Virus record (IMG/VR): IMGVR_UViG_3300020185_004854 | Span: 1-64,000 of that record | Strand: one strand, 5' to 3' | Source: a virus | Length of the DNA: 64,000 bases | Part shown: piece after piece, positions 1 through 64,000 of the stretch | How the letters are laid out: every line of letters starts with the position of its first letter | Numbering within the stretch: position 1 is the stretch's first letter | The notes under the pieces: generated by a model | Database searches by the model: none | What the model was told of the DNA's origin: nothing | The model's input: only the letters and a program-made list of their open reading frames with translations | Position numbers and translations under genes: made by a program

Positions 1-75
1 TGATATGTCAAGCATTTTATTGTGTTATTGATAAAAAGTTTGTGTTTATATAGTTAAACTAATATTTTGCATCTT

Positions 76-321
76 TTATAATGCTTTTGCTTGGGTTCTA
101 CCCGCTCCATCCATTTGCATCCTAAGAATGCTTGATTGCCCCTTGCGAGCAGTTGCTTGCTTGGCATAAGCAAACGCACTTGGGTCGCTAAAAGTCTGCA
201 TGACCATAGTTGATTTGTCAAGATAAACATTAAGACCCTTCTTGGGTATTGAGTTTGCCATCTTTTCTGCGCTTGCGATTGATTGTTTAATGCTATTTAG
301 GAATGCTTCTGATGTGTTCAT
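76..321 (-). CDS. Small orphan protein, 81 aa
   Basis: I do not recognise this protein. It is basic and Ser/Ala-rich with no membrane segment. Its start codon lies 7 nt after the -10 box of the promoter at 329-357, so the mRNA is predicted to have no real leader and no room for a Shine-Dalgarno site. It is the last gene on the left edge; a further TTGACA box at 6-11 (minus) suggests another gene begins just outside the window. Confidence 0.6.
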   Translation of the reverse strand: MNTSEAFLNSIKQSIASAEKMANSIPKKGLNVYLDKSTMVMQTFSDPSAFAYAKQATARKGQSSILRMQMDGAGRTQAKAL

Positions 322-328
322 GTTAGAT

Positions 329-357
329 ACATTAGATTAATTTTGATTGTCTGTCAA
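329..357 (-). promoter_or_regulatory. sigma70-like promoter, leaderless geometry
   Basis: TTGACA (352-357), 17-bp spacer, TAATGT (329-334). The predicted start site is about 322, one base before the ATG at 321. Confidence 0.6.
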
Positions 358-747
358 TAGTTTTTTTAAATTAAATTCGGGGTGATGTAATTCGTGATGG
401 CAATTATGACAGAGCAACTGACATTGATCAGCTTCCTTTAAAACTTTATTCCAATTATAATTTGCTATATTTCGCATCTCTACATTGAATAATTTTTTAT
501 CGGGATTTATATGGTGAAAAGTTAATGCAGTTAAGTTTTTTTTATAACCACATATTTCGCAACATCCACCTTTTAATTTGACTAAATTTAGTTTTCTTTT
601 TATTCCTCTTTTTCGTTGCCTTATGTAAGAAACATTGTTTAAATTTGAATTCTTATTTTTGCATTTTTGGGAGCAAAATTTTCTCTGCTGACCTTCTAAT
701 TGTATGTCGCATATAACACAATTTTTATAAACCCCTTTTTTTATCAT
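337..747 (-). CDS. HNH endonuclease with zinc-finger cysteines
   Basis: Probable HNH nuclease of the phage or homing type. The N-terminus has a CxxC...CSQKC zinc-ribbon pair (about residues 10-29). The C-terminal half carries CCEICG, the HHINP motif (about 98-102) and CHNCHHELHH, the usual ββα-metal core. Such genes are often selfish inserts in phages and this one sits alone between unrelated small genes. There is no intron evidence around it. The target is unknown. Confidence 0.8.
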   Translation of the reverse strand: MIKKGVYKNCVICDIQLEGQQRKFCSQKCKNKNSNLNNVSYIRQRKRGIKRKLNLVKLKGGCCEICGYKKNLTALTFHHINPDKKLFNVEMRNIANYNWNKVLKEADQCQLLCHNCHHELHHPEFNLKKLLTDNQN

Positions 748-776
748 AATTTATTTTGCTTTTATTTAAATATTTG

Positions 777-793
777 CACGGAGAGTATCCGTG
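777..793 (-). terminator. Possible weak terminator hairpin
   Basis: A perfect 6-bp stem, CACGGA/TCCGTG, with a 5-nt loop. On the minus strand it is followed by a mixed A/T stretch rather than a clean U-run, so termination is uncertain. Confidence 0.3.
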
Positions 794-827
794 ACTAACT
801 CCAATATAGTAGTAATCGAATTACTTG

Positions 828-947
828 CTAGTCTTTTTCTGTATCGTCATACAAGGTAGATTTTGCTAACTCAGTAGGATCAAGCGCTATTCGGGCTTTT
901 CACGAACTACTAAAATCGCTCACATTAAGAGGTGAACCTATTCTAAA
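828..947 (-). other. Coding-like tail after a stop codon
   Basis: Part of the 200-nt gap between the genes at 337-747 and 948-1355. In the same frame as the upstream gene and after its TGA, the sequence reads FRIGSPLNVSDFSSS, a second TGA (900-902), then KARIALDPTELAKSTLYDDT and so on to a TAG at 828-830. It looks like protein but has no good start codon. It may be a decayed 3' end, or chance. Confidence 0.3.
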
Positions 948-1355
948 TCAATACCAACAAGAGTAAAAGATTCTATGTTTCTTGTCAAGCATTTTTTTTG
1001 CATCTGTCACGAATTGTAAATCACTCTCTAAATAGTAATAACTATTTTCGGGGTAATCATTGCCATCTTCGCCTGTCCAAAAGAAAGAATCACTACCCCA
1101 AAAGAAACCATTAGATTCGGGCATAGTCATTGTAAGAATGTCATCTTCAAGAGCATTAATATCTTCTTCGGTAAGTTGCAACTCAACACAATTGAAATCA
1201 CCATCTTCATTGGTATTGGGGCAACCTTTAGATTCCCATAATTGTTGCATCCAACCTTGCAAACGATTGTGTTTGCGCCACTCCGCTATTTGAACATCGT
1301 CCTCACTATTTCTCTTGCGAGGTGGACGAGCGTAAGCATACATATCTAATCCCAT
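948..1355 (-). CDS. Conserved phage protein of the 'MGLDMY' type, 135 aa
   Basis: Begins MGLDMYAYA, a start I recognise from a family of uncharacterised phage and bacterial proteins; no function is established. It is acidic and rich in aromatic residues. AGGAG lies 8 nt before the ATG, so this gene uses a normal ribosome binding site, unlike many neighbours. A same-frame coding-like stretch follows its stop, so the protein may be truncated. Confidence 0.75.
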   Translation of the reverse strand: MGLDMYAYARPPRKRNSEDDVQIAEWRKHNRLQGWMQQLWESKGCPNTNEDGDFNCVELQLTEEDINALEDDILTMTMPESNGFFWGSDSFFWTGEDGNDYPENSYYYLESDLQFVTDAKKMLDKKHRIFYSCWY

Positions 1356-1367
1356 AATAATTTTCTC

Positions 1368-1631
1368 CTATTTATTTTGTTGTTTGCGAGCATTCATTTT
1401 TTTGGTAAATGTTCTCGCGTTGTGTTTAAGATAGACTTTGTTGCCGTCCTTGTCAAGTTTATTTAGTGCAACCGCAAACCCTAATTGTTTTAAAGAATCA
1501 AGATCGACTCCATCAAGGCTTTTTTTACGAGTCATATTGTTAATAGCTAAAGCATGAACAGAAGTTACGACATAAAGTGGTTCTACTCTATTCCTTAAAA
1601 TTTTTGGTTCAACTAAAATTTCGTCTTTCAT
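1368..1631 (-). CDS. Small orphan protein, 87 aa
   Basis: No recognisable domain; basic C-terminus. Its ATG is exactly 7 nt after the last base of the -10 box at 1638-1643, so the predicted transcript starts at the A of the ATG. The stop lies 13 nt before the start of the MGLDMY gene, so the two are probably co-transcribed. Confidence 0.6.
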   Translation of the reverse strand: MKDEILVEPKILRNRVEPLYVVTSVHALAINNMTRKKSLDGVDLDSLKQLGFAVALNKLDKDGNKVYLKHNARTFTKKMNARKQQNK

Positions 1632-1637
1632 AATTGT

Positions 1638-1666
1638 ACATTAAAGTAAAAATAAAAAGTTGTCAA
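1638..1666 (-). promoter_or_regulatory. sigma70-like promoter, leaderless geometry
   Basis: TTGACA (1661-1666), 17-bp spacer, TAATGT (1638-1643); predicted start 1631, the first base of the ATG. The -35 box overlaps the 3' end of the SprT-like gene. Confidence 0.65.
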
Positions 1667-2166
1667 GCGCTAAATATTTCATTTACCAATGCTTTTGTTG
1701 TACGATCAATCGCTTTCTCTTTATCGCTAATAAATAAACCAACATGGCATTTTGGGCAAGAGTATGTTCTGTTTTTTCTCAACCTATGTTTTCTGAAAGT
1801 CAAACCACAACAAGTGTCAACATACTTGTGATGATTTTTTGGTTTATTTAAATTAGACTTACTGCAAGACTTTGGTACTGCGCCAATTTCTCTGCAAACT
1901 TTTTTCCACAAAAAACCATGACCAATGCTTTGAGAACCATAACGCTCATAAGCTAACGCATGGGCGATTTCGTGAAGAATAGTATCCTTAACATCTGCTA
2001 AATCATTTAATTCAACATACCATTTAGACAATCGAATTTCTCGCCAATTATAACTACAAGTGCCAAGCGAGCGCTTTTTATTTTGCCAACGAAATGTCCA
2101 CCCCCTAGACAAACCATGTTCGTGCATTAATACATGAGTGAGTGCTGATGCTTTTTTTAATTCCAT
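1663..2166 (-). CDS. SprT-like zinc metalloprotease
   Basis: A 167-aa protein of the SprT/Spartan-like family. The metalloprotease motif HEIAHAL is at residues 65-71, with a third likely ligand in SIGHGFLW. A C-terminal zinc ribbon (CC near 118-119, CPKC near 137-140) matches the family's usual two-part architecture. Eukaryotic Spartan cleaves DNA-protein crosslinks; the bacterial and phage role is uncertain. The start is fixed by a promoter whose predicted +1 is the A of this ATG. Confidence 0.85.
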   Translation of the reverse strand: MELKKASALTHVLMHEHGLSRGWTFRWQNKKRSLGTCSYNWREIRLSKWYVELNDLADVKDTILHEIAHALAYERYGSQSIGHGFLWKKVCREIGAVPKSCSKSNLNKPKNHHKYVDTCCGLTFRKHRLRKNRTYSCPKCHVGLFISDKEKAIDRTTKALVNEIFSA

Positions 2167-2172
2167 ATCAAC

Positions 2173-2201
2173 ACACTAATGAAAAAATTAAATTATGTCA
2201 A
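2173..2201 (-). promoter_or_regulatory. sigma70-like promoter, leaderless geometry
   Basis: TTGACA (2196-2201), 17-bp spacer, TAGTGT (2173-2178); predicted start 2166, the first base of the SprT-like ATG. Confidence 0.65.
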
Positions 2202-2203
2202 CA

Positions 2204-2464
2204 CTATTTTGTATATTTGCTTAATGTTCCTTTTTCTAAGTTTAATTCTCTTTCTATTTCCTTAGCGACATTTTCGCCAACAGATATTTCGTGATCGTTT
2301 GATAAAGAATTTAATAACTCAACTAAATTTTTTCCTGTTTTAACTCGATTCTCTTCCCCTACTAGAAATAAATTGTCAGCAGTTATAAGCGTAAGATCAT
2401 CTAGTTTAATGATGATATGATTAATCGAATCTGTGCTTCCTCGTAATCCTAATTGTATTTTCAT
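2204..2464 (-). CDS. Small orphan protein, 86 aa
   Basis: Not recognised. It begins MKIQLGLRGSTDSINHIIIKLDD, suggestive of a β-rich N-terminus, and ends in a charged helical stretch. It lies at the end of a run of overlapping small genes (2469-3919). Confidence 0.55.
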   Translation of the reverse strand: MKIQLGLRGSTDSINHIIIKLDDLTLITADNLFLVGEENRVKTGKNLVELLNSLSNDHEISVGENVAKEIERELNLEKGTLSKYTK

Positions 2465-2468
2465 TTAA

Positions 2469-2597
2469 TTATATATTTTTTAATTGCTCAAGAATTCTTT
2501 CGTTTTTAATCATAGAATCTTTTATTATATTATTAATCTTTCTTTTACGGCAGAGTGACCATATTGTTTTTTTTATTAAATTAAAAATCGTTCTCAT
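2469..2597 (-). CDS. Very small basic protein, 42 aa
   Basis: An ATG-initiated frame reading MRTIFNLIKKTIWSLCRKRK and ending LEQLKNI. It overlaps the 3' end of the gene at 2581-2826 and stops 4 nt before the next gene's ATG, filling an otherwise empty gap. Basic and amphipathic; function unknown. Confidence 0.4.
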   Translation of the reverse strand: MRTIFNLIKKTIWSLCRKRKINNIIKDSMIKNERILEQLKNI

Positions 2598-2826
2598 GTA
2601 CTTCTTTTTTCATTTCTTTTTTTATTTCTGCATATATTTTATAAAGCATATCTTTTTGAATGTCATATTTTAGTTTTCTTTTATTCCATTTTATTTGCGT
2701 TTCTTCTTTATTGTTTAAATAAAGCTCAAGAGTGGGATACTCTATGTTTTTGTCAACATTTCTAACTGCATATAACGCCATGTTAAAACCATGCCTTGCT
2801 CCACTATTAAATTTATCGTTCGCCAT
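2581..2826 (-). CDS. Small orphan protein, 81 aa
   Basis: Begins MANDKFNSGARHGFNMALYA; Lys-rich helical C-terminus. It overlaps the 46-aa gene upstream by 14 nt. No function recognised. Confidence 0.55.
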   Translation of the reverse strand: MANDKFNSGARHGFNMALYAVRNVDKNIEYPTLELYLNNKEETQIKWNKRKLKYDIQKDMLYKIYAEIKKEMKKEVHENDF

Positions 2827-2953
2827 TATTAATTAACCCTAATAATGTTTTTTGATTATTAAATATTTTATTTGCCAATGAATTTATTTGATCATCAGTT
2901 AATTCGTCATCAATTTCATAAAGAAAGTTTTGTATTTGCGTTTCTGTGACCAT
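2813..2953 (-). CDS. Very small acidic protein, 46 aa
   Basis: Reads MVTETQIQNFLYEIDDELTD and ends LINNGER. Its ATG overlaps the stop of the membrane peptide upstream (TAATG) and its end overlaps the next gene, the coupled arrangement seen throughout this cluster. Confidence 0.5.
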   Translation of the reverse strand: MVTETQIQNFLYEIDDELTDDQINSLANKIFNNQKTLLGLINNGER

Positions 2954-3066
2954 TAGTCGGAGTCTATATTAGTAATGATTAAAACAAAAAGCAAGACTAA
3001 AACACACCCTGTTAAAATGTTAATCGCATAGAAAACATCGGGCAAACTTTTTAATAAAAAATTCAT
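2953..3066 (-). CDS. Single-pass membrane peptide, 37 aa
   Basis: Reads MNFLLKSLPDVFYAINILTG and then a hydrophobic segment ending in IITNIDSD. One transmembrane helix (about residues 14-33). The start overlaps the upstream gene's end and the stop overlaps the next start (TAATG), supporting translation by coupling. It could be a small inner-membrane effector; function unknown. Confidence 0.5.
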   Translation of the reverse strand: MNFLLKSLPDVFYAINILTGCVLVLLFVLIITNIDSD

Positions 3067-3302
3067 AACGAGTTTCCGTGTTCATCATCAATTATCATAT
3101 AACTAGAAGAAGTATTTGTTGAGTTTAATTGTTTAGAAATATTATGTTGCATACGAAGCATAATACCATCTACATACCCAAGGTTATTAAAATCTTTTTG
3201 CTCGATGCAAGCGCCATGTTCTAAATCATCAAGTATGCACTCACAAGCGCTAATAATGTCATACAAATGATACTCTTCCTTACTTAAACTTTCTGCGTTC
3301 AC
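3063..3302 (-). CDS. Small acidic orphan protein, 79 aa
   Basis: A helical, acidic protein (KEEYHLYDIISACECILDDL). Start overlaps the stop of the 206-aa gene upstream by 4 nt. No domain recognised. Confidence 0.55.
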   Translation of the reverse strand: MNAESLSKEEYHLYDIISACECILDDLEHGACIEQKDFNNLGYVDGIMLRMQHNISKQLNSTNTSSSYMIIDDEHGNSL

Positions 3303-3919
3303 GCTATTAACAAACCCTCTTCAACATCTTCTTCTAAGGATAATCCCTGCAAGTCGGGAACAACGACCTCAACGAGGAAGTTTTTAACCCCCTCAACAAT
3401 TTGAATCAATTCTTGAAACTCATCAAACAACATAGAATTAGAATCACCTTGCCCACCATAGCACATACGATAACCCTCTTTAAGCGGTGCAATATTTGGT
3501 TTGTTTTTTCTTACCCAATTTCCTGTTTGCGGGCATTGGACATATTCCCAAGGATTATGAAAAGAATTTAAGTAAACTAAAATATCAAGTCCGCCAACAT
3601 TATTCCCAACACTATCTCTCCTATGCGTGCAATCAATAAAATCAATATTGGCAGATGGGAAATCAGCATTCAAATCTTTAAGTTGAACCATAACACCTTT
3701 ATAGTTTTCTCTACCATGATAAACTTGACCTTGATAACCCGTCTGTTTATGTCCACCTGTTAATTTGCACATTTTTAGGTCACGATTACCTTTGCTAGTC
3801 CAAGACAATACATTTTCTTGTGGTAATAACTTTTTGGTCAATTTATTGCTTTTAAAGAAGATGTTTTCGGGACTCCATGTTTTCCAATTTATTTTTTGCG
3901 TCTCAAAATAATTTTTCAT
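3299..3919 (-). CDS. Orphan protein, 206 aa
   Basis: First gene of the cluster running down to 2204. It has scattered Cys and Trp residues, several Gly-Asn-rich turns and an acidic C-terminus (LSLEEDVEEGLLIA). I recognise no family. The promoter at 3951-3979 gives a 25-nt leader without a clear Shine-Dalgarno site. Confidence 0.65.
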   Translation of the reverse strand: MKNYFETQKINWKTWSPENIFFKSNKLTKKLLPQENVLSWTSKGNRDLKMCKLTGGHKQTGYQGQVYHGRENYKGVMVQLKDLNADFPSANIDFIDCTHRRDSVGNNVGGLDILVYLNSFHNPWEYVQCPQTGNWVRKNKPNIAPLKEGYRMCYGGQGDSNSMLFDEFQELIQIVEGVKNFLVEVVVPDLQGLSLEEDVEEGLLIA

Positions 3920-3950
3920 AATGTATCTATTTAATTGTTAATTAATAATA

Positions 3951-3979
3951 ATATTAAGAAACTTCTTTGGAGTTGTCAA
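3951..3979 (-). promoter_or_regulatory. sigma70-like promoter
   Basis: TTGACA (3974-3979), 17-bp spacer, TAATAT (3951-3956); predicted start about 3944, 25 nt before the 206-aa gene. It overlaps the end of the 59-aa gene. Confidence 0.6.
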
Positions 3980-4133
3980 GGGAAAAATTTGCAAAATGAT
4001 GCCCATGCTCGTCATAAAAAGCTTGAACGACTTCTGTCGCAGTTAAGACTTTAGCGTGTTCATCTAAATCTTCGCCAATAGCAGAGACTTCCGCTTCATT
4101 AATTACTATATACATTGCTTCTTCTAGATTCAT
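3954..4133 (-). CDS. Small acidic protein, 59 aa
   Basis: Reads MNLEEAMYIVINEAEVSAIG and ends LDNSKEVS. The ATG overlaps the stop of the gene upstream by 4 nt. Not recognised. Confidence 0.5.
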   Translation of the reverse strand: MNLEEAMYIVINEAEVSAIGEDLDEHAKVLTATEVVQAFYDEHGHHFANFSLDNSKEVS

Positions 4134-4363
4134 TTTGCTCCTCCTGTTTGATCATTTTTATTGTCTGAGAAAAGCTGATTCCACTCATCACGAATTTCAA
4201 TATCCGATACATCTTCTAATGGTTCGCATCCATAGATCAATATATCTATAATATTTGAAACGCTTATGTTCATAGCTTCAGTTTCAGCAAGATCATATCT
4301 CATATCATCAACAGATGGTTCGCCTTCTCTAGATTGTTTTTTTGTAGTTCTCATATTTATCAT
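4130..4363 (-). CDS. Small orphan protein, 77 aa
   Basis: Acidic, hydrophilic, with a hydrophobic stretch SVSNIIDILIYGCEPL. Coupled by ATGA-type overlaps at both ends. Confidence 0.55.
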   Translation of the reverse strand: MINMRTTKKQSREGEPSVDDMRYDLAETEAMNISVSNIIDILIYGCEPLEDVSDIEIRDEWNQLFSDNKNDQTGGAK

Positions 4364-4563
4364 TCTTTGTTTTGTGTTCCAATTACGAGTAGCTTAATAT
4401 CTTTACCTGTGTCAGTCAAGTTAAAAACATCAAGCGCGACTTGATAAACTTCGCCATCTTCGGGTTGAATAGCAATCCAAGAAGTATTTTCTCCGTTTTT
4501 AGCTTGCACCACATCCCATTCATGCTCAATCAATCTAGATTTTTGATATTTATTTAGTTTCAT
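4360..4563 (-). CDS. Small orphan protein, 67 aa
   Basis: A compact protein that looks β-rich (TSWIAIQPEDGEVYQVALDV). Overlaps the next gene by 4 nt and the upstream one by 14 nt. Confidence 0.55.
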   Translation of the reverse strand: MKLNKYQKSRLIEHEWDVVQAKNGENTSWIAIQPEDGEVYQVALDVFNLTDTGKDIKLLVIGTQNKE

Positions 4564-4738
4564 TTTGCAATTCCTCTAATTTTTCATATAAATTATTTAT
4601 CCCTCTTTCCAATTTCAATATGTATTGAATATTATGAGGTTCTTTAGCTTCAATGTAATCCAATTCTATTTCTAGCTTACGAATTTCTTTTTTAAGTTTT
4701 ACAATTTGATCTTCGTTGTGATTATCTTGTTGACTCAT
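4550..4738 (-). CDS. Small coiled-coil protein, 62 aa
   Basis: Nearly the whole sequence has heptad-like Leu/Ile spacing (IVKLKKEIRKLEIELDYIEA), so a short coiled coil is likely. Function unknown; coupled to both neighbours. Confidence 0.55.
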   Translation of the reverse strand: MSQQDNHNEDQIVKLKKEIRKLEIELDYIEAKEPHNIQYILKLERGINNLYEKLEELQNETK

Positions 4739-4952
4739 CTAATTGACTCCAATCTACTTCCGAACTTTTTATCTTCCACGCAATATCTCCATTTGTAGGA
4801 TCAGCATATTCGATATTGAAATCACAATCATCAAGAGTTTCGTATGGATCATACTCTCTCACTATTTGCTCTGCCTCGTCTCGATTTTCTGCTTCAACAT
4901 AGAAGCAATTAATTATTTTTATTCCAACGCAATATTCTCTTTTTTTACTCAT
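4722..4952 (-). CDS. Small 'AES' family protein, 76 aa
   Basis: Pattern: short β-strand (REYCVGIKI), β-strand plus helix 'FYVEAENRDEAEQIV', then an acidic tail. The same pattern recurs in the proteins at 5944-6135, 7138-7365 and 26823-27086, so I treat them as one paralogous phage family of unknown function. Confidence 0.6.
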   Translation of the reverse strand: MSKKREYCVGIKIINCFYVEAENRDEAEQIVREYDPYETLDDCDFNIEYADPTNGDIAWKIKSSEVDWSQLDESTR

Positions 4953-5124
4953 TTTCTTTTTTCTTGTGGTAATTCTTGTCTAATAATTCATCTAGTAAAT
5001 GTATAATTCCCCAACCCATTTCTTCGTCAAGTAGTCCATGAACGCCTTCACCCTTATCATCATGCCACAAAATTGATAGCAAATGATCCCTTTGTTTTTC
5101 TAGTAATTTGTAATCAATGTTCAT
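4945..5124 (-). CDS. Small orphan protein, 59 aa
   Basis: Reads MNIDYKLLEKQRDHLLSILW and ends KKKENE. Overlaps neighbours by 4 and 8 nt, consistent with translational coupling. Confidence 0.5.
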   Translation of the reverse strand: MNIDYKLLEKQRDHLLSILWHDDKGEGVHGLLDEEMGWGIIHLLDELLDKNYHKKKENE

Positions 5125-5603
5125 TTTTTTGCTATATATTTATTTAGATAATCGCCCGAAGCTTCCATGTTTTTTAAGTGACCTTCAAAAACAGGGTCAT
5201 CGTCTCCCATTAATTTTTGTCTATATTCTTCTGCCATATCAGAACCCCATTCATCAACTGATTCATCAGATAAATCACAAGCAATTTCTATATTAGTGAG
5301 ATTGTGAATAGCTTCATCTGCATAAACGCTTCCGTCTTTATTAAGACTTGGTTGTTTAAACCATTTGCGACACTTTTTATAAGATGCAATATGCCTATCA
5401 ATAATTTCAATATCATCCTTAATACAAGCCAAGCGATGTTTGAGTTGAAGATTTTCTAGCATTAATCTCTCTAAGTTATCCTTGTGAATTTTAGCTTCAA
5501 CTTCTTTTAAATAAGTATAAGCACCTTCTCGTTGCTTTTCCGCAAGAGTGGCATTTACTGAATCTTCGTAAGTTGGGCAATCGTCTCCTATTGTTTCTTT
5601 CAT
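5121..5603 (-). CDS. Orphan helical protein, 160 aa
   Basis: A mainly helical charged protein with a probable coiled coil at about residues 20-65. No domain recognised. It heads the operon 5603 to 3954; the promoter at 5609-5637 puts +1 at the start codon. Confidence 0.6.
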   Translation of the reverse strand: MKETIGDDCPTYEDSVNATLAEKQREGAYTYLKEVEAKIHKDNLERLMLENLQLKHRLACIKDDIEIIDRHIASYKKCRKWFKQPSLNKDGSVYADEAIHNLTNIEIACDLSDESVDEWGSDMAEEYRQKLMGDDDPVFEGHLKNMEASGDYLNKYIAKK

Positions 5604-5608
5604 TCTTT

Positions 5609-5637
5609 TACTTTATATTGATTGTTTCGAGTTGTCA
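5609..5637 (-). promoter_or_regulatory. sigma70-like promoter, leaderless geometry
   Basis: TTGACA (5632-5637), 17-bp spacer, TAAAGT (5609-5614); predicted start 5602-5603, coinciding with the ATG at 5603. Confidence 0.65.
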
Positions 5638-5644
5638 AATGTTT

Positions 5645-5941
5645 TTATTCTAAATCTTTTAATATATCATCTAATCGCTCTAGTGTTATTACTTCACTTT
5701 TGTCCATATCTTTACAAAATTCAGAAAATTTAATTTTATTTAAATCTAATATTTTATCTCCATCAATGATATGTTTATTTACATCGTGTATCATTAACTC
5801 TAAAGTGTCAAGCAAATCTGTTGGACTTTCTCCAATTATTTCGGGCTTTTCACTATGGGCGCATATTTCACCATCGTCATTGTACATGACTTCATAAAGA
5901 CCATAAGTTTTTTTGTCTTTAATTATTCTATAATTCCACAT
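5645..5941 (-). CDS. Orphan protein, 98 aa
   Basis: Begins MWNYRIIKDKKTYGLYEVMY with a β-hairpin look (GLYEVMYNDDGEICAHSEKP) followed by helices. The opening recalls a common small phage family ('W.YRI...G.Y.I.EVYYD..G') without known function. Two nt separate it from the gene upstream. Confidence 0.6.
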   Translation of the reverse strand: MWNYRIIKDKKTYGLYEVMYNDDGEICAHSEKPEIIGESPTDLLDTLELMIHDVNKHIIDGDKILDLNKIKFSEFCKDMDKSEVITLERLDDILKDLE

Positions 5942-5943
5942 AT

Positions 5944-6135
5944 TTACATTTCGTAAGTCTGTTCCAATTCAGCATTTTGATAATCTTCTGCGAGCATTTC
6001 ACATTGATCTCCATATATCTCAATACCCCCATGCTCTACCAATATTTCGCGAGCTTCTTTTTCTGATTCAGCTTGGATTTCGTAGATATATGCAGTAGGC
6101 ACAGAGAATACAAAATATTTATCCTTCTGCGCCAT
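5944..6135 (-). CDS. Small 'AES' family protein, 63 aa
   Basis: KYFVFSVPTAYIYEIQAESEKEAREIL matches the strand-strand-helix pattern of 4722-4952 and 7138-7365. Acidic C-terminus. Overlaps the AbrB-like gene by 17 nt. Confidence 0.6.
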   Translation of the reverse strand: MAQKDKYFVFSVPTAYIYEIQAESEKEAREILVEHGGIEIYGDQCEMLAEDYQNAELEQTYEM

Positions 6136-6430
6136 ATTTTTCTTTCACCTCTTCATGTTTAATATATTCCTTCATTACATTTTCTATCCATTGATTAAAA
6201 CTCACCCCCTGTTCGTGAGCGTGTTGCATATATTTAAATAGTTCATCTTTATCAAAGTCAAGCTCAATCGTTTCATATTTTACTTTTTGAATAATAAATC
6301 CACCATCTTTCTCGATAAATTTAACATCATCACCTTCTTCCCAACCTAATCTGTCAAGAAGATCATTAGGTAAGCGAAAGTACAATTCACCATCCACGCT
6401 TTCTTTAACTTCTAATTCTGAAACTTTCAT
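6119..6430 (-). CDS. AbrB/MazE-like transcription regulator
   Basis: 103 aa. Residues about 10-45 (ELYFRLPNDLLDRLGWEEGD then DVKFIEKDGGFIIQKV) fit the swapped-hairpin SpoVT/AbrB DNA-binding fold, as in MazE-type antitoxins. The C-terminal half (FNQWIENVMKEYI) resembles a ribbon-helix-helix helix pair. No toxin gene is evident next door, so a regulator is more likely than an antitoxin. A promoter at 6453-6481 gives a leader of about 16 nt. Confidence 0.65.
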   Translation of the reverse strand: MKVSELEVKESVDGELYFRLPNDLLDRLGWEEGDDVKFIEKDGGFIIQKVKYETIELDFDKDELFKYMQHAHEQGVSFNQWIENVMKEYIKHEEVKEKYGAEG

Positions 6431-6452
6431 TTTTTCTTACTTTAATAATTGT

Positions 6453-6481
6453 ACTCTAGTTTAATTTTTGGTTGTTGTCAA
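6453..6481 (-). promoter_or_regulatory. sigma70-like promoter
   Basis: TTGACA (6476-6481), 17-bp spacer, TAGAGT (6453-6458); predicted start about 6446, giving a 16-nt leader to the AbrB-like gene. It overlaps the 3' end of the RaiA-like gene. Confidence 0.6.
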
Positions 6482-6839
6482 TAATTTTTTGAACAGGTAA
6501 ATTGGGGTCTTTATTGTACCTTCTTTGCTTCTTTAAGATTCTTGAATCTTTACGAATACTCCTATCGAGTTTACTAATTAATTCATCAATAGATTTATAT
6601 ACGCTATCTGATTCAGCATGAAAGACACTAACTAGACCTTTGATTTTCATGTGACCTGTTACTGCGAATTCGTATTGATTCGTAGATGAGTTAAGATTTT
6701 TTTGTAATTCAAATCGAAGACTTGAGATGAGCCTTTGATGTTTTAATAACTTTTCGCATTTGTGTTGAATGACATTTTTTACATTATCACTAATTTTAAA
6801 TCGAATACCCGATATAATAATATTATTTAGCGCTAACAT
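6456..6839 (-). CDS. Ribosome hibernation factor, RaiA/HPF family
   Basis: 127 aa. The pattern IIISGIRFKISDNVKNVIQH, a variable β segment, a central Gly-containing strand and a final helix (SIDELISKLDRSIRKDSRIL) match the βαβββα fold of RaiA/HPF ('sigma-54 modulation') proteins. Known members bind the 30S decoding channel and stop translation. Its length resembles E. coli RaiA, with a basic tail after residue 105, rather than long HPF. It follows the 95-aa gene at 6841 with almost no gap. A phage copy suggests deliberate restraint of host ribosomes (inference). Confidence 0.72.
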   Translation of the reverse strand: MLALNNIIISGIRFKISDNVKNVIQHKCEKLLKHQRLISSLRFELQKNLNSSTNQYEFAVTGHMKIKGLVSVFHAESDSVYKSIDELISKLDRSIRKDSRILKKQRRYNKDPNLPVQKIIDNNQKLN

Positions 6840-6840
6840 A

Positions 6841-7128
6841 TTATGTTAATTTCACTCCTTGTTCATTTATTTCACCCCTAATAAACGCGCCAAAATCATC
6901 ATTGTTTAAATGTGATGTGTCGGGTGGAACAACACCAAACTCTCCATCCACTCCAAGTTCTTTGAGTCTATCGTTGAGTAGATTATTTAATTCGTAATTT
7001 AATTTATATAATTTATCTACAATTTTTTGAGCGGGTGCATATTCTGCTAACTCACTAATGCGAGTATTTAATCCACTCTCAACTTCAAATAAACTATTTA
7101 GCACTCTAATTTCTTCTGTTTTGTTCAT
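6841..7128 (-). CDS. Orphan protein, 95 aa
   Basis: Helical N-terminus (EEIRVLNSLFEVESGLNTRI) and a proline-containing acidic C-terminus. Not recognised. The promoter at 7135-7163 has its predicted +1 exactly at this ATG; the RaiA-like gene is the next gene of the same transcript. Confidence 0.6.
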   Translation of the reverse strand: MNKTEEIRVLNSLFEVESGLNTRISELAEYAPAQKIVDKLYKLNYELNNLLNDRLKELGVDGEFGVVPPDTSHLNNDDFGAFIRGEINEQGVKLT

Positions 7129-7134
7129 GTCTTT

Positions 7135-7163
7135 ATCTTATAAGTCTTGGTTTAAATTGTCAA
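7135..7163 (-). promoter_or_regulatory. sigma70-like promoter, leaderless geometry
   Basis: TTGACA (7158-7163), 17-bp spacer, TAAGAT (7135-7140), 6 nt, then ATG; predicted start 7128 is the A of the start codon. Confidence 0.7.
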
Positions 7164-7365
7164 GCTCAGAATCTTCTTGTGGTAATTCTTCTACTTCTTC
7201 GATATAACTAAGATCGGAATTTTGTTTCCAAGCAGAGGGAATTTCCCAATCAGCTTCCATTTCTGAAAAAGCGATATCTTCTGCTTTCTCTGCTGATTCA
7301 GCAGTAACAAAATAAGTGCGACAAGTCGATCCTACTATTTCCACTTCGTATTTTTTCTTATTCAT
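7138..7365 (-). CDS. Small 'AES' family protein, 75 aa
   Basis: KKYEVEIVGSTCRTYFVTAE then SAEKAEDIAFSEM: two β-strands and the 'AES..(K/E)A' helix shared with 4722-4952 and 5944-6135, then an acidic tail. Function unknown. Confidence 0.6.
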   Translation of the reverse strand: MNKKKYEVEIVGSTCRTYFVTAESAEKAEDIAFSEMEADWEIPSAWKQNSDLSYIEEVEELPQEDSELDNLNQDL

Positions 7366-7370
7366 TATTT

Positions 7371-7652
7371 TTACTCTCCATTATTTTTACTCTCCATTAT
7401 TTTTTTAGCATCCATTAAAGCATGACAGAACTCTTCAATCTTGTCAACAGGAATCTGAAAAAACTTATTATGACTCATTCCGTGACTTGTTATTGCTTTG
7501 CAAGTAACATGAGTGTTGAAGTCCCATGCCTTTACTTCAAGCCCACTTAAACCACTACAATCTTTTGAGCTAGACCAAGAGGTTTGCTTTGTCATTTCTT
7601 CCTTAGTTCTACCTTTAGACCAAGCTATTTCTTTTGTTATTTCTTTATTCAT
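7371..7652 (-). CDS. Orphan protein, 93 aa
   Basis: N-terminal half is Thr/Ser/Trp-rich (EITKEIAWSKGRTKEEMTKQ); C-terminal half has 'IPVDKIEEFCHALMDAKKIM'. The end is followed by a short direct repeat, tttttactctccatta, seen twice in 7369-7397. No function recognised. Confidence 0.55.
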   Translation of the reverse strand: MNKEITKEIAWSKGRTKEEMTKQTSWSSSKDCSGLSGLEVKAWDFNTHVTCKAITSHGMSHNKFFQIPVDKIEEFCHALMDAKKIMESKNNGE

Positions 7653-7812
7653 GGTTTACATCTTTCCATACTTTATCATCTTTGTCAAGGTTAGAACTTA
7701 AAATCATTACTTTTTTATAAACAGGGTAAAGAAATGCGAAATAATCGCAGTAAAGAAAAAAACTAATTAAATGACCAAGATAATACAGAACTCGACTTGA
7801 AAATGTACTCAT
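7645..7812 (-). CDS. Small hydrophobic protein, 55 aa
   Basis: Reads MSTFSSRVLYYLGHLISFFL, then YCDYFAFLYPVYKKVMILSS; the aromatic, hydrophobic N-terminal half is probably membrane-associated. The ATG overlaps the stop of the secreted-protein gene upstream by 4 nt. Function unknown. Confidence 0.45.
   Translation of the reverse strand: MSTFSSRVLYYLGHLISFFLYCDYFAFLYPVYKKVMILSSNLDKDDKVWKDVNHE
7660..7688 (-). promoter_or_regulatory. sigma70-like promoter, leaderless geometry
   Basis: TTGACA (7683-7688), 17-bp spacer, AAAGAT (7660-7665); predicted start 7653, one base before the ATG at 7652. It lies inside the 55-aa gene upstream. Confidence 0.55.
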
Positions 7813-8261
7813 TCGTTCCTATGCGCATTTTCATCTTTATTATCAATAAAAATGTAATAAGCTCTTCGTTTCGGATGAGGTTCAATGTTTGCCCCTCCAA
7901 ATTTTGTATAAGTTAGTCTTACGACTTTATTTGGATATTTTTCTTTCATATTTTTTTTCATCCACGCTATCCAAGATTCAAATTTATATAAAATATCAAA
8001 ACCAATACCGAAACCATTTAATCCGTGATTTAAATTAGCTTTATCTTGCATAATTTGAACCTTGTAATATGGATGTTTTGGATGTCGAAACCTAAAATAC
8101 TTTCCACCCGACATATCTGATTTTGTATCCTTGGGAAACCTAAAGCCCAAATCTTCTAAATAGTACCTGCAATTTTCAGTAGGATATAATTGATACAACG
8201 AACCGCAAACCCCGAAGCAAGAACTGCTTAAAATAAAAAATAATAATATTAATTTAGTCAT
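7809..8261 (-). CDS. Exported protein, 150 aa
   Basis: A clear N-terminal signal peptide (MTKLILLFFILSSSCFGVCG) is followed by a soluble domain with FRFRHPKHPYYKVQIMQDK and a likely Cys pair. It is probably periplasmic, or a lipoprotein if the Cys near residue 19 is processed. No enzyme motif seen. Phage exported proteins often act in superinfection exclusion or lysis, but nothing here decides between those. Confidence 0.65.
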   Translation of the reverse strand: MTKLILLFFILSSSCFGVCGSLYQLYPTENCRYYLEDLGFRFPKDTKSDMSGGKYFRFRHPKHPYYKVQIMQDKANLNHGLNGFGIGFDILYKFESWIAWMKKNMKEKYPNKVVRLTYTKFGGANIEPHPKRRAYYIFIDNKDENAHRNE

Positions 8262-8291
8262 TGTTTTTAAATTATATTTTTATGAAAATTA

Positions 8292-8576
8292 CTAATCTTC
8301 ATACATAAATATTGGAGTATATTCCCCGACATAAGCCCCTCCAATATTAAAATGAAAAAAATCTAAAGCTTCATCGTGTGTCATGTCACTTTCTCCAACT
8401 AAACCTTCTATAATCATATTAATGGAGTAGATGACTTTACCATCAGTAGTATAACCCATGATGGCGTGATCGTGACCATCAGCAAATAACGCATTAGGAT
8501 TATACTCGGCAATGCCTTCTTTTAATTGTTCAAGACGATCATGGCGATCTTTTTTAATTTTTTGTATAATATCCAT
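8292..8576 (-). CDS. Orphan protein, 94 aa
   Basis: I start at the ATG at 8576 (MDIIQKIKKDRHD) because AAGGAAG precedes it and a longer GTG-initiated frame (8627) would begin inside this gene's own promoter. The C-terminal part (DEALDFFHFNIGGAYVGEYT and FMYED) fits a small conserved phage family of unknown role. Confidence 0.6.
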   Translation of the reverse strand: MDIIQKIKKDRHDRLEQLKEGIAEYNPNALFADGHDHAIMGYTTDGKVIYSINMIIEGLVGESDMTHDEALDFFHFNIGGAYVGEYTPIFMYED

Positions 8577-8607
8577 TTTTTCTTCCTTGTTTTTGTTACA
8601 AACACAA

Positions 8608-8635
8608 TTATTATCTTTGCAAGCCACAATGTCAA
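8608..8635 (-). promoter_or_regulatory. sigma70-like promoter
   Basis: TTGACA (8630-8635), 16-bp spacer, TAATAA (8608-8613); predicted start about 8601, leaving a 24-nt leader with a Shine-Dalgarno site. This is one of the few conventional leaders here. Confidence 0.5.
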
Positions 8636-8853
8636 GAAAAATTTTCTAATAACCAATTTAAATAGCTTTTTAATTCATAGAAAAATCTGTCAGAATTATC
8701 TTGATCAAACCAAAAAGTGAGATTTTCAATTAAATCCCCTGTTTTGTTGGAGACTAACTCTAATTCTTCGATTGAAAAATTACCACTATTAATAATATCT
8801 TCAAGGATAAGTTTATTAGCGCTAACAAGAGCTTCGATTGCTTCTTCATTCAT
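8632..8853 (-). CDS. Small acidic orphan protein, 73 aa
   Basis: Helical and acidic throughout (EALVSANKLILEDIINSGNF). Overlaps the gene upstream by 4 nt. Not recognised. Confidence 0.55.
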   Translation of the reverse strand: MNEEAIEALVSANKLILEDIINSGNFSIEELELVSNKTGDLIENLTFWFDQDNSDRFFYELKSYLNWLLENFS

Positions 8854-9062
8854 TTCCCGTTATACTCCGCATTGGACAAAACAACATCTTCAATTAATTT
8901 CATAGCTTCATTTTGCATGAAAGGTTTTAGTTTGTCAAGCAATTTATTCGCAACCATTTCTTGCGCTGATTCAGATTGTAGATTTATTTGGCAAGTTCCT
9001 GTGTTGCCACAAGCAATCTCGCTTAATGTTTTTAATATTACTTTTTTTAATTCTTCTTGCAT
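8850..9062 (-). CDS. Small helical orphan protein, 70 aa
   Basis: Helical, with Cys-Gly-Asn-Thr-Gly-Thr-Cys in the middle; not recognised. First of an overlapping pair with 8632-8853. Confidence 0.55.
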   Translation of the reverse strand: MQEELKKVILKTLSEIACGNTGTCQINLQSESAQEMVANKLLDKLKPFMQNEAMKLIEDVVLSNAEYNGK

Positions 9063-9087
9063 TTATTTTATTAGTTGATTATTAATA

Positions 9088-9378
9088 CTATATTTGTTTC
9101 CACCCTATTTTCTTTCTGCACTCTACATTTGATTTGTACATCTCTTTCTGTCTCTTTAATTCAAGGTCATTATCTTGCATTCTTGCTATAGCTTTGTTTT
9201 CAGTCATTCTTCCATCAAGCACCTCTCTAACGCAAATTTGCACTATACTTGCAGTAACTCTGTAGGGATAATTTCTGCAAATGAACTTATAAAACTTGCC
9301 ACTTATTTTGCCATACTTTAATTTTTTGTGCAAAAATCTTCTGTAATTGCAATTTTTGGTATTATGTAGTGTTTTCAT
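9088..9378 (-). CDS. Basic orphan protein, 96 aa
   Basis: Strongly basic with several aromatic residues (NCNYRRFLHKKLKYGKISGK), so nucleic-acid binding is possible. No family recognised. Confidence 0.55.
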   Translation of the reverse strand: MKTLHNTKNCNYRRFLHKKLKYGKISGKFYKFICRNYPYRVTASIVQICVREVLDGRMTENKAIARMQDNDLELKRQKEMYKSNVECRKKIGWKQI

Positions 9379-9386
9379 TTATTATT

Positions 9387-9656
9387 TCATTCATCGTTAC
9401 CCTCAAAAAGATCAACCATTACATCTGTTGCAAATTCCTCTACTGAATGCCCTTGAGGCATAAGAGACTGAATGTAAGTTATAACTTTTTTACCCACTTC
9501 GTCATGAACAGGAGAAAAAGCATAAGTGGTCATATCTTTGTTGCTACCATAGCCAAACTCAATAACAATGTGACAATCATCTAAAACATCTTTGTTCGTA
9601 ATTGGACAAGTTTGATTTAATTGATCGTCATAAAACGGGTTTAATTTTTTACTCAT
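9387..9656 (-). CDS. Orphan protein, 89 aa
   Basis: I use the ATG at 9656 (MSKKLNPFYDDQ), preceded by GGGGGAGC, rather than the earlier frame start at 9683. β-rich middle (DCHIVIEFGYGSNKDMTTYA) and acidic end. Function unknown. Confidence 0.6.
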   Translation of the reverse strand: MSKKLNPFYDDQLNQTCPITNKDVLDDCHIVIEFGYGSNKDMTTYAFSPVHDEVGKKVITYIQSLMPQGHSVEEFATDVMVDLFEGNDE

Positions 9657-9855
9657 TTTTGCTCCCCCAAAATCCACAAACACATGGTTTATTGTCTTTT
9701 TGATTTGCTCCTTCTCGAAAGCCTTTTTCGTATGATTGGTTTGCGTTTTTACTTAATATTTTTTCAAACTTTTTAGCGAGATGTTCTTGAGCATCCGCCC
9801 AACCTTTATCAAAACCTTTCTGATAACTAATGTCTTCTATCATCTGCTCTATCAT
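9649..9855 (-). CDS. Small protein with internal repeat, 68 aa
   Basis: Two similar stretches, 'YQKGFDKGWADAQEHLAKKF' and 'YEKGFREGANQ', suggest a short helical repeat of the Y-x-x-G-(Y/F)-x-x-G type. Ends CVCGFWGSKNE. Its ATG lies in a 17-bp sequence repeated at the next gene's start (10051-10067). Confidence 0.55.
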   Translation of the reverse strand: MIEQMIEDISYQKGFDKGWADAQEHLAKKFEKILSKNANQSYEKGFREGANQKDNKPCVCGFWGSKNE

Positions 9856-9863
9856 AATATTAT

Positions 9864-10055
9864 TTATCTATTTAAAGCGCGAATAATTGATTGTACCCCT
9901 TCGGATTTTTTTGTATGCAACTGCTCCCCATTAACAAAGGTTATTTTCCACCATCTTTCGTTTGGTCGTAAAGGGTCAAACCTCTCTTTTACATAAACTA
10001 CATTTTTCGGGTTTATATAATATCGCTCTTGATTAGCGTCTTCAATTTGAATCAT
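9864..10055 (-). CDS. Small orphan protein, 63 aa
   Basis: Compact and apparently β-rich: 'YINPKNVVYVKERFDPLRPN' and 'WWKITFVNGEQLHTKKSEGV' resemble a LytTR-like or SH3-like small barrel. No function assigned. Confidence 0.55.
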   Translation of the reverse strand: MIQIEDANQERYYINPKNVVYVKERFDPLRPNERWWKITFVNGEQLHTKKSEGVQSIIRALNR

Positions 10056-10063
10056 AATATTAT

Positions 10064-10270
10064 TTATTTTAAATGACCTTGTCTGTTTTCATCTCTTTCT
10101 TCTTGAGTGAACCATTTATATTCTGTATTAATTAATTCGTCTACATTGCTTGGGTGATACCCCATGCTGACAAGTAAACCTTTAAACATATCCGCAACAC
10201 TTTCTGCATCTATATCGTCATCATTTTCAACACTATAAGTTTTATTATAATTAGTTATTGTTATTTTCAT
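10064..10270 (-). CDS. Small orphan protein, 68 aa
   Basis: Begins MKITITNYNKTYSVENDDDI, then an amphipathic helix (VADMFKGLLVSMGY); the pattern is typical of small phage proteins of unknown function that precede regulatory genes. Confidence 0.55.
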   Translation of the reverse strand: MKITITNYNKTYSVENDDDIDAESVADMFKGLLVSMGYHPSNVDELINTEYKWFTQEERDENRQGHLK

Positions 10271-10273
10271 TAT

Positions 10274-10555
10274 TTAATTCCAATTAAAATCCGCTGAGAT
10301 GGCAAAAGCTAATCTATCTCGCCAAGGGTTTCCGTATTTATCTTTTTGACTAGGGTCAGTAATTCTCACAATAATGTTGTACCCCGAAACATCATCTAAT
10401 TGCTCGCCATCAGTAGACCACTCTCCATCTATATCTAGAGTGCTACTATCTGTAACCCAACAATCTTCTTGGTAATCAAGGAAGCGAACAGGCACAGATA
10501 AATCTTCTGCAATTAAATCTCCCCTAATGGTTAAATGACTATTTTTTGCACTCAT
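10274..10555 (-). CDS. Orphan β-rich protein, 93 aa
   Basis: Many alternating hydrophobic and acidic residues, probably all-β. Overlaps the 192-aa gene upstream by 4 nt. Not recognised. Confidence 0.55.
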   Translation of the reverse strand: MSAKNSHLTIRGDLIAEDLSVPVRFLDYQEDCWVTDSSTLDIDGEWSTDGEQLDDVSGYNIIVRITDPSQKDKYGNPWRDRLAFAISADFNWN

Positions 10556-11130
10556 TTTGCGTATTCACATTGGTTTTTATGTTCCATTAATTGTTTAATT
10601 TTATCTTTAGCATTATACCAAAGTTCTTTAGAATCGTTTTGTAATTTTTGCATACCATAATCATAGTATATCTCGCAGATCATGTCAATGTTTTTATCAT
10701 TAGGTTTAACAATAAAATGATTCCATTTTTTTTCTCCATCAATTGTTTCTTGCTCTATCCATTCAGCAGGAAAACCATCGGGGAAATACATTAGATTGTT
10801 ATCTTCAGCAAATTTTCTAGCAAGAGAAACGAAACTCCCCTCTGTTTTATGGCATTCGTAATAGTTTGAATCTTTACCCCAAGATTCGTAAGTGCTAATG
10901 TAAAATTCAAAAGTATCTTTTATGGCAACATATTCTTGTCTCCACTTTGGTTGCTCTTCATCTCCATGCTCTACAAGTTCAACACTATGCTCTTTGCCGT
11001 ACCATTTCATATGAGACATAACCTTTTTGCTAGAATAAACTAAACCTTTAAACTCTTCTAGGAGTTGTTTGTTAGACTTGGTAGTCTGTGTCGTTCTTTT
11101 GAAACTTGTTGTGTGCCCTTCTCCGCTCAT
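10552..11130 (-). CDS. Orphan protein, 192 aa
   Basis: A Trp/Tyr-rich, acidic protein (for example 'FEFYISTYESWGKDSNYYEC'). No motif recognised. First gene after the strong promoter at 11170-11198, with a 33-nt AT-only leader lacking a Shine-Dalgarno site; genes down to 9088 probably share the transcript. Confidence 0.6.
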   Translation of the reverse strand: MSGEGHTTSFKRTTQTTKSNKQLLEEFKGLVYSSKKVMSHMKWYGKEHSVELVEHGDEEQPKWRQEYVAIKDTFEFYISTYESWGKDSNYYECHKTEGSFVSLARKFAEDNNLMYFPDGFPAEWIEQETIDGEKKWNHFIVKPNDKNIDMICEIYYDYGMQKLQNDSKELWYNAKDKIKQLMEHKNQCEYAK

Positions 11131-11169
11131 AATTTTTAAAATATAATGTATAACATAAAACTAAAAGTA

Positions 11170-11198
11170 ACTATATTAATGAATATAGAATATGTCAA
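11170..11198 (-). promoter_or_regulatory. Strong sigma70-like promoter
   Basis: TTGACA (11193-11198), 17-bp spacer, TATAGT (11170-11175); predicted start about 11163, 33 nt before the ATG at 11130. It lies in a 112-nt AT-rich gap. Confidence 0.7.
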
Positions 11199-11242
11199 TA
11201 GAAAAATGTCTTTTTTGCTCCAATCACCCATTCCACTTATTT

Positions 11243-11545
11243 TCACGAACCTAGATCAGATTCTTTTACAAAAACCCCATCAATCATTTTACCCTTACGA
11301 TCTTTTATATCCTCATAAGCAACTTCAAGACATTCTTCAAGAGAAGTTCGATTTCTTTCACAAATGTTAATCATTACCACTAACATATCTCCAATATCAT
11401 CGAGAATAGGTTTTTCTTTACATATAGAATCTGAAAGCTCTCCAAGTTCTTGTAGCAACTTTAAGGTCTGAGTTTTGTCATCTGACCCATTGATAAGATT
11501 GCGATCTTTGTGCCATTGTATTATTTTATTTATCATTTGTTTCAT
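11243..11545 (-). CDS. MazG-like nucleotide pyrophosphohydrolase
   Basis: 100 aa, the size of single-domain phage MazG proteins. The metal-binding pattern is visible: QELGELSDSI (ExxE), then DDIGDMLVVM (DxxD) about 25 residues later, followed by 'SLEECLEVAYEDIKDRKGKM'. The family hydrolyses NTPs, dNTPs or (p)ppGpp-related molecules; phage members are proposed to reset nucleotide pools or alarmone levels. Substrate here is unknown. Confidence 0.8.
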   Translation of the reverse strand: MKQMINKIIQWHKDRNLINGSDDKTQTLKLLQELGELSDSICKEKPILDDIGDMLVVMINICERNRTSLEECLEVAYEDIKDRKGKMIDGVFVKESDLGS

Positions 11546-11552
11546 TTTAAAA

Positions 11553-11702
11553 TTAGTAACTGCTTAATAATAAAAATGTTATAAAGAGAATAATGAATAA
11601 CTCAAAGATAATATAATTATTATAAGAAATAAGATTAACAAGTCTTTTAAGCACATCAAGAAATTTGGATTGTTTTTTAATACAATTTATATTAACTTCC
11701 AA
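11553..11702 (-). CDS. Possible membrane peptide, about 49 aa
   Basis: After the gene at 11692-12084, an open frame ends with YIIFELFIILFITFLLLSSY, a convincing transmembrane helix. It has no ATG; a TTG at 11702 or 11708 overlapping the upstream gene would be needed. This fills an otherwise empty 150-nt gap. Confidence 0.3.
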   Translation of the reverse strand: MEVNINCIKKQSKFLDVLKRLVNLISYNNYIIFELFIILFITFLLLSSY

Positions 11703-12084
11703 ATACAACTTTTCTACCTCCGTAATCTTTATTATAACTAAATAAATATTGCTCTCTATCTGTGTCAATCTGATGATGAGGATTATCTTTAGTTGGTGGA
11801 TCAACTGCATAGCAAGCAACATCCCAAGACCATGAGTTAGGATGAGTGAATTCGTACTCCCCCGAACCATCTTGTTTAAGGACACACCAATCATCCCCAC
11901 AATAGATATTGTAATCTACATAAGTGTCATCTTCTAATTTATAGCTATTCCAATAATCAAAATTATCCCCTTCAGTTTTAACTTCGGGATTAAATTCTAC
12001 TTTTTTAATATGCTCTAATGCTAAATCAACTATCGCTAACGAAGCTCTCTTGGGAGCTTTCCACTCTTCAAGTGTTTTAATCAT
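11692..12084 (-). CDS. Orphan protein, 130 aa
   Basis: Acidic, with aromatic clusters (DYNIYCGDDWCVLKQDGSGE). No family recognised. Overlaps the gene upstream by 4 nt. Confidence 0.55.
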   Translation of the reverse strand: MIKTLEEWKAPKRASLAIVDLALEHIKKVEFNPEVKTEGDNFDYWNSYKLEDDTYVDYNIYCGDDWCVLKQDGSGEYEFTHPNSWSWDVACYAVDPPTKDNPHHQIDTDREQYLFSYNKDYGGRKVVFGS

Positions 12085-12296
12085 GATATTTCTTTTTCTT
12101 TAATTAATTGCTCAAATATATCCCACATTTTTTGGTAGCGAGTATCGTGTAGTTGTTTCATTCCGATCAACATATTTAATAGTTGGTCTTCTGTATGCTT
12201 GATTGGGGAATCTCCAATCGCATATATTATTGTTTCTATGTCTTCGCCTATTTGGTGAAGGTTGCTCATTGAGTCTTCTAATTCAAATCTATTCAT
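12081..12296 (-). CDS. Small helical orphan protein, 71 aa
   Basis: Helical and acidic. Its ATG lies 8 nt after the -10 box at 12305-12310, so the transcript is predicted to be effectively leaderless. Confidence 0.55.
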   Translation of the reverse strand: MNRFELEDSMSNLHQIGEDIETIIYAIGDSPIKHTEDQLLNMLIGMKQLHDTRYQKMWDIFEQLIKEKEIS

Positions 12297-12304
12297 GGTA
12301 TTTA

Positions 12305-12332
12305 ACTATATGATTTTTTGATTACTTGTCAA
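12305..12332 (-). promoter_or_regulatory. sigma70-like promoter, near-leaderless
   Basis: TTGACA (12327-12332), 16-bp spacer, TATAGT (12305-12310); predicted start 12298, two bases before the ATG. Confidence 0.6.
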
Positions 12333-12336
12333 GGAT

Positions 12337-14001
12337 TTAATTACTTGCGCAGAAAGACTTATTGTTAACTTTTGTTGCGACTTCGTTATTGGGGAGTGTA
12401 ATTTTAACCCTAAACAACCTTCCTCCGTCAAAAGCTCTTAAGAGTTCTTGGTGGGTAATATTTGCATAGTCTAGGATTTTTTTTGTTAAACTATGACCTG
12501 AGTCTTCTAAGGCTCTTTTTAGATTTTGTTCACTTTCGGGATTTTTGCTTTCAACTCTTGGGTCATGAAAACGAGTTAAGCGATTACCCCCGCCTTTTTC
12601 ACCCTCTTCAAGAAGAATTTTCTGTATGTCGTTTCCCCTAGCTTGTACATCTTGATAACGCTCAAAAGAAAAAGTAGGAGTTGTTGAAATTCGTAGGGAA
12701 TTAATATATTTATCTTGAAAATAACATCTAATATCTGAATCTGACTCAATATTATTCGGGGCAATTGCATAATACAAATCAGTTTTAGTATTTTTTCTAT
12801 GAGAGGTAGCGTTAAAATGAGTAGCTATCTGAATATCCCTTATCAAGTCCCCAATAAACGGAAAATTTTCTATAGACACATCATTTAAATAAGCAGAATC
12901 TTTGTCAAAATTCGCTAAAAACTCAACAACACTTTGATCAACATAAATATTACAAGGTATTGGGAAGGGGTTTTTAATGTCTCTATACCCCATAAACCTT
13001 CCAAGTAAAGACTGAGCGATTGCTGACATAACTTTTCTATCTTCAATACAAAAGGCTATTCTTTTTTTCACAGAAGGATTAATTTTAATTCCCATTGCTA
13101 GACCTTGACAGGCTACTATCACCACAGGTTTTGAATATGATCTACGAATAGCGTGATCATAGGATTCTTTGATTTTACTACCTTCAATAGAGTTTACCGC
13201 ATAAGCTTCTATTTTTCCTTGATAGACATTATTTATCTTGTCAACTATTTGCTGACCATCATTAGCAGACTTAGAAACTCTTATTAAGCCTATTGGAGGG
13301 TCTTTCACGAATTCCTCTTTAAGAGTTCGATCTAAATCTTTAGAAATTAAGCGGTCTAGCTCCTCGCGTAACGATGGGTGGAGATTGCCATTTTGCAGTT
13401 TGTTTATCTCGTCCACAGGCTCTTTAAAAATTATGTTTTTATGATCTAAAAATTGTTGCGCGCCATAATACCCCTCCCCAACCTCTAAATCTAAAGCGCT
13501 AACTCTACCAAAAGTTTCTTCGTTTAAGTTGCCATGATTATGGAGGTGCATAAGTTGCCAATTAGTCGCTCCTTGGAAAATATAAAATGGTCTTCCCCAT
13601 TTTTGTTTCTTGTAAAATTTATTTATTAATATAATAGCTTTGTTGAATTTAGAATCGACTTTATGCCCGACATGAGCTTCATCAAAAACAAAAAATGGCG
13701 CGTAATCTGTAAATTCTCCGTTTTCCAAACGATTAACTAAATTAGATAATTTTTCGCATCCAACTTGTGGGTTTTTTTCTATAATCGCTCGTTCATTTTC
13801 ATCATACAAGTGATTATCGCTGACAACAGGAATAAAAAGCCCCGATCCCTCGTGCGCCATATGCTCTTGTAGGCATGGAGCAACGTCCGTTTTACCACTC
13901 TGACATGGTGCATTGAGTATAAGCGTGTGATACCCATCGTGATATCTGTTTAAAATTTTATTTACATTATTTTTTGTATTTTGAAAATATCTACTCATCA
14001 T
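12337..14001 (-). CDS. Superfamily 2 helicase/ATPase
   Basis: 554 aa. Walker A APCQSGKT (about residues 31-38), a DEAH box in FFVFDEAHVGHKVD (about 104-117), motif III-like FQGATN, and a C-terminal RecA-like lobe with GLAMGIKINPS and QSLLGRFMGY (motifs V and VI). It is phage-type and not close to a named E. coli helicase. The first ATG at 14001 is one base upstream of the predicted transcription start; the second ATG (13998) fits a 2-nt leader. A diverged copy of its first 35 codons lies at 27525-27659. Confidence 0.8.
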   Translation of the reverse strand: MMSRYFQNTKNNVNKILNRYHDGYHTLILNAPCQSGKTDVAPCLQEHMAHEGSGLFIPVVSDNHLYDENERAIIEKNPQVGCEKLSNLVNRLENGEFTDYAPFFVFDEAHVGHKVDSKFNKAIILINKFYKKQKWGRPFYIFQGATNWQLMHLHNHGNLNEETFGRVSALDLEVGEGYYGAQQFLDHKNIIFKEPVDEINKLQNGNLHPSLREELDRLISKDLDRTLKEEFVKDPPIGLIRVSKSANDGQQIVDKINNVYQGKIEAYAVNSIEGSKIKESYDHAIRRSYSKPVVIVACQGLAMGIKINPSVKKRIAFCIEDRKVMSAIAQSLLGRFMGYRDIKNPFPIPCNIYVDQSVVEFLANFDKDSAYLNDVSIENFPFIGDLIRDIQIATHFNATSHRKNTKTDLYYAIAPNNIESDSDIRCYFQDKYINSLRISTTPTFSFERYQDVQARGNDIQKILLEEGEKGGGNRLTRFHDPRVESKNPESEQNLKRALEDSGHSLTKKILDYANITHQELLRAFDGGRLFRVKITLPNNEVATKVNNKSFCASN

Positions 14002-14485
14002 ATTTAACTATATAGGTTTTAAACGATCTGTCAACTAAAATTTCTTGAATCATTGAATTAATAATTGTTTGACTTCCACCTGCAAGACCGCAAGAGATGC
14101 CGTAGGGGATGCCTAAAATCTTATTCTCGTCATCATGCTTACTTTGCCATTCAATGTGATCTGCGACATTTTCTAGCGCAACATAGAATGCTTCATAGTT
14201 AACTGCTCGTTCGCCTCCAATTTTATCTTGCGTATACATATTATATACCCCTTTAGTTTGAGTAGCATCAGCCCATGCAAAACTAAAGTTGCCTAAAATA
14301 TTTTTACCTTTCATCATTGCATGGCAATCAGCACTATAAGCTTGAGGATAAGTATGTTTAATTTGATGAGCAATACCCGCCCCCATTACATTATGCGTGT
14401 TGCAAGAATGAGCGATAAAGTCAAACCCATGAAAGTGCATCTTGAGCAAATTGCCATCTATAATTTTCAAATTACTTTTTGACAT
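13991..14485 (-). CDS. Macro-domain ADP-ribose hydrolase/phosphatase
   Basis: 164 aa, a single macro domain. Diagnostic segments are IIDGNLL, DFIAHSCNTHNVMGAGIAHQ (ligand-binding loop) and IPYGISCGLAGGSQ near the C-terminus, closest in style to Poa1p-type ADP-ribose-1''-phosphate phosphatases. It may remove ADP-ribose from macromolecules or recycle ADP-ribose phosphate. In a phage it could counter ADP-ribosylation-based defence such as DarT (inference). It overlaps the helicase start by 11 nt. Confidence 0.85.
   Translation of the reverse strand: MSKSNLKIIDGNLLKMHFHGFDFIAHSCNTHNVMGAGIAHQIKHTYPQAYSADCHAMMKGKNILGNFSFAWADATQTKGVYNMYTQDKIGGERAVNYEAFYVALENVADHIEWQSKHDDENKILGIPYGISCGLAGGSQTIINSMIQEILVDRSFKTYIVKYDE
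14007..14034 (-). promoter_or_regulatory. sigma70-like promoter, leaderless geometry
   Basis: TTGACA (14029-14034), 16-bp spacer, TATAGT (14007-14012); predicted start 14000. It lies within the 3' end of the macro-domain gene. Confidence 0.65.
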
Positions 14486-14879
14486 TTTGTTTTTTATTTT
14501 TTAGATAATCAGAAGCAATACCCTGCTCTTGATGCTGAAGGGCTACTTTTGAAGGATGACTGCTAAAACCTCTTGATGGAGCGTACCTCGGCTTTAAGGA
14601 AGCTATGAGCTTTCTACCTGCGTTGCTATATGGATTTGGTATCATACAATTTGGTTTTTTAGGGTGAATCATATACCCCTCTTTTATTAAATCAAACATT
14701 GGATGACCAATAGGTAAAACCCATTGACCATATTGATTTTTAATAGCTCCAAAAGTATTTTGAGTAACTTTGCAGGGGTTGTAAACCTCCCCCTTCACAA
14801 AGCCAAATTTTTCGGATTGTCGCTGACCAAAACAAAAAATGCTAAAAGTAAGCAAAATTATGTTAAATATTTTTTTCAT
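14472..14879 (-). CDS. Exported protein, 135 aa
   Basis: Starts with a typical signal peptide (MKKIFNIILLTFSIFCFGQ), probably cleaved after CFG. The mature part has two widely spaced Cys residues and no known motif. Probably periplasmic. Its promoter at 14889-14917 leaves about a 3-nt leader. Confidence 0.65.
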   Translation of the reverse strand: MKKIFNIILLTFSIFCFGQRQSEKFGFVKGEVYNPCKVTQNTFGAIKNQYGQWVLPIGHPMFDLIKEGYMIHPKKPNCMIPNPYSNAGRKLIASLKPRYAPSRGFSSHPSKVALQHQEQGIASDYLKNKKQNVKK

Positions 14880-14888
14880 AACAACTCC

Positions 14889-14917
14889 ACACTACAGCTA
14901 AAAAAAAGAAGTGTCAA
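14889..14917 (-). promoter_or_regulatory. sigma70-like promoter, near-leaderless
   Basis: TTGACA (14912-14917), 17-bp spacer, TAGTGT (14889-14894); predicted start 14882, three bases before the ATG at 14879. Confidence 0.65.
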
Positions 14918-14920
14918 GCC

Positions 14921-15472
14921 TTAAATATCAAGTCTTGTTGGAATAATCGTTTCCCCCTTGTCGTTTTTAACTAGCGCATTAACCAATTTACATTTAGCCG
15001 AATTAGCTATAAAAACTTTTGAATTACCTTTAGAATCTAAAATTCTACTTAAATTATTTGGATTTATTTCAACACATTCTAATAAATCTTTTCCATTATA
15101 CTTACCTGCATCGTAGGAATGAGGGTACAAACCTTCTTCTTTATTTAAATAACAAATAATTCTTCCATATTTAATATTAGCATTCAATTTGTAACTAACA
15201 AAACACCCTATGCAAAAATCTTTTTTTTCAAGCAATTGATTCCTTGGGGTGTATGGTTTACATTTACTCCTTCTTATCTTAAAGCTTTTAATTTTACCAA
15301 TCATTTTTTCAATTGGCTTTAAAGTTTTTGGATGAACTTGCATACATTCAAAAGTAGGATCAGATTTATTGTCGGATAATATAGTTAATATTTCACCAAC
15401 TCTTTTTTGCAATTTAAAAGATTTTTCTTTCACGAAATCTCCTATGGATAGTTCCCTGTTTGTTTTTTTCAT
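14921..15472 (-). CDS. Protein with two internal repeats, 183 aa
   Basis: Residues about 8-72 and 86-165 follow the same plan: '(S/C)IG.FV', a 'K..GRI/GEIL' strand, 'ECMQVHPKTL' or 'ECVEINPNNL', and a closing 'S.KC.' motif. This suggests a tandem small β-barrel (SH3 or KOW-like), a fold often used to bind RNA or protein; the binding role is inference. Overlaps the UV endonuclease gene by 4 nt. Confidence 0.6.
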   Translation of the reverse strand: MKKTNRELSIGDFVKEKSFKLQKRVGEILTILSDNKSDPTFECMQVHPKTLKPIEKMIGKIKSFKIRRSKCKPYTPRNQLLEKKDFCIGCFVSYKLNANIKYGRIICYLNKEEGLYPHSYDAGKYNGKDLLECVEINPNNLSRILDSKGNSKVFIANSAKCKLVNALVKNDKGETIIPTRLDI

Positions 15473-16470
15473 GCGGTAATTGAATTCCCCCTCAAGAGAC
15501 GAATAGCTTTATCTTTAGCTTTAACTTCACATTCCCATTTAGCCTCTTTATTTGGGTCGATAGCAATATGCGGTGGAATGTTACCAAGGGCAAAATAATC
15601 TGCGTGTGATCTTGGTTTATCGGGCTTACCCTCTGACCAATGGAAGACAGGAGCAAGAAAGTTATTATCCCCAACCCCTTGGTTTACCCATGTATACGCA
15701 CAACGCTCTGCTTGGAATGAAACATTGTGATCTTCTGATGGGTTACAGAAATCGTGTAGGTTATCATAACAAACAGGAATATTTGCGCCAAATGTTTCAA
15801 ACAAATGGTCGCTAAATTTAATGCAGTTATCTACATTGAAGAAACCTTTGTCTTCATTTTCGATAGTCAAGCGTTTATAAACACCTTTCTCACACATAGA
15901 AAGATTACGAAAAAATCTAGTCGCAACTATCTCTAGTGTTTCATCCATTTTTGGAGTATAATTAATATGTATGTTCATTGGCGCGGTATGGTCTTGTGGA
16001 AGACCTAACATATCAAGAACACTTGCTTGAAAATTTAGCTCATTTATTGTACGAGCAACTTTATCTCTATCGGGAGATGCAAGAACATTAAATTGGTCGG
16101 GATGAGAACCCATGCTAACACCATGTTCTCTAGCAGTATCGCCTACTTTTTTTAATTCTTCTTGGATTTGCTTAATATCGGGCAACTCTTCAATATCAAT
16201 ACCCAAAGTTTCATCGGTAACGAGAGGAAAAAGAGCAGAACTAACACGATAATGCCCGATATTTGACTTAGCACAATGACCAACAATAGATTCAGTAACA
16301 ACAACATTATGCAAAATTCTATTAGATAACTCTTTAATTGTTTCATCTCTACCATCTTTTACACATAAATCATTGAATCGTTTACGAGTCATCGTGCGAA
16401 AAGAATATCTTTTTTTATCTTTTTCTTTAAGCTCTTCGCTAATACAAGTTAATCCTAAAATAGTTTTCAT
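15469..16470 (-). CDS. uvsE: UV damage endonuclease (UvdE/UvsE family)
   Basis: 333 aa, a TIM-barrel enzyme that nicks 5' of UV photoproducts. Recognisable family blocks: LGLTCISEELKEKDKKRYSF near the N-terminus, YRVSSALFPLVTDE, SMGSHPDQFNVLASPDRD (metal-binding His), NIHINYTP, LTIENEDKGF and the acidic/His pairs in VCYDNLHDFCNP. Full length for the family. It gives light-exposed phage DNA a one-enzyme repair entry independent of host UvrABC. The promoter puts +1 on its ATG. Confidence 0.9.
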   Translation of the reverse strand: MKTILGLTCISEELKEKDKKRYSFRTMTRKRFNDLCVKDGRDETIKELSNRILHNVVVTESIVGHCAKSNIGHYRVSSALFPLVTDETLGIDIEELPDIKQIQEELKKVGDTAREHGVSMGSHPDQFNVLASPDRDKVARTINELNFQASVLDMLGLPQDHTAPMNIHINYTPKMDETLEIVATRFFRNLSMCEKGVYKRLTIENEDKGFFNVDNCIKFSDHLFETFGANIPVCYDNLHDFCNPSEDHNVSFQAERCAYTWVNQGVGDNNFLAPVFHWSEGKPDKPRSHADYFALGNIPPHIAIDPNKEAKWECEVKAKDKAIRLLRGNSITA

Positions 16471-16476
16471 AAGTAA

Positions 16477-16505
16477 AGTTTATAATTTATAACATATAAT
16501 GTCAA
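16477..16505 (-). promoter_or_regulatory. sigma70-like promoter, leaderless geometry
   Basis: TTGACA (16500-16505), 17-bp spacer, TAAACT (16477-16482), 6 nt, then the uvsE ATG at 16470. Confidence 0.65.
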
Positions 16506-16530
16506 CATCTTTTTATACCACACTAATAAA

Positions 16531-17469
16531 TTAATCAAAAACCTTGCAAAGCTCTAAACCTTTTCCTGTTATCTTTCTCTTACCATCAATTTCAATGAGG
16601 TTCTGATTTAATAAATACAATTCGTGATCTCTTTGCAATGCGGTTTTACTCATACCGATTTTTGCCGCAAGTCCTGTTAGGGTTGCTGAACCACAATTAT
16701 TTAAAGCTTGTAAAATTTGTTTTTCAGTATAAGTGATTCCATATGGTAAGATGCCGACTTGGTCAGATAGATCAGCGAAATGTTGTAATCCAAAAACATA
16801 ACAATCTCTCGCTCCACAATATAATTCTATCTCCTTAGCCCTCTTTACTGCGCTACGAGCATTACCTCTAATTGTACTAGCAATTTTTTCTTCAACTCTA
16901 TTTATAAACTCAACTTCGGGCGCACACAATTTTAATATATCAGATAAATGAGTAGGGCTATATGCCTCAAAGTCAACTATAGTCAATCTATCCTTGAGTG
17001 GTGGGAAAATTTTATCAGTCTCTGTAGTGGCAAAAAGAAAAGTTTGCTTTGTAAAATTAAATTCAAAAGTCATTTCGTTCCATTCAAAAGTCTTTCTCGT
17101 ATTAGATTCGGCATTAAAAATAGTCAAAAATGCCATTGTTAAATCTTGAGGTAAGGCATGGCATTCATCAAACAAGATGGTGATCTCATTATCAGCAATA
17201 AGAGGGAGAAAGATTTGTTCAAAAAATTGCTCATTGTTTTTAATTGTAGAGCAATTAAGTTCTAGGAAGGATCTTTTGTCCCCATCTCGATTGTATAAAT
17301 TTTTAGCAAACGCTTTAGCGAACTCTGTTTTACCCAAACCTTTAGCTCCAGACATTAGAAGGAAAGGGCATTGAGAAGTCTTGTTAAAAGCATCTAAATA
17401 AAAAGAAAGCTTTTTCTTTACTGCATCTTGTCCTACTAATCCTTTAAAATAATTATTTTTCATCATCAA
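16531..17469 (-). CDS. RuvB-like AAA+ ATPase
   Basis: 312 aa, close to RuvB length. 'FKGLVGQDAVKKKL', Walker A GAKGLGKTEFAKAF, Walker B ILFDECHALP, sensor-1 FLFATTETDKI, 'PPLKDRLTIVDFEAY', sensor-2-like 'GNARSAVKRAKEI', and a C-terminal winged helix (EKQILQALNNCGSATLTGLA). RuvB drives Holliday-junction branch migration; no RuvA is visible here, so it may instead act as a phage loader or remodeller. Three in-frame ATGs open the gene (17469, 17466, 17463). Confidence 0.8.
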   Translation of the reverse strand: MMMKNNYFKGLVGQDAVKKKLSFYLDAFNKTSQCPFLLMSGAKGLGKTEFAKAFAKNLYNRDGDKRSFLELNCSTIKNNEQFFEQIFLPLIADNEITILFDECHALPQDLTMAFLTIFNAESNTRKTFEWNEMTFEFNFTKQTFLFATTETDKIFPPLKDRLTIVDFEAYSPTHLSDILKLCAPEVEFINRVEEKIASTIRGNARSAVKRAKEIELYCGARDCYVFGLQHFADLSDQVGILPYGITYTEKQILQALNNCGSATLTGLAAKIGMSKTALQRDHELYLLNQNLIEIDGKRKITGKGLELCKVFD

Positions 17470-17689
17470 ATTTGGTTAAAGTATATTCTATTTTCGAGTC
17501 AATATCTTCAACATTATCCTCTTTAGGGATTTTGTCAAGAGGAATATCATCTTCCATTTCATTCCCCATCAATACCTGCAACCATTTTTTAGAAACAGGG
17601 ATTTTCGTTTTACATCCAACCCAATCACTTAGGTCTTCGTAGCTAATTTCTGTATATGGGCTATGTCCTTTTGGTCTTCCTCTTTTCAT
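17453..17689 (-). CDS. Small protein with AT-hook-like start, 78 aa
   Basis: Begins MKRGRPKGHSPYTEISYEDL; the RGRPKG core resembles an AT-hook minor-groove DNA-binding motif. The rest is acidic. It overlaps the RuvB-like gene by 17 nt and heads that transcript, so a role beside it in DNA processing is plausible. A 3-nt leader is predicted. Confidence 0.6.
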   Translation of the reverse strand: MKRGRPKGHSPYTEISYEDLSDWVGCKTKIPVSKKWLQVLMGNEMEDDIPLDKIPKEDNVEDIDSKIEYTLTKFDDEK

Positions 17690-17698
17690 AATAAATTA

Positions 17699-17727
17699 AT
17701 ATTATAATAAGAAATTTAGAATGTCAA
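17699..17727 (-). promoter_or_regulatory. sigma70-like promoter, near-leaderless
   Basis: TTGACA (17722-17727), 17-bp spacer, TAATAT (17699-17704); predicted start 17692, three bases before the ATG at 17689. Confidence 0.65.
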
Positions 17728-17769
17728 TAGCGTTTTGTATTTTCTTTGATTTGGGTAAATTCTCTATTG

Positions 17770-18168
17770 TTAAGAGTTATTTATAATTTCCCATCGATTG
17801 TCGTAATTCAATCTAAAACTACCTTCATGTTGATCTCCCCAAGTACATTCGTTTGGAGCGAATAAACTCATGAAGTATTTTTTATTATCTTTTTGGTACA
17901 AGTGATATATGTTACCGATAACAGGTTTCATTTTCATTTCAGCATTAAATATTACTTCGTTCCATTTAAAATCTTCAGCTAATTCTTCAAATTCTTTTTT
18001 TAATTTATTAAATCGCTCTTCATAGTGTTTATTTGCAGAGTGAACCGCTCCAATCTTCCATCCACCGAGACTATGATCGGGCTTAATTACAGGTGCAGAT
18101 AGATTACTTGCATAAGGTAGGGCATAAGCATTTGGTACATAACTATCGGGTAATTCTTTTTTGCTCAT
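17770..18168 (-). CDS. DUF2452-like protein, about 132 aa
   Basis: The sequence PNAYALPYASNLSAPVIKPD, 'NKHYEERFNKLKKEFEELAE', 'FKWNEVIFNAEMKMKPVIGN' and 'YHLYQKD' fits what I know of the DUF2452 family; its function is unknown. I start at the ATG at 18168, which overlaps the upstream stop (TAATG), rather than the longer frame at 18207. Confidence 0.7.
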   Translation of the reverse strand: MSKKELPDSYVPNAYALPYASNLSAPVIKPDHSLGGWKIGAVHSANKHYEERFNKLKKEFEELAEDFKWNEVIFNAEMKMKPVIGNIYHLYQKDNKKYFMSLFAPNECTWGDQHEGSFRLNYDNRWEIINNS

Positions 18169-18359
18169 TACCAATTTTTGATTATATTTGCCATTATAAA
18201 AAAACAAGTTGTTATATTTACAACGACTATAATCGTTCTCAAGATCAAGCTAAAACTAGCCTCTCTAAGCGAAAGGATTGGAGTATTGGGTTCATCTTTA
18301 TCAGTTTTGCCGACTCGATGATCTAAAGTTCTAGCCCAAATTAAATAAAGTTTTTTCAT
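18168..18359 (-). CDS. Single-pass membrane protein, 63 aa
   Basis: A polar N-terminal half followed by one hydrophobic helix (LILRTIIVVVNITTCFFIMA) near the C-terminus. Coupled to the DUF2452-like gene. Function unknown. Confidence 0.5.
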   Translation of the reverse strand: MKKLYLIWARTLDHRVGKTDKDEPNTPILSLREASFSLILRTIIVVVNITTCFFIMANIIKNW

Positions 18360-18382
18360 TATTGTATGTGTATATATTACAC

Positions 18383-18577
18383 ATGAAAAAGGAAGTCCGC
18401 ATTGAAATAACTGAAGAAATGTTTAAACAATGGAGCGAATGGGCAAAACAAAAAAACAGCTCGTTAAATGAGTATATAATAAATTCTGTAGAAGGTCAAG
18501 CTATAAAAGAAATGATTATTAATTATTTAAACGAGAGGGACGAGCAAGAACCTCAATGGGAATTTCGTAATTTTTAA
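18383..18577 (+). CDS. Ribbon-helix-helix-like protein, 64 aa
   Basis: The only likely plus-strand gene before 46 kb. I start at MKKEVRIEITEEMFKQWSEW (18383). A β-strand (EVRIEI) followed by two helices (EEMFKQWSEWAKQ, SLNEYIINSVEG) fits the RHH DNA-binding fold and resembles the C-terminal half of the AbrB-like protein at 6119-6430. It is divergent from 18168-18359, so it could be a repressor acting on that intergenic region (inference). Confidence 0.55.
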   Translation: MKKEVRIEITEEMFKQWSEWAKQKNSSLNEYIINSVEGQAIKEMIINYLNERDEQEPQWEFRNF

Positions 18578-18587
18578 TTAATTAAAT

Positions 18588-18962
18588 CTATCTCAGCTCA
18601 TCATATACTCTATAAGAGTCTGAATTTTTATGAAACGTACTCGCTTCAATCAATTTCACCGATCCATTGTGAGCAATAAGTTGGTGAGGTTGACCTTGCT
18701 TTATTTCATATTTATCGCCCTTATTTAAGATGATGCAGCTTGATTGACCAATTTTAGTATCGATTAGCTCAAGAGCGAGTTGCCCCTCTAGTATATAAAA
18801 TACCTCATGTTTTTCGAGATGAAAGTGCATAGATGTATGGCGCTCTTCTTTAATAAATAATTCTTTCCCGCAGTAATTTTCTTCTTCATTATTTGCGAAC
18901 CATATTTCATGCCCCCATCTTTTTTCTACAAATTTAGTTTTTGCGCTCATTTTGTTTGTCAT
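18588..18962 (-). CDS. Cupin-fold protein, sugar isomerase/epimerase-like
   Basis: 124 aa. The single cupin has metal-ligand motif 1 'HTSMHFHLEKHEVFYILEG' (HxH...E pattern) and motif 2 'PHQLIAHNG'. Such short cupins next to nucleotidyltransferases often act as phosphosugar isomerases or are attached to mannose-1-phosphate guanylyltransferases. 'EKRWGHEIWFANN' near the start recalls that 'KPWG.E' opening. ATG 18962 or 18950 could both serve. It overlaps the nucleotidyltransferase gene by 29 nt. Confidence 0.75.
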   Translation of the reverse strand: MTNKMSAKTKFVEKRWGHEIWFANNEEENYCGKELFIKEERHTSMHFHLEKHEVFYILEGQLALELIDTKIGQSSCIILNKGDKYEIKQGQPHQLIAHNGSVKLIEASTFHKNSDSYRVYDELR

Positions 18963-19371
18963 TTTCTGCTTGTCGTATTCTTTTTCTCAATTCTGTGCTT
19001 GAAAAGTTATGCGAGCGCTTATTGTAGTAAATCTCTATACCTTTTGTTAAGCAAATATCTTTACCTGAAAATTCAGTATCTTTATAATCCGAGCCAATAA
19101 TTCTAACATTAATGGGATAGGTCAATAAAATATCATGCAAATCTTTTTCAAGATTATATGGAATCACTTCATCAACATATTGCACCGAAGATAATTGAAT
19201 ATAACGCTCAACGACACTTTGTATAGGTTTATTTTTATTTGGTCGCTCAACTTGTGGATCAACATGAAGTCCACAAACTAAATAATCACAAACAGATTTT
19301 GCTTCAGCTAACATAGCAATATGCCCTGCATGAAGTAAATCAAATGTACTAAATGTAATTCCCGTTTTCAT
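18934..19371 (-). CDS. TagD/RfaE-type nucleotidyltransferase
   Basis: 145 aa. TFDLLHAGHIAML gives the HxGH nucleotide-binding motif and 'HNFSSTELRKRI' supplies the (I/S)SST-x-x-(K/R) motif. The family transfers CMP or AMP onto phosphorylated alcohols or sugars (TagD glycerol-3-phosphate cytidylyltransferase; HldE C-terminal domain, heptose-1-phosphate). With a heptose epimerase gene elsewhere (36348-37187), a heptose substrate is possible but not shown. Confidence 0.8.
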   Translation of the reverse strand: MKTGITFSTFDLLHAGHIAMLAEAKSVCDYLVCGLHVDPQVERPNKNKPIQSVVERYIQLSSVQYVDEVIPYNLEKDLHDILLTYPINVRIIGSDYKDTEFSGKDICLTKGIEIYYNKRSHNFSSTELRKRIRQAENDKQNERKN

Positions 19372-19446
19372 TTTGAATTTCTCGCATTATTTGTTTTTTT
19401 AAAAAATCGAATTTAAACTTTATTTAAAATAAATTAATTATTTAAT

Positions 19447-19872
19447 TCACATATTAACGCTCCACTCTTCAGAGTGACTCGTCCAATCTTTATATTTTTC
19501 ATCTCCTCCACGAATATACCAATCAGAATCAATAGTTAATTTTGAAGAAATTCCTCCACGAGGATTAAAAATCATTGTTAGTCTTAATCTATCGGGTTCA
19601 TAAACATCATCAAGATGATCAAAAAATATATTAATTAGCCTTTCGTAGGATACAACAATATCTCTCAAATTATAGACATATTCTTTTAAACTTTTTAACT
19701 CAATAATTTTATTTTTAGGGTAAAAACTAATATAAGCATTTGCAAAATCGGGTTGATTTTTGACCCCAAGGAAAGTAAATTCGGGGATTTTTACTTTTAT
19801 TTCATAAGAATTAGCGCTTGGGTTGGGCAAAGATTTTAGAAGCTTTTGATTTATTTGGTCATATTTTTTCAT
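19447..19872 (-). CDS. QueF-like T-fold protein lacking the catalytic Cys
   Basis: 141 aa. KIPEFTFLGVKNQPDFANAY, 'IIELKSLKEYVYNLRD' and 'MIFNPRGGISS' match 7-cyano-7-deazaguanine reductase (QueF). In QueF a Cys within 'FLCPKTGQPDF' forms the covalent link to preQ0; here Gly36 stands in that region and the whole protein contains no cysteine. The catalytic Asp is kept (Asp42), and the His-Glu pair is Tyr76-Glu77. It should not do QueF chemistry and may bind a deazapurine or do something new. No queC, queD, queE or dpdA is visible in the window. Confidence 0.75.
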   Translation of the reverse strand: MKKYDQINQKLLKSLPNPSANSYEIKVKIPEFTFLGVKNQPDFANAYISFYPKNKIIELKSLKEYVYNLRDIVVSYERLINIFFDHLDDVYEPDRLRLTMIFNPRGGISSKLTIDSDWYIRGGDEKYKDWTSHSEEWSVNM

Positions 19873-19903
19873 GAATATATATTACATATAGAAGTTTAGA
19901 TTT

Positions 19904-20362
19904 CTAGTGATTTGTTCGATCTTGAACTATTTTATTATAATAATCTTTATCCCAAAAACTGTAATAGTTTGTATTATGTAATCGTTTAGAATACTCATTC
20001 AATTCAGATAATCTTTGAATCATCAAAATCGCATACTCTTTATTGTTTGTCTCTATTCCATTTATTTTGTTTATTTGATCGGGGTGATCCCATATTAACC
20101 ACAGGTCATTTATTTTTGCAAACTGCTGGTGATCGTTGCAAAATTCTTCTAGCCATTTTTTATCAAATTGTTTTGAGTCACCATAAATTAAATACAACAT
20201 TGGATGATTTTTATTTTGTATGCAATCAAATGCATCTGCCATAAAATTAGTGGATTCAATTATTTTTATTTTATCTAAAAAAGTTTTAGCGAAGGGGCAA
20301 ATTGAGTGATCTCCAAGCTCTTTTCTTTTTAATGAAATATAATCAATATAATCTTTTATCAC
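19904..20362 (-). CDS. Orphan protein with CPFAK motif, 152 aa
   Basis: Opens with 'YISLKRKELGDHSICPFAKT'; the single Cys-Pro recalls thiol-active sites of uncharacterised families, and the middle is rich in aromatic and acidic residues. I do not recognise the family. It lies between the QueF-like and exostosin-like genes. Confidence 0.55.
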   Translation of the reverse strand: MIKDYIDYISLKRKELGDHSICPFAKTFLDKIKIIESTNFMADAFDCIQNKNHPMLYLIYGDSKQFDKKWLEEFCNDHQQFAKINDLWLIWDHPDQINKINGIETNNKEYAILMIQRLSELNEYSKRLHNTNYYSFWDKDYYNKIVQDRTNH

Positions 20363-20371
20363 AATTTAAAA

Positions 20372-21247
20372 TTAAATATGATTATTAAAATCATCATGAA
20401 TAATTTTTTGCCAATTTGAAAAATATGCTAAATTGGCGGGTCTATCTTTAACTTCATTATATAAGTTTTCAATAAGATTTTTATTTTGAAGATCTTCTAT
20501 GCGATCAAGCATAATAATTGGTAATTGGGAGTATAGTTTTTTATAAATAGCATATTCCTTATTATTTGGCAAAATATCGCTCGAACCTTGCCAAGATTTT
20601 TGATCTGCAAAAATTGTAAGAGGAACTCTGTTTAAGTATAAAACTTCCCATAATCGATGAGTATCAAGACCATTACCCGCAGGGCATAAAGTAATTTTAT
20701 GATCTAGAATTGATTGATGAAAATCAGGAGTAGATTTTCTCTCACCAGAGGTTATAAAATCAACATTTTGCGCAAAATCATGAACAGCTTGCCTGTGAAT
20801 AGGGTTTGTTCTAATGGTGAAATTAGAATAAATTAAATTTTCAGCTCGATTAATATTTTTATCTTCGTCAGTATGTGTAATTAATAGATCTTGCAATTCT
20901 TTTGATCTATCATAGTAAACTCCGTGATCAAATCCTCTACGACAAATTACACTGCTTTCTAAACCCATTGGAACTGGGACAAAGCGATTATCATTACATA
21001 ATACATTTTGCCCATAAAGCCGAACTAAATTTTTAGGAGCTTGACGAACATGATTTTCTGTGATTGGGTAATCAGAATTACCCGTCAGTAAAATTATTTT
21101 TTTGTTCAAATTTTTTAGTCGATCAAACTCTTGAAGAAGGGGGTCAGTTTTGCAAAAAATGATGCTGGCGTTAGCAGAATCCCGAACAATATAAGAAAAT
21201 TTATTAGTTTCTATGTAGTCTCCAGCTCTTTCAATATATTCTTTCAT
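20372..21247 (-). CDS. Exostosin-like glycosyltransferase
   Basis: 291 aa. The C-terminal donor-binding block 'ITLCPAGNGLDTHRLWEVLY...RVPLTI' is characteristic of exostosin-type (GT47/RXYLT1-like) GT-B enzymes. The N-terminal half has 'VPVPMGLESS', also typical. Probably adds a sugar to a surface or virion glycan; acceptor unknown. It sits with a methyltransferase gene upstream. Confidence 0.75.
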   Translation of the reverse strand: MKEYIERAGDYIETNKFSYIVRDSANASIIFCKTDPLLQEFDRLKNLNKKIILLTGNSDYPITENHVRQAPKNLVRLYGQNVLCNDNRFVPVPMGLESSVICRRGFDHGVYYDRSKELQDLLITHTDEDKNINRAENLIYSNFTIRTNPIHRQAVHDFAQNVDFITSGERKSTPDFHQSILDHKITLCPAGNGLDTHRLWEVLYLNRVPLTIFADQKSWQGSSDILPNNKEYAIYKKLYSQLPIIMLDRIEDLQNKNLIENLYNEVKDRPANLAYFSNWQKIIHDDFNNHI

Positions 21248-21267
21248 TTATTATGATTAAAATAATT

Positions 21268-21990
21268 TCACTTTAAAAATAAAGTTATTGGATTTGTTTT
21301 GTCAATATTTAAATCTTCACTTAAAATTTTAAAACCATATTCTTTAATAAGATTGTTAAAATTTTGTATTCCTACCCAATACCAACGACCTGTAATATGT
21401 TCACCATCTTTATCTAATAGAGCCAACTTAATTAAGTCTTCATCAGAATTTATGCCTTCTGCCTTATTTGGTAAATAACCTTTTATAAACCACTTGTTTT
21501 CTGGCTCATTATTTAAATATTTTTCGGCATCTGCATACATTATATTTAAAATGCAAGATGTTTTACATTTTTTTGTTAATGTAGATATGTATTCTTTTTG
21601 ACCTGAATAAGAAATATGACAAAAGACATCATAGGAAAAAACATAATCTATTGAATTATCGGGGATGTTATTTAATGAAAAATCGTCTACCTGAATATAT
21701 TCAATCTTATCTTTTTTATCTTCTCCAACATAGCCCCAGAAATTGTTGTGTTCAGCAGACAATACGTCAACGCAATATATTTTATCAAATATATTTTGAT
21801 CGTATATGAATTTACTCCATTGCCCCCGCCCACAACCTATCTCTAAGCATGTTTTTCCCACTAAACCATTTGATAGGTAGTCTTCCAGTCCTTTTTGATT
21901 TCTTTTTGGGGTGTACCCTGTTTTGAAACCCCCCTTCCAAATTTGTTTAAAGCTATTAATTTCGTTTGATAATTTATTGCTATTATTCAT
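21268..21990 (-). CDS. SAM-dependent methyltransferase
   Basis: 240 aa class I methyltransferase. Motif I LEIGCGRGQWSKFI, motif II 'IYCVDVL', motif IV 'NSIDYVFSYDVFCHI'. Context (glycosyltransferases) suggests a sugar O- or N-methyltransferase. Its promoter at 21998-22025 leaves 7 nt between -10 and ATG. Confidence 0.8.
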   Translation of the reverse strand: MNNSNKLSNEINSFKQIWKGGFKTGYTPKRNQKGLEDYLSNGLVGKTCLEIGCGRGQWSKFIYDQNIFDKIYCVDVLSAEHNNFWGYVGEDKKDKIEYIQVDDFSLNNIPDNSIDYVFSYDVFCHISYSGQKEYISTLTKKCKTSCILNIMYADAEKYLNNEPENKWFIKGYLPNKAEGINSDEDLIKLALLDKDGEHITGRWYWVGIQNFNNLIKEYGFKILSEDLNIDKTNPITLFLK

Positions 21991-21997
21991 ATAATAT

Positions 21998-22025
21998 ATT
22001 ATAAAAATTTACATTTAGAAATCAA
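21998..22025 (-). promoter_or_regulatory. sigma70-like promoter, leaderless geometry
   Basis: TTGATT (22020-22025), 16-bp spacer, TATAAT (21998-22003); predicted start 21991, one base before the ATG at 21990. Confidence 0.55.
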
Positions 22026-22028
22026 TAT

Positions 22029-22829
22029 TTATTTAAAATAATTTTTGTCGTCATATCGTTTTATTTTATCTAAATCACTTGTTTTAGTAATTTTAGAATC
22101 TCTTTCGCATAAAAATTTGTAGTGTTCAATATCATCAGACCAATCTTGCCCAGTCCAGAATTCAAACCCTTTGTAGTCAGATTTATAAATACAACAATTT
22201 TCGTAACCCATTCCCATATACATATAATCTTTATTGTTTTTTATACAATAATCTATCTCAGCGAGATTTGCATATTTGCCTAAATATAATTTTGGTTCTG
22301 AATAATCCCAAGCGAATTGAGTGGAGAATACGCTATTACTACCGACATCCCTCATGTAAGTAAAAGCTATTGGAGTATGCCAGCCGCCTTTTTCAGAAGA
22401 AGTAGAGTGGTAAACCAAAAAGAATTTACGCTCTTTCTCTAATTTAATTAAAGGAGCTAAACTCCAAGGTTTAAAATTTTTATATTCTATATATTTATCA
22501 AATATATTAGTTAACACGTCTAAATTTACCTCTTGAGCTTTATAAGCCTTTATTTCAATATTATTGCATTTTTTTCTAGTCTTTTTTGCGCTTTTACTAT
22601 CTTCAAACTTTTTTAAATTTATCCTGGTTTGTCTAGCTTGATACCAATGGTTTTTGTCGCCATTATTTGGGATGAAGTAGTCGTCAGGTAACCAGCCTTC
22701 TTGTAAAGCTAAATCCTCTTCTTCTAATGGTACTTCAGCCATGCAGTCAAAAAACATATAATCATATTGAGTAATCGCCCCAGAATAATGTCGAAAATAA
22801 ATTTGGATATCAGTATTTGGTTTCATCAC
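22029..22829 (-). CDS. Aminoacyl-tRNA-protein transferase-like (ATE/Bpt) protein
   Basis: 266 aa. The order of motifs follows arginyl/leucyl-tRNA-protein transferases: 'LQEGWLPDDYFIPN' (cf. G-(F/W)-R-x-S-G-x-x-x-Y-x-P), 'ARQTRINLKKFEDSKSAKKT' (cf. CRxLRIPVxxFxPxRSQRR), then the GNAT-like core 'FAWDYSEPKLYLGKYANLAE', 'YMYMGMGY' and 'YKSDYKGFEFW'. The N-terminal Cys cluster of canonical enzymes is missing. Known members attach an amino acid to a protein N-terminus, making an N-degron. It overlaps the AdoMet-decarboxylase-like gene by 20 nt, so the pair is probably functionally linked; a small-molecule acceptor is possible. Confidence 0.7.
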   Translation of the reverse strand: MMKPNTDIQIYFRHYSGAITQYDYMFFDCMAEVPLEEEDLALQEGWLPDDYFIPNNGDKNHWYQARQTRINLKKFEDSKSAKKTRKKCNNIEIKAYKAQEVNLDVLTNIFDKYIEYKNFKPWSLAPLIKLEKERKFFLVYHSTSSEKGGWHTPIAFTYMRDVGSNSVFSTQFAWDYSEPKLYLGKYANLAEIDYCIKNNKDYMYMGMGYENCCIYKSDYKGFEFWTGQDWSDDIEHYKFLCERDSKITKTSDLDKIKRYDDKNYFK

Positions 22830-23199
22830 CTATAATCCAACCTTCTGTAGCTGATAAAGATCTATCTAGATATTTACACCCAAGGCTAATAGGCTCAAAC
22901 TTCTTAAACTCTTCCAAAACTAGAAAATGGTCAAAAGGCTTGCAACTATAAATATCCAATTGAACTAAATTCGGGTCTGTTTTCTCCCAAGAATGCAAAG
23001 CAATATGACTAGTAGTTATTAAACAAAACGAGCTAATTCCTTCATTACCTTTTTTATCACACCTCACTGATCTAGGTGCATATAAAATTTTCATATCAAT
23101 CAAATCGACTAAATCTCTTATCCAATCACTTGTAAAGGTAGGGTTGCGAAAAGGAGTTGATTTAAATGTCGAATTAACTAAAAGGTGCTTATGATCCAT
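22810..23199 (-). CDS. speD: S-adenosylmethionine decarboxylase-like (SpeD) protein
   Basis: 129 aa, the size of prokaryotic class 1b SpeD proenzymes. By alignment to the T. maritima enzyme: Ser64 (in TSHIALHSW) is the expected pyruvoyl-forming residue, Ser56, His69 and Cys86 (in LDIYSC) are the other catalytic residues, all present. The residue before the cleavage Ser is Thr63 instead of Glu. It should self-process. SpeD homologues are known to have switched to ornithine or arginine decarboxylases, so the substrate is open. No speE is seen in the window. Confidence 0.8.
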   Translation of the reverse strand: MDHKHLLVNSTFKSTPFRNPTFTSDWIRDLVDLIDMKILYAPRSVRCDKKGNEGISSFCLITTSHIALHSWEKTDPNLVQLDIYSCKPFDHFLVLEEFKKFEPISLGCKYLDRSLSATEGWIIGDETKY

Positions 23200-23212
23200 A
23201 ATAATGGATACA

Positions 23213-23665
23213 CTAAAACAATCTCCAATATTTAATTTCTTTTTTAAAATCTGAGATTTTTACCATAGAAATAATATCTTTCCTACCCGATCTTTGGTAT
23301 AATCTATAGAGAGCTAAACGAGAAGAGGTGACAAAATTAACATTCGTAATTTTTTTTCTCAACCAATTAAGCAAGCTATCCCTTTCCACTATTAAAAAAT
23401 AATCTTTTTGCTCAAATGCTATGAAGTCAGCTTTACCCTTTAGCCACCCAAGGTTACCTCGAACATTCTGAATTTCAAGCCAAGCTATATCGTGATTATA
23501 ATTGCCATCAGAACGAGAAACTTTTTTAAGCCCTTTGACATCTACCAGAGATTTGTTCACTTTAAAATCCCAATGTTCATAAATATCTTGATTTTTTGTA
23601 GCTTTAGATATTTGAAATTTTTTTCCCAAGCACATGTTTTTAAACCTTAATTCGCTAGCATTCAT
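23213..23665 (-). CDS. Putative restriction-fold nuclease, paralogue of 40823-41305
   Basis: 150 aa. 'SLVDVKGLKKV', 'DIAWLEIQNVRGNLGWLKGK' and 'ADFIAFEQKDYFLIVERDSL' look like a PD-(D/E)XK core: acidic residue, then E-x-Q/K, then a conserved GWL.G.(A/S)DFI.FE block. The same block is in the protein at 40823-41305. It may be a nuclease or a nuclease-derived protein; catalytic competence is uncertain. Confidence 0.6.
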   Translation of the reverse strand: MNASELRFKNMCLGKKFQISKATKNQDIYEHWDFKVNKSLVDVKGLKKVSRSDGNYNHDIAWLEIQNVRGNLGWLKGKADFIAFEQKDYFLIVERDSLLNWLRKKITNVNFVTSSRLALYRLYQRSGRKDIISMVKISDFKKEIKYWRLF

Positions 23666-23667
23666 TT

Positions 23668-24045
23668 CTACATTAATAACGTTTGAATATTATTCTTATC
23701 AATCTCTAATTGCGAAATCAAGTCTAAAGTTAAGCCTTTTAAAGTTGATAGAGAGTCGGAATCAAAATCGAGTAAATGCCCATTCTCACCCGAGACGTTT
23801 TCGCTCAATGAAGCTTTCTGGATTTCATCTAAAGAATGTATTTGTTTGTAATACAAATTATAAAGAGAGTTGATAGACTCGCTAAGGTTTTGATGTAAGT
23901 TTTTTTTCTCAGAAACGCTTAAATGCAATTCGTTATTTAAATAAGAATCCAGAACAAAATGATAAGTTTGATAGGAAGGTTCAAAATTTAAGACTTCTTT
24001 AGAGTAAAAACTAAAAGAATCCCAAGCTAGTTCAAGCCTACTCAC
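23668..24045 (-). CDS. Orphan helical protein, about 125 aa
   Basis: Mainly helical and acidic. The open frame runs back into the tRNA gene, so the true start must be downstream of 24061; a GTG at 24045 is the first reasonable choice. No domain recognised. Confidence 0.5.
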   Translation of the reverse strand: MSRLELAWDSFSFYSKEVLNFEPSYQTYHFVLDSYLNNELHLSVSEKKNLHQNLSESINSLYNLYYKQIHSLDEIQKASLSENVSGENGHLLDFDSDSLSTLKGLTLDLISQLEIDKNNIQTLLM

Positions 24046-24060
24046 GATTAAAGATGCGAG

Positions 24061-24136
24061 TGGAGCCACCTGTCGGGGTCGAACCGACGACATCCTCATT
24101 ACAAGTGAGGCGCTCTACCAACTGAGCTAAGGTGGC
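24061..24136 (-). tRNA. tRNA-Thr (anticodon UGU)
   Basis: A complete 76-nt cloverleaf: 7-bp acceptor GCCACCT/AGGTGGC, D-arm GCTC...GAGC, anticodon stem CCTCA/TGAGG with loop CTTGTAA (anticodon TGT), T-arm GTCGG-TTCGACC-CCGAC, discriminator T and an encoded CCA. It reads ACA codons, common in AT-rich genes. The only tRNA I found in the window. Confidence 0.97.
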
Positions 24137-24144
24137 TAGATTAA

Positions 24145-24318
24145 TTATAAAAATTTCCACAAAATATTAAGCTCTTTTAAGCCGCAATACTTAGCGAAGT
24201 AAGCGCAAAATTTAGCAAAATCTTTACTACTCCAGTCTTCTTTATTTATAGCTTCGCTAGCAGAAGCGTAATTACCATTGAGCCATAAGTCTGTTATTTT
24301 TATATAGGTGTTTTTCAT
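24145..24318 (-). CDS. Small orphan protein, 57 aa
   Basis: Start set at ATG 24318 (MKNTYIKITDLW) because the promoter's predicted +1 is two bases upstream; the longer frame begins at a TTG. It lies 9 nt before the tRNA, so one transcript could supply both. Confidence 0.5.
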   Translation of the reverse strand: MKNTYIKITDLWLNGNYASASEAINKEDWSSKDFAKFCAYFAKYCGLKELNILWKFL

Positions 24319-24326
24319 ATAACAAT

Positions 24327-24355
24327 ACAATATAAAACATAACGCAAGAAGTCAA
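24327..24355 (-). promoter_or_regulatory. sigma70-like promoter, near-leaderless
   Basis: TTGACT (24350-24355), 17-bp spacer, TATTGT (24327-24332); predicted start 24320. It could also drive tRNA-Thr. Confidence 0.5.
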
Positions 24356-24362
24356 GGGAAAA

Positions 24363-24620
24363 TTACTCAGGATTCCAATTTAAGGCTTTTTTAATTTCTG
24401 ATTTCGGAAGCCCACCAGATGTTCTCGCGTAAGTTTTACCCGATCTTTCAAAAACTAAAGTTGGCACGGACATTATTTCATACTCAGAAGCTAAAGATCG
24501 GTTGTCATCAATATCAATAATATCAATGTTTTCACCTTCACTTTTTAACTCTTCGATAGTAGGTTTAAAAGACCTGCAAGGTCCGCACCAAGCAGCGGTA
24601 AAGTACTTTAAGTTGTTCAC
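24363..24620 (-). CDS. Thioredoxin
   Basis: 85 aa, a minimal thioredoxin. 'YFTAAWCGPCRSFKPTIEEL' holds the classic WCGPC redox site (Cys12/Cys15), followed by 'IDIIDIDDN', the cis-proline segment SVPTLVF and a final G. Phage thioredoxins feed ribonucleotide reductase or, as in T7, polymerase processivity; no RNR is visible here. It overlaps the gene upstream by 4 nt. Confidence 0.93.
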   Translation of the reverse strand: MNNLKYFTAAWCGPCRSFKPTIEELKSEGENIDIIDIDDNRSLASEYEIMSVPTLVFERSGKTYARTSGGLPKSEIKKALNWNPE

Positions 24621-24955
24621 GAATTAGTTTTAGAGCTTTTAAGCTCTTCAATTGCAGCATTAATTTCCTGATCGATTTCTTGAGCCACCTCTTGGTGTTT
24701 TTTATTTAAATCATTTCTCTTATCAAGGACATGCTTGGATTCTTCAATAGATAAGCCATGACTAATCATGTTGGTAGCAATTTGATTGTATTTATGAATA
24801 GCTCCATTTTTAATACATTGCGTGCATCCAGGCTTACTGATTTCAATACCCCAAGCTTCTCGGAGTATTTCAAAATCCGCTTTAAATTGACTTTCAATCA
24901 AGTCTTCATCTAAGTTCGTGAAATTTTTAAGTATATTTTGTTGTTCTTCATTCAT
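24617..24955 (-). CDS. Orphan helical protein with CxxC, 112 aa
   Basis: Residues about 41-47 contain PGCTQCIKNG, a CxxC that could be redox-active or bind metal; the rest is charged helix. Directly upstream of thioredoxin with a 4-nt overlap, so it may be a redox partner or substrate (inference). Confidence 0.55.
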   Translation of the reverse strand: MNEEQQNILKNFTNLDEDLIESQFKADFEILREAWGIEISKPGCTQCIKNGAIHKYNQIATNMISHGLSIEESKHVLDKRNDLNKKHQEVAQEIDQEINAAIEELKSSKTNS

Positions 24956-25003
24956 AATTTTAAATTGTATATAGCTATATAATATATATAAAGCTTTAAT
25001 TTT

Positions 25004-25582
25004 CTATTTTTTTTTACTTTTCCAGCGTAAAATTTTTTCGCACAAATCATAAAGCTCTTCACAACTCAATTGCCCTTTAGCAGAATTTGCTTCCTTAAGG
25101 CATATTTGAAGATTATCTAAATTATTCGAGCCTCCTTTAGCAGTGGGTATTACATGATCAAGATTATAAGTTTCAGGTTGGTTTAAGTTAATAGGCGTTC
25201 CTGTTAGATAGCATATAGGGTTTTCTCCTATCTTATCTATAACATCTTGACAAGAATAATTAACAGAAACATTGTTAACAATGGAGTGGCTTTTCGAACT
25301 TGAAGAAATCTTTTTTTTGAAATTACCAACTTTATTCTTTAATAAAATATGGTAATTAGAGCTAGAACATCTAGATTTAAACCCCGAAACTTTTCTGCAA
25401 ATTTTTTTACGCCTCCTCGTTAATTCTTGAACTCTTTTTTTCTCCTTACCGCCATCGCAATGATAAGCTATAGTAGACTTCGAGCATCCTAAAATTTTTG
25501 AAATTTCATTGTAACTTTTGCCTTCACCCCTCAACTTAAGAATGGAGTCTTTTCTAGGAACATTGTTTAGTTTTCTATCCAC
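25004..25582 (-). CDS. HTH-HNH endonuclease
   Basis: 192 aa. N-terminal helix-turn-helix 'ILKLRGEGKSYNEISKILGC' (recombinase/resolvase-like HTH) and a C-terminal HNH core 'CYLTGTPINL...YNLDHVIPTAKGGSNNLDNL'. Typical of phage homing-type nucleases, or it could serve recombination. It overlaps the sigma factor gene by 8 nt. Confidence 0.8.
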   Translation of the reverse strand: MDRKLNNVPRKDSILKLRGEGKSYNEISKILGCSKSTIAYHCDGGKEKKRVQELTRRRKKICRKVSGFKSRCSSSNYHILLKNKVGNFKKKISSSSKSHSIVNNVSVNYSCQDVIDKIGENPICYLTGTPINLNQPETYNLDHVIPTAKGGSNNLDNLQICLKEANSAKGQLSCEELYDLCEKILRWKSKKK

Positions 25583-26111
25583 TCGAAGCTAAATGTAAAT
25601 TTTTTTTAAAACGATTAATAACTCTATTTCTATATTGATAATAACTACATTTTTTAATATTCATTAAAGACATAATGGAAAGCCTATCTTCGCCATTTTC
25701 AAAAAGAAGGTAAAACTCCAACTCTCTAGGTGTTAAGAATTTAGATTTTATCCGTGATATAATATTTTTTTTAACAAAACTATCTTCTTTGCTTTGCAGA
25801 ATAGATTTAGGGCAAAGTTTACCGTCACAACCTAAGTCTCCAACAAAATCAGCATTATCTTCTCTGTTGCGTTTTTTCTGGCTAAGGAACTTTTTAATTT
25901 GAAAATGGCAAATTGTAAACGCCCAACTATAAAAACTCTTCTTAGGATTATAATTTATTTTATTTTGAATTAAGATTAAGAGAGTGTTTTGCAAAACATC
26001 TTTCGCGTCTTCATTGTTGTAAATTCTGGGCGAGATGAACTTAAACAAAAAAGGCTTGATAAGTTCTATTTTTTTAGAGTAATTTAACTCTTTATTAATT
26101 ATATCTTTCAT
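25575..26111 (-). CDS. ECF-type sigma factor
   Basis: 178 aa. Region 2 is recognisable ('YNNEDAKDVLQNTLLILIQN', then 'FYSWAFTICHFQIKKFL'), and region 4 near the C-terminus ('LTPRELEFYLLFENGEDRLS' plus an HTH-like 'IMSLMNIKKCSYYQYRNRVI'). It would bind host RNA polymerase and redirect it to other phage promoters, plausibly the later gene blocks that lack TTGACA boxes (inference). Confidence 0.75.
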   Translation of the reverse strand: MKDIINKELNYSKKIELIKPFLFKFISPRIYNNEDAKDVLQNTLLILIQNKINYNPKKSFYSWAFTICHFQIKKFLSQKKRNREDNADFVGDLGCDGKLCPKSILQSKEDSFVKKNIISRIKSKFLTPRELEFYLLFENGEDRLSIMSLMNIKKCSYYQYRNRVINRFKKNLHLASSG

Positions 26112-26356
26112 TTGAGATCATTAACCTCTATTTGTAGAGAATTATTTTTATTTTTAATTATTGATAAATTTATATTTGTATAGTTTTCCGTAAATAAATG
26201 AAAATAAACAATTTCAAGAAGCTCTGAAAGATTTGCGTCTTCAATACTTTCATCGGTTAAATCTTCTTGATAGATTTTAAACAAAATGTCTTCAAGTTTT
26301 TTGAGAGAATATTCATTATCTTTATCGTTCTTATAATCTTTGTTAAATGCTATCAT
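26108..26356 (-). CDS. Small acidic orphan protein, 82 aa
   Basis: Helical and acidic; coupled to the sigma factor gene by a 4-nt overlap, so it could be an anti-sigma or accessory factor (context only). Not recognised. Confidence 0.5.
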   Translation of the reverse strand: MIAFNKDYKNDKDNEYSLKKLEDILFKIYQEDLTDESIEDANLSELLEIVYFHLFTENYTNINLSIIKNKNNSLQIEVNDLK

Positions 26357-26598
26357 GGTAAAACTAATCTATCGACATCATTTTCTAAATCTAAATTATT
26401 CCAATACCTGTGATCGTTTTGGCAGTAGCAAATATCCTGAAATAGTACTAACTTAGCAGGAGTTTTATCATCGGGGAATAAACGAATCAAGAACCCTACA
26501 GCATCTCCTTCTGGAACTCTCCCAGAGCCATCAATAAACTCAAAACACTCGTCATAATCATGTTCAGAATAAATTATTTGAGTGGAATTAATTTTCAT
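26353..26598 (-). CDS. Small protein, paralogue of 27064-27270
   Basis: 81 aa. 'QIIYSEHDYDECFEF', 'VPEGDAVGFLIRLFPDD' and 'AKLVLFQDICY' line up with 'QLIYAGTDEEFFWV', 'VEEGVAVGYEVEKEE' and 'IDLVLFEDIYH' in the protein at 27064-27270. A small phage-specific family, apparently β-rich; function unknown. Confidence 0.6.
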   Translation of the reverse strand: MKINSTQIIYSEHDYDECFEFIDGSGRVPEGDAVGFLIRLFPDDKTPAKLVLFQDICYCQNDHRYWNNLDLENDVDRLVLP

Positions 26599-26830
26599 TC
26601 TCTAGACTTTTGATTAATGATTTGCCATATTGCCCCTTGGGTTTGTTTTGCTCGTTAGTAGAATCTAGTAACATTTTATAAAAAACTCGCCTCTTCAAAT
26701 TAAGAGTTTCAAAGTCTGTATTATGAGCGACTGCAATTTCCAAATCTAAAATTTTATTAGATTGATTTGAATAATTCAAAACTAGAAAAATAACCGCAGC
26801 TACCCAAAAGAATCTTTCTTTATTAAGCAT
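26588..26830 (-). CDS. Membrane-anchored small protein, 80 aa
   Basis: Start chosen at ATG 26830, which overlaps the upstream stop. MLNKERFFWVAAVIFLVLNY is a single N-terminal membrane anchor, followed by a helical charged domain. Function unknown. Confidence 0.55.
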   Translation of the reverse strand: MLNKERFFWVAAVIFLVLNYSNQSNKILDLEIAVAHNTDFETLNLKRRVFYKMLLDSTNEQNKPKGQYGKSLIKSLENEN

Positions 26831-27086
26831 TATGAATAACCTCACTTTCATCAATCCATCTAGGCGGTATGCCAGCGAGAATTCTATACACATCTTTTTT
26901 CTCTACAGAAATAGTCTGACTTCTATAGTTATGTTTTTTCATCATTGAGCAATGATACTCAAAAGCGTCTTTAGCGCTTTCCGCTGTGTAGTAATGATAA
27001 CTATCATTTGCGGAATGACCAGCTCCAGCATTGTATTTAATTCTAAATTCAAAAAGTTTAGGACTAGAATACTTCTTTAAACTCAT
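26823..27086 (-). CDS. 'AES' family protein, about 87 aa
   Basis: LFEFRIKYNAGAG, 'YHYYTAESAKDAFEYHC' repeats the strand-strand-helix pattern of 4722-4952, 5944-6135 and 7138-7365, making a fourth paralogue 20 kb away. Start at ATG 27086 (MSLKKYSS) preferred over the longer frame at 27101. Confidence 0.55.
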   Translation of the reverse strand: MSLKKYSSPKLFEFRIKYNAGAGHSANDSYHYYTAESAKDAFEYHCSMMKKHNYRSQTISVEKKDVYRILAGIPPRWIDESEVIHNA

Positions 27087-27270
27087 GGTAAATATCCTCA
27101 AATAAAACTAGATCTATACTATAGCTATCAAAGAGCGTCTCTTCCTTTTCCACTTCATAACCTACCGCAACGCCTTCCTCTACAGGTAGGTCATTTTTGA
27201 CCCAAAAAAATTCTTCATCTGTCCCCGCATATATTAATTGTGAGCTTTTGTTTATATTTACATGTTTCAT
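27064..27270 (-). CDS. Small protein, paralogue of 26353-26598
   Basis: 68 aa, acidic, β-rich; see the alignment given for 26353-26598. The two copies are separated by two other small genes. Function unknown. Confidence 0.55.
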   Translation of the reverse strand: MKHVNINKSSQLIYAGTDEEFFWVKNDLPVEEGVAVGYEVEKEETLFDSYSIDLVLFEDIYHEFKEVF

Positions 27271-27291
27271 GTTAAGTATATTAATTAATTA

Positions 27292-27528
27292 TTAAAACAT
27301 TTCTAATTGATCTTCATATCGTGCCGCATGCTCACCTTGTCTATCGGGGTTTTTTTTGTTTCTCAACCAATTTCTTTGAGCCATGCGAACAACAAAGCGC
27401 ATAAACGCAAAAGCATAAACTTTATTTAATTCGATAGAACCCCCACCTTCACCATCTATTATTAGAAACTTTTTGGTTTCTTCGTCATATTCAAACTCTA
27501 CGTTTTTTAGTTTTTTATTTATTTTCAT
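27292..27528 (-). CDS. Orphan protein, 78 aa
   Basis: N-terminal β-hairpin look (VEFEYDEETKKFLIIDGEGG), then a basic helix with 'RMAQRNWLRNKKNPDRQGEH'. Its ATG overlaps the stop of the helicase fragment by 4 nt, so translation is probably coupled to that fragment. Confidence 0.55.
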   Translation of the reverse strand: MKINKKLKNVEFEYDEETKKFLIIDGEGGGSIELNKVYAFAFMRFVVRMAQRNWLRNKKNPDRQGEHAARYEDQLEMF

Positions 27529-27659
27529 TGTTCACAAAAAACATTATTGTTAATCTCTTTACCGCTTTGGCATGGCGCATTGCATATAATGGTATTGTAT
27601 CCATCATTTCTCCTGTTTAGGATTTTACTTACATTCTTCTTAGTGTTTGGGTAATGCAT
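27525..27659 (-). pseudogene. Truncated duplicate of the SF2 helicase N-terminus, 44 aa
   Basis: Reads MHYPNTKKNVSKILNRRNDG and then the Walker A block NAPCQSGK. Over 32 aligned positions about 23 match the helicase at 12337-14001, and similarity stops right after the Walker A Lys (GKE instead of GKT). It has its own promoter with predicted +1 on the ATG, as the helicase does, so promoter and 5' end appear copied together. It may be a remnant or a leader peptide coupling translation to the next gene. Confidence 0.7.
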
Positions 27660-27665
27660 GATGTA

Positions 27666-27694
27666 ATCATAGCATTATATAAAACAAGAGTCAA
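27666..27694 (-). promoter_or_regulatory. sigma70-like promoter, leaderless geometry
   Basis: TTGACT (27689-27694), 17-bp spacer, TATGAT (27666-27671), 6 nt, then ATG at 27659. Confidence 0.6.
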
Positions 27695-27713
27695 GGAAAT
27701 TATTAATTAAATT

Positions 27714-28847
27714 TTATATAAAGATAGTTTCAGAATTTATATTATTTAGAATGTCTGCTTTTATTTCTTCATCATAAAAACCTGCTTTTAATATGACCAT
27801 TGGTTTTTTATAATTATTTAAAACCTTGGGTGATTCAACATAGAGTGATGTGCCGTAGAGTCTTTTATTTTGCTTGGCAGTATCGTTATCTAAAATATTA
27901 ATTATGTTTTTTTCCCTAACTCCGAACGCAAGGAGGTATTGGGTGAAAATGTGTGCTCCAAAAATGAAAACACCATCTTTATAATCCTTAATTTTACTGT
28001 TTATTTGATAAACAATATCTTTGTGATATTGTATGTAATCGAAAAAAAGTTTTTTGTTATTTTGATAGAATCCTTCGTAATATTGTTTTGATTCGAGAAA
28101 ATCAACTTTTTTGCAAGCGTAAAATATACTGTGATCGTCTCTAAAATAGACTTTTTCTAAGATTTCAAAATTAAATTTATTTAATATTATATCGACATAT
28201 TCTTCAGATAAGTACACTGTATGTTCAAAATTTAGTGCATTAGTAAAGCGATTTTTTAACATTTTCCTTAGATTAGGAATACTAAATAAGAGAGTTTTTT
28301 GTTGTCCAATGAAATTTGAAAGGTGCTCAACAAATTTACTAGGGTAATAAATGTGTTCGAAGACATGCGAGTGTACTATTGTATCATAGTGATCTTCAAA
28401 TTTAAAACTATCATCAAAAAAAGTCTTTAGAAACTTTGCTTTGACGCCAGGTAGTGGAGTTGGATTAGGTTCTATTATTGTCCAATCAACTTCTTGAAAA
28501 TCATGATATACTTTTGAGAGAATTCCATGAGCACCACCGATTTCCAGGATGCTACTTGGATTATATTTATGAATGAATGACGCAAAGTTTCTATGATGTT
28601 CGTCCCATAGACCCCCGATACATCCTGAACCATGAGATTCAGGATACAAAACCTCAAGTGGTAATAATTCTGACAATTGAATAATCCCACTTTCTTTTGA
28701 TATTTCCCATGACATATCAAATTTTTTATCGGTTGTTTCATCCTGTAATGTACAACCCATGTACACAGGGAAATTCTTGAAAGTGTAAAGGTGTTCTAAG
28801 TTTTTTGAACCTGTCATTTCGCAATGTTTTCTCTTAATTATTTTCAT
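27714..28847 (-). CDS. Sugar C-methyltransferase-like protein
   Basis: 377 aa. N-terminal zone with CEMTGS (a reduced version of the family's Cys zinc site), a SAM-binding core (SSILEIGGAHGILSKVYHDF), 'HSHVFEHIYYP', and a C-terminal Rossmann-like domain ('DGVFIFGAHIFTQYLLAFGV', 'LDNDTAKQNKRLYGT'). This three-part plan is that of NDP-sugar C-methyltransferases. It opens the surface-sugar block. Confidence 0.75.
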   Translation of the reverse strand: MKIIKRKHCEMTGSKNLEHLYTFKNFPVYMGCTLQDETTDKKFDMSWEISKESGIIQLSELLPLEVLYPESHGSGCIGGLWDEHHRNFASFIHKYNPSSILEIGGAHGILSKVYHDFQEVDWTIIEPNPTPLPGVKAKFLKTFFDDSFKFEDHYDTIVHSHVFEHIYYPSKFVEHLSNFIGQQKTLLFSIPNLRKMLKNRFTNALNFEHTVYLSEEYVDIILNKFNFEILEKVYFRDDHSIFYACKKVDFLESKQYYEGFYQNNKKLFFDYIQYHKDIVYQINSKIKDYKDGVFIFGAHIFTQYLLAFGVREKNIINILDNDTAKQNKRLYGTSLYVESPKVLNNYKKPMVILKAGFYDEEIKADILNNINSETIFI

Positions 28848-28869
28848 TTAAAAGTAAAATTATTAGTTT

Positions 28870-30810
28870 TTATTGTTCGAGTTGTATTAAATTATAATAA
28901 TGAATACAATTTTCATTATCATGTAAGGGTATTAAACTGAATAAAAAGCTATTTGTAATGACTTTTAAGTGATTAAAATCTTCTTCAGAAAACCAAGATA
29001 AGAAGATTTCTTTAAACTCATTAAGCATTGCGTTTTTGTAATCAGCATTAACAGATTTATTTAATAAAATTTCATCATAACCCAATAAAGATTGATAAAT
29101 TTTTGCCCAATCATATAGATAGTCACCATATATTGTAAGGGTATCCCCTAGTTTTCCTCGCATATCAATAAATTTTATTTTATGATTTTCATTGATTAAA
29201 ATATTTGAAAAAACTGGATCTCCGTGAATACAACTAATTCTCCCCAAATTTTTAGATTCGTAGAAGTCTAATTGTTTACATATCGCATCATAAACTTGAG
29301 CGGAATTATTAAACCTAGTATAATCATAACTTTCATATCTTTCTTTTAATTTTGTTTTATAATTTTGATATATATTTATTGTGGAATTATTAGGAGTAAT
29401 TTTTTGTAATCTCATAATGGATTCCATTACAGCTCTTAAGTTGTTTGGTTTGAGTAATTCGGATACATATAAATTTGAGACGGTTAATCCCCCCGTTTTT
29501 TCTATAGAATACCAAGTTTTATTAATGTCATAATCAATAAAAAGAGGGAACATGTCTTTAACTTGAGGGGGGATATTCGAGTAAAAATAAATTTCACCAG
29601 ATAAATCAGTAGATTTTTTAGTGTAAATTTCAAGAGAAGATTTTTCTAAAACATTAAAGTCCCTAGGTTTTATAGAATCTTGATAGAAGCCAGTTTTCTT
29701 TTCTAGATTAGAGAAAGCTGAAATAGCGTTATCATCGATATAGAAATCTGCATGAGGTTTACCGAAATATATTTCATCGTAAGGTATGTCGAATTTATCT
29801 AAGGTCTCAAATGTCACTTTCCCGATGTCAGCGTTCACCGCACCTAAATTACTTTTATGAGTTTTCATTCTGCGAGCAGTATGAATAATAATTTTGTGAC
29901 CAAAACTTTTTAAATATTTTAAGAAGTTAATGTTTTTTTGTATAGGTAGAACGGTAGAATAATCATTTGGAACTTGTGGGTAAGATACTAATGTATTATC
30001 AAGGTCAAAGCAAAATTTTAAAACTTTCATATTGACAGTTCCATCTATAGACGAAACTTTCGGGTAATTGTTGCAAAACTGTCTCAATAGGAGAGGAGTA
30101 CCTAAAGGATGATAATTGTTTTTGCCAACTAAGCTTGCTGTAAAAGGTATTTCATCATCAACCATTAGTTTTATGCAAACAGATGTATAAAATTCATTAT
30201 TAGATTTTAAATTGTTGTCTAATGCGATTTGCGTATAACTCAAAAGCTGTTGATAGGAAGCAAACCCATAAGCTCCGCAACAAGCAAAATCAGAAATTCT
30301 ATTTTTTTCTTGCAAATCTAATACACGATAGTTTTTATCTTTTAATATATAAGAGTGTGCGCAGCTAGAACTTAAATCTTGAAAATAGAAAATTTTATTT
30401 TTATGATTCCATTTTTTGATGATATTTTCTGTGTAAAAATTGTCCGAATCGAGGCAAATAATAGGAAGATCGTAATCAAGAGGCAAACTTTTTAAAGTAA
30501 GATTTATAGTTTCAGCAGCTCCTCTTGTAGGCTCGCTTAAACATTTAAAGGAAAAATTGATTTCAGGGAATTCTTTTCTAAAGGTGTCTTCAAGCCTGTA
30601 TTTTTCATGCATTTTGTGATACGTAATACAGACCAAGGTTTCTTTATTAATTTTTAAATTATTAATTAAATGAACAAGAATAGACTCCCCGAAGACTTTT
30701 ATTAACGCTTTTGGCTCTTCGTAATTATTTAATTGAAAGCGATTACCAATGCCACCAATAGGAATTAGGATAATTTGCTCAAAGGGAAATTCATTTTTAG
30801 GTAAACTCAT
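28870..30810 (-). CDS. Nucleotidyltransferase-HAD phosphatase-kinase fusion
   Basis: 646 aa with three modules. About 1-240: sugar-phosphate nucleotidyltransferase ('IILIPIGGIGNRFQLNNYEE', PKALI, then 'ICLDSDNFY'). About 262-400: HAD phosphatase ('FCFDLDNTLVSYPQ', 'IIHTARRM', 'FGKPHADFYIDDN'). About 450-646: aminoglycoside/choline-kinase-like fold ('CIHGDPVFSNILIN', 'IKFIDMRGKLGD'). Proteins of this plan occur in capsule clusters and could salvage, activate and trim a sugar or aminoalcohol. Exact substrate unknown. Confidence 0.78.
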   Translation of the reverse strand: MSLPKNEFPFEQIILIPIGGIGNRFQLNNYEEPKALIKVFGESILVHLINNLKINKETLVCITYHKMHEKYRLEDTFRKEFPEINFSFKCLSEPTRGAAETINLTLKSLPLDYDLPIICLDSDNFYTENIIKKWNHKNKIFYFQDLSSSCAHSYILKDKNYRVLDLQEKNRISDFACCGAYGFASYQQLLSYTQIALDNNLKSNNEFYTSVCIKLMVDDEIPFTASLVGKNNYHPLGTPLLLRQFCNNYPKVSSIDGTVNMKVLKFCFDLDNTLVSYPQVPNDYSTVLPIQKNINFLKYLKSFGHKIIIHTARRMKTHKSNLGAVNADIGKVTFETLDKFDIPYDEIYFGKPHADFYIDDNAISAFSNLEKKTGFYQDSIKPRDFNVLEKSSLEIYTKKSTDLSGEIYFYSNIPPQVKDMFPLFIDYDINKTWYSIEKTGGLTVSNLYVSELLKPNNLRAVMESIMRLQKITPNNSTINIYQNYKTKLKERYESYDYTRFNNSAQVYDAICKQLDFYESKNLGRISCIHGDPVFSNILINENHKIKFIDMRGKLGDTLTIYGDYLYDWAKIYQSLLGYDEILLNKSVNADYKNAMLNEFKEIFLSWFSEEDFNHLKVITNSFLFSLIPLHDNENCIHYYNLIQLEQ

Positions 30811-30818
30811 CGTAATTT

Positions 30819-31607
30819 TTAAGATTTAAAAAGTTCGTGTAATAATTCTTGTCTAGCAATAGAAGTTAAAGTACCTTCACGATGTTTACTAACTGAAGTT
30901 CGCATTAACCAGCAATCTTTAAAACTTAAGTGACCAGTGCGAGAGTGCATGGAGAAAGGATGGTCTCCTTGCCTCCAGTTGGTTATATGTTCTCGATCTT
31001 GATTTAAGCCAGGACTAATTAGATCAGGGAATGCAAAAATAGGAGGGGCAAATTGAGTTTTGGGGATTTTATAATGCTCCATAAACCAGCCATACCAATT
31101 ATCATCCATCGAATTAGAATGTGGAAAATTAGATGGATTTGAAACAATTAATTCTACCATATCTCTACTTAAAGCAAACCCTAGACCGTGCGCATAATTC
31201 CTGGTGCCAAAACAACCTCCATAGATATTATTTTTTGGTAAATTTGAAAAGATTGCATATAAATTGTCTAAGTGAAGATAAGGCGTTATATTTACCCGAA
31301 ACAAGAAATCAAAGTCAAAATTATTTAATGCAAACTCGAACATTTTAACGGTTTTTGTAGCGGTTTGATAAGCGCCAGTAGGTCCATCTGGACAATCTAA
31401 ATAAAGCTCTCTTTCTTCTTCTAGAAATTTATCTTCACCAAGACCTCCATAAAAGAAAAAATGATTAAAATTAGGGTGAGGTTTAGAAAGCCAAGTTTTT
31501 TTCACAGAAGCTTCGAGTAATTCACTATTGTTTCCAAAACTTGTGCCCACAGAAAGGGAGGGCTTCCAGGACATAATTGGCAATAAAATTTTTAAATTTT
31601 TATTCAC
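30819..31607 (-). CDS. GT31-like glycosyltransferase
   Basis: 262 aa. 'FDFDFLFRVNITPYLHLDNL' stands where GT31 enzymes have the DxD region (here RVN, not a clean DxD), then 'IYGGCFGTRNYAHGLGFALS' and 'MDDNWYGWFM', a layout typical of β-1,3-galactosyltransferase-like proteins. The altered DxD makes activity uncertain. Overlaps the next gene upstream by 8 nt. Confidence 0.6.
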   Translation of the reverse strand: MNKNLKILLPIMSWKPSLSVGTSFGNNSELLEASVKKTWLSKPHPNFNHFFFYGGLGEDKFLEEERELYLDCPDGPTGAYQTATKTVKMFEFALNNFDFDFLFRVNITPYLHLDNLYAIFSNLPKNNIYGGCFGTRNYAHGLGFALSRDMVELIVSNPSNFPHSNSMDDNWYGWFMEHYKIPKTQFAPPIFAFPDLISPGLNQDREHITNWRQGDHPFSMHSRTGHLSFKDCWLMRTSVSKHREGTLTSIARQELLHELFKS

Positions 31608-32943
31608 AAGTAACGGCTAGAGGAGTAGCTATATTAAGATCTAGATGACTGTATTTAGTATTTAGATTATCAACATCTTTCCAAGCTTTGCGAACATAAG
31701 GGTGAAAATTGTCTTCAATATTTATTGGCGTTGAGAATGGCTGAGAAAGAAGGGCGTCATCAATTAACTTTTCTAGGTTAGATGGAATGCTTTTAGTTAA
31801 ATTTTCTTGCTCTGAATAACCTAAAACATCAATCATTTTGATATATTTGCTTATAGAGGAAAATTTACAATCTTCTCTTAGTTGAAGAGTGTTGTTGCCA
31901 TGAACGTGTTCATGCAAACAGATTTCAATGCCTCCATGGGGCATGAAAAAATTGCGACACCTCGCTGTTCCAGAACCAGCTATTATCACGCGAGCTTGAT
32001 TTATGAGGTTAAGCTGTTTCCCGAAATCATTAGTCATAGGAATTCCATTCCTTATCCAAGATGTGCTGTTACTGCCAATTGGGAACAAATTTTCATCAAT
32101 GTGCAAAGGCATTAAATAGTCATTATAATCTATGATTTCAAAAATAAACTTATTTTTATATTTTTCATTAAGTTTGCTGAATAAATTTTCAATACCATGA
32201 AAAGGGCGTTTATTTTTAATATAAAGAATTTTATTTAAATCAACAACAGATCGATTTCTATTTATATTATACCTCTTAAACATTCTTTCAATAAAAATAT
32301 CAACAGGATCTTCAGCTCCAGCCTCTAAAAAACCTCTGCCCATTCCAGCTTGATATTTTGGATATAAAACGTCGTTAGAACCTGCTATCGCACAGGACAC
32401 ATTAGCGTTAGCAGGAGCAATAACTGGGAAGAGATATTCAATCTTTACCGCTTCTCCGCTAAAGCATTGTTTAAATGTATGCCTGTTCCGAACAATTGAG
32501 CCACTAAATTGACTGATTATTTGGTGGTTGCGTCCCACGCCCCACTTGGGATTTGATGCAGCAATACTTACGGGAATATAGTCGTCGAAACTTTTTTCCC
32601 TTAAAGAATGGAAAATATTATACCAAGAACCGTACATAGCATCCCAGAGATTGTGCAGGATAGCGTCGTGGAGATGTTGATTGACAACGGGGACATTTTT
32701 ATTATTTAAAGTTAAATAAGGTAATTTCGCGGGATCAATATGTTTAGGCAAAGTATGATGGTCGAGTGGGAGAACTGGTAAAGCCCATTGGGATAATGCG
32801 GGGCCATCCATATCAAAATTATCAAGCTGGTCTTTAGATGCGTAAAATGAGCCATTATAATAAACTGCATCTTTAAGATATAACTTTTTATATTCAAAAG
32901 TTTGCAATTTGCCAATAGAATAATACTTTTTAGAGATATCCAT
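31600..32943 (-). CDS. Putative glycosyltransferase (GT61-like)
   Basis: 447 aa. The C-terminal section 'ARVIIAGSGTARCRNFFMPHG' then 'GIEICLHEH' resembles the donor-binding part of GT61 (DUF563) proteins; the rest is not recognised. Position among glycosyltransferases supports the call. Confidence 0.5.
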   Translation of the reverse strand: MDISKKYYSIGKLQTFEYKKLYLKDAVYYNGSFYASKDQLDNFDMDGPALSQWALPVLPLDHHTLPKHIDPAKLPYLTLNNKNVPVVNQHLHDAILHNLWDAMYGSWYNIFHSLREKSFDDYIPVSIAASNPKWGVGRNHQIISQFSGSIVRNRHTFKQCFSGEAVKIEYLFPVIAPANANVSCAIAGSNDVLYPKYQAGMGRGFLEAGAEDPVDIFIERMFKRYNINRNRSVVDLNKILYIKNKRPFHGIENLFSKLNEKYKNKFIFEIIDYNDYLMPLHIDENLFPIGSNSTSWIRNGIPMTNDFGKQLNLINQARVIIAGSGTARCRNFFMPHGGIEICLHEHVHGNNTLQLREDCKFSSISKYIKMIDVLGYSEQENLTKSIPSNLEKLIDDALLSQPFSTPINIEDNFHPYVRKAWKDVDNLNTKYSHLDLNIATPLAVTCE

Positions 32944-32946
32944 GTT

Positions 32947-33291
32947 TTAAGAAAAATTTACCCACATGAGAGTAACTTTGTTATTCTCATTAAAATTAAG
33001 TAAAATTTGCCCAGGAAACGAATGATTTCCAAGATCAATATCGAAATCAATTAAAGCGTCATCTTCCCAATGCTTAATTTCTTTACTTTTAAGAGTAAAA
33101 TCTTCTGCAAAAAAAGATTCGAAAAATAATTTTAAATTTGTTTTTCCACCTAACTTGTGAAAGTTGTCTCTGTAAAGAGCATTTTCATCGAAAAGATCAA
33201 TTAATAAATCTATAGATTTTAAGCGATAAGCCGCGAAAAAAATAATACTTAAATCAGTAGCATTGAAACGGGGAATGTGAGGATTATTCAT
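32947..33291 (-). CDS. NTF2/SnoaL-like protein, 114 aa
   Basis: Helix-rich start followed by 'LIDLFDENALYRDNFHKLGG' and alternating β-strands ending 'NKVTLMWVNFS', the typical cone-shaped SnoaL/NTF2 pattern. Could be an isomerase-like accessory enzyme in sugar metabolism; no catalytic residues assigned. Confidence 0.55.
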   Translation of the reverse strand: MNNPHIPRFNATDLSIIFFAAYRLKSIDLLIDLFDENALYRDNFHKLGGKTNLKLFFESFFAEDFTLKSKEIKHWEDDALIDFDIDLGNHSFPGQILLNFNENNKVTLMWVNFS

Positions 33292-33316
33292 TAATTATAA
33301 ATACACACAAAAAAAA

Positions 33317-34639
33317 TTAAATTACTGTGCAATTGAGAAGATTTTTAGGCCAATCACTAATAGGAATTTTAGGAAAACTAGTTTCTGTCCGCCAAACTTC
33401 AGATAAAAACGGATAAGGTTTACCTTTTAGGGATCGAACTAGATAAGCTTCGCCTTGATAGTTAATGCGTTCTAGGAAATGAGCAAAAGCACTATCAATA
33501 TAGAAAACCTGTTTCGCTCCAAGCACAAGTTTTTTTAATAAAAACATATTATTAAATATATTTTCTGACTGTTTTATGTAAATAAGTGGATGTTTGCATT
33601 CATGACCCTTTAAATTAACGGAAAGAAGATCAACGGGCTCTTTATTTCTAGACCATTCAGCGCTACAAATTGAATAATCTCCAGAAATATTATATATTTT
33701 TTTAAGGTGGTCAGCTAGTATGTCTTGCCTTTCGTCGAATTCAGGTAAACGAAATTTAGTTAAGGATAAGCTGTAGCTAAGTTGCCAAAAATGATAAAAA
33801 GATGGCGCAAAATTATGATTAATCATAACCATAGAATTTTCTTGACCAGAAACCATTGGTCGAAAAGTAGAAAATTGTTTTACAAGATTAAGCATTCCAG
33901 TGCGCCAGTGCGGTGTTGAGACAGAGTGAAATTCAACTTTAGGATTTTTTTGAAAAGCATAGTCAAGCTGTTCTTTATTATGAGCGTGGCAAGGAACTAA
34001 AACTTTGTTGAAATTTTCTGAAAGATGTTGGATTGCGCCAAAACAAATAATCATATCTCCGAGACCTAAATGAGGAATAAATATAACACCTTCAGGGGGG
34101 GCAGTTATATCTCTAGTAAAATTTGGAATAAAATTTTTACGCAAAAGGCGATCCCAAAAAGCTGTGATTGAAGGTTTTACGCTCATTAACCAATCTGAGC
34201 TAGGTGTAATTTTCGTCAAAGTATTTAAATCAACAAAATCAAAACAATCTAAGGAAGTTGAATGGATAGACAAGCCAGCTGAAGGATTTTTTGATAAAAA
34301 AACTTCTAAATTTAGAGGTCTCCATTCGGGTGCATGGTCTTGACCTTTAGGAAACACTTCTTTTTCCGATCCAAAATGGTCGTAGAGAAATAATTTTTTA
34401 TCACCTTTATTAATTTCAACCATATTTGGGGCACCTGTTTTATTGTGCGCAATAGCTTCGGCCCAGGTGATTCCCAAATCGCCGATTAAAATTTCTCTTC
34501 GATCACATGTAGATTTTGGGAACCACAAAATATTTTCATGAATATATTCACTTAAAATAGAGTGATTTAATTCATAACCTTGAAACAAGTTTCCTCGAGC
34601 AGGCTTTACCCAAAATTTAACATCTTGTAAAATCTCCAT
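33317..34639 (-). CDS. GT-B-like glycosyltransferase
   Basis: About 440 aa from the ATG at 34639, one base after the upstream stop; the longer frame to 34735 runs through the epimerase fragment. 'GVIFIPHLGLGDMIICFGAI...FNKVLVPCHAHN' closely resembles 'AFVVPHLGPGDHFVVRDCLQ...KSIVLPVKTVN' in the large protein at 59855-61885, so both carry the same GT9-like domain. 'AKQVFYIDSAFAHFLERI' near the end fits the donor-binding half. Confidence 0.65.
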   Translation of the reverse strand: MEILQDVKFWVKPARGNLFQGYELNHSILSEYIHENILWFPKSTCDRREILIGDLGITWAEAIAHNKTGAPNMVEINKGDKKLFLYDHFGSEKEVFPKGQDHAPEWRPLNLEVFLSKNPSAGLSIHSTSLDCFDFVDLNTLTKITPSSDWLMSVKPSITAFWDRLLRKNFIPNFTRDITAPPEGVIFIPHLGLGDMIICFGAIQHLSENFNKVLVPCHAHNKEQLDYAFQKNPKVEFHSVSTPHWRTGMLNLVKQFSTFRPMVSGQENSMVMINHNFAPSFYHFWQLSYSLSLTKFRLPEFDERQDILADHLKKIYNISGDYSICSAEWSRNKEPVDLLSVNLKGHECKHPLIYIKQSENIFNNMFLLKKLVLGAKQVFYIDSAFAHFLERINYQGEAYLVRSLKGKPYPFLSEVWRTETSFPKIPISDWPKNLLNCTVI

Positions 34640-34640
34640 T

Positions 34641-34835
34641 TTAATGAACGGGAGAATATTCGAGTTTTTGGTTTTCCGTATCACTACGCCAATTAAAAAC
34701 TTCATTAGCATCAGAAGATTCGTTATCCACGACAACGACTTGATAATTTAGATCAAGTAATTGTTCAACTACATGCGAGCCAATGAAGCCCGCTCCGCCT
34801 GTAACTAGGCATTTTTTAATTTTATTTTTTTTCAT
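34641..34835 (-). pseudogene. Truncated NAD-dependent epimerase N-terminus, 64 aa
   Basis: '[20 protein letters not shown]' then [15 protein letters not shown] is the unmistakable Rossmann start of an extended SDR epimerase/dehydratase, but the frame stops after 64 residues where about 300 are usual, and the next gene follows directly. A decayed or cut gene. An intact epimerase lies at 36348-37187. Confidence 0.8.
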
Positions 34836-34877
34836 ATTTATAGTCCACTGAAAGATTGATTGTTGAATATTTTTTTT

Positions 34878-36080
34878 TTAAAAATTGATTTTTGAAGAAA
34901 TTTCATTTCCGATACTAAAGCAAGAAGTGGCGGCTGGCGAAGGCGCATTGCAGACGTTTACCATAGAACCTTCAGTTTCAATAACAAAATCATCAATTAA
35001 ATTACCAGAAGAGTCGATTGCTTGAGCTCTTATTCCAGAGGGGGATGCATCTATATCATTAGACTCAATTGATGGAACAAGTTTTTGGAGAGCTTTCGTA
35101 AAAGCTTGCTTGTTAAAAGATCTATACATTTCTCCTAAACCCATTTTCCAGTGCTGAGAAGCCATCTTTATGAAGCCTGGATAGAATATAGAATCTAAGG
35201 TTTCAATTAAATTAAAATCAAATTTTGAGTAAGATTCTTTACCGAAAGAAAAAACCGCGTTAGGGCCACACTCTACAGATCCATCCACCCTCCTTGTAAA
35301 ATGAACACCTAAAAAAGGGAATTTTGGATCAGGGACTGGGTAAATTAAATTTTTACATAAATATTCTGATTCTTTTTTTAATTTAAAATATTCACCTTTA
35401 AACGGTATAATTTTTAAAGAAGGCTTGAGCCCTGAAAGTTTTGCGACTTTATCAGAATATAAGCCAGCGCAATTTATAACTTTTTTAGCGACGATTGATT
35501 TGCCGCATTTTGACTCGATTAAAATATCATTACCATTTAATTGCGAAAGTTTTTTAGCTTTAAAATTAAAAATAAAATCATCTTTTTCACAATTTTTAAT
35601 TAAAGATGTTAATTTTTTACATACAGATGTATAATCGATGATACCACACTCCTTCACATGAATAGCTTCAATACCAGCAGCATTTGGCTCTAATTCTAAC
35701 AATCTCTGTTTTGAAATTAATTCACAATTAACTTTATTGGATAAACCCCGCGAGTAAAGCTCTTTAAGCTTAGGCACTTCTGATTCACTTGTAGCTACTA
35801 TAACCTTCCCGCATAGTTCAAAATCAATACCTTGATCATTGCAAAACCGCTCAAGAATTTTTTTACCAGACCTACAATTTAAAGCTTTCTTGGAACCTGG
35901 CTTGTAATAAATGCCAGAATGAATAACTCCAGAATTCCTGCCAGTTTGATGCAGGCAAAAGGAGTGTTCTTTTTCAACTACAGCTATCGTTTTTGTTGGA
36001 AATTTTTGTCGCAAAGAATAGGCTGTCGAGAGACCAACGATTCCCGCACCTATAACGCATATGTCAAATTCAGTTTTCAT
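34878..36080 (-). CDS. lhgO: L-2-hydroxyglutarate oxidase (LhgO family)
   Basis: 400 aa, full family length. FAD-binding Rossmann motif 'ICVIGAGIVGLSTAYSL', then the family block 'HQTGRNSGVIHSGIYYKPGS', and C-terminal 'SPSGIRAQAID' and 'NAPSPAATSCFSIG'. The family oxidises L-2-hydroxyglutarate to 2-oxoglutarate with FAD. I know no common reason for a phage to carry it; it could feed 2-oxoglutarate to oxygenases or act on a sugar-related hydroxyacid in this block. Confidence 0.85.
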   Translation of the reverse strand: MKTEFDICVIGAGIVGLSTAYSLRQKFPTKTIAVVEKEHSFCLHQTGRNSGVIHSGIYYKPGSKKALNCRSGKKILERFCNDQGIDFELCGKVIVATSESEVPKLKELYSRGLSNKVNCELISKQRLLELEPNAAGIEAIHVKECGIIDYTSVCKKLTSLIKNCEKDDFIFNFKAKKLSQLNGNDILIESKCGKSIVAKKVINCAGLYSDKVAKLSGLKPSLKIIPFKGEYFKLKKESEYLCKNLIYPVPDPKFPFLGVHFTRRVDGSVECGPNAVFSFGKESYSKFDFNLIETLDSIFYPGFIKMASQHWKMGLGEMYRSFNKQAFTKALQKLVPSIESNDIDASPSGIRAQAIDSSGNLIDDFVIETEGSMVNVCNAPSPAATSCFSIGNEISSKINF

Positions 36081-36115
36081 ATTTTACAAACGATGTTATT
36101 ATAATAATATATTAT

Positions 36116-36325
36116 TTATTCTAAGAGATCTTCGTCAGATTCAAACTCTATATTACCCTCATTAGATAATTCTATAATTTTTTCTTGTAAGGCTCCTATC
36201 ATAGTAATAGTATTGATATCATACTCATCAATGTATCTATAAATTAAATTCTCAAGATCCATGCGGAACGAATCAGTTTGCTCATCATAATCTTTTGGTC
36301 CTGAAAAATAAAATTCGTCTTCCAT
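36116..36325 (-). CDS. Small acidic orphan protein, 69 aa
   Basis: Very acidic and helical (MEDEFYFSGPKDYDEQTDSF). Lies between the lhgO and epimerase genes. Not recognised. Confidence 0.55.
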   Translation of the reverse strand: MEDEFYFSGPKDYDEQTDSFRMDLENLIYRYIDEYDINTITMIGALQEKIIELSNEGNIEFESDEDLLE

Positions 36326-36347
36326 AATGATATTATTACACTTTAAA

Positions 36348-37187
36348 TCAAGATTGTTTTAATAAAAAATCTTTAACACTCATAAAATTTAAATCAAAAT
36401 ATTTTTTAAGTTTTGAAGTGTCAGATTTTGTATAGGACTGATATTGATCTTTAAGGTTTTCTGGCATGGGGATATAGTTTATATCTGCGTTATATTTTTT
36501 TGAAATTAAATCCCCTACTTCTTGAAAAGAAATAGGCGCGCCAGTTCCAACGTTAAAGATTCCAGAAACATTTTGACTTAGCATTGATAAGTGTACGAGG
36601 CAGATATCTTTCACGCACACGAAATCTCGGAAATAATTATCACTATTTTTAAAAAGTTTAATAATTTTAGAGGACTTAGCTTGTTGAGTAAACTTTGTCA
36701 CGGGGGAAGCTTGATCACCTTTTAATTCTTCATTGTTCCCGTAAACATTGAAATAGCGAAACCCTTGAATTAAAACTTTTGAATTACTTTGGGTTTTAGC
36801 AACATGTCTATCAAAAAGATATTTACTCCAAGCATAAGCGTTTAATGGGTAAATTGGTCCATTTTCTGAAAAATTCCCCGTATTACCATAGACACTGGCG
36901 GAACTCGCATATTGAAAATTGCAATTTTGAGATTCGCATAAAGACATTAGTTTCACGCTGTAATCTAAATTATATTTTAATATTTTATTAACATCTTTTT
37001 CCGTAGTACTACTAATAGCACCTAGATGAATAACCCAATCATATTTTGAGCAATCTGGATACTTGGGAATTTGAGAGAGATCTTGATCAAAGCCGTCAAC
37101 TTTAATACCTGAAGAGTGATGTTTTTTTAAAAAAGATATTAAATTAGAACCAATAAAACCCTTAGACCCTGTAATTAAAACATTCAT
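36348..37187 (-). CDS. HldD-like ADP-heptose 6-epimerase / extended SDR
   Basis: 279 aa. 'LITGSKGFIGSNLISFLKKH', 'VIHLGAISSTTEKDV', 'YASSASVYG', the catalytic YxxxK in 'LNAYAWSKYLFDRH', and 'GFRYFNVYGNNEELKGDQAS' follow HldD (RfaD) closely. HldD makes ADP-L-glycero-D-manno-heptose for LPS inner core. It is somewhat shorter than E. coli HldD. A promoter puts +1 on its ATG. Confidence 0.8.
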   Translation of the reverse strand: MNVLITGSKGFIGSNLISFLKKHHSSGIKVDGFDQDLSQIPKYPDCSKYDWVIHLGAISSTTEKDVNKILKYNLDYSVKLMSLCESQNCNFQYASSASVYGNTGNFSENGPIYPLNAYAWSKYLFDRHVAKTQSNSKVLIQGFRYFNVYGNNEELKGDQASPVTKFTQQAKSSKIIKLFKNSDNYFRDFVCVKDICLVHLSMLSQNVSGIFNVGTGAPISFQEVGDLISKKYNADINYIPMPENLKDQYQSYTKSDTSKLKKYFDLNFMSVKDFLLKQS

Positions 37188-37193
37188 ATTAAT

Positions 37194-37221
37194 ATAATAA
37201 AATAAAGTTATTACAAATCAA
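37194..37221 (-). promoter_or_regulatory. sigma70-like promoter, leaderless geometry
   Basis: TTGATT (37216-37221), 16-bp spacer, TATTAT (37194-37199), 6 nt, then the epimerase ATG at 37187. The -35 box abuts the U-tract of the preceding terminator. Confidence 0.5.
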
Positions 37222-37246
37222 AAAAAAGGGGGCTTTCGCCCCCTTT
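37217..37246 (-). terminator. Strong rho-independent terminator
   Basis: Perfect stem AAAGGGGGC/GCCCCCTTT with a 4-nt loop (37225-37246), followed on the minus strand by a run of T (37221-37227). The strongest terminator in the window; it ends the transcript of the membrane-protein pair at 37273-38207, suggesting that unit is highly expressed or isolated. Confidence 0.92.
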
Positions 37247-37272
37247 AATTAATTTACAAGATGAGATTAGTA

Positions 37273-37536
37273 TTACTTACCATTATCGCACTTGCTTTGA
37301 GAGCACTCGCTATTTTTAGCTAATAAAGCTACGACAAGAACGAGGGTAAGAAACGAAGTGAATCCAGTTTCTGGACCAACAAAGCCTCCTACTAAAGCTT
37401 GAAGGTTTCCGATAACATCTACAGGAGCAGATAGACCGAATACCGCTTGAACAATCACGAGGAGTCCAAGGACGCTGAGTAATGTTGCCGCAATTCCTTT
37501 AATGGCGCAGCTAATTGTGTCTAATGTATTTTTCAT
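37273..37536 (-). CDS. Two-helix membrane protein, 87 aa
   Basis: Hydrophobic segments 'IKGIAATLLSVLGLLVIVQA' and 'FTSFLTLVLVVALLA' with a Gly-rich loop, then a short Cys-containing polar tail (CSQSKC). The layout recalls a holin or a small envelope protein, but no lysis gene is adjacent. It sits between a strong terminator and the outer-membrane protein gene. Confidence 0.6.
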   Translation of the reverse strand: MKNTLDTISCAIKGIAATLLSVLGLLVIVQAVFGLSAPVDVIGNLQALVGGFVGPETGFTSFLTLVLVVALLAKNSECSQSKCDNGK

Positions 37537-37556
37537 GTTTTTATTTTAGGGTTAAA

Positions 37557-38207
37557 TTAAAAGCTAAAAGCTAAAGTTGTACCAAATACAAATTCGCGCT
37601 CAATGTCATCCGCATCAATAAGGTCAACCGACAGCCCGATATCTACACCAGCGCCAACTTGACGGACAAGCTCTGACCCAACACTGTAATAGGTACGACT
37701 ATCAGATTCAGTCACATCAGTATTTCCGATTAAGCCGCGCAAACCTAAGTTAGCGAAAGAAAAATCAAGAGAATGAGACAGAGAGCCTTCAAGAGTATAT
37801 AGGTCATCACTCGTATCTTTATAGGCAGAAACGCTAGGGTTACCTAAGACTCCAACTGATAAGCTGACTTGAACCTCAGATAAAGCTTCACCAGCAACAT
37901 CTTCGAAATGATTGAACCCGCCATAGATAGAAAGTAAACCTTCAGCTACACTAGTCCCAAGACCAGCAGCAAAACGATAACTATCTACACCTTCGTCGAT
38001 AGATTGATTGGTGCAAGCGTGAAGCTTGGCATCTAGCCCAAGAAGAGCAGTTTCCAGATCAACTGCAGATTGAACAGATTCAAGAGCTTTTTGGTCACCT
38101 CTATAGAAAAAATCGGAAGCATATCCAATCTTAGCTGAGTTCCCCGCTAGCGCGGCGTTAGTTAAGAGCCCGAAGGCTATCAGTAATGATTTTATATTTA
38201 TTTTCAT
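37557..38207 (-). CDS. Outer-membrane β-barrel protein, TorF-like porin
   Basis: 216 aa. Cleavable signal peptide (MKINIKSLLIAFGLLTNAAL, A, cut before GNS). The mature start 'AKIGYASDFFYRGDQ' resembles the 'YxSDYxxRG' opening of TorF/Gcw_chp putative porins. The rest alternates hydrophobic and polar residues as amphipathic β-strands and the chain ends in Phe (LAFSF), the usual C-terminal signal for BAM insertion. A phage-made barrel could block superinfection, alter uptake or display a receptor decoy (inference). Confidence 0.8.
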   Translation of the reverse strand: MKINIKSLLIAFGLLTNAALAGNSAKIGYASDFFYRGDQKALESVQSAVDLETALLGLDAKLHACTNQSIDEGVDSYRFAAGLGTSVAEGLLSIYGGFNHFEDVAGEALSEVQVSLSVGVLGNPSVSAYKDTSDDLYTLEGSLSHSLDFSFANLGLRGLIGNTDVTESDSRTYYSVGSELVRQVGAGVDIGLSVDLIDADDIEREFVFGTTLAFSF

Positions 38208-38234
38208 ATATATTTTATTTGTTAAATGTTTAAA

Positions 38235-38825
38235 TTATTTTATTCTTATTTCTTTCCATGAAACTTTATTGTTTTTGATTTGATCTCTAATTCTTCTTTG
38301 GTTTTGATTTAATTGACTGTTTCCGCTTTTAATTTCTATAATAGTCACTTCTTCTTCTCCGAATGAAATGTAATCTATAGGCTTCCCTAGGAAAGTGCAT
38401 TGTTCTGGATTGAATTCAAATTGATCTAAGAAAGGAGCTAGGGTTTCAGCTATAGTTCCTAATCTAACTTCGCTACTCTTTTTTTGAGATAAAACTTTTT
38501 TTCTTCCTTCGGTTTCTTCTAGAAGTTTAAATTCTAGATCACTAATGTCTGATAATAATTTTTTTTCTTTAAGATTTAATTCTTTTTTTCTTTCTTCTAA
38601 AAAAATTTGCTCTCTATCGAAAGAGGACTGTAAATTTTCTATAGTTTTATTTAATAATAACTCTCTTGAATTAAATTCTTTTTTTTGATTGGTTAATTGA
38701 TCTTCTAGGAAACTTTTTTGATCCTCAAAAGATTTTGCGTTAAATGATTTTTGTTTTAATAGGTAAGTTGTATATAACAGACATATAATACACGCTAAAA
38801 GCGAAATTTCTAGTAAGAATGACAA
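38235..38825 (-). CDS. Membrane-anchored coiled-coil nuclease-like protein
   Basis: 196 aa. N-terminal membrane helix ('LEISLLACIICLLYTTYLL'), about 90 residues of coiled coil, then a C-terminal domain 'LGKPIDYISFGEEEVTIIEI' followed by KSGNSQLNQNQRRI: D...E-x-K and a trailing Q, a PD-(D/E)XK core. It matches the plan of the 'Holliday junction resolvase-related' endonuclease family. It would place a nuclease at the inner membrane. Confidence 0.75.
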   Translation of the reverse strand: MSFLLEISLLACIICLLYTTYLLKQKSFNAKSFEDQKSFLEDQLTNQKKEFNSRELLLNKTIENLQSSFDREQIFLEERKKELNLKEKKLLSDISDLEFKLLEETEGRKKVLSQKKSSEVRLGTIAETLAPFLDQFEFNPEQCTFLGKPIDYISFGEEEVTIIEIKSGNSQLNQNQRRIRDQIKNNKVSWKEIRIK

Positions 38826-38827
38826 AA

Positions 38828-39499
38828 TTATTTAGAATCTCTAATATGTATTTTGCTAACGTCATCCCAAACTGTTACTGGTTGCCAAGAAGCTAAAGCA
38901 TCGCCTATGAATAGTTGGACTCCTGAAGATACAATATCTGAGATTAAAGATCTTGTTGATTCGCTGCTTTCATCTCTTTTAAAATGAGCGTGAAACTCAA
39001 CATATAAAGAATTTATTTTCTTAATTTCACCCGTGGATATAAGTCGTCTTAAAACGCGATACTCAGAACCTTCCACATCCAATTTACATATAATTAAATC
39101 ATTATCATTAAACCTAGATATGAAATTACTAAAATCAAAAGCTTGAACTTTAATTTGGGTTAAATATCCACCATGCTGCATTTCACCAGCAACAGATGAA
39201 CCCCAACCATCTCTGTCCGACTTACCATCTGAAGGTGAGCCGCTTCGAGATATTTTAAAATGTTCTTGGTTGAAATTTAAAAAAGTATCTTCGTCCCAAA
39301 CAGCTTTTTCATGAAAATTAACTAGAATATTTTCGAGAAGTTTCGAATTTTTAACACGGTTAAATGTGCCGCAAGCTGAGTTTGGCTCAAACATATAAAC
39401 TTCAAAATCTTTTGAAACAATACCATCGTTCACAAATTGTGAAATTCCTTCTAGTTGATGCGCCCCACAATCGATGAAAATTTTTCTATAATTGTTCAT
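38828..39499 (-). CDS. FkbM-type methyltransferase
   Basis: 223 aa. 'KIFIDCGAHQLEGISQFV', 'VYMFEPNSACG', and 'ICKLDVEGSEYRVLRRLI' are FkbM-family SAM-binding and catalytic blocks. These enzymes usually O-methylate sugars, which fits the block. Separated from the nuclease gene by 2 nt. Confidence 0.85.
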   Translation of the reverse strand: MNNYRKIFIDCGAHQLEGISQFVNDGIVSKDFEVYMFEPNSACGTFNRVKNSKLLENILVNFHEKAVWDEDTFLNFNQEHFKISRSGSPSDGKSDRDGWGSSVAGEMQHGGYLTQIKVQAFDFSNFISRFNDNDLIICKLDVEGSEYRVLRRLISTGEIKKINSLYVEFHAHFKRDESSESTRSLISDIVSSGVQLFIGDALASWQPVTVWDDVSKIHIRDSK

Positions 39500-39729
39500 T
39501 TTTTTGTAATGGATACAATTCTGTCATGACGAAAAGATCGAACTGCTTTCCTTCCGTAACAGTAAGCCTTAAAGCCTATATTATTTCGCTTTGAGTTTTT
39601 ATTGCCGAAGGAATTGTATAGATTTATCGAACCAACTTTATAAGTTTTAACCTCTTTACTCCCATTGCGGTAAATAATATAATACTTGGGGCGAAAAAAA
39701 TCTAAAATTTTATTTTTAAAATTATTCAC
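39496..39729 (-). CDS. Small basic orphan protein, 77 aa
   Basis: Tyr/Lys/Arg-rich (YYIIYRNGSKEVKTYKVGSI); probably β-rich. Overlaps FkbM and the next gene. Similar 'Y.I.RNG' wording in 41305-41487 may be a distant relative. Confidence 0.5.
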   Translation of the reverse strand: MNNFKNKILDFFRPKYYIIYRNGSKEVKTYKVGSINLYNSFGNKNSKRNNIGFKAYCYGRKAVRSFRHDRIVSITKK

Positions 39730-39922
39730 AATCTAAATTGATATTATTTTTCTCGCAGTAAGCTACTGAGTAGCCAGCTTTAAAATTAAAACGAGCAATA
39801 AAGAATGCTAACCCGAAGATTGCGTAAGGCTCAACGCATTGGAACCCCATTTTATAAAAACTCAAAAAAGAAATTAAAATAAAAGGCATGAATTTATTTA
39901 AGGCGAAATTTAAAACAATCAT
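39722..39922 (-). CDS. Small membrane protein, 66 aa
   Basis: Two hydrophobic stretches ('ALNKFMPFILISFLSFYKMG', 'PYAIFGLAFFIARF') and a short polar tail. Function unknown. Confidence 0.5.
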   Translation of the reverse strand: MIVLNFALNKFMPFILISFLSFYKMGFQCVEPYAIFGLAFFIARFNFKAGYSVAYCEKNNINLDCE

Positions 39923-39925
39923 AAT

Positions 39926-40246
39926 TTAATAAGAGGTTATATAGTTTTTTGTCAGGTCAGGATTGAGAAGTCCTTTTCCAGAAGGGCTAAGAAAATCAGA
40001 ACTAGCAGTTACATTTGGGAATTCATCTAATAAAGGATTTAGGTAATCGCTGAAAACAAAATTTAAATTTTCTTTAACAGATAGTAAAACTTCATAAGAA
40101 AAAACAGAGTGCTGTTTATGAAAACCGCAATTAAAACTAGGAGAAACTAGAAATTTTGAATCGAGGAGTTTTAAATGAACATTATGCAATGTTTTTTTTG
40201 AAGTTGATGAGAACACAAGGTTGTATTGAGTGATGAAGTCTTTCAT
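39926..40246 (-). CDS. Orphan protein, 106 aa
   Basis: Start set at ATG 40246 because it overlaps the upstream stop as TAATG. β-rich with several Phe/Ser pairs. Not recognised. Confidence 0.5.
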   Translation of the reverse strand: MKDFITQYNLVFSSTSKKTLHNVHLKLLDSKFLVSPSFNCGFHKQHSVFSYEVLLSVKENLNFVFSDYLNPLLDEFPNVTASSDFLSPSGKGLLNPDLTKNYITSY

Positions 40247-40452
40247 TATTTTTTCCAAGAAGGTTTGTACGAATTAGGAAAAATGTCTTCAAAGTTTTTA
40301 GCGAAATCGCTAGTAACTTTTCTGGGACAATCTCCTTTTCCATGAGAGGTTGATTTGTTGAAAATAGAATCTGTATTGCAAGATCCGCCCTGCTTACGCT
40401 GATGTTTTTTAAAATTGTCAATAGCTGAGTTGACTTTACTTTGCTCTGTCAT
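40246..40452 (-). CDS. Small orphan protein, 68 aa
   Basis: Hydrophilic, with two Cys (GGSCNTDS, GDCPRK). Its promoter places +1 on the ATG. Not recognised. Confidence 0.55.
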   Translation of the reverse strand: MTEQSKVNSAIDNFKKHQRKQGGSCNTDSIFNKSTSHGKGDCPRKVTSDFAKNFEDIFPNSYKPSWKK

Positions 40453-40458
40453 GATTAC

Positions 40459-40487
40459 AATATATTAAAATTAGTACAAAAAGTCAA
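40459..40487 (-). promoter_or_regulatory. sigma70-like promoter, leaderless geometry
   Basis: TTGACT (40482-40487), 17-bp spacer, TATATT (40459-40464), 6 nt, then ATG at 40452. Confidence 0.6.
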
Positions 40488-40490
40488 GAC

Positions 40491-40826
40491 TTATCTACCG
40501 TAAATAGAATTTAATATTGATTTTGATTTTTCTCTTAAAGATTTTCGAGCCAAATCTGCTTCAAGTTTTTCCTCATCTTCTTTAATTTGCTGCTCGCTAA
40601 CCAATTGAATTTTTTCTTCATGCTCTTGCTCCACTTCGTCTACACCCTCAGCTATAACTAGAAAGGTTATTTTATGATCGTCATCGGATGCGATAAGCTC
40701 TTTTGAGTAGTTTACCAAATCAACAAATTGAGACTCTTCCATTGATTGGTAAGACTTCCACGTGGGAATCTTATCCATTAATGAATTACTAGTAATTAAG
40801 GCGAAATCTATTTGTTTTTTACTCAT
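40491..40826 (-). CDS. Orphan protein with acidic coiled-coil tail, 111 aa
   Basis: Start at ATG 40826 (MSKKQIDFALITSN), overlapping the upstream stop by 4 nt. The second half is a highly charged helix rich in Glu/Lys. Not recognised. Confidence 0.55.
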   Translation of the reverse strand: MSKKQIDFALITSNSLMDKIPTWKSYQSMEESQFVDLVNYSKELIASDDDHKITFLVIAEGVDEVEQEHEEKIQLVSEQQIKEDEEKLEADLARKSLREKSKSILNSIYGR

Positions 40827-41305
40827 TGTTTTTTCCAATTAATCACATCGGGCAGCTCAAGCAGTTCTAAAGAATTAACTTGAGTAATTTCATCAAAATT
40901 GTTTTCTCTTTGGAAAATTTTATATTTTGCTTCCCAGGGATTAGCAACAATAGACGCTGAGAAATTAATTTTAGAATGAACAAAATCAATTAAATTTTTA
41001 CGAGGAACAAAAAGATAACGATCAACGAACTCAAAAACAATAAAATCTGAAGCCCCGTAAAGCCAACCAGGATCTCCTTTGAAATTTTTTATTTCAACCC
41101 AAACCCATTTGTTGTTTTTGCGCCCAGAGCTAGGTTTGAAACATAAGGATCTTGAACTCGGAGAGGAGTCATTGGAATTTTTACCTAATAGAAAGATGTC
41201 GATAAAATTTAGATACTGATTTTTTGTTGGGCATTTTGTCTTGAAATTTTTTAACGCAGCCAATTCTTTAAAGTTTTCTAAAGACTTTTTGTAATAATTA
41301 TTCAC
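40823..41305 (-). CDS. Putative restriction-fold nuclease, paralogue of 23213-23665
   Basis: 160 aa, GTG start overlapping the upstream TAG. 'NKWVWVEIKNFKGDPGWLYG' then ASDFIVFEFVDRYLFVPRKN repeats the GWL.G..DFI.FE block of 23213-23665; ExK in 'VEIKN' fits a PD-(D/E)XK active site. Two such genes 17 kb apart indicate an ancient duplication. Confidence 0.6.
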   Translation of the reverse strand: MNNYYKKSLENFKELAALKNFKTKCPTKNQYLNFIDIFLLGKNSNDSSPSSRSLCFKPSSGRKNNKWVWVEIKNFKGDPGWLYGASDFIVFEFVDRYLFVPRKNLIDFVHSKINFSASIVANPWEAKYKIFQRENNFDEITQVNSLELLELPDVINWKKQ

Positions 41306-41487
41306 TACAGATAAGTAGAAGGCTTTGAGGTTCTAACTAGGGTGAATTTATTTATAGAGTTTTTATCCCAAACAGAAAGAGATGATTGCATTTTTTTAAT
41401 AACTGACGACGCAATAGACTTATCTAGGTAAACATTCGGCTCTGCCCTCCTGCCGTTCCTCAAAATCAGATAATAAGAATTACTCAC
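41305..41487 (-). CDS. Small orphan protein, 60 aa
   Basis: Basic, β-rich start (YYLILRNGRRAEPNVYLDKS). It shares the short phrase NVYLDKS with the 81-aa protein at 76-321, which may be chance. Coupled to the next gene. Confidence 0.5.
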   Translation of the reverse strand: MSNSYYLILRNGRRAEPNVYLDKSIASSVIKKMQSSLSVWDKNSINKFTLVRTSKPSTYL

Positions 41488-41493
41488 AAAAAC

Positions 41494-41871
41494 TTAAAAA
41501 GGAGTTTCGTCTTCAGCAATATCACCACTTGAGGCATCAGCTTCTTTAACTTTTGCTTTTTCAGGTTTTGAAACTTTAGTTTCAGAACTAGAATTACCAC
41601 TGTTATTCAAAGATAACCCATCAGATACAGAAGGAGAAAAATAAATTATCACATCAGGGGCGTTGGGATTTTCACTTTTTCTTTTATTGGAGAAACCAAC
41701 GATATTAACAAATCCATCTTCATCAGCGATTTTAGATATATTAATTCTGCCAGAAAAGTAATTTTGAGTTTTGCCCGATTTTTTCCATAGAGCTCCAAGT
41801 TCGCGCTCTTTCCATTCGTTGTTTGACTCTTGACCTTTGTTTGATTCTTGATTTGTATTTGATTCTTCCAT
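41494..41871 (-). CDS. Putative single-stranded-DNA-binding or accessory protein
   Basis: 125 aa. The core 'ELGALWKKSGKTQNYFSGRI' resembles a DUF736-like small β-barrel. The C-terminus ends EDETPF after an acidic, Ser-rich linker, very like the DDDIPF tip by which SSB proteins recruit partners. I therefore suggest an SSB-like role, without a definite OB-fold match. Confidence 0.55.
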   Translation of the reverse strand: MEESNTNQESNKGQESNNEWKERELGALWKKSGKTQNYFSGRINISKIADEDGFVNIVGFSNKRKSENPNAPDVIIYFSPSVSDGLSLNNSGNSSSETKVSKPEKAKVKEADASSGDIAEDETPF

Positions 41872-41926
41872 GGTTTTTTTTGTTTTAATTTGTTAATTAA
41901 TTAGTGATATAATAAAGGATAAAAAA

Positions 41927-42091
41927 CTATTTTCCATTAAACTTTTCTTTTAATTCGAGAATAATTTTAATTTTATCTTCTTTACTTAAAGAGGCATATG
42001 ATTTTTTAAATCTGCGCAAAAGTCTTTTTTGCTCAGGGTGACCTTCGTACCCCATGATATTTTTAATTTCTTTTAATTTTGATTTATTCAT
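41927..42091 (-). CDS. Small basic protein, 54 aa
   Basis: Reads MNKSKLKEIKNIMGYEGHPE and continues with a Lys-rich helical tail ending KEKFNGK. Its ATG overlaps the GMP reductase stop by 4 nt. Not recognised. Confidence 0.5.
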   Translation of the reverse strand: MNKSKLKEIKNIMGYEGHPEQKRLLRRFKKSYASLSKEDKIKIILELKEKFNGK

Positions 42092-43059
42092 GTTTTAATA
42101 TATTCTGTATTATAAAGTGAGGTTAATGCATTTCCACCAGAATAACTAATTGAGCTCTGTAAATCCTGAGTGACTTCACGTAACTTTTCTTCGATAGTCA
42201 TATTATTACAAGGGATATTGGTGAGCTTTCCCTCTATGTTGTTTTTGTGTCCCTTACTCTCTGCACTGGCAGAGCCAAAATAAGCTTTATAAAAAGTATT
42301 ATGAACACTACTGTGGACAGCAGGGCTGTCAACGCACGCGGCAAAGAGCCCCCCTGCCATAACCATTTTCGACCCAGCAACAATAGCTTTTGCAATATCT
42401 CCGTTGTGCTTTACACCTCCGTCAGCAATGATTGGGATTTCTTCCCCGTTTCCATTAAATTCTCCAGAGTATAACCCAGAACAGTTCTGAACACAAGTGA
42501 ACATAGGAACTGTGAATCCTGTTTTACTTTTTGTTGTGCATGGAGACCCTTGACCTATTCCAACTTTCACTATGTCAGCACCCCAAGAAGCTAAAGCTTT
42601 GACAGCTTCAGGAGTCGCTACGTTGCCAGCGATAATTTTTGTGTTAGGTAAGTTTTCTTTTATAAATGCTATCATTCTTTTCATTTTTATTGAATGACCA
42701 TGCGCTATATCTATCGTTAGGAAATCTAATCTTAATTTATTAGTTCTTAATTTATTTATAATTGTTTTGTCTTTATCTTGAACCCCCACGCTAAAAGATA
42801 TTGTTTTCCAATTTTGAAGGTTAGCTTGTTCTATTTGTGCATATATGTCATTGTTGAACCTATGCATGATATAAAAGTAATCATTTTCACTCATCCAGCT
42901 TGATAAGTCTAGGTTTATAACCGATTTCATGTTAGCGGGAATGATTGGTAGTAAAAACTTTTTACCAAATAAATCTAAAGAAGGGTCGCAATCCAATCTA
43001 CTATTAACTTCGCTATACGTAGGCATTAAAGCCACGTCAGAATATTTTAAATATTTCAT
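42088..43059 (-). CDS. guaC: GMP reductase
   Basis: 323 aa IMPDH/GMPR TIM barrel without a CBS insert. 'DVALMPTYSEVNSR', 'PIIPANMKSVINLDLSSWMS', 'KIIAGNVATPEAVKAL', the catalytic loop 'VKVGIGQGSPCTTKSKTG' with its Cys, 'PIIADGGVKHNGDIAKAIVA' and 'GHKNNIEGK' flap. These features fit GuaC better than GuaB. It reduces GMP to IMP with NADPH, shifting purines toward adenine, useful for an AT-rich phage (inference). Confidence 0.87.
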   Translation of the reverse strand: MKYLKYSDVALMPTYSEVNSRLDCDPSLDLFGKKFLLPIIPANMKSVINLDLSSWMSENDYFYIMHRFNNDIYAQIEQANLQNWKTISFSVGVQDKDKTIINKLRTNKLRLDFLTIDIAHGHSIKMKRMIAFIKENLPNTKIIAGNVATPEAVKALASWGADIVKVGIGQGSPCTTKSKTGFTVPMFTCVQNCSGLYSGEFNGNGEEIPIIADGGVKHNGDIAKAIVAGSKMVMAGGLFAACVDSPAVHSSVHNTFYKAYFGSASAESKGHKNNIEGKLTNIPCNNMTIEEKLREVTQDLQSSISYSGGNALTSLYNTEYIKT

Positions 43060-43304
43060 AAATAATTTTTTATATCAGAGCATAAGTTTGATACCAACTC
43101 TCCACTGACCCTAACTTTATATTTATTTCTAATAACGTGGTAAAAATTATTATTTTGAACGAGAATCAGTATGTCACATTTGTTATACATACTTTCACCA
43201 TGCTTTTCTATAAAAAGAGTTTCTAAAGAGTTTATGATATAATCTTGAGTCTGATCGAAACCGAATTGAAAATTATAATTATCAGTTTTATCTATAAGGA
43301 TCAT
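43056..43304 (-). CDS. Orphan protein, 82 aa
   Basis: ATG at 43304 chosen over a TTG at 43334. β/α pattern 'DILILVQNNNFYHVIRNKYK'. Overlaps guaC start by 4 nt. Not recognised. Confidence 0.5.
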   Translation of the reverse strand: MILIDKTDNYNFQFGFDQTQDYIINSLETLFIEKHGESMYNKCDILILVQNNNFYHVIRNKYKVRVSGELVSNLCSDIKNYL

Positions 43305-43368
43305 GACATATAGTACGAGTAAAAGCCGTAACAAAAAGTTAAATAAATAAACAACTCTAAAATTTCCA

Positions 43369-43908
43369 TTATCTGTATTCCTTTCTTAATAATCTCCAGC
43401 GATCTGAATCAATTGATTTACTACCATTATCTATAGCATACAACATATCCACGATTTCGTCAAGACTATTATAAATATATTTATGAGGCAACATTCCAAG
43501 CATCCATAATGGAGCTTTAGGCTTACCCCCTTCCATACTTATGAAAATAGGCTTCTTCATGCGAACAGCAGTAACAATTTCTTCAGCGCTACCCCAACTA
43601 GCCACATCAGGGACTAAATGAGCGATAATAAAATCGCTACGATCAACCAGATTAAGATCGTAAGATCTGACTGTTTTCATTTTATTAGCAACTCTATCAT
43701 ACTGTTTAGTCTTCATCCAAGTTTCCATATCTTGGCGAGAAGCTTCGTCTTCAGAAACATCTTTAATGAAAGGTTTTTTATAAGGATCAAAACAAGTTAT
43801 AGATAGAGCGTTTAATTTTTCAGAAATTTCTTCACGCCAATCTCTGCCGCTAAGATACTGCATATGACCAACTAGGTAAGTTTTTGTTTTATATAATATA
43901 TTATTCAT
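43369..43908 (-). CDS. Nucleoside 2-deoxyribosyltransferase-like protein
   Basis: 179 aa. 'KTYLVGHMQYLSGRDWREEI', 'LNLVDRSDFIIAHLVPDVAS', 'WGSAEEIVTAVRMKKPIFIS' follow the NDT/DUF4406 fold: N-terminal strand, D-x-S-D-x-x-(I/V), and GSAxE, whose Glu is the family nucleophile. Could be a nucleotide hydrolase or base-exchange enzyme; with guaC and MazG it points to purine remodelling. Confidence 0.78.
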   Translation of the reverse strand: MNNILYKTKTYLVGHMQYLSGRDWREEISEKLNALSITCFDPYKKPFIKDVSEDEASRQDMETWMKTKQYDRVANKMKTVRSYDLNLVDRSDFIIAHLVPDVASWGSAEEIVTAVRMKKPIFISMEGGKPKAPLWMLGMLPHKYIYNSLDEIVDMLYAIDNGSKSIDSDRWRLLRKEYR

Positions 43909-43921
43909 AATGTATAGTCCA

Positions 43922-44980
43922 CTATTGATTAGGTCGCTGAATATTTTTTTTTACAGAATCGAGTTTTCGCTGCTTAACAAATTCTCCCCTGACTCTTTGA
44001 GCTGAATTAAGGGTGATGCCTACTGCTTTTGCAACTTCTCGAGAACACTTACCCGATTTGAAAAGTTTGAGCATCTTAACTCTCTGACTCTTTGTGAAAG
44101 GGCGATTTTTACTAACTGTGCTAAGGGTTAGCTTTAAACTTCTGATAGCACCTTGCATTTTATAACTACTATATTTAGAATTAAATAATATTTTATTAAT
44201 TTCCGCCCCTGAATATTTCTTTGGATTATTCAATATAAAATTTTTAATCTTAGCCTTGTCTCTGCTCGTTATGACTGGATCCTCAATACCTTTGTCAAAA
44301 AAATTATCCATACATTGATACCCTTGAGTAATAGATTTGTGACTCCCACCTTGCACAACTTCATTAAAATTAAAAAAGTTTTTCAATTTATCTTGAATAC
44401 CTAGAAACATAGCTGACACAGCTTGATGGGTCACTTTAAGTTTTTTAGAAATCTCATATTGGTTCACCCCCTTTTGAGCGTAAGATAAAATAACGCACTC
44501 TTTTTCCGTTAAAAGATAACAATATTTAGTTAGTATATGAAAAAACTGTTTTGAATTAGCTTGTAAAAATAAGTTGTCATTGTCAAGCTCTTCATTCTCC
44601 ACACCGCGAGTTTCAATTGCAGCTTCAAATGTAGTTTTAGTTCCATCTTCAGTCTCGACGAAACCATCTAACCTGCGACGGTTGTAAGATTTATTTTGAA
44701 CTCTGTAATGACTCCAAACTACTTCATTTTTCACATAATGATATGCGATTTTTTTAAACTGCTCTCTTGTGAAATCTGAATCTTGAGAGAAAGTACTTAA
44801 GATTTTTTCTTTACCTTTTAGTAAGTGTAAATTGCACTCACTGTAAATTTCATCATCAGATAGTAAGTGAAAGTGTTTTTTAAATTTACCAGCAATTCTT
44901 TTGATGTCATCTTGAAATTCGACCAAAAAATCATCGAAGAGATTGCAAAGTTTTAAACTGACTTGTTTACTGTTTTCCAT
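43922..44980 (-). CDS. Sigma-70-like factor with extra C-terminal HTH domains
   Basis: 352 aa. Region 2-like N-terminus, then region 4 'LLTEKECVILSYAQKGVNQY' followed by EISKKLKVTHQAVSAMFLGI (clear HTH). Beyond it lie about 150 residues with a further HTH ('SGKCSREVAKAVGITLNSAQ'), unusual for a sigma factor. Probably redirects RNA polymerase to a later promoter class. Overlaps the HTH gene upstream by 28 nt. Confidence 0.65.
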   Translation of the reverse strand: MENSKQVSLKLCNLFDDFLVEFQDDIKRIAGKFKKHFHLLSDDEIYSECNLHLLKGKEKILSTFSQDSDFTREQFKKIAYHYVKNEVVWSHYRVQNKSYNRRRLDGFVETEDGTKTTFEAAIETRGVENEELDNDNLFLQANSKQFFHILTKYCYLLTEKECVILSYAQKGVNQYEISKKLKVTHQAVSAMFLGIQDKLKNFFNFNEVVQGGSHKSITQGYQCMDNFFDKGIEDPVITSRDKAKIKNFILNNPKKYSGAEINKILFNSKYSSYKMQGAIRSLKLTLSTVSKNRPFTKSQRVKMLKLFKSGKCSREVAKAVGITLNSAQRVRGEFVKQRKLDSVKKNIQRPNQ

Positions 44981-46026
44981 GTTGATTTGCTATTGTTATT
45001 ATAAGAACTGGGGTATTCTTTAGACCAGTCAACTAAAAATTTAGTGCGATCTATCCACGCTTTAAACGTGCCATACTTCACGTTTAAACTTTTCGCCGCT
45101 AAAGTTCTAATATTATTATTTTCAATAAGGGCTTTTTTAATTTTAGGTATTAAAGATTCGCGATAAGCGTTTTTCTGTTTAGATTTTGCCGCTTTTAAGT
45201 TTCTGATCCTCTTCTCTTCAGCCTGTTCGCTTTTATCAAAAAATATTGAACTTTTTTGCGCTCTTCTAGCCATAACTTTTTTTTGCGTGATTGAGCGTTG
45301 CTCCCTAGAAACTCTAGGAGGTACAGGTTTTTCCATGGGGTATTCACTATTCCACCAATCTCTGGTTTCGCATCTAGCCATTAACTTATACAAGGATGAT
45401 CTACCAATATTGAGATATTCAGAGGCTTTTTTGCGGCTATTATTATTCAAGACCAACGCGTTGATTATTTCGTTTTTGGTTTTTCGCATTTCTTGTTTGT
45501 CCCATTTTACCCATTCACCACCAGTCCAAGCCAAACCTTTTCTTTCATGAAGTTTTTTATAAATGCCTTTTCGGTTTTTGTGAGACCAGTTTTCGCAACC
45601 TTTTTTAAAACCTATATTTTTGCAATCTTTAGCCTTTGCTTTGTTAAATCTATTAGTAAAACCTTTTTTCCGAAGAAGTTCCTTTTTAAAAAGGAAATTA
45701 TTGATATTTGGAAAGGAAGAGTTTCGAATGTTTTCCCAATCAGAAATGGATAAAACTCTATTAGTCTTTGTGTTTTTATATTTTTTATGAAGCATATACC
45801 CTAGCACAGCTTTAACTTTAACAGACTGATCGTTTTCAAGAGACTTCCCTACAAGAATGGATTTTGCTAGAGCGTAAGATTTAGCTTTAACGAAAGTGAC
45901 AAAATCTTTTTCTGAATTATCACTGTACTTTTCCGTATAATACATTAACCAATACTGAGTGAAGGAAAATATCTTTTTTCGAAATGATTTTTGACAATTA
46001 GCAACTTTTCTTCCGCGTTTTTTCAT
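44953..46026 (-). CDS. DNA-binding protein with two Fis-like HTH repeats
   Basis: Start set at ATG 46026 because the longer GTG frame would begin inside the promoter. 357 aa, strongly basic. Two similar HTHs, 'IINALVLNNNSRKKASEYLN' and 'IKKALIENNNIRTLAAKSLN', each followed by 'xxY/FKxxxxR'. Likely a phage transcription regulator acting with the sigma-like gene next to it. Confidence 0.65.
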   Translation of the reverse strand: MKKRGRKVANCQKSFRKKIFSFTQYWLMYYTEKYSDNSEKDFVTFVKAKSYALAKSILVGKSLENDQSVKVKAVLGYMLHKKYKNTKTNRVLSISDWENIRNSSFPNINNFLFKKELLRKKGFTNRFNKAKAKDCKNIGFKKGCENWSHKNRKGIYKKLHERKGLAWTGGEWVKWDKQEMRKTKNEIINALVLNNNSRKKASEYLNIGRSSLYKLMARCETRDWWNSEYPMEKPVPPRVSREQRSITQKKVMARRAQKSSIFFDKSEQAEEKRIRNLKAAKSKQKNAYRESLIPKIKKALIENNNIRTLAAKSLNVKYGTFKAWIDRTKFLVDWSKEYPSSYNNNSKSTWKTVNKSV

Positions 46027-46037
46027 AATAGATCTGT

Positions 46038-46066
46038 AGTCTATCACAAGGTTGTAAAAATGTCAA
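46038..46066 (-). promoter_or_regulatory. sigma70-like promoter
   Basis: TTGACA (46061-46066), 17-bp spacer, TAGACT (46038-46043); predicted start 46031, five bases before the ATG at 46026. Confidence 0.65.
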
Positions 46067-46067
46067 G

Positions 46068-46229
46068 CTATTTCCACCTACAGTAATTAGGATTCTCAGC
46101 TCTCTTGCGACGCATATAATCTCTTTTTTGAAGCTTTCTCCTGTCAGTATCAGCCTCGTCATATTTTTTTTGAGCTTTTTTTTGAGCTTCAGATGTATTT
46201 ATTTTTGTTTTTTTGATTTTCTTGTTCAT
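46068..46229 (-). CDS. Small basic protein, 53 aa
   Basis: Reads MNKKIKKTKINTSEAQKKAQ and ends RRKRAENPNYCRWK. Over a third of residues are Lys/Arg, so nucleic-acid binding is plausible. Divergent from the plus-strand operon, with overlapping promoters. Confidence 0.55.
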   Translation of the reverse strand: MNKKIKKTKINTSEAQKKAQKKYDEADTDRRKLQKRDYMRRKRAENPNYCRWK

Positions 46230-46241
46230 ATCTATTATAAT
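46213..46241 (+). promoter_or_regulatory. sigma70-like promoter for the plus-strand operon
   Basis: TTGATT (46213-46218), 17-bp spacer, TATAAT (46236-46241); predicted start about 46248, 12 nt before the ATG at 46260. Overlaps the opposing promoter at 46237-46265, so the two should compete. Confidence 0.6.
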
Positions 46242-46265
46242 AAGTGTAAAAAAGATTTAATGCAA
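46237..46265 (-). promoter_or_regulatory. Possible divergent promoter for the 53-aa gene
   Basis: TTGCAT (46260-46265), 17-bp spacer, TATTAT (46237-46242), 7 nt before the ATG at 46229. The -35 box is less perfect. Confidence 0.4.
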
Positions 46266-47087
46266 CTTAAAAGAAAAATATTAATAATGGGCTTGCCTGG
46301 ATCAGGTAAGACTACTTTAGCTGAGAAATTAGTACCAAGACTTTCAGCGTCTTGGTTTAACGCAGACGCTGTTCGTCAAGATATTTATTCCGAATTAGGA
46401 TTTACTCCTGAAGAGAGAATGGAGCACGCTAAAAGAATGGGAAAGTTATGCGATTGGGCCAGCATAAGTGGGAATTATTCCGTGGCGGATTTTGTGTGCC
46501 CAACAGAAGAAGCAAGAAAAGCTTTTAACCCTGACTATATTATTTGGGTGAATAGAATTGAGGAGGGTAGGTACGAAGACACTAATAAATTATTCCAAAA
46601 ACCAACTGAAGATGAAAGGTGGGACGCTCATGATATTATATTAGAAGATGGCACCCCTGATGAATGGTGCGACACCGTAATTCAAAATATAAATGCTACT
46701 GAAAAATGGAATAATCAAGCCCCCACAGCTTTATTGATTGGTAGGTATCAACCATTTCACGTCGGACATAAAACTTTAGTCGCGGAATCAATTAAAAGAA
46801 CTGGTCAATGCTGTATAGCACTAAGAGATGTAGGTGGAATTGATGAAAAAAACCCTTATGATTTTGAGAAAGTGAAAGCCGAAATTAAAACTGCATGCGT
46901 GGAATTTGGGAATAAAATAAAAATTATTGAACTTCCAAATATTACAGATATTTTTTATGGCAGAGGAGTCGGGTACAATATCGAGCAGTTGGAATTGAGT
47001 AAAGAGTTGCAATCAGTTTCAGCAACAAAGATTAGAGCTGGAATAATAGGACAAGATGGGAAGCCAACAGGTAAAAGACCCGAATAA
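46260..47087 (+). CDS. P-loop kinase-nucleotidyltransferase fusion
   Basis: 275 aa from ATG 46260; the frame upstream is non-coding. About 1-150: APS-kinase-like P-loop domain (IMGLPGSGKTTLA, FNADAVRQDIYSEL, RRIEE/YEDTN-like lid). About 155-275: HxGH nucleotidyltransferase (LIGRYQPFHVGHKTLV; YGRGVGYNIEQLEL; SVSATKIRAG). This fusion recurs in phages as an 'adenylylsulfate kinase/cytidylyltransferase'; it also mirrors, in reverse order, the NMNAT and kinase halves of NadR. The nucleotide-linked product is unknown; PPi made here could be removed by the pyrophosphatase two genes on. Confidence 0.75.
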   Translation: MQLKRKILIMGLPGSGKTTLAEKLVPRLSASWFNADAVRQDIYSELGFTPEERMEHAKRMGKLCDWASISGNYSVADFVCPTEEARKAFNPDYIIWVNRIEEGRYEDTNKLFQKPTEDERWDAHDIILEDGTPDEWCDTVIQNINATEKWNNQAPTALLIGRYQPFHVGHKTLVAESIKRTGQCCIALRDVGGIDEKNPYDFEKVKAEIKTACVEFGNKIKIIELPNITDIFYGRGVGYNIEQLELSKELQSVSATKIRAGIIGQDGKPTGKRPE

Positions 47088-47089
47088 AT

Positions 47090-47470
47090 ATGGAAAAGAA
47101 AAGTACAATTTTTTGTGATATAGATGGGACGATTTTTAAATACCGAGAGTTTGAAAATTATAAGAAAGAAAAGTGCCAAGTCCTCCCAGGAGTATTAAAT
47201 AAATTAAATAAATGGAGAGAAGATGGTCACATGATAATACTCACCACGGCAAGACCTGAAAACTTAAGAGAAGATACGTTGGAAGAATTAAGCATAAGCA
47301 ATGTCCCATACGACAGATTAATAATGGGAATCGAGAGAGGTGTTAGGGTTTTAATTAACGATAAAGATCCGAAATTAAAACAACCAAAAGCTATAGCGAT
47401 AAACCTTAAAAGAGACGAGGGTATGATTTTCGATAAAATAGAAATAGATTTGAAAGCTAATTCTCTTTGA
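47090..47470 (+). CDS. HAD-superfamily phosphatase
   Basis: 126 aa, minimal HAD. Motif I 'IFCDIDGTIFKYREFE' (nucleophile Asp in DxDGT), motif II 'IILTTARPEN', motif III/IV 'RLIMGIERGVRVLINDKDPK'. Close to small phosphatases found in capsule or LPS clusters and to PNKP phosphatase halves. Two nt separate it from the kinase fusion, so they may act on the same substrate. Confidence 0.85.
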   Translation: MEKKSTIFCDIDGTIFKYREFENYKKEKCQVLPGVLNKLNKWREDGHMIILTTARPENLREDTLEELSISNVPYDRLIMGIERGVRVLINDKDPKLKQPKAIAINLKRDEGMIFDKIEIDLKANSL

Positions 47471-47982
47471 TGATTTTAGATAAACAAATTAAAAATTTCC
47501 CAGAGTATTTTTACGGCGTTATCGAAATATCGAAGGGTTCTAGCAACAAATACGAATACAATAAAGATTTCAATATGATTGAATTTGATAGAAAACTATC
47601 GAGTTCAATGACGTACCCAGGAAATTACGGATTCGCGCCTAAGACTTTAGCTGAGGATGGAGACCCTGTAGATTTAATAATGCTAAGCACTGACCCCATT
47701 ATTCAATCAGGAGCACTGGTGAAATTAAAACCCTTAGCCTTACTTGATATGATAGATTGCGGATCTATTGATAACAAAATCATTGCGACAGTACTAACGG
47801 AGGAGAATATAAATGATATTGATGACGTTTGCCCAATGTTCTTGAGGAAAACTGAAGACTTTTTTGCAAACTACAAAAATTTAGATAATGAAGAAGTGAG
47901 CTTAGGAAACTGGGGAAACGCGGACGCCGCAAAAGAATATTTAAAAAGCCGATATGAAATTGGTGGACGTGGCGGGAGTTGA
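47470..47982 (+). CDS. ppa: Inorganic pyrophosphatase (family I)
   Basis: 170 aa from ATG 47470 (TGATG overlap with the HAD gene). 'GVIEISKGSSNKYEYNKDFN', 'SSSMTYPGNYGFAPKTLAED' and 'GDPVDLIML' are the PPase substrate and metal-binding signature. It hydrolyses PPi released by nucleotidyl transfer or DNA synthesis. Its last eight codons lie on the antisense strand of the tmRNA 3' end. Confidence 0.88.
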   Translation: MILDKQIKNFPEYFYGVIEISKGSSNKYEYNKDFNMIEFDRKLSSSMTYPGNYGFAPKTLAEDGDPVDLIMLSTDPIIQSGALVKLKPLALLDMIDCGSIDNKIIATVLTEENINDIDDVCPMFLRKTEDFFANYKNLDNEEVSLGNWGNADAAKEYLKSRYEIGGRGGS

Positions 47983-48399
47983 ACCCGCGTCTTTAAACCT
48001 TCAAAATACACACCTACAAGTTTAGTTAGTTTTTTTTAAAGTTATGATACTAACATCCAACTACTTGTTTTAATTATTCACTCAAATTTGAGGCCCCCGA
48101 ATACTCAGTGGTGCAGTTTTTAAAACTAGTAAAATTTTATCTGTTTTTGCAGATGTCGTCCTCGTATTCTAAATATCTGCGTCAATAAAAACGAGGGGGT
48201 AGCTTTAAGCTACCATCTCAAGCTCTTCAGCTTGCTCGAATTGCACGAGGGAATCGTACTCTTCAGTAGCAGCTTCAAGAAGCTCTTTAATGCTATAATA
48301 ACCTTCGCCATATACAGCTTTGTGTCTTGATATCGGAGCCAGACACACCTCCGACTTGCAGTATATAGATCCAACTTAAATCAAATCCAGTACACGCCC
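47961..48399 (-). ncRNA. ssrA: tmRNA (one-piece), with an unusually long tag reading frame
   Basis: All main tmRNA parts are visible. The acceptor 5' strand GGGCGTG (48399-48393) pairs with CACGTCC before the encoded CCA (47961-47963). The T-arm is GCGGG-TTCAACT-CCCGC, followed by the acceptor 3' strand. Helix 2 is CTGCAAG (48361-48355) with CTTGTAG near the 3' end. Pseudoknot 1 pairs TCGGAG/CTCCGA and GTGTCT/AGACAC (48322-48354). The tag frame stops at TAA 48205-48207 in the loop of hairpin GGTAGC/GCTACC, as in helix 5. Counting from GCT (48318) it has 37 codons, from GGC (48309) 34; it begins AVYGEGYYSIKEL and ends QAEELEMVA. No smpB is visible, so host SmpB is presumably used. Confidence 0.95.
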
Positions 48400-48419
48400 A
48401 TAAAAATTTTAAAGAACTA

Positions 48420-48436
48420 ATGCTCGCATAGAGCAT
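48420..48436 (-). terminator. Possible terminator hairpin before the tmRNA
   Basis: Stem ATGCTC/GAGCAT with a 5-nt loop, followed on the minus strand by an AT-rich, T-containing stretch. It could end the clpC-like transcript or shape the tmRNA precursor. No TTGACA-type promoter for the tmRNA was found in 48400-48536. Confidence 0.35.
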
Positions 48437-48536
48437 GCTGATTAATTTTACACATGAAAATAAAATTTGTGTATAATAATATTATATGATTCATCACGTT
48501 TCAATTATTCAAATAATAAGTTTATTAGCTATCGTG

Positions 48537-51008
48537 TTAGTTTTGAGTTGTTTGTGATTTAGAATAAGTGAATTTTTTATTCACATAATCAAATTTAACA
48601 GTATCATTATTAACGATGTCTTTTGATAATATACTCTCGCAGAGTATAGATTCAATATGCTGATTAAATAATCTTTCAATCGGTCTCGCCCCAAGATTTA
48701 AATCTTTTAATTTTGAAACTAAAAAGTCTAAAACATTTGAAGATATACTTATGAGAATTTTCTTAGCTTTCAATCTTTTGTTTAAAGTTTGCATATAGAT
48801 TGATATTATTTTTGTATAGTGATCGTCTGAGAAATTAGAAAATATTACAATATCACTTATCCGATTAACAAATTCAGGGGAAAAATGTTTACAGGCTAAA
48901 TTATTAATTTTTTCATTTATGATATCTTGATTAACTCCATTAGAGAGAAACCCAACAGATTGAGATGGTTTGTCTAGAATATCGCTGCCAAGATTACCAG
49001 TTAAAATAATTAAGCAATTTTTGAAATCAGCAGACCTACCATAATTATCACTAAGCTTACCCTCATCAAGAATCAAAAGCAAGGATTTCAAAACATCTGG
49101 GTGAGCTTTTTCAATTTCATCAAAAAGAATAACACTGTAAGGTTTTTTTCTGACTTGATCCACTAAATTACTACCATCTTCATAGCCAACATATCCTGGG
49201 GATGACCCTGTAATTTTAGAAGAACTTGAACTTTCGGAAAACTCACCCATATCAATTCTAATAATTTTATCTTCACCCCCGTAAATAAATTTAGACACTT
49301 GTTTAGCCATGAAGGTTTTTCCAGTTCCAGTTCGACCAAGTAACAAAAAGACTCCAGCAGGTTTTTGAGGATTGTTTAATCCGCAAGCTGAACGATGTAT
49401 GGATTGGCAAATTTTTTGTATAGCGGCATCCTGTCCGATAATCTCTTTCTTAAGGTTACTTTCTAACTTTAAGTACTTATCGTCCGAGGAGGATGATATA
49501 ATTGACAGAGGGATTTTAACTTTTTGAGAAATGACTTCTTCAATATTTTCTTTTGAAATGTATATCTTTTTTTTTGAAATCGTTTTCTGCCAATCATCTA
49601 AAATCGTTTGATACTTTTCAAAAAGATCATCAACGCACTCAGCTAATACTTTTCTCCTCTCCTTGTCAGTGGTAGACTCCTCCTGATCTATTAAAGATTC
49701 TAAAGAAGACTCTAAGTTTAATATTTCTTCTGGTCTGTGAAAGTTTTTCACTCGAGCTTTCGAAGCAGCTTCATCTATGATATCAATAGCTTTATCTGGC
49801 AAAAAGCGATCATTAATATATCGAGAACTAAGTTCTACCGCAGCCTCTAAAGCGTTTTTTCTGAATATAACTTGGTGAAAAGCTTCGTATTCTGGAGCTA
49901 AACTCTTTAAGATATTAAGACAATCTTTCTTAGAAGGCTCTGAAACTAAAACTGATTGAAATCTTCTTGATAAAGCAGAGTCTTTTTCAATTGAATTTTT
50001 GAATTCTTTTAAAGTGGTAGCTCCTATACATTTTAAATCCCCTCGAGCGAGTAACGGTTTTAATATATTAGCGGCATCCATTCCGCCTTCAGCATTTCCA
50101 GCACCCATTAAAGTATGAACTTCATCAATGAATAAAATGTTTTTTTCCGAGGATTCAGCTTGTTGTAAAATATCTTTTAAACGCTCTTCGAATTGACCCC
50201 TGTATTTAGTTCCAGCAAGAATACTATTAAAATTTAAACTAAAAACTTCGCAGTTAAGTAATATTTCGGGAACTTGCTTGGATACTATTCTTTGAGATAA
50301 CCCTTCTATTAAAGCTGTCTTTCCAACGCCAGCTTCACCTAAGATTATTGGGTTGTTTTTTACCCTGCGACATAAAATTTCTATAACCTGGTTAATTTCA
50401 TCTTCCCTACTGACGACTTCATCAAACTTACCCTGAGAAGCAAGTGTTGTATAATTGATTGAAAACTGCTCTAAGGGGTTTGGGTCATGATCTTTTTGAA
50501 CCTTTGCTTTTAAATTATTTTCCTTAACGCTGTTAAGGAATTTCTTGAGATCTTTACGTTTTTCTTCCACGTCGCCCTCTAGTGTAGTTTGAACAGCTTG
50601 AAAGATTACATCAGGATCCAAGTCAAAATTTAAGAATAAATTTTGAACATTAGGATTGGATTGTAAAGAAAGAAATACATGCTCAACCCCTACGTAATCA
50701 TGACCATAGGATATTGCTAATTTCGAAGAATCTCTTAATAATATTTTAAAGCTTCGAGAATAATTAATATCAATTCTTTCATTTTTAGATATAGTAGGAG
50801 GCGAAAAATTTAACACAGCTTTTTTTAATTCTTTTAAGGATAGGGCAGCCTCTCCTCCCATAGAAAAAAACAGAGTATCTTGCACTTTAAAAATTCCATA
50901 AATTAAATGTATGGGATCTACGGATTTAACTCTAGATTGCACGCATAAATTTTTAGCTATTTTAATAGCTTGTTGAACCCTGGGGGTAAAATTTGGCAAC
51001 ATATCCAT
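48537..51008 (-). CDS. ClpC/ClpA-like AAA+ protein unfoldase
   Basis: 823 aa, full ClpC length. Residues 1 to about 145: Clp N-domain repeats. D1: Walker A GEAGVGKT, pore loop GTKYRGQF, Walker B FIDEVH. A short coiled middle segment of about 50 residues, as in ClpC rather than the long ClpB one. D2: Walker A GRTGTGKT, pore loop GYVGYEDG, Walker B LFDEIEKAH. After 'ILTGNLGSDILDKPSQS' comes VGF, at the place of the ClpC loop that docks ClpP. A ClpP-partner unfoldase is therefore likely, using host ClpP. It lies directly upstream of the tmRNA. AGGAG precedes its ATG. Confidence 0.88.
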   Translation of the reverse strand: MDMLPNFTPRVQQAIKIAKNLCVQSRVKSVDPIHLIYGIFKVQDTLFFSMGGEAALSLKELKKAVLNFSPPTISKNERIDINYSRSFKILLRDSSKLAISYGHDYVGVEHVFLSLQSNPNVQNLFLNFDLDPDVIFQAVQTTLEGDVEEKRKDLKKFLNSVKENNLKAKVQKDHDPNPLEQFSINYTTLASQGKFDEVVSREDEINQVIEILCRRVKNNPIILGEAGVGKTALIEGLSQRIVSKQVPEILLNCEVFSLNFNSILAGTKYRGQFEERLKDILQQAESSEKNILFIDEVHTLMGAGNAEGGMDAANILKPLLARGDLKCIGATTLKEFKNSIEKDSALSRRFQSVLVSEPSKKDCLNILKSLAPEYEAFHQVIFRKNALEAAVELSSRYINDRFLPDKAIDIIDEAASKARVKNFHRPEEILNLESSLESLIDQEESTTDKERRKVLAECVDDLFEKYQTILDDWQKTISKKKIYISKENIEEVISQKVKIPLSIISSSSDDKYLKLESNLKKEIIGQDAAIQKICQSIHRSACGLNNPQKPAGVFLLLGRTGTGKTFMAKQVSKFIYGGEDKIIRIDMGEFSESSSSSKITGSSPGYVGYEDGSNLVDQVRKKPYSVILFDEIEKAHPDVLKSLLLILDEGKLSDNYGRSADFKNCLIILTGNLGSDILDKPSQSVGFLSNGVNQDIINEKINNLACKHFSPEFVNRISDIVIFSNFSDDHYTKIISIYMQTLNKRLKAKKILISISSNVLDFLVSKLKDLNLGARPIERLFNQHIESILCESILSKDIVNNDTVKFDYVNKKFTYSKSQTTQN

Positions 51009-53548
51009 TACTTGACGTCTCCTAGCTTCATATAAATTTTTTCTTTTAAAGGTAAAATGTTGTCGGCAAAAATAATATCAGAATATTTAGAGCCAACTAC
51101 CCCTATAATGTCGTCTTTTTCGGGGGTTTTTTTCCCAGATTCTAGGTAGTCACTGTATTTATTGCCTCTAGCGTTATCCATAAACATTACTGGGTATTTA
51201 CCGTATTCATCATTTAAGATAATCTTAATATATTTATTACCATTACGACTAACCCCTTTATAAGAATCCGAAACAACTCCAATGAATTTACCTCGGCAAG
51301 ACGCGTTATCATAAAAATCATTTGAATTATATATTGTTTCAGAATCGTTAAAGACGGATTTTAAGTCAATGCTATAACTATAACCCAAGAGTTTGGTTTC
51401 AAAGAACCAATTGGCGAATTTTTCATACTGTTTGTTTTGTAGGTAAATTGATTTGTAGTTTTCATATTTTGATTTAAAGGTGTTAAACCTAGATTCTTTC
51501 ATAAGAGGTTTTCCATCTTGAGCTATCAAGCCTTCTTTGGCAGCAGCTATAATATCTAGCAACATATAGTTATATTTAGGGCCTAAGCCAATCATTAGCT
51601 TTTTTTCTCTATCAGTTAATAAATTAAAAGACTGAGCTTCTAAAACTAGTAGAGATCTACTACAAGAATAACTAGGCAGGCAACCAGCTTGAATTAAAGA
51701 AGATAATACGCCAATGTTTAACCCTGATTGTTTAGCTTGTATGAATGTTTTGAATTTATTAGGCTTATCAGTAGATCTAAAATCGCTTAAAGATTTTAAA
51801 GATTTTTCACTAACCCCCTTGATACTATTTAAACCATAACGAAGATCACTCCCTTCTTTGGCAAAATCCATCGAAGACCTTTCCAAGTCTGGAGGCAAAA
51901 GCTTAACTTTAAAAAAGGGCAGCTCTTTACTAATTTGGCTAATTTCTTCCTGAGGAGAAGGTTCAAACTTAGTCATCCTTAACAAGCTTAGAAAGAACTC
52001 CTGAGTATAATTAAACTTTAAGAAAGTTGTCCACGCAGCTAATGTAGAATACGCTATAGAGTGACTTTTATTGAAAGAGTAATTAGCGCTATCTTCAGCA
52101 ACCTTCCATAATATTTGACCGACTTCTTCTGGAAGTTTTTGTTCAGAAATCTTGTTTTCAATTTTTTCTTTCCACAAGGACATTTGATCTACTTTTTTCT
52201 TACCAACGATTCTTCTCAACTGTTCAGCTTCGTCGAGTGAGAACCCAATTCTTACAGCCATTTTCATTAATTGTTCTTGATACAAAGGTATACCTCCAGT
52301 ATAACTCAATTCCTCTACGAAGAAATCATGAACAACGTTAAAATTATTTGTTTTTACGTACTCAGAATAAAGTTCTGTAAATTCTAGAGCTCCTGGCCTG
52401 GCAATAGCTATAACAGCGCTTAACTGCTCTAAGTTCTTAGGCTTAACTGATTGACATACCCTAAAGTTTGTATCAGCTTCTATTTGAAATAATCCATGAG
52501 GTGATCTCAAGTTATCTTGAAGCGGCAAATAAACAGAGGGATCATCTAAGTTTATAGATTTTACATCTAGATTAATATTTTTACAGACATCATAAATAAC
52601 ACTCAAAGTTCTCAAGCCCAGAATATCAAACTTAACCATTAACTCTGAGACCCAATTCATGTCATAAGCAGTGACGATAGAACCGTCATTAGTTGACTGA
52701 AGAGGGCAAATTTCAGAAATTTTATAAAAAGATATAGCAATTCCAGACGGATGCACACCAGTATTTTTATACAAACCTTCAATTTTTCTTGCAATTTTAT
52801 AACAAGCAGGATTCTCTTTCGACCAAGAAAGAAAATCTTCACTTTCTTTTGCAGAGCTCTCCAACGAGGATACTTTGCCGAATTTCTTGGGGATTAAATC
52901 GCTTACAACGTTAACTTCTTTCTCTGAAAGGTCGGAGACAATTTTACCACATTCTTTAATGCAAAGCTTACTACTTAAACTGTTTAAGGTTAAGATTTTA
53001 GAGGTCCTAGACGGGTTTTTTTTATCGATATAATTAATTACTTTTTGCCTATGCTCGTAAGCTATATCGTTATCCACATCAGCTAATAAACTTCCATCAA
53101 GATACGTTACTCCTTCTTGCTCGATTTTTTTAGCTCGACTTTCAGACACAAACCTTTCAAAGAATAGTTCGTATTTTACTGGGTCAACACTAGTCACTCC
53201 AATTAAAAATAATACTAAAGACCCAGCGGCAGATCCCCTACCTGGACCGACAGGTATATTATTTTCATGACAAAAATTAATAATATCCCAATTTAATAAA
53301 ATATAATCAACGAAACCTAATTTATTGAGAGTTTTCAGTTCAGAGCGTAACCTTTCAGAGTAATTAATGCCAAAATTATTCTTATTTAAACTTTTTTCAC
53401 ATAACGATTTAAGGAAAGTGAAGTTGTCGACATCTTCATCTAAAGATAGAGATTTGTAATATTTTTTTTCTATTTTTATTTGAGGTAAGCGCACTCCTGG
53501 AGGGACGCAATTTTTATACTCAGTAAAATTACTTGTAAAGTTATTCAT
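51008..53548 (-). CDS. dnaE: DNA polymerase III alpha, polymerase part (DnaE-like)
   Basis: About 846 aa from ATG 53548 (TAATG overlap with the exonuclease stop; a second ATG lies at 53566). 'NIPVGPGRGSAAGSLVLFLI' is the family C nucleotide-binding block; catalytic Asp residues are in 'LADVDNDIAYEHRQKVI' and 'VKFDILGLRTLSVI'. 'GIPLYQEQLMKMAV' and the helix-hairpin-helix region follow, then a C-terminal OB-like part ('GKFIGVVSDSYKGVSRNGNK'). The N-terminal PHP domain of normal DnaE is absent and is encoded separately at 54183-54932. Confidence 0.92.
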   Translation of the reverse strand: MNNFTSNFTEYKNCVPPGVRLPQIKIEKKYYKSLSLDEDVDNFTFLKSLCEKSLNKNNFGINYSERLRSELKTLNKLGFVDYILLNWDIINFCHENNIPVGPGRGSAAGSLVLFLIGVTSVDPVKYELFFERFVSESRAKKIEQEGVTYLDGSLLADVDNDIAYEHRQKVINYIDKKNPSRTSKILTLNSLSSKLCIKECGKIVSDLSEKEVNVVSDLIPKKFGKVSSLESSAKESEDFLSWSKENPACYKIARKIEGLYKNTGVHPSGIAISFYKISEICPLQSTNDGSIVTAYDMNWVSELMVKFDILGLRTLSVIYDVCKNINLDVKSINLDDPSVYLPLQDNLRSPHGLFQIEADTNFRVCQSVKPKNLEQLSAVIAIARPGALEFTELYSEYVKTNNFNVVHDFFVEELSYTGGIPLYQEQLMKMAVRIGFSLDEAEQLRRIVGKKKVDQMSLWKEKIENKISEQKLPEEVGQILWKVAEDSANYSFNKSHSIAYSTLAAWTTFLKFNYTQEFFLSLLRMTKFEPSPQEEISQISKELPFFKVKLLPPDLERSSMDFAKEGSDLRYGLNSIKGVSEKSLKSLSDFRSTDKPNKFKTFIQAKQSGLNIGVLSSLIQAGCLPSYSCSRSLLVLEAQSFNLLTDREKKLMIGLGPKYNYMLLDIIAAAKEGLIAQDGKPLMKESRFNTFKSKYENYKSIYLQNKQYEKFANWFFETKLLGYSYSIDLKSVFNDSETIYNSNDFYDNASCRGKFIGVVSDSYKGVSRNGNKYIKIILNDEYGKYPVMFMDNARGNKYSDYLESGKKTPEKDDIIGVVGSKYSDIIFADNILPLKEKIYMKLGDVK

Positions 53549-54186
53549 TATATGTTGGAGTCCCAAATCATTGATTGGAAAACTTTAAAATTTTGTTCGA
53601 TATCATAAAGGGCGTCGTGGAGCTTGTTTTCATCAAAATCAATTTTGTATTTTTGACACAAAGATTTTAAATTAGTTTTAATTCCTTTTTGTCTAATTTT
53701 TTGAAGCTTGAACTGCCAAAGAGTGAGGTCGGTGGAGTCATATTCTATATTCATAGCGTTAGCTTTCGCTAAACAATTAGTGTCAATTAAACGGTTTAAG
53801 TATGAATAATCAGATTGCTTGCCACATAATAATCTGTGAGTGTTGTGAATAAAAATGTCAAAACCTATAATGTTATGTCCCACTATGTAATAATTATCAT
53901 TATAAAAATAACTCTCAAAAAGGTTTAAAACCTCCAATGGATCTACGGCTCGTTTTTTATAGACAGACTCTTTGAATCCCGTAACTTTTTTTGCTCCATC
54001 TGATATTTTTAGATCATCCCAGCGTAAATAAAAATCATATTTTTTTTCAATACCCTTGCTTGAGCAGATTAAGAAAGCTAATTGCCAAGGCTTATTATCA
54101 GGCGAGGCTAAGTTTAAGCTGCAAGTTTCATAATCAAACACTAAGAACTTTTTATCTTTGTTAAATCTGATTAAATTTGAATTCAT
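53548..54186 (-). CDS. DnaQ-like 3'-5' proofreading exonuclease (DEDDh)
   Basis: 212 aa. Exo I 'FLVFDYETCSL' (Asp, Glu), Exo II 'YIVGHNIIGFDIF' (Asp), Exo III 'LHDALYDIEQN' (His, Asp). Presumably proofreads for the polymerase gene that follows it. It sits between the PHP and polymerase parts of a split DnaE, with overlapping stop/start at both sides. Confidence 0.9.
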   Translation of the reverse strand: MNSNLIRFNKDKKFLVFDYETCSLNLASPDNKPWQLAFLICSSKGIEKKYDFYLRWDDLKISDGAKKVTGFKESVYKKRAVDPLEVLNLFESYFYNDNYYIVGHNIIGFDIFIHNTHRLLCGKQSDYSYLNRLIDTNCLAKANAMNIEYDSTDLTLWQFKLQKIRQKGIKTNLKSLCQKYKIDFDENKLHDALYDIEQNFKVFQSMIWDSNI

Positions 54187-54932
54187 ACCGCAACCTCCTT
54201 CCAGCTTTCAAAGCAAAATTCTCGACTACCAAAACCTTCCAAGTTTGGCCGAGATAAAGAAGTGTTTCGAGAGAAACCTCTGTTACATATACACTTATAA
54301 GTTTGCAACGCATCTGAATCAGCGCGGTTTTTATAAAAAATACTCTTAGCCGATTCTTTTTTGTAACCGTGCTCCTCGCAGAAATTATTAACTATGTTAG
54401 TGAGCATAAAATCAACAGGTAAGTTATTGTTTTCAAGAAAAAAGAGCGGATCGGTAAACGAAAAATCTGGGATGCAATTAGAAAAAGAAAAACTATTTTG
54501 ATACAAAAAAGAATCGTAAAAAGGTATCGCGAGCATTAAATTTTTTTCATTCCAAAGTTTTTTTAAACATTCAAAATTACCTAATCCATCTAAGTCGCAA
54601 TAAATTGAACTATAGATTAAATTTAAATCTTTACACCCATCATCGTTCTTGGCAAAAATAATAATCTTATGAAGCGACTTAGGATCATCTTTGGACTCAC
54701 AGCTAATTTTAAATCTTAACCCAAAAATTAAATGAATATTTTGATCTAAACAATTTTTCCTAGCTTCCAAAAAACCTGTCGGGGCATCTTCAACTAAAAC
54801 GAGTTTGTCGAGGCTATTATCTATTAAAATATCAAAAATAGAATCAGCGCTAGCATCAGAAGAGGCGTTCGGCGGATTTAGAGTTAAGATACTTTTTCCT
54901 ATGCTATAATGAGACTTGAATAAAGGTAACAT
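54183..54932 (-). CDS. DnaE PHP-domain protein (split N-terminus)
   Basis: 249 aa. 'LFKSHYSIGKSILTLNPPNA' (degenerate PHP motif I), 'KLVLVEDAPTGFLEARKNCL' (cf. AITD.gnl.g...F), 'IHLIFGLRFKI' (cf. iiG.E), and the final 'DSDALQTYKCICNRGFSRNT...FGSREFCFES' matching the segment of DnaE just after PHP. It ends where the polymerase gene picks up. Metal ligands look mostly lost, so a structural role is likely. Confidence 0.78.
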   Translation of the reverse strand: MLPLFKSHYSIGKSILTLNPPNASSDASADSIFDILIDNSLDKLVLVEDAPTGFLEARKNCLDQNIHLIFGLRFKISCESKDDPKSLHKIIIFAKNDDGCKDLNLIYSSIYCDLDGLGNFECLKKLWNEKNLMLAIPFYDSFLYQNSFSFSNCIPDFSFTDPLFFLENNNLPVDFMLTNIVNNFCEEHGYKKESAKSIFYKNRADSDALQTYKCICNRGFSRNTSLSRPNLEGFGSREFCFESWKEVAV

Positions 54933-54943
54933 AAATTACAAAC

Positions 54944-54972
54944 ATTCTACTAGAAAAGAAAGTAAAAGTCAA
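54944..54972 (-). promoter_or_regulatory. sigma70-like promoter of the polymerase operon
   Basis: TTGACT (54967-54972), 17-bp spacer, TAGAAT (54944-54949); predicted start 54937, five bases before the PHP gene ATG at 54932. Confidence 0.6.
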
Positions 54973-54975
54973 GCG

Positions 54976-55284
54976 TTATTTTAATGATTTTAGGATGGAT
55001 ATTATCTGTTCGAAATTAGAATAAGAAATTTTATCTACATTTATATTGGCTTTTTTAGGAGCAATTAGAAAACCGTTTTCAATTTCACCATCTTTTATTA
55101 AATAAGAAATAAAGTCATGGGCTCCATATTCTTTAAGCCATCTCCAGTACAAAGATCTTGTTCCTGGTCTGCATCTTAATAATATATCCTCAAAGACATA
55201 GGTCTTTGCATATAAAGTAACATCTCTAAATGGATAGATTTCGCTGGGAGGTTCACAAAGATTAGAGTCGATGATTAATTGCAT
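54976..55284 (-). CDS. Orphan protein, 102 aa
   Basis: ATG 55284 (MQLIIDSNLCEPPS) preferred over the GTG at 55299. Mixed α/β with 'LLRCRPGTRSLYWRWLKEYG'. Not recognised; it lies between the nuclease and PHP genes. Confidence 0.55.
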   Translation of the reverse strand: MQLIIDSNLCEPPSEIYPFRDVTLYAKTYVFEDILLRCRPGTRSLYWRWLKEYGAHDFISYLIKDGEIENGFLIAPKKANINVDKISYSNFEQIISILKSLK

Positions 55285-55299
55285 CGATATATAATACAC

Positions 55300-55462
55300 A
55301 CGATGAATTAAATATTTATTTAATATTTAATGGAGACTAAGCTCGCGCAAGAAAATATAACACCGAAGGTATGTTTTTTGGTCACCCCAAATAGGTTTGT
55401 GTAGGGATTATTTTGCGAGATGTATTAGTATTGTATTTATCATTTATATAATACACTAAAAA
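55300..55462. other. Non-coding gap, 163 nt
   Basis: No frame longer than about 11 codons with an ATG. The sequence mixes a GC-richer middle (gctcgcgcaag, ggtcaccccaaatagg) with AT-rich ends including TTATATAA. It could hold a promoter, terminator or replication signal; I cannot name one. Confidence 0.4.
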
Positions 55463-56527
55463 TCACAAATCAAGGTCATCTTTTTGGGCGTTAAATTTAG
55501 GACACCCTTCGTAATTTATTTTTTCTATGTATTGACCAAGAGATTTGTCAGCTAAGAGCAGATGTTCCTCACCTTCTTTCGCGGACTTGATTGTGTTACC
55601 ATCAACATCTTTTAAGGCAAAATAATCGAAAGCGAATTTGTAATTGCAATGCCACATCGGAGTTCCGTCTTTCTTAAGTTGCCCAGGGGTTTTTGCAAAT
55701 CCACATGAAAGAGGGCCAGAAAAACTTTTATCATCTGGAAATGGTTGGTCTGCAGCGAAATTTGAACAAGCAGTATCGTAGTTAAAATTATTTAAATAAG
55801 ATTGTATTTCTGTTAAGTGATATTCAAAACCATCAAGTTCGCTTAAAGACATTGGACTCATTTTTAAAACACCTTCACCATCCAAGCCTAATAAGTCAGA
55901 ATCTAAGTCGAATTTCAGAAACAGAAACTCTGTTTGTAATTCCTCGCAATTGGGGTATAGTTTTTTAACAGCTAAGCAATAGATTAGATTTTGTAGATTA
56001 TTAGTTATTTCTTTTCCTACGTAAACTTTTTTACTAGTTTTAAAATCTCTAATAACCGCTTTCTTGCCCTTGTCATAAAGAAAAAGCTTATCAATAAAAC
56101 CATATATATAATATTTTTTATCACCTTCTTCAAATTCAATGTCAAAAGTTTTTTCAGATACAGCTTCAAAAGGTTTACCTCGAGATTCGCCATAAAAGTC
56201 ATAATTTAAACCGTTGACGATAAAGGAATCTATCATATCTAAGTCCTCGCTAGAATCAACGGGGGGGTCTTGAGCGCGAGCTTGTGTTTCAACAAGTTTA
56301 GAAACAGCTTTAGATCCTGAGATTGAATTTTTTTTAATTATACTATCAAAATGTTTTTTGTGCCTTTTTTTACCTAGATACTCAAAGATATTATGACAAA
56401 CACTACCCCGAGAAGCTCCCGTATTAGAGGAGTCTGGAAGTTTATTTATGTATTTGCACCAGTAAACCCAAGAGCATTTTTCGACAGTGGATATTCTACT
56501 AGCGGACAGTCTAACGTTATCACTCAT
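55463..56527 (-). CDS. Cas4/RecB-like PD-(D/E)XK exonuclease
   Basis: 354 aa. 'RLSASRISTVEKCSWVYWCK' with 'ASRGSVCHNIFEYLG' (GxxxH-type motif), 'IYGFIDKLFLYDKGKKAVIR' then DFKTSKK (D...DxK), and 'LQNLIYCLAVKKLYP' (QxxxY). This is the RecB-family nuclease order. Cys at the N-terminus and several near the C-terminus might hold an Fe-S cluster as in Cas4/AddB. Placed between primase and polymerase, so likely replication or recombination. Overlaps primase by 8 nt. Confidence 0.8.
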   Translation of the reverse strand: MSDNVRLSASRISTVEKCSWVYWCKYINKLPDSSNTGASRGSVCHNIFEYLGKKRHKKHFDSIIKKNSISGSKAVSKLVETQARAQDPPVDSSEDLDMIDSFIVNGLNYDFYGESRGKPFEAVSEKTFDIEFEEGDKKYYIYGFIDKLFLYDKGKKAVIRDFKTSKKVYVGKEITNNLQNLIYCLAVKKLYPNCEELQTEFLFLKFDLDSDLLGLDGEGVLKMSPMSLSELDGFEYHLTEIQSYLNNFNYDTACSNFAADQPFPDDKSFSGPLSCGFAKTPGQLKKDGTPMWHCNYKFAFDYFALKDVDGNTIKSAKEGEEHLLLADKSLGQYIEKINYEGCPKFNAQKDDLDL

Positions 56528-57584
56528 AATTTGGTAAATATTTAATGTTATTGAATAGGTTTTTAGAAATCTTATTTTCTGAGAATAAAATTTTTGAAGA
56601 AGTATAAATTTGATTGCATATTTTACTATTAGAATTGTAGTTTATATTTTTTTTGACACTCCAGTTTTCAAAATCAGAATCAGTCATGTCTCCAAAATCA
56701 TTTTTAGTAGGCAAACATATGTTTAATTTATCAGAACCAAAAAAATTTAAAAGTTTTAAAAAAGATTTAATAGCAGACTCCCTACCCACATTTCGAGACT
56801 TTTTATTGTCATTATTTAAGGAAATGCAAATGTTATCGGGGGATAGCCCCATTATTATAGAGCATAAGTGTGGAGATATAGAAGTTCCAAAAGTAACCAA
56901 GCAATTATCATAGCCGTGTTCGTACAACGCAAGCATATCACCAACGCTTTCAACTAAAATAAGTTCTTTAGATCTTTGGATGGAGTCTAATATAGGAAAA
57001 GAATTGGATTGAGCATCAAATGCATAAAGCGGATAAGCCCACGAGCTTTTCTTGCCCATATGCTTCCATTTAGGACGATTACTAGAGTTTAACATGTCTC
57101 TACCAGCAACTCCATGAATTTTTTGAAATTTATTAAAAACTGGAAAAACATATCTCTGATACATTGACCCAGCGGTACACATTCCTGAGTGAAAAAATTT
57201 TAAAGTTTCATTGCTAATCTTTTTTTTGTTATAAAATTGATAATGAGGTAAGAGATTTTTGAATTCCTGGGAGTTAAAGACTGTTTCTGATTGTAAATTA
57301 ACAGGCTGCTGTTCTGACTGAGGGGAAACATTGAGGAAACCTGGATCTGATAAGATTGATTTAGCGGAATCTTTGCCAACTGTTTTCTCCACCAAAACAG
57401 AAAAAGGCATGTAAGAATCTCCTGCAACATAATCCTTCCACACCCCACTGCTTTTGAAGATTTGAACAGCTTGAGGGTTGTCCCCAGATCGATAGACGGC
57501 AGTAGATTGCCAGTAATCACCCCTATCGATTAAGGGATACTCTAAATTGCGCAAAACACTTTCTATTTTCTCAGAACTATCCAT
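56520..57584 (-). CDS. DnaG-type primase (TOPRIM)
   Basis: 354 aa. N-terminal 'GVWKDYVAGDSYMPFSVLVE' resembles the fold before the primase core, but no zinc-finger Cys set is present. 'YVFPVFNKFQKIHGVAGRDM', then TOPRIM: 'ELILVESVGDMLALYEHGYD' (Glu) and 'NICISLNNDNKKSRNVGRES' (a D-x-N variant of DxD). No helicase-binding domain is evident. The next gene is DnaB, one base apart. Confidence 0.85.
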   Translation of the reverse strand: MDSSEKIESVLRNLEYPLIDRGDYWQSTAVYRSGDNPQAVQIFKSSGVWKDYVAGDSYMPFSVLVEKTVGKDSAKSILSDPGFLNVSPQSEQQPVNLQSETVFNSQEFKNLLPHYQFYNKKKISNETLKFFHSGMCTAGSMYQRYVFPVFNKFQKIHGVAGRDMLNSSNRPKWKHMGKKSSWAYPLYAFDAQSNSFPILDSIQRSKELILVESVGDMLALYEHGYDNCLVTFGTSISPHLCSIIMGLSPDNICISLNNDNKKSRNVGRESAIKSFLKLLNFFGSDKLNICLPTKNDFGDMTDSDFENWSVKKNINYNSNSKICNQIYTSSKILFSENKISKNLFNNIKYLPNYE

Positions 57585-59123
57585 TTAAATTGGTAGTTCG
57601 CCATCTAACGAATTTGGAGATCGATCTAATTCATTTATGTTTTGACCATGAGCTAAAACGTCAACAAGATCTCCACAGTCTTTAATTTTAAAGTTATTGA
57701 AATCAAAATTAATATAATTTCTTTTCATGGATCCATCAGGCATTTCAACTAAGTTTTGTAACCTAGCCGTGTCAGAGCCATGATTTCTTGCTTTTTCAAT
57801 TTTCATAAGGTGTCTACCACAAAAAATAGGATCTGATTGTAATTCATCTATAGTTTTATTTCTTAAAATGAGCATGTGTGAGCAGAATTGCTTAATTCTG
57901 TGACTAAGAGAGATTACACTCTCGTCATCTACAACAGCATCGGAGTTTCTATTGCCTACAGTACCCACCCTATTAGCTTGAACACTAGTCATTAATGAGA
58001 CCATAGGACGACCTTCAAACACTAAATCTCTTTGGATTAATTTTTTAAACTTATCTACCATTTCACCTACAATTTGATACTCTGTTTTAAATTTACCACC
58101 AGATTCAAAGCTTGATTTAATGTAGTCAAAGTTAATAACTAACTGGTTACCCCTACCGACTTGCGAGTAGTAATACCTTTTAATATAACTTATAATTTCA
58201 TCAGTGCATTTACCTCCTACATTATAATAATCATATATGATCTCTCCATTATTCATTTTCTCTAAAGCGGATTCAACGCGCGTTTTATAATTAGAATCGT
58301 CAGCCCAATTCCCACTCTCAATTAAATAAAGAGGAACCTGAGAGTAGGAAGCTAACATCCTGAAAGCGATTTCCTCTTCACTCATTTCTCCATTATCTAA
58401 ATGTAAGACTGGTATTTTATGCTTTCCAGCTACACACATACAATAATGAGTTGTGAATTGAGTTTTTCCCACCCCTGAGCCCGCGCAGACAATAGTTATA
58501 TGCCCACCCTTGTTTAGGGATCCACAAAGCATGTTTAAGCTTCGATGTGGACCTTCTGGACCAGTATCCAGAAAAATTGATCTATCATTCGCTCTTTCAT
58601 AAACTAAGTTTGGTAAAATTGAAAATAAATTTACAGCTTTCCCTGAGGAGTTTTCATATAATTCAATTTTTTCATTAAAAATTGAGTCGCACTTTTCAAT
58701 AATTTCATCATAGGAAGATGTTGAGTCAAGTGTCGACATAGACTTGGATATTTTCTCGCCAGTTAATTTTAATTCACGACGAACGCTTAATAATTTTATG
58801 ACTTCAGCTGAATTTTTAAAAACATCTTCTGAGATGTTTGAAGATAATAAATCAATAGACTCTAAATAATCTGGAGTTTTAATATTATCTTGGAAGGATA
58901 TGTTTAAAGAGGATAAATGATGAGAGAGTAAGGATATGTCAACGATTTTTTGCTCGTCTAGAAGAGCTTTAATTTTTAAAAAAATTGTTTTATGGACGAC
59001 AGAATCTTTATTGTAAAAATCATCACCGCTTACAAAATGAGAAATCTCCGAAACGAATAAATCACTGTAAGACAACATGCCAGCAAGGAAAATCCTTTCT
59101 TGTTCAAAATCAAATAGTTTCAT
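57585..59123 (-). CDS. dnaB: Replicative DNA helicase (DnaB family)
   Basis: 512 aa. DnaB-like N-terminal helical domain ('FEQERIFLAGMLSYSDLFVS'), then a RecA-type motor: Walker A 'IVCAGSGVGKTQFTTHYC', motif II 'QLVINFDYIKSS', motif III 'SLMTSVQANRVG', and 'VDDESVISLSHRIKQFCSHM' near the Arg finger region. It heads the operon with primase, nuclease and polymerase. Confidence 0.9.
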   Translation of the reverse strand: MKLFDFEQERIFLAGMLSYSDLFVSEISHFVSGDDFYNKDSVVHKTIFLKIKALLDEQKIVDISLLSHHLSSLNISFQDNIKTPDYLESIDLLSSNISEDVFKNSAEVIKLLSVRRELKLTGEKISKSMSTLDSTSSYDEIIEKCDSIFNEKIELYENSSGKAVNLFSILPNLVYERANDRSIFLDTGPEGPHRSLNMLCGSLNKGGHITIVCAGSGVGKTQFTTHYCMCVAGKHKIPVLHLDNGEMSEEEIAFRMLASYSQVPLYLIESGNWADDSNYKTRVESALEKMNNGEIIYDYYNVGGKCTDEIISYIKRYYYSQVGRGNQLVINFDYIKSSFESGGKFKTEYQIVGEMVDKFKKLIQRDLVFEGRPMVSLMTSVQANRVGTVGNRNSDAVVDDESVISLSHRIKQFCSHMLILRNKTIDELQSDPIFCGRHLMKIEKARNHGSDTARLQNLVEMPDGSMKRNYINFDFNNFKIKDCGDLVDVLAHGQNINELDRSPNSLDGELPI

Positions 59124-59132
59124 GCAAGAAGA

Positions 59133-59161
59133 ATCATAGCATACTGAGAGTTATTTGTCAA
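59133..59161 (-). promoter_or_regulatory. sigma70-like promoter of the replication operon
   Basis: TTGACA (59156-59161), 17-bp spacer, TATGAT (59133-59138); predicted start 59126, three bases before the dnaB ATG at 59123. Confidence 0.65.
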
Positions 59162-59166
59162 TAACT

Positions 59167-59421
59167 TTATTTACCTAAAAAATCTAAGGAATTTCCCTCG
59201 CTAATTTCTATTAAATAATTCTCGAGAGCTTTTTGAATCCCTAGTTCAACAATTTCATTGGCAGATTTTGAGTAGACAAAGGGCCTGCCGTCTTGACCTA
59301 CGCAAGCCAATAAAAACCCCCTGTTAGAATCAAAGTTACCCGTTAAGTCGTAAAGCTCCCTAAGGAAACTCTCTGGAATAAAAAAATCTTGAAACTCTTC
59401 ATTGTCGTTGTTTTTTGACAT
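59167..59421 (-). CDS. Small orphan protein, 84 aa
   Basis: 'IPESFLRELYDLTGNFDSNR' then GFLLACVGQDGRPFVYSKSA. Apparently α/β. Not recognised. Last gene of the transcript coming from the recA-like side, just before the dnaB promoter. Confidence 0.55.
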   Translation of the reverse strand: MSKNNDNEEFQDFFIPESFLRELYDLTGNFDSNRGFLLACVGQDGRPFVYSKSANEIVELGIQKALENYLIEISEGNSLDFLGK

Positions 59422-59434
59422 AATAGTATTTACA

Positions 59435-59845
59435 CTAAAGTTGAACGTTTAATTTATTAAATAATTCTATGGAGATTTCATCTTTAGGGAAAATCTCTAG
59501 CAGAGTTAAATTATTAATCTCGCAAAATTCTAACTTTTGATTATCTCGATTCAATTGATTTAAGTAGTTGTTTTTATACCCTCCATGAAAAAAAGGCACA
59601 TAACTAGTATGCTGAGCTCCTTGAACTTCAATTGCAATTTTTTTGTTTGCATTAAAAAAATCTAATGAAAGCTTAGTTCCAGGGATCGGGAACTCTTCAA
59701 AGACAACATGTCTTTCCCAGTAAGGCTCGAGAAAATTTTTAACTCTTAACTGAAATTTACTTCTACTAGGAGCGTCCCAATTGATTAAATGTTTTTTAAT
59801 ATTAGAAACTCGCCTAGTTGAACCAGACAAAGTTTTAAATTTCAT
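59435..59845 (-). CDS. Vsr-like/PD-(D/E)XK endonuclease
   Basis: 136 aa. 'GTKLSLDFFNANKKIAIEVQ' then GAQHTSYVPFFHGG gives D...E-V-Q, a PD-(D/E)XK variant, and 'RDNQKLEFCEINNLTLLEIF' is the usual second helix/strand. Similar proteins in large phages are annotated as endonucleases of the very-short-patch fold. Could serve repair or mobile-element functions. Confidence 0.7.
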   Translation of the reverse strand: MKFKTLSGSTRRVSNIKKHLINWDAPSRSKFQLRVKNFLEPYWERHVVFEEFPIPGTKLSLDFFNANKKIAIEVQGAQHTSYVPFFHGGYKNNYLNQLNRDNQKLEFCEINNLTLLEIFPKDEISIELFNKLNVQL

Positions 59846-59854
59846 TTGACAGTA

Positions 59855-61885
59855 TTAAGTCCAAGAATAGTTAATTCCACCGCCGTGACTTGCATCATAG
59901 TACACCAATGGCTTATCGACATAAGCGCAATTAGTGTGTTTAATGACTCGCCTCCAATATTCATAATCATCAGCAGCTTTCATTGGCGTGAAGTCACCAA
60001 CAGCATCAAACAAAGATTTATGAATTATAACACTACTACAGATTGCGCAATTATGAACTTCAAAAAACTTTTCATCCCATATTGCAGGAAAATTATCTTT
60101 ATGCAAGGAGAAGTCATACGGAGTATCTTTGTATTTATTTTTTAATATATCAAAAAACACTTCTTTATTATATAATTTATAAGAATTTTCTGGATCGTAA
60201 ACTCCAGACCCTCGATACCCGTCAGTACAACTCATTTTGCAGCTCTCAGAATTCATTGTGGAGATTTGCTCGGATATCTTATTTGGTAACCAGATATCGT
60301 CATCATCACAAAAAGCGTAAAACTCTCCTTTCGCAGACTTCATGCCAAAGTTTCTTTGAAAACCTCCTGGAACTGGAAACCCTACGACTTCTTTACTGCT
60401 AGGATCTAAGTGAATAATTTTAACACCAAGCTTCTCCCAGTCAAAAGAATAATATCTTTCATCTGTAGACTTATCATTTACAACTATAATTTCTAAATTA
60501 TTATAAGTTTGAGATTTAATTGATCTAATCGTATTTAATAAAAAATCAAATCGATTGTAAGTTGCTACAATAGCAGAGACCAAAGGCATTTCATTAGATT
60601 TTGCAATTTCTTCTCCGCTTGAATAAGCATCGATTTTTCCTTTTAAGTGGTGGTGGAAATTTGAAAAATCAGTGTTTAAACAAGCCTTGGGTTTAAAGAT
60701 ATTTTGTTGATAAGTTAAACCTGATTGCACGAATGCAGGCTTAGCTCCCCAAGATCCACCTTCAACATTCTGACCATTCACTCCAAGGCCAATTAATTTA
60801 TGAGTCTTAGAATATTTTAAATCGTAAATAGAAAAACAATCATCATCATCATCAACTAATTCGATTGATACGTTTTCATAACCCCCAAACATATATCTCA
60901 AAATCAGTTGGTTAACGGTTTTAACTGGCAAAACTATAGATTTGTATTTGTTAATTAAAGCTTGCAAACAATCTCTTACTACAAAATGATCTCCAGGCCC
61001 TAAATGAGGAACTACGAAAGCGTGACTAGAGTCAATTAAGGAGGGGTTTGTTTTAGACAAATGAAAAGAAGAGGTGCGAGCTCCTACAAAATCTGCATAT
61101 TTAGAAGGTTTATGACTAGGGAATGCAACTGAATTTTTAAATTTGCTAGACGCGGGATTATTGTGATGATCCAAGGTGCTATCTACGTATTTACTCAAAA
61201 CAACTTTTGACAGAAAGCTTTGATCATCGCTGTAATTAAATTTATAATTTTTATTTTTAGCCCAACTATCGATAGATTCAGACATATTAATACTAAGAGG
61301 AAGTTTTAAGCCACACATTCCGCCCATAATTGGAGACCAGTGACCAGCATCATTATCATGCATACTATGCAGTGTGACGCCTGAAGATATCCAGTCGGAA
61401 ACAGCAGCTTGCTCTCGAAAGTTAACTAAAGAATCTGTATCTCTAAAAATTACGTAAGAAACATTTTCATCGTCACTAGCAAAGTACCTCCAGTACATGG
61501 GGAAAATCTCAGATTCAAGAACGATCAGTTCGCATTTACCTTGAGATGCTAAAGTTTTTAACTCATCTAAGTTTGAAACTTCCGAGGAGCAGTAAAATCG
61601 ACAGATCCAGTCAGGGTAAACTTCCCTTGCGACTTCAACGTTTTTTATTGCCCCGAGAGAATATACGCTTTTAGAACCGTAAACAGAAAAGCTAATTACT
61701 TTTTTATCGGATGAAGCTAATAATGACTTGTAAATAATTTTATAAAAAGGATGAATCTCTTCCGAACTTGACTCTAGAACTTTCGCTGGTTGATCAGCTT
61801 CCTCTGTTAGTATATTTATAATTTCTTCTTTTGTTTTTTCTCCTGAATCACCTGTTAACATTTTTATGATATCGCTTTTATTCAT
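59855..61885 (-). CDS. Multidomain glycosyltransferase with N-terminal tag repeats
   Basis: 676 aa. Residues 2-31 hold two copies of a short motif (NKSDIIKMLTGDS, KEEIINILTEEAD) also found in the next gene. About 60-250: a GT-A-like domain with 'YVIFRDTDSLVNFREQ' (DTDS as DxD) and 'MGGMCGLKLP'. About 288-420: GT9-like domain 'FVVPHLGPGDHFVVRD'. About 435-676: GT2 domain 'LVSAIVATYNRFDFLLNTIR', 'FCDDDDIWLPNKI', 'AADDYEYWRRV'. It could build a branched glycan on virion or host surface, or on DNA; acceptor unknown. Confidence 0.8.
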   Translation of the reverse strand: MNKSDIIKMLTGDSGEKTKEEIINILTEEADQPAKVLESSSEEIHPFYKIIYKSLLASSDKKVISFSVYGSKSVYSLGAIKNVEVAREVYPDWICRFYCSSEVSNLDELKTLASQGKCELIVLESEIFPMYWRYFASDDENVSYVIFRDTDSLVNFREQAAVSDWISSGVTLHSMHDNDAGHWSPIMGGMCGLKLPLSINMSESIDSWAKNKNYKFNYSDDQSFLSKVVLSKYVDSTLDHHNNPASSKFKNSVAFPSHKPSKYADFVGARTSSFHLSKTNPSLIDSSHAFVVPHLGPGDHFVVRDCLQALINKYKSIVLPVKTVNQLILRYMFGGYENVSIELVDDDDDCFSIYDLKYSKTHKLIGLGVNGQNVEGGSWGAKPAFVQSGLTYQQNIFKPKACLNTDFSNFHHHLKGKIDAYSSGEEIAKSNEMPLVSAIVATYNRFDFLLNTIRSIKSQTYNNLEIIVVNDKSTDERYYSFDWEKLGVKIIHLDPSSKEVVGFPVPGGFQRNFGMKSAKGEFYAFCDDDDIWLPNKISEQISTMNSESCKMSCTDGYRGSGVYDPENSYKLYNKEVFFDILKNKYKDTPYDFSLHKDNFPAIWDEKFFEVHNCAICSSVIIHKSLFDAVGDFTPMKAADDYEYWRRVIKHTNCAYVDKPLVYYDASHGGGINYSWT

Positions 61886-61890
61886 TATGT

Positions 61891-63306
61891 TTATTTTTTA
61901 GGTTTAACTTCATCTGAAAACAATATATCGTCACAGCTATCTTTGCCAGTGATGCATAACCAGTGAGGGTGATTACCCTCTTCAAAGTTGAAGATTGTTT
62001 CTTCTCTAGTTTCTGCGTATAAAACTCTTTTATCAAGCCTTGGGGCGAAAATTTTCGGAGGAGTCTCCCTACCCTTCGCTAAAGTACAAGCCCAAAAACT
62101 AAAAGAAGAATTGGCTCTAAAAATAGTTCGAGCAAAATAAAGCCTTAAGAAGTCTGGGAGCCAGTCAAAAATAACTCCGTTTGTGTAGCTAGTCCCCTCT
62201 GGGTACCTCCAAGAACTTCTTTGATTATTATTTATTAAACCTTGAGTGATAGCATTTCCAACGCCCCACTTATTAGCCCAATCGTCAGAGGTCCATTGAA
62301 TTTCTTTAGGGTCGAAACCATATTTAGAAAAACATTTTTCATAAGCCTCCTTACTAATTGTAGAATAACCGCCGTTAGATGAGTAGTTTACATCTGATAT
62401 ATCATCTCTGCGCAAATGAGCGATGTCATAAGTTCCTTGGATATCCTCTAGCCTTTTATAAATATCTAAATTTTTAACTTCATCATTAAATTCATACCAT
62501 TTTAAAACATCAGAAAGCTTCATATGTTTAAAAATTTTACTGTGGTAAGCTGAGACGCTATCTATGGCAACAGCTTGGTTGTACTTTTTGTAAGTTTCAT
62601 TTGGGTTATCTGGACTGATGTATTTAATATCATAAGAACTTCGAGAGCTGAAATTCTCAACAGCAGCAATTCTACTATCAAATGTATCAAATTCAGCAGC
62701 TGTTTGATTAATGCGAGATCTTAATTCGTCATCTTCAATAATGCTGTAATCTAAGTTTTTGAATAAAAATTTACCCTCCCAGTCGGACGGTAAAAAGAGT
62801 TCGCCATTGAGCATGGTAGCTCTATTTTTTAGATATGCGTAGGTATGCATTCTATTCCCAAAGCGACCATTCCAGTGAATTAAGAAAACATCGTTACTCT
62901 TTTTCTTTGGTAGGTTGAGATTGCGATTAACTTTAGGCGGAGCCGATTTTCGATTAGTTCCTAATTGTAAGGATCTAGTTTTAACTTCTGAAATAAACTG
63001 ATTAATTCGATCTTGACTATCAGTGATATCAAAAACTAAATCCACAATGCGATTTAATGATTTAGAGGGGTCGAACTTTTCACTTTCTCCACTCGAATTA
63101 ACTTCTGAAACTTGAGAGTTTTCTTCTAGTGTTTTTTCTTCAGTTTGTTCTTTGGGTGTTTTTTCACCAGATAAAAGCTCAATTAATTCTGAACGTTTTT
63201 GCTTAGAATTATTAGAGGGTTGGCTTTCTTTAGAATCACTGCTGCTAGTAAGCATTGCGATGAGATCGTTTTTGTTTGAATTAGTGAATTTCTTTTTCGT
63301 TTTCAT
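61891..63306 (-). CDS. Fucosyltransferase-like (GT11/GT23-type) enzyme with N-terminal tag repeats
   Basis: 471 aa. Residues about 11-50 contain two short motifs (KNDLIAMLTSSS, KRSELIELLSGEK) in a Ser/Glu-rich, disordered-looking 110-residue tail. The catalytic part has 'IHWNGRFGNRMHTYAYLKNR' (cf. GG.GNQ) and 'DIAHLRRDDISD' (the HxRRxD-type donor motif). It lies between the recA-like gene and the multidomain glycosyltransferase. Confidence 0.7.
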   Translation of the reverse strand: MKTKKKFTNSNKNDLIAMLTSSSDSKESQPSNNSKQKRSELIELLSGEKTPKEQTEEKTLEENSQVSEVNSSGESEKFDPSKSLNRIVDLVFDITDSQDRINQFISEVKTRSLQLGTNRKSAPPKVNRNLNLPKKKSNDVFLIHWNGRFGNRMHTYAYLKNRATMLNGELFLPSDWEGKFLFKNLDYSIIEDDELRSRINQTAAEFDTFDSRIAAVENFSSRSSYDIKYISPDNPNETYKKYNQAVAIDSVSAYHSKIFKHMKLSDVLKWYEFNDEVKNLDIYKRLEDIQGTYDIAHLRRDDISDVNYSSNGGYSTISKEAYEKCFSKYGFDPKEIQWTSDDWANKWGVGNAITQGLINNNQRSSWRYPEGTSYTNGVIFDWLPDFLRLYFARTIFRANSSFSFWACTLAKGRETPPKIFAPRLDKRVLYAETREETIFNFEEGNHPHWLCITGKDSCDDILFSDEVKPKK

Positions 63307-64000
63307 AGATTTAAAATTTCGTTTGTTAACATATTATAAATGTAATTCCTAGTTTTTAAATTAGCCTCTAAAAAATCTAAGAGTTTTTGTTCTCCTTGAA
63401 CTTTTTCAGGAAAATCAAACCCCTCTTTCTTGAGGTTTGATAGTAATTCTTCGTCAGTAGATATCCAAGCTCCTTTTTGCTCTAAAAATCCCCAATTTTT
63501 TAACAAGTCAATGATTTCTTTTTCTATCCATATTGAGTTGCCATCACTCCTTCCATAGCGTATGGGGTAACGCACTTGAGCTCCAGTTTTTTCATTCACA
63601 CTTTTTCGAAAAACAACTTTGCAATAGTGACCAATTGGATCACCTTTGTCTTCTAGTCTAGCCGCAGAAGGATTTGTGAACATTATGTCAGAATTATACC
63701 TTTCTTGAAATTCACATATGTAATTTGCGTAATGCTTAATAGCGTTCCCGCCAGCCTGTTTCACTTTTGGACCACCCCTTGCTGCATATGGATTAGTCGA
63801 AACTTCTACTCGAACCTGAGAAGTTAAAATAAGCATGTGCCCCATTTTTGTTAATGGTAGTATGACTTTTTTTAAAAACACTGAGGTTATAAGAGCTCCA
63901 CCAGCAACTTGCTCGCTATCTTCAAAAGCTTTGTTGTAGTCATTTAAACGGCATAAAGCATCAACACTATCAATGATAAATAAATATTTTTTATTATCTG
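63303..64000 (-). CDS. RecA/UvsX-like recombinase (5' end outside window)
   Basis: Partial: the frame is open to the window edge, giving about 231 codons. 'KKYLFIIDSVDAL' is Walker B, then 'MLILTSQVRVEVSTNPYAAR' and 'GGPKVKQAGGNAIKHYANYI', the L2-like loop and following RecA block. The C-terminal part is phage-specific. The Walker A segment should lie just beyond 64000. Overlaps the next gene's start by 4 nt. Confidence 0.85.
   Translation of the reverse strand, partial: DNKKYLFIIDSVDALCRLNDYNKAFEDSEQVAGGALITSVFLKKVILPLTKMGHMLILTSQVRVEVSTNPYAARGGPKVKQAGGNAIKHYANYICEFQERYNSDIMFTNPSAARLEDKGDPIGHYCKVVFRKSVNEKTGAQVRYPIRYGRSDGNSIWIEKEIIDLLKNWGFLEQKGAWISTDEELLSNLKKEGFDFPEKVQGEQKLLDFLEANLKTRNYIYNMLTNEILNL

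Follow-up and report, generated by a model that had tools for sequence, protein, structure and literature searches.

A sigma70-type promoter pattern, termed here class I, stands immediately in front of start codons throughout a 64-kb stretch of viral DNA (the window, 64,000 nucleotides in all), and what we show below is the pattern itself together with its enrichment and conservation among related phages. We put at about even the chances that in this whole lineage of large, uncultivated phages a good part of operon-leading expression, early as well as late, has shifted to leaderless mRNAs by means of two unrelated promoter types, one host-type (CTTGAC/TAnnnT) and the other clade-specific (GTGTA(A/T)A) and read by the phage's own sigma-like factor, both being spaced for a +1 on the AUG. 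For class I taken by itself the leaderless mRNA is the best-supported reading, and that these promoters make such messages is, on the sequence evidence, highly probable.

In the window 16 minus-strand genes have TTGAC(A/T)-N16-17-TAnnnT ending 5-11 nt before the ATG, and in seven of these the gap between the -10 box and the ATG is exactly 6 nt (null mean 0.17, maximum 4 in 20,000 trials). Among the 29 strict class I sites on this strand, 14 have an ATG at 5-9 nt, where 0.86 would be expected and the maximum in 20,000 trials was 6, an ATG being counted only if it opened an ORF of at least 40 codons; for the 21 sites having an ATG within 40 nt, the preference for a 5-9 nt gap corresponds to p = 8e-9. 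The plus strand of the window has no class I site at such a spacing. The class I pattern is thus confirmed as real and far above chance in the window. Its architecture (a TTGACA-like -35, a 16-18 bp spacer and a TATAAT-like -10) is of sigma70 type.

Read site by site, the exact 6-nt spacing proposed in the first-pass annotation holds for six genes: those at 1631 (87 aa; TTGACA-N17-TAATGT, 1631-1666; ortholog in L181), 2166 (SprT-like protein, 167 aa; TTGACA-N17-TAGTGT, 2166-2201; ortholog in L181), 7128 (95 aa; TTGACA-N17-TAAGAT, 7128-7163; ortholog in L181), 16470 (UvdE endonuclease, 333 aa; TTGACA-N17-TAAACT, 16470-16505), 27659 (TTGACT-N17-TATGAT, 27659-27694) and 40452 (68 aa; TTGACT-N17-TATATT, 40452-40487; L186 ortholog at 6 nt). 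The -35 box of the 7128 promoter sits within the upstream gene. At 27659 the 44-codon ORF is probably a gene fragment, of which L185 keeps the promoter and 34 codons at 97% amino acid identity. The UvdE gene has class I at 6-7 nt in five relatives, and another homolog, in G013, has class II. The 160-aa gene at 5603 (TTGACA-N17-TAAAGT, 5603-5638; orthologs in L181 and L184) had been assigned to a looser grouping of near spacings; the promoter stands, and its gap is in fact exactly 6 nt.

Near spacing, as annotated, is likewise found at 321 (81 aa; TTGACA-N17-TAATGT, 7 nt, 321-357), where the orthologs in L216, L192 and L184 have a promoter at similar spacing, and at 12296 (71 aa; TTGACA-N16-TATAGT, 8 nt, 12296-12332; orthologs in L181 and L191), 14879 (135 aa; TTGACA-N17-TAGTGT, 9 nt, 14879-14917; ortholog in L184), 17689 (78 aa; TTGACA-N17-TAATAT, 9 nt, 17689-17727; orthologs in L185, L216 and L172), 24318 (57 aa; TTGACT-N17-TATTGT, 8 nt, 24318-24355; orthologs in L185, L216 and L172) and 59123 (DnaB-like helicase, 512 aa; TTGACA-N17-TATGAT, 9 nt, 59123-59161), the helicase promoter recurring in 32 of 42 distinct ortholog upstreams. 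The 554-aa gene at 14001 (TTGACA-N16-TATAGT, 5 nt, 14001-14034) begins with a tandem ATGATG, either ATG of which could be the start. At 21990, a methyltransferase gene lacking an ortholog among the relatives for promoter comparison, the gap is 7 nt and the box is a weak candidate, its -35 being TTGATT (TTGATT-N16-TATAAT, 21990-22025). The 6-nt gap at 37187 is correct (TTGATT-N16-TATTAT, 37187-37221), the promoter itself being doubtful, with a -35 inside an intrinsic terminator's T-run and a closest ortholog that has no promoter. The site claimed at 7652 is rejected: a TAnnnT -10 is lacking there, and the box is missing from the orthologs. A candidate at 10653, of 33 codons and lying inside a gene, was also rejected.

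Two further class I sites, both at 11 nt, had been overlooked: one before the gene for a 357-aa HTH protein at 46026 (TTGACA-N17-TAGACT, 46026-46066; ortholog in L186), the other before the gene for a 249-aa PHP-like protein at 54932 (TTGACT-N17-TAGAAT, 54932-54972), for which the promoter is present in 54 of 61 distinct ortholog upstreams. All the coordinates in this and the two preceding paragraphs refer to the minus strand.

The pattern extends well beyond the window, the remaining 4.5 kb of whose viral genome is L169. In 23 long relatives (3.0 Mb) it occurs 340 times, against 14 for the reversed pattern, and is present in 23 of 23, whereas in 13 unrelated phages the corresponding counts, 40 against 28, are near background; the enrichment of the 6-nt spacing over control phages, which was implied by the initial reading, was tested and found. 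Among 1,702 crude gene calls, mechanical ORF picks, a promoter lies at exactly 6 nt in 75, compared with about 2 per position farther away, and among the matches listed in collection-wide pattern scans the ATG opens an ORF in 109 of 135 at 6 nt but in 36 of 119 at 14 nt. Scrambled -35 motifs gave 1-8 matches across 80 relatives against 135 for the real motif, more being obtained from control motifs that overlap the real one by a one-base shift or are altered only in the -10. The class I logo comprises an A-tract, C(76%)TTGAC and TAnnnT, and orthologs conserve the promoter, the spacing and the N-terminus while the remainder of the sequence diverges. An AT-rich genome might be expected to yield TTGAC and TAnnnT near start codons by chance, and several such sites do occur inside genes with no ATG nearby; yet the excess in the window, the scrambled-motif counts, the near-background level in AT-rich control phages and the conservation in orthologs leave this explanation with almost no probability, and as a general account it is already refuted. 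Single sites, namely 7652 and 37187, may nonetheless be of chance origin.

What then do these promoters produce? The distance from the -10 box predicts a +1 on or beside the A of the ATG, and the flanking bases agree: base -1 is C or T in 88% of class I genes with a 6-nt gap, compared with 54% at other starts (p=2.6e-10). A pyrimidine at -1 together with A at +1 is the usual signature of a transcription start site. The start codons at 6 nt are ATG in 84 cases, GTG in 5 and TTG in none. Shine-Dalgarno-like 4-mers precede 5 of 143 class I genes and 1 of 107 class II genes, as against 138 of 872 closely spaced genes. The leaderless reading already advanced for the window is accordingly supported by spacing, by the pyrimidine at -1, by the scarcity of Shine-Dalgarno sites, by the constraint from codon 2 and by the aligned N-termini of orthologs. 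Where the gap is 9-11 nt, as at some genes, a leader of 2-5 nt would be predicted.

Since the starts were picked mechanically, and since some genes, such as that at 14001, begin with an ATGATG pair, the promoters could be real and the true start codon lie farther into the gene, preceded by a conventional leader that carries a Shine-Dalgarno site. Against this, ortholog N-termini align at the promoter-linked ATG in 204 of 263 ortholog pairs, and in 61 of 61 in the PHP-like family; an excess of third-position substitutions is seen from codons 2-5 onward, codon-position bias is apparent from codon 2, and the pyrimidine signature lies at that very A. We regard a downstream start as very unlikely.

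A different possibility is that only genome compaction is at work, the gaps having been trimmed to promoter length, with translation mostly from read-through messages and the leaderless message incidental. Many promoters do run into the end of the preceding gene (for example at 7128 and 14001), and promoters farther upstream may contribute to the transcription of some class I genes. But the same spacing persists where gaps are at least 30 nt (111 of 143 class I genes), and hardly any class I or class II start has a Shine-Dalgarno site, so that another initiation route is needed at these promoter-linked starts. Compaction by itself is thus an improbable explanation.

Also overlooked at first was a second promoter class, GTGTA(A/T)A, a conserved -10-like element 9-10 nt before the start codon and without a -35 box. 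This class II is specific to the clade, and structural genes are among those that it precedes; its gene content includes terminase-adjacent and tail genes, which suggests late use. In the window, on the minus strand, GTGTA elements lie 9 nt from the ATG at 59421 (84 aa; 59421-59435), 10 nt from that at 55284 (102 aa; 55284-55299), 11 nt from that at 36325 (69 aa; 36325-36341), 10 nt from that at 33291 (114 aa; 33291-33306) and 9 nt from that at 23199 (129 aa; 23199-23213). Base -1 is C or T in 89% of class II genes with a 9-nt gap, compared with 54% elsewhere (p=1.8e-10).

A candidate reader of class II is a conserved phage-encoded sigma-like protein, in the window a product of 178 aa with sigma70 region 2 (minus strand, 25575-26111; Pfam PF04542, E=4.7e-7; PHROG sigma factor); one or two sigma region-2 proteins are found in every long contig tested, and a sigma-like protein of a relative is encoded at L193:8553-9338. 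A gp55-like identity for the window's protein was dropped, its weak matches being to ECF-type factors. The class II part of our explanation, leaderless messages and a phage sigma-like reader, is in our estimate slightly better than an even bet. Given the presence of such proteins in each of these contigs, phage sigma-like factors might read both classes in place of the host factor; however, class I comes close to the sigma70 consensus and is preceded by an A-tract, and the two classes are found before separate sets of orthologs, 62 of 64 ortholog clusters having one promoter class only. We consider this arrangement unlikely, if a little short of improbable.

In the mechanism that we favour, an RNA polymerase of sigma70 type, most likely that of the host, would bind (C)TTGAC(A/T)-N17-TAnnnT and start RNA at, or about 0-4 nt from, the A of the ATG, and the messages would therefore be without a Shine-Dalgarno leader, ribosomes presumably binding the 5'-terminal AUG directly. 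Known leaderless mRNAs are bound by whole 70S particles. Class I would head short operons of genes that are putatively early or involved in replication, the downstream genes of which may depend on translational coupling or on weak Shine-Dalgarno sites of their own, while class II would likewise give leaderless messages for structural and other genes, probably being read by the phage-encoded sigma-like protein.

Searches for phage-encoded homologs of IF3, S21 and MazF, which might affect leaderless translation, found none. There was no match to the Terminase_6C and tail sheath models, nor to the T4-type capsid model, which no control genome matched either. A polymerase-alignment scan of bacterial genomes for the host returned only unrelated DnaE genes and phage contigs, probably mis-binned, labelled Flavobacteriaceae, Lokiarchaeota and Woesebacteria. 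For the tmRNA there was no matching phage record; the tRNA-Thr had matches in plasmids and phages from several phyla.

If the proposal is true, a widespread phage lineage initiates many of its operon-leading genes AUG-first, almost without a Shine-Dalgarno leader, and would offer many natural, evolutionarily replicated cases for the study of ribosome competition by leaderless messages during infection. The promoter plus 6 nt would equally provide a simple rule for locating true gene starts in such genomes, the short early genes of which may be misplaced or missed by gene finders reliant on ribosome-binding sites.

Among known systems, the lambda cI mRNA from PRM is a phage message beginning with AUG, but it concerns a single repressor gene, whereas the present clade has a genome-wide scheme. 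Cluster O mycobacteriophages have SigA-like leaderless promoters, of which three are described, in a host rich in leaderless genes. The T4 late promoters, TATAAATA, have no -35 and depend on the gp55 sigma; class II resembles them as a -10-only element before structural genes but differs in sequence, and the T4 genome has no GTGTA spacing signal. Such wide leaderless use by a phage, which the first-pass annotation had thought unusual, has a precedent in the large Thermus phage phiYS40, most of whose middle and late mRNAs are reported to be without a leader (PMC3594737). In its 152 kb the class I pattern has 11 matches against 1 reversed, mostly at 6 nt, a level similar to that of the clade. 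The phylum of its host is rich in leaderless genes, whereas the present clade is AT-rich, uncultivated and not linked to Thermus by the evidence here, and adds the GTGTA class. In bacterial leaderless genes of Actinobacteria and Deinococcus-Thermus, the TAnnnT starts about 12 bp before the start codon and ends 6-7 bp away (PMC3160421, PMC12340547). The present phages share this placement of the -10 but conserve in addition a strong CTTGAC -35. Leaderless phage mRNAs are thus already known from lambda cI and phiYS40; it is the breadth of their use, and the second promoter class, that look new.

On the minus strand of the window, 29 sites carry the strict sigma70-type pattern of TTGAC, a spacer of 16-18 nt and TAnnnT, and 14 of these are followed at 5-9 nt by an ATG with an ORF of 40 codons or more, against 0.86 at random positions (maximum 6 in 20,000 trials); at exactly 6 nt there are seven, where random positions predict 0.17. 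Where the ATG lies less than 41 nt away, its distance is 5, 6 (seven times), 7, 8, 8, 9, 9, 9, 11, 11, 22, 27, 28, 31 and 39 nt, so that none falls within 12-21 nt. Genes with such a promoter ending 5-11 nt before the ATG, for which leaderless mRNAs are predicted, are here termed class I. The first-pass annotation had listed 17 starts with a closely placed -10 box, of which 14 do have TTGAC(A/T), a 16-17 nt spacer and TAnnnT at 5-9 nt, the remaining three failing to do so. The promoter at 5603, thought to be only near-spaced, is present but lies at exactly 6 nt; those at 21990 and 37187 appear only if a TTGATT box is allowed, the latter box lying within the T-run of a terminator, and that at 7652 lacks a -10 box. 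Promoters standing 11 nt from the ATG were additionally identified at 46026 and 54932, and the strict pattern at 5-11 nt marks 16 window genes in total. At 27659 the promoter is present and the ATG opens an ORF of just 44 codons (27659-27525, minus). Over 34 aa this ORF matches, at 97%, the N-terminal end of a gene on a relative's contig (G001) whose ortholog in the window is the 554-aa protein at 14001-12337 (minus); it looks like a promoter with a 5' fragment derived from recombination, or a decayed paralog.

Among 1,702 crude gene calls from the window's contig plus seven relatives, strict promoters precede 75 starts at 6 nt, 26 at 7, 12 at 8 and 17 at 9, dropping to about 2 per position beyond; start codons at 6 nt comprise 84 ATG, 5 GTG and no TTG. 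The class I logo reads A-tract, C (76%), TTGAC, A/T, 17 nt, TAnnnT. Bacterial transcription usually starts at an A preceded by a pyrimidine. C or T precedes the ATG in 88% of the 6-nt genes (p = 2.6e-10) and 87% of the 7-nt genes, as against 54% of 548 other starts, a signature suggesting that +1 is the A of the ATG. An SD-like 4-mer lies upstream of 5/143 class I genes compared with 138/872 closely spaced genes. Most window promoters keep their arrangement in one or more relatives. Of 61 distinct ortholog upstreams of the PHP-like gene (54932), 54 carry the TTGAC promoter, with the ATG aligned in all 61; of those of DnaB (59123), 32 of 42 carry it. For the operon-internal neighbours (protease, primase, nuclease, polymerase, IMPDH, exonuclease) the count is 0-3 of 25-67. 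Ortholog pairs of the leaderless type show an excess of third-position substitutions from the first block onward (80 vs 54 and 18 in codons 2-5). Together, the conserved promoter and ATG and the third-position bias mark the class I ATG as the true start and the promoter as a conserved element.

The class I spacing characterises the lineage. Of 457 sites in 80 loci surrounding the polymerase gene of relatives, 135 have an ATG at 5-9 nt, compared with 1-8 for scrambled -35 motifs; control motifs overlapping the true motif, or changed in the -10 alone, score above the scrambled ones, as expected. Enrichment of close spacing over control phages, which the earlier annotation had called for, is borne out: TTGAC-N18-TANNNT-N5..9-ATG is found 340 times against 14 reversed in 23 long relatives (3.01 Mb), these being contig fragments kin to one another and hence not independent counts, and 40 against 28 in 13 unrelated phages (3.00 Mb), including T4, phiKZ, P-SSM2, HTVC008M and crAss001. 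Thermus phage phiYS40, the positive control, gives 11 against 1 reversed in 152 kb, mostly at 6 nt; P23-45 gives zero matches. Density differs within the clade, the extremes being 2 matches per 81 kb and 25 per 59 kb. Among the matches listed from environmental viral contigs, few of which are relatives of the clade (L241-L360 against L361-L479), the ATG opens an ORF in 109/135 at 6 nt and in 36/119 at 14 nt. The 6-nt pattern also looks enriched in these contigs, most of them unrelated to the clade, and leaderless promoters may therefore be commoner among phages than thought.

Among the genes left after class I, counting words de novo in the upstream sequence brought out GTGTAA/GTGTAT. This class II element, GTGTA(A/T)A with no -35 box upstream, lies 9-11 nt before start codons across the clade (the window and fetched stretches L170-L225), with window sites on the minus strand at 23199-23213, 33291-33306, 36325-36341, 55284-55299 and 59421-59435. 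GTGTA ends 9 nt before the start codon in 58 genes and 10 nt in 28, with about 0-5 at most other distances and no comparable spacing peak for unrelated control words; 80 relatives give 57, 61, 38 and 35 at 9-12 nt. No such peak occurs in T4, P-SSM2, HTVC008M, phiR1-37 or phiKZ, nor across a group of environmental contigs that are for the most part unrelated. T or C precedes the start in 89% of the 9-nt genes (p = 1.8e-10) and shows no excess at 10 nt, as would be expected if the start site keeps a fixed distance from GTGTA; an SD-like 4-mer precedes 1/107 class II genes. Ortholog clusters containing one or both classes number 64, of which 35 are class I only, 27 class II only and 2 mixed. On a relative's contig, G013, class I sites occupy 11-103 kb and 177-181 kb, and class II also spans 104-176 kb, the region of terminase, tail and tail-fibre genes, any early or late assignment coming from gene content alone.

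Class I looks like an ordinary housekeeping promoter. All ten contigs tested encode one or two proteins matching sigma70 region 2; that of the window (178 aa) weakly matches ECF-type factors. A second sigma-like family, of proteins 232-280 aa long that share a conserved cysteine cluster and 55-59% identity, occurs in long contigs (L193:8553-9338, +; L223:10215-10958, +; L179:55-897, -; L209:1100-1909, +; L199:17317-18015, +), and in G013 its gene is close to the terminase gene; it is a candidate late sigma factor that might read class II.

The window spans positions 1-64000 of an IMG/VR viral contig of 68,543 bp; its G+C is 30-34%, and almost every gene lies on the minus strand. It is probably a fragment of a larger phage because it encodes a DnaE-type DNA polymerase, DnaB-like helicase, Toprim primase, ATP-dependent protease, tmRNA and tRNA-Thr. 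Polymerase-based relatives (59-86% identity) reach 211 kb; no close cultured phage was in the collection, the best matches being about 25-33% identical. The predicted tag of the tmRNA (47961-48399, minus) ends EMVA, as in relatives L010 and L083, while several others end ALAA, reflecting true divergence or a mis-framed prediction. Surprising for a phage is a protein with an ATE_C domain (arginyl-tRNA-protein transferase C-terminal; 22029-22829, minus). Metabolic genes (19447-19872, 42088-43059 and 34878-36080, minus; 47467-47982, plus) encode QueF-like, IMP dehydrogenase, FAD-dependent oxidoreductase and inorganic pyrophosphatase proteins. A sugar-gene block at about 27700-40000 (minus; nucleotidyltransferase/isomerase fusion, epimerase, glycosyltransferases, methyltransferases) perhaps serves virion or DNA glycan decoration. 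The Flavobacteriaceae, Lokiarchaeota and Woesebacteria labels of the assemblies containing relatives L089, L090 and L091 are probably mis-binning and give no host.

Messages beginning with AUG bind whole 70S ribosomes and have a smaller need for initiation factors (PMC9031893), and class I and II mRNAs would be translated in this way. In phage phiYS40 most middle and late mRNAs are reported to be without leaders, and the phage reportedly alters the levels of IF2 and IF3 to the advantage of leaderless messages (PMC3594737). Genes for IF3, S21 or MazF were not found in the clade, and therefore any help for leaderless translation would come by another route, or the host would already be permissive. 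A TANNNT box some 12 bp upstream of the start is accepted as an in silico signature of leaderless genes (PMC3160421) and has been put to experimental test in Deinococcus (PMC12340547). Leaders in Lactococcus cremoris are two-mode, <5 nt or around 40 nt with none at 4-14 nt (PMC10986495), which the empty 12-21 nt range of the window resembles. Leaderless phage messages are already known from lambda cI, phiYS40 and cluster O mycobacteriophages, the last with three predicted leaderless promoters (PMC4351075). As far as the literature searched shows, what appears new is how widely the leaderless type is predicted to occur in an AT-rich lineage of uncultivated phages, together with the conserved promoter and its conserved spacing, and a putative second class, specific to the clade, that shares this geometry.

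Follow-up and report, generated by a model that had tools for sequence, protein, structure and literature searches.

A clpC-like unfoldase gene paired with a phage DNA polymerase gene, and a separately varying tmRNA, in a lineage of large phages

Introduction

A ClpC-like AAA+ unfoldase and a tmRNA (ssrA) are encoded side by side in the genome of an uncultured virus, within a stretch of 64,000 nucleotides (positions 1 to 64,000 of IMG/VR record IMGVR_UViG_3300020185_004854) that is referred to here as the window and which belongs to a viral record of 68.5 kb. The reading that we consider probable is that these are two real phage protein quality-control genes, companions within one lineage rather than the halves of a single matched unit, with the ClpC working on the ClpP of the host and the tmRNA working with the SmpB of the host. 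The firmest association of the unfoldase gene is with another neighbour, the gene for a DnaE-like DNA polymerase, and this universal dnaE-clpC pair is a stronger finding than the neighbourhood of clpC and tmRNA.

The lineage is one of uncultured, large, mostly marine phages. Its phage nature follows from terminase genes in 9 of 16 records tested, among them every record with a length of about 180 kb or above. The best listed dnaE matches among 50,697 phage records reach no more than about 33% identity, so that there is no close isolated phage among the matches listed, and a pattern scan of bacterial genomes for the host returned many unrelated phyla among the matches listed.

The dnaE-clpC gene pair

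The clpC-like gene (positions 48,537 to 51,008, minus strand) follows directly upon a gene for a dnaE-like DNA polymerase III alpha subunit (51,008 to 53,566, minus strand), its constant upstream partner, the stop codon of which shares 1 nt with the start codon of clpC (TAATG). Relatives were sampled as 80 viral loci found with ClpC as the query and another 80 found with the neighbouring DnaE-like polymerase (P0002). In 77 of the 80 dnaE-selected loci clpC is on the strand of dnaE and starts between -28 and +26 nt from its stop, the remaining three being contigs that break off there, and clpC is present in every dnaE-selected record that was searched (50/50), which together make dnaE and clpC a conserved pair. 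The two proteins also vary together, with ClpC identity tracking dnaE identity across a set of 31 records (rank-based Mantel 0.48, p 0.0003). Expression of this gene pair would supply the unfoldase and the phage DNA polymerase together.

The ClpC protein and its ClpP-docking loop

The 823-aa product of the window gene is composed of an N-domain, a first AAA+ module, a short middle domain, a second AAA+ module and a C-terminal D2-small domain, and its Pfam domains are Clp_N, AAA, AAA_lid_9, AAA_2 and ClpB_D2-small. Its best PHROG is phrog_4871 ('ATP-dependent protease', E 2e-222), its closest solved relatives are the ClpC proteins of S. aureus and B. subtilis, and the top structural matches of its predicted structure are ClpC chains from ClpC-ClpP complexes (E 5.6e-71). 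The match to Clp_N is weak and covers only residues 96-140 (E 3e-6); the predicted structure, with a mean pLDDT of 82, has a helical N-domain spanning approximately residues 1-162, and the phmmer alignment to B. subtilis ClpC begins at residue 4.

The initial annotation had described a full-length ClpC-like gene with both Walker sites, pore loops and a VGF, and all of these were found, the Walker A and B motifs in both AAA+ modules and the VGF at residues 685-687. Across 83 lineage ClpC sequences neither the key Walker A/B residues nor the glycines of the pore loops vary in either module; the pore-loop tyrosine is likewise constant in module 2, while module 1 has tyrosine and in a minority phenylalanine. 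The linker that forms the middle domain is 78 aa long in the window protein and 63-81 aa across the lineage, where ClpA has 24 and ClpB 142; it is thus ClpC-sized, longer than that of ClpA and shorter than that of ClpB. Linker length and the docking loop together rule out a ClpB (disaggregase) identity for the phage protein.

The docking loop carries the ClpP-docking tripeptide V685-G686-F687, the codons of which lie at 48,948 to 48,956 (minus strand). The tripeptide is [VILMF]GF in 83/83 distinct lineage ClpC sequences and in 49/49 clusters at 70% identity, with the glycine and the phenylalanine invariant, and the loop columns on either side of it are variable (entropy 2-3 bits). E. coli ClpA has IGL aligned at this tripeptide and E. 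coli ClpB is without such a loop.

What, then, would be the source of the ClpP? No match to ClpP was found in 34 of 43 large records searched, including six of 180-206 kb that have clpC, and no SmpB gene in any record searched (27- and 43-record sets, overlapping), absences that are only moderately safe because most records are fragments. A full ClpP occurs in seven of the 43, all of them distant huge phages, and the remaining two (G091 and G031) encode a divergent ClpP-like protein, the gene for which in G091 lies in the same gene run as dnaE-clpC, upstream of the pair. The best PHROGs of the ClpP-like genes of G004, G031 and G091 are for head-maturation protease; since true ClpPs also match such PHROGs best, these families cannot separate the two, and the three ClpP-like genes were counted apart from true ClpP. 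The invariant docking loop and the lack of clpP in nearly all lineage records make use of host ClpP the best reading, and the suggestion in the initial annotation that the phage unfoldase could divert host ClpP gains support at the level of sequence. The hijacking of host ClpP by phage ClpC thus appears well supported, with the ClpC ring very probably docking on host ClpP by the [VILMF]GF loop, such that the protease may be redirected, with substrates and timing presumed, to substrates that would be of use in phage replication. A loop of the IGF type could also be retained for some reason other than ClpP docking.

In an alternative reading the phage ClpC is a chaperone that remodels replication complexes and needs ClpP hardly or not at all. 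ClpX acts in such a manner on MuA, and ClpA on P1 RepA. A remodeller of this kind would explain the lock-step of clpC with dnaE, and the universal pairing of the two genes at translational-coupling distances is what it would lead one to expect; however, a strict GF within an otherwise free loop is unexpected for a pure remodeller, and in G091 a ClpP-like gene sits in the very gene run that holds the pair. We regard this alternative as unlikely, and prefer the reading in which the unfoldase works on host ClpP.

The tmRNA and its tag

The tmRNA gene of the window (47,961 to 48,399, minus strand) specifies a one-piece molecule of 439 nt with a seven-pair acceptor stem and an encoded CCA. It was called both by ARAGORN and by Rfam RF00023, where it scores 98 bits (cut-off 47, E 4.9e-37) over the full model, 1-374, and its acceptor stem contains the alanine-identity pair G3.U70. 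The tag reading frame lies at 48,205 to 48,309 (minus strand) and encodes GEGYYSIKELLEAATEEYDSLVQFEQAEELEMVA followed by a stop, a tag of 34 aa with a net charge of -9. ARAGORN gives 21 aa, its tag start being too late; the longer tag is assigned because the resume codon (GGC) aligns 13 codons earlier in related phage tmRNAs. The tag ends EMVA, and so has the hydrophobic or small C-terminus of a tmRNA tag.

A tmRNA above the RF00023 cut-off was found in 32 of 66 dnaE-selected records (23/50, a further 8/15, and G024), and the proportion rises to 13 of 16 among records of at least 100 kb, as against a phage background of 402 in 18,146 genomes, or 2.3% (PMC9004378). The full acceptor stem with G3.U70 is present in 30 of 31 relatives' tmRNAs, the 31st (G042) apparently being clipped by one base at its 5' end. 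A tag frame was identified in 31 records. One class of tag is basic and 20 aa long (e.g. GNKSRIQAYSPQSEQLALAA), with extended forms of 31-32 aa, a second is acidic and of 34-41 aa, and there are smaller classes besides; overall the lineage tags are 19-41 aa long, against 10 aa for the commonest tag length in the tmRNA database (PMC11915505). Selection on the protein sequence of the long class is mildly purifying (pooled pN/pS 0.32). The intact stem, the G3.U70 pair and the kept tag frame are marks that would be expected of working, alanine-charged tmRNAs, for which the SmpB of the host would have to serve in tagging.

The setting of the tmRNA relative to clpC

The report that the tmRNA stands beside the ClpC-like gene on the same strand proved correct, with a gap of 137 nt where 138 had been given. 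The intergenic stretch (48,400 to 48,536, minus strand) has sequence elements in common with G001 and G047. An inverted repeat, TACACA-N13-TGTGTA (48,449 to 48,473), is alike in both of these relatives and is a possible operator. There is also a promoter-like site, TTGAAA-17-TATTAT (48,476 to 48,504, minus strand), recognised by a 10/12 consensus match alone, of a kind for which about three would be expected by chance in the region. The recognisably common intergenic stretch of the window (G000), G001 and G047 indicates that the adjacency of clpC and tmRNA is ancestral in that small group.

The synteny check called for by the initial annotation showed that clpC and tmRNA do not keep a common arrangement across the lineage. 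The two genes are directly adjacent in four records, namely the window, G001, G047 and G014, the ClpC proteins of the latter three being 80%, 53% and 43% identical to that of the window. A single gene of approximately 435 aa separates them in G021, G025, G034 and G066, and in G082 and G087 the spacing is the same as in these one-gene-apart records. In other records the tmRNA lies 3-33 kb from clpC, at positions that vary within the lineage, and in G073, G076, G091 and G097 it is on the opposite strand and about 70-115 kb away. These last four rule out the impression, gained from 26 records, that the tmRNA is always on the clpC strand. Local linkage in about three groups could mean functional coupling there.

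Could the two genes simply be chance neighbours, the tmRNA being a mobile passenger that in some phages has landed just 3' of dnaE-clpC, as is common for tmRNAs and tRNAs? The variable position and strand of the tmRNA, together with the swapping of tags and backbones, fit such a history. Against it, a tmRNA in 13 of 16 large records is far over the phage background, and the intact identity elements and conserved tag frame point to a function that has been kept. An explanation by chance alone is accordingly improbable, and retention of the tmRNA as a companion of clpC within the lineage is the reading that we keep.

Is the tag matched to the unfoldase?

The initial annotation went further and proposed a dedicated unit, in which the phage supplies both the writer and the reader of the tag: the phage ClpC would prefer the tag of the phage tmRNA over that of the host and feed the tagged proteins to host ClpP. 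Mantel tests were carried out on the 31 records that hold both a tag and a ClpC, with Spearman (rank) correlation. Tag identity is uncorrelated with ClpC identity (0.00, p=0.51), in a test that is weakened by saturation at low identity and that excludes tight pairing but not broad recognition of many tags. The values for the tag against the ClpC N-domain and against dnaE are -0.02 and -0.04, and that against the tmRNA backbone is 0.34 (p 0.0003). A Pearson Mantel value of 0.19 (p 0.002) for tag against ClpC is owed to a few close pairs and is gone in ranks. The nearest relative of the window, G001, has a tag of an unrelated class, ending SEQLALAA, in spite of the 80% identity of its ClpC, and near-identical long tags are found in G057, G050 and G024, the ClpC proteins of which share only 40-54% identity with the window protein. 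The lack of rank correlation and these mismatches imply that the exchange of tags among phages does not depend on the unfoldase, and on the tests of whole ClpC and of its N-domain, with dnaE as a control, a matched tag/reader pair is rejected.

The adjacency of clpC and tmRNA in four records and their near adjacency in six more, the conserved docking loop and the mild purifying selection on the long tags are all in keeping with a tag-and-destroy unit. However, similarity between tags tracks neither ClpC nor its N-domain, and clpC stays in place where the tmRNA is missing or is up to about 70-115 kb distant, being tied to dnaE (77/80) rather than to ssrA. A dedicated unit is therefore very unlikely. 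The original reading is half right: besides the probable use of host ClpP, it stands that both genes look functional, and they recur together in one lineage.

The third component put forward for such a unit, an ATE-like protein encoded at 22,029 to 22,829 (minus strand) that would add an N-terminal degron, is likewise not supported as a part of it, although a role as N-degron writer is possible. Its gene is accessory within this phage lineage, found in 12 viral loci only, ten of them in records also reached via clpC, dnaE or tmRNA, and its distance from the tmRNA is about 2 kb in G060, G092 and G095 and 25 kb in the window. The protein passes the cut-off for Pfam ATE_C (30.2 bits, cut-off 25) as a weak family member, has no match to Pfam ATE_N, and with 36.7 bits falls far below the cut-off of 170 for the NCBIfam arginyltransferase; its matches to the full Arginyl/leucyl-tRNA-protein transferase (ATE/Bpt) family thus stay under the curated cut-off.

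A possible course of events in infection

Within the favoured reading of two companion genes, the tmRNA, charged with alanine and presumably partnered with host SmpB, would free ribosomes that have stalled on broken mRNAs during infection. In so doing it would add a long C-terminal tag ending in a hydrophobic or small-residue degron, and this degron may be read by any Clp ATPase that is present, whether host ClpX or ClpA or, possibly, the phage ClpC too. A more specific proposal, which we hold to be a real possibility though short of an even chance, is that of a replisome-coupled protease. Here ClpC, in lock-step with the DNA polymerase throughout the lineage and employing borrowed host ClpP, would be a fixed part of genome replication, and the tmRNA tag would separately be an exchangeable cassette that is swapped to alter the handling of tagged proteins.

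Comparison with known systems

Clp ATPases and tmRNAs of phages were each known before, singly; no report of a phage clpC-tmRNA or dnaE-clpC arrangement was found in the open literature, although absence there is no proof. The window protein resembles the ClpC (MecB) of B. subtilis and S. aureus and the ClpC1 of Mycobacterium in its two AAA+ modules, N-domain, short middle domain and ClpP loop of the [VIL]GF type. It differs from bacterial ClpC in being phage-encoded, about 36-42% identical, diverged in its N-domain and fixed behind a phage dnaE.

Amongst phages, ClpA, ClpX, ClpP and ClpS have already been noted in jumbo phages (PMC7824862). Jumbo phages such as Klebsiella phage K64-1 have ClpA-like genes, picked up in a tblastn search with the ClpC of the window, that share the same AAA+ core and are annotated, like phrog_4871, as ATP-dependent protease; the K64-1 gene, however, encodes 597 aa and stands alone among virion genes, without dnaE or tmRNA beside it. 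The huge phages among G100-G107 that carry clpC with a full clpP have a ClpC core that is about 42% identical, and differ in possessing a complete ClpP of their own; no SmpB was found there either.

With regard to the tmRNA, the closest parallel is the OM43 methylophage Melnitz, a marine phage that also has a complete tmRNA, and whose authors already proposed that a phage might mark host proteins for degradation by tagging (PMC9004378). The Melnitz tmRNA is two-piece and riboswitch-controlled, with no Clp gene mentioned (PMC9004378), whereas that of the window is one-piece and belongs to a lineage with tags of 19-41 aa. The exchange of these long tags, independently of both unfoldase and polymerase, raises the question of what selects for a tag length that is two- to fourfold the usual one.

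The dnaE-clpC operon together with exchangeable long tags is a new arrangement of known phage proteostasis genes. With clpC locked to dnaE, a perfect docking loop, no ClpP of its own in nearly all records and a tmRNA usually present, the lineage offers a concrete system for testing whether phages take over bacterial protein degradation.

Surroundings of the tmRNA

The tmRNA gene of the window (47961-48399, minus strand) converges with a gene for an inorganic pyrophosphatase on the opposite strand (47467-47982; Pfam, 144 bits), the last seven codons of which, stop included, overlap the tmRNA 3' end at 47961-47982. Upstream of the tmRNA lies an inverted repeat, TACACA-N13-TGTGTA (48449-48473), which is possibly an operator or a processing element; a similar element occupies the same place in the related viral records G001 and G047. 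A second conserved gene order, dnaE-clpC-[about 435-aa protein]-tmRNA, is found at loci L243, L242, L238 and L237 of relatives G066, G021, G025 and G034, respectively.

Other genes in the window

The window also encodes a phage DNA-repair pair (15469-17469), in which a UV endonuclease (UvdE) gene adjoins a RuvB-like AAA gene whose product carries a RuvB winged-helix domain. Also present are an IMP dehydrogenase/GMP reductase-like gene (42088-43059), an FAD oxidoreductase (34878-36080) and a three-part nucleotidyltransferase-HAD-kinase-like fusion (28870-30810), located among genes for sugar modification.

Clp proteases and tmRNA tags of relatives

Three loci from relatives (L256 2208-2981, L444 and L106) code for ClpP-like proteins in which the N-terminal helix is KAEA-rich and the active-site motif is GMAASMAG; these may represent either a partner of ClpC or another type of S14 protease. 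In the related record G091, the gene for this ClpP-like protein lies within the dnaE-clpC gene run. Among distant huge phages, a complete ClpP (GMAAS or GIAAS motif) and a ClpC core are both present in L436-L442 (seven of G100-G107), a combination that amounts to a self-contained phage Clp protease.

Further phage tmRNAs (L161, L143, L149 and L170) encode very long tags of 38-42 aa, such as AENNVVKMAKDLVASAKRGFATSKVVKFPAKEEVVESFALAA. The tag of the G091 tmRNA (L424) is ANNIVRFEDFTACGEELALAA. Cyanobacterial tmRNA tags start ANNIV..., and the similar start of the G091 tag is a possible hint to the host of that relative.
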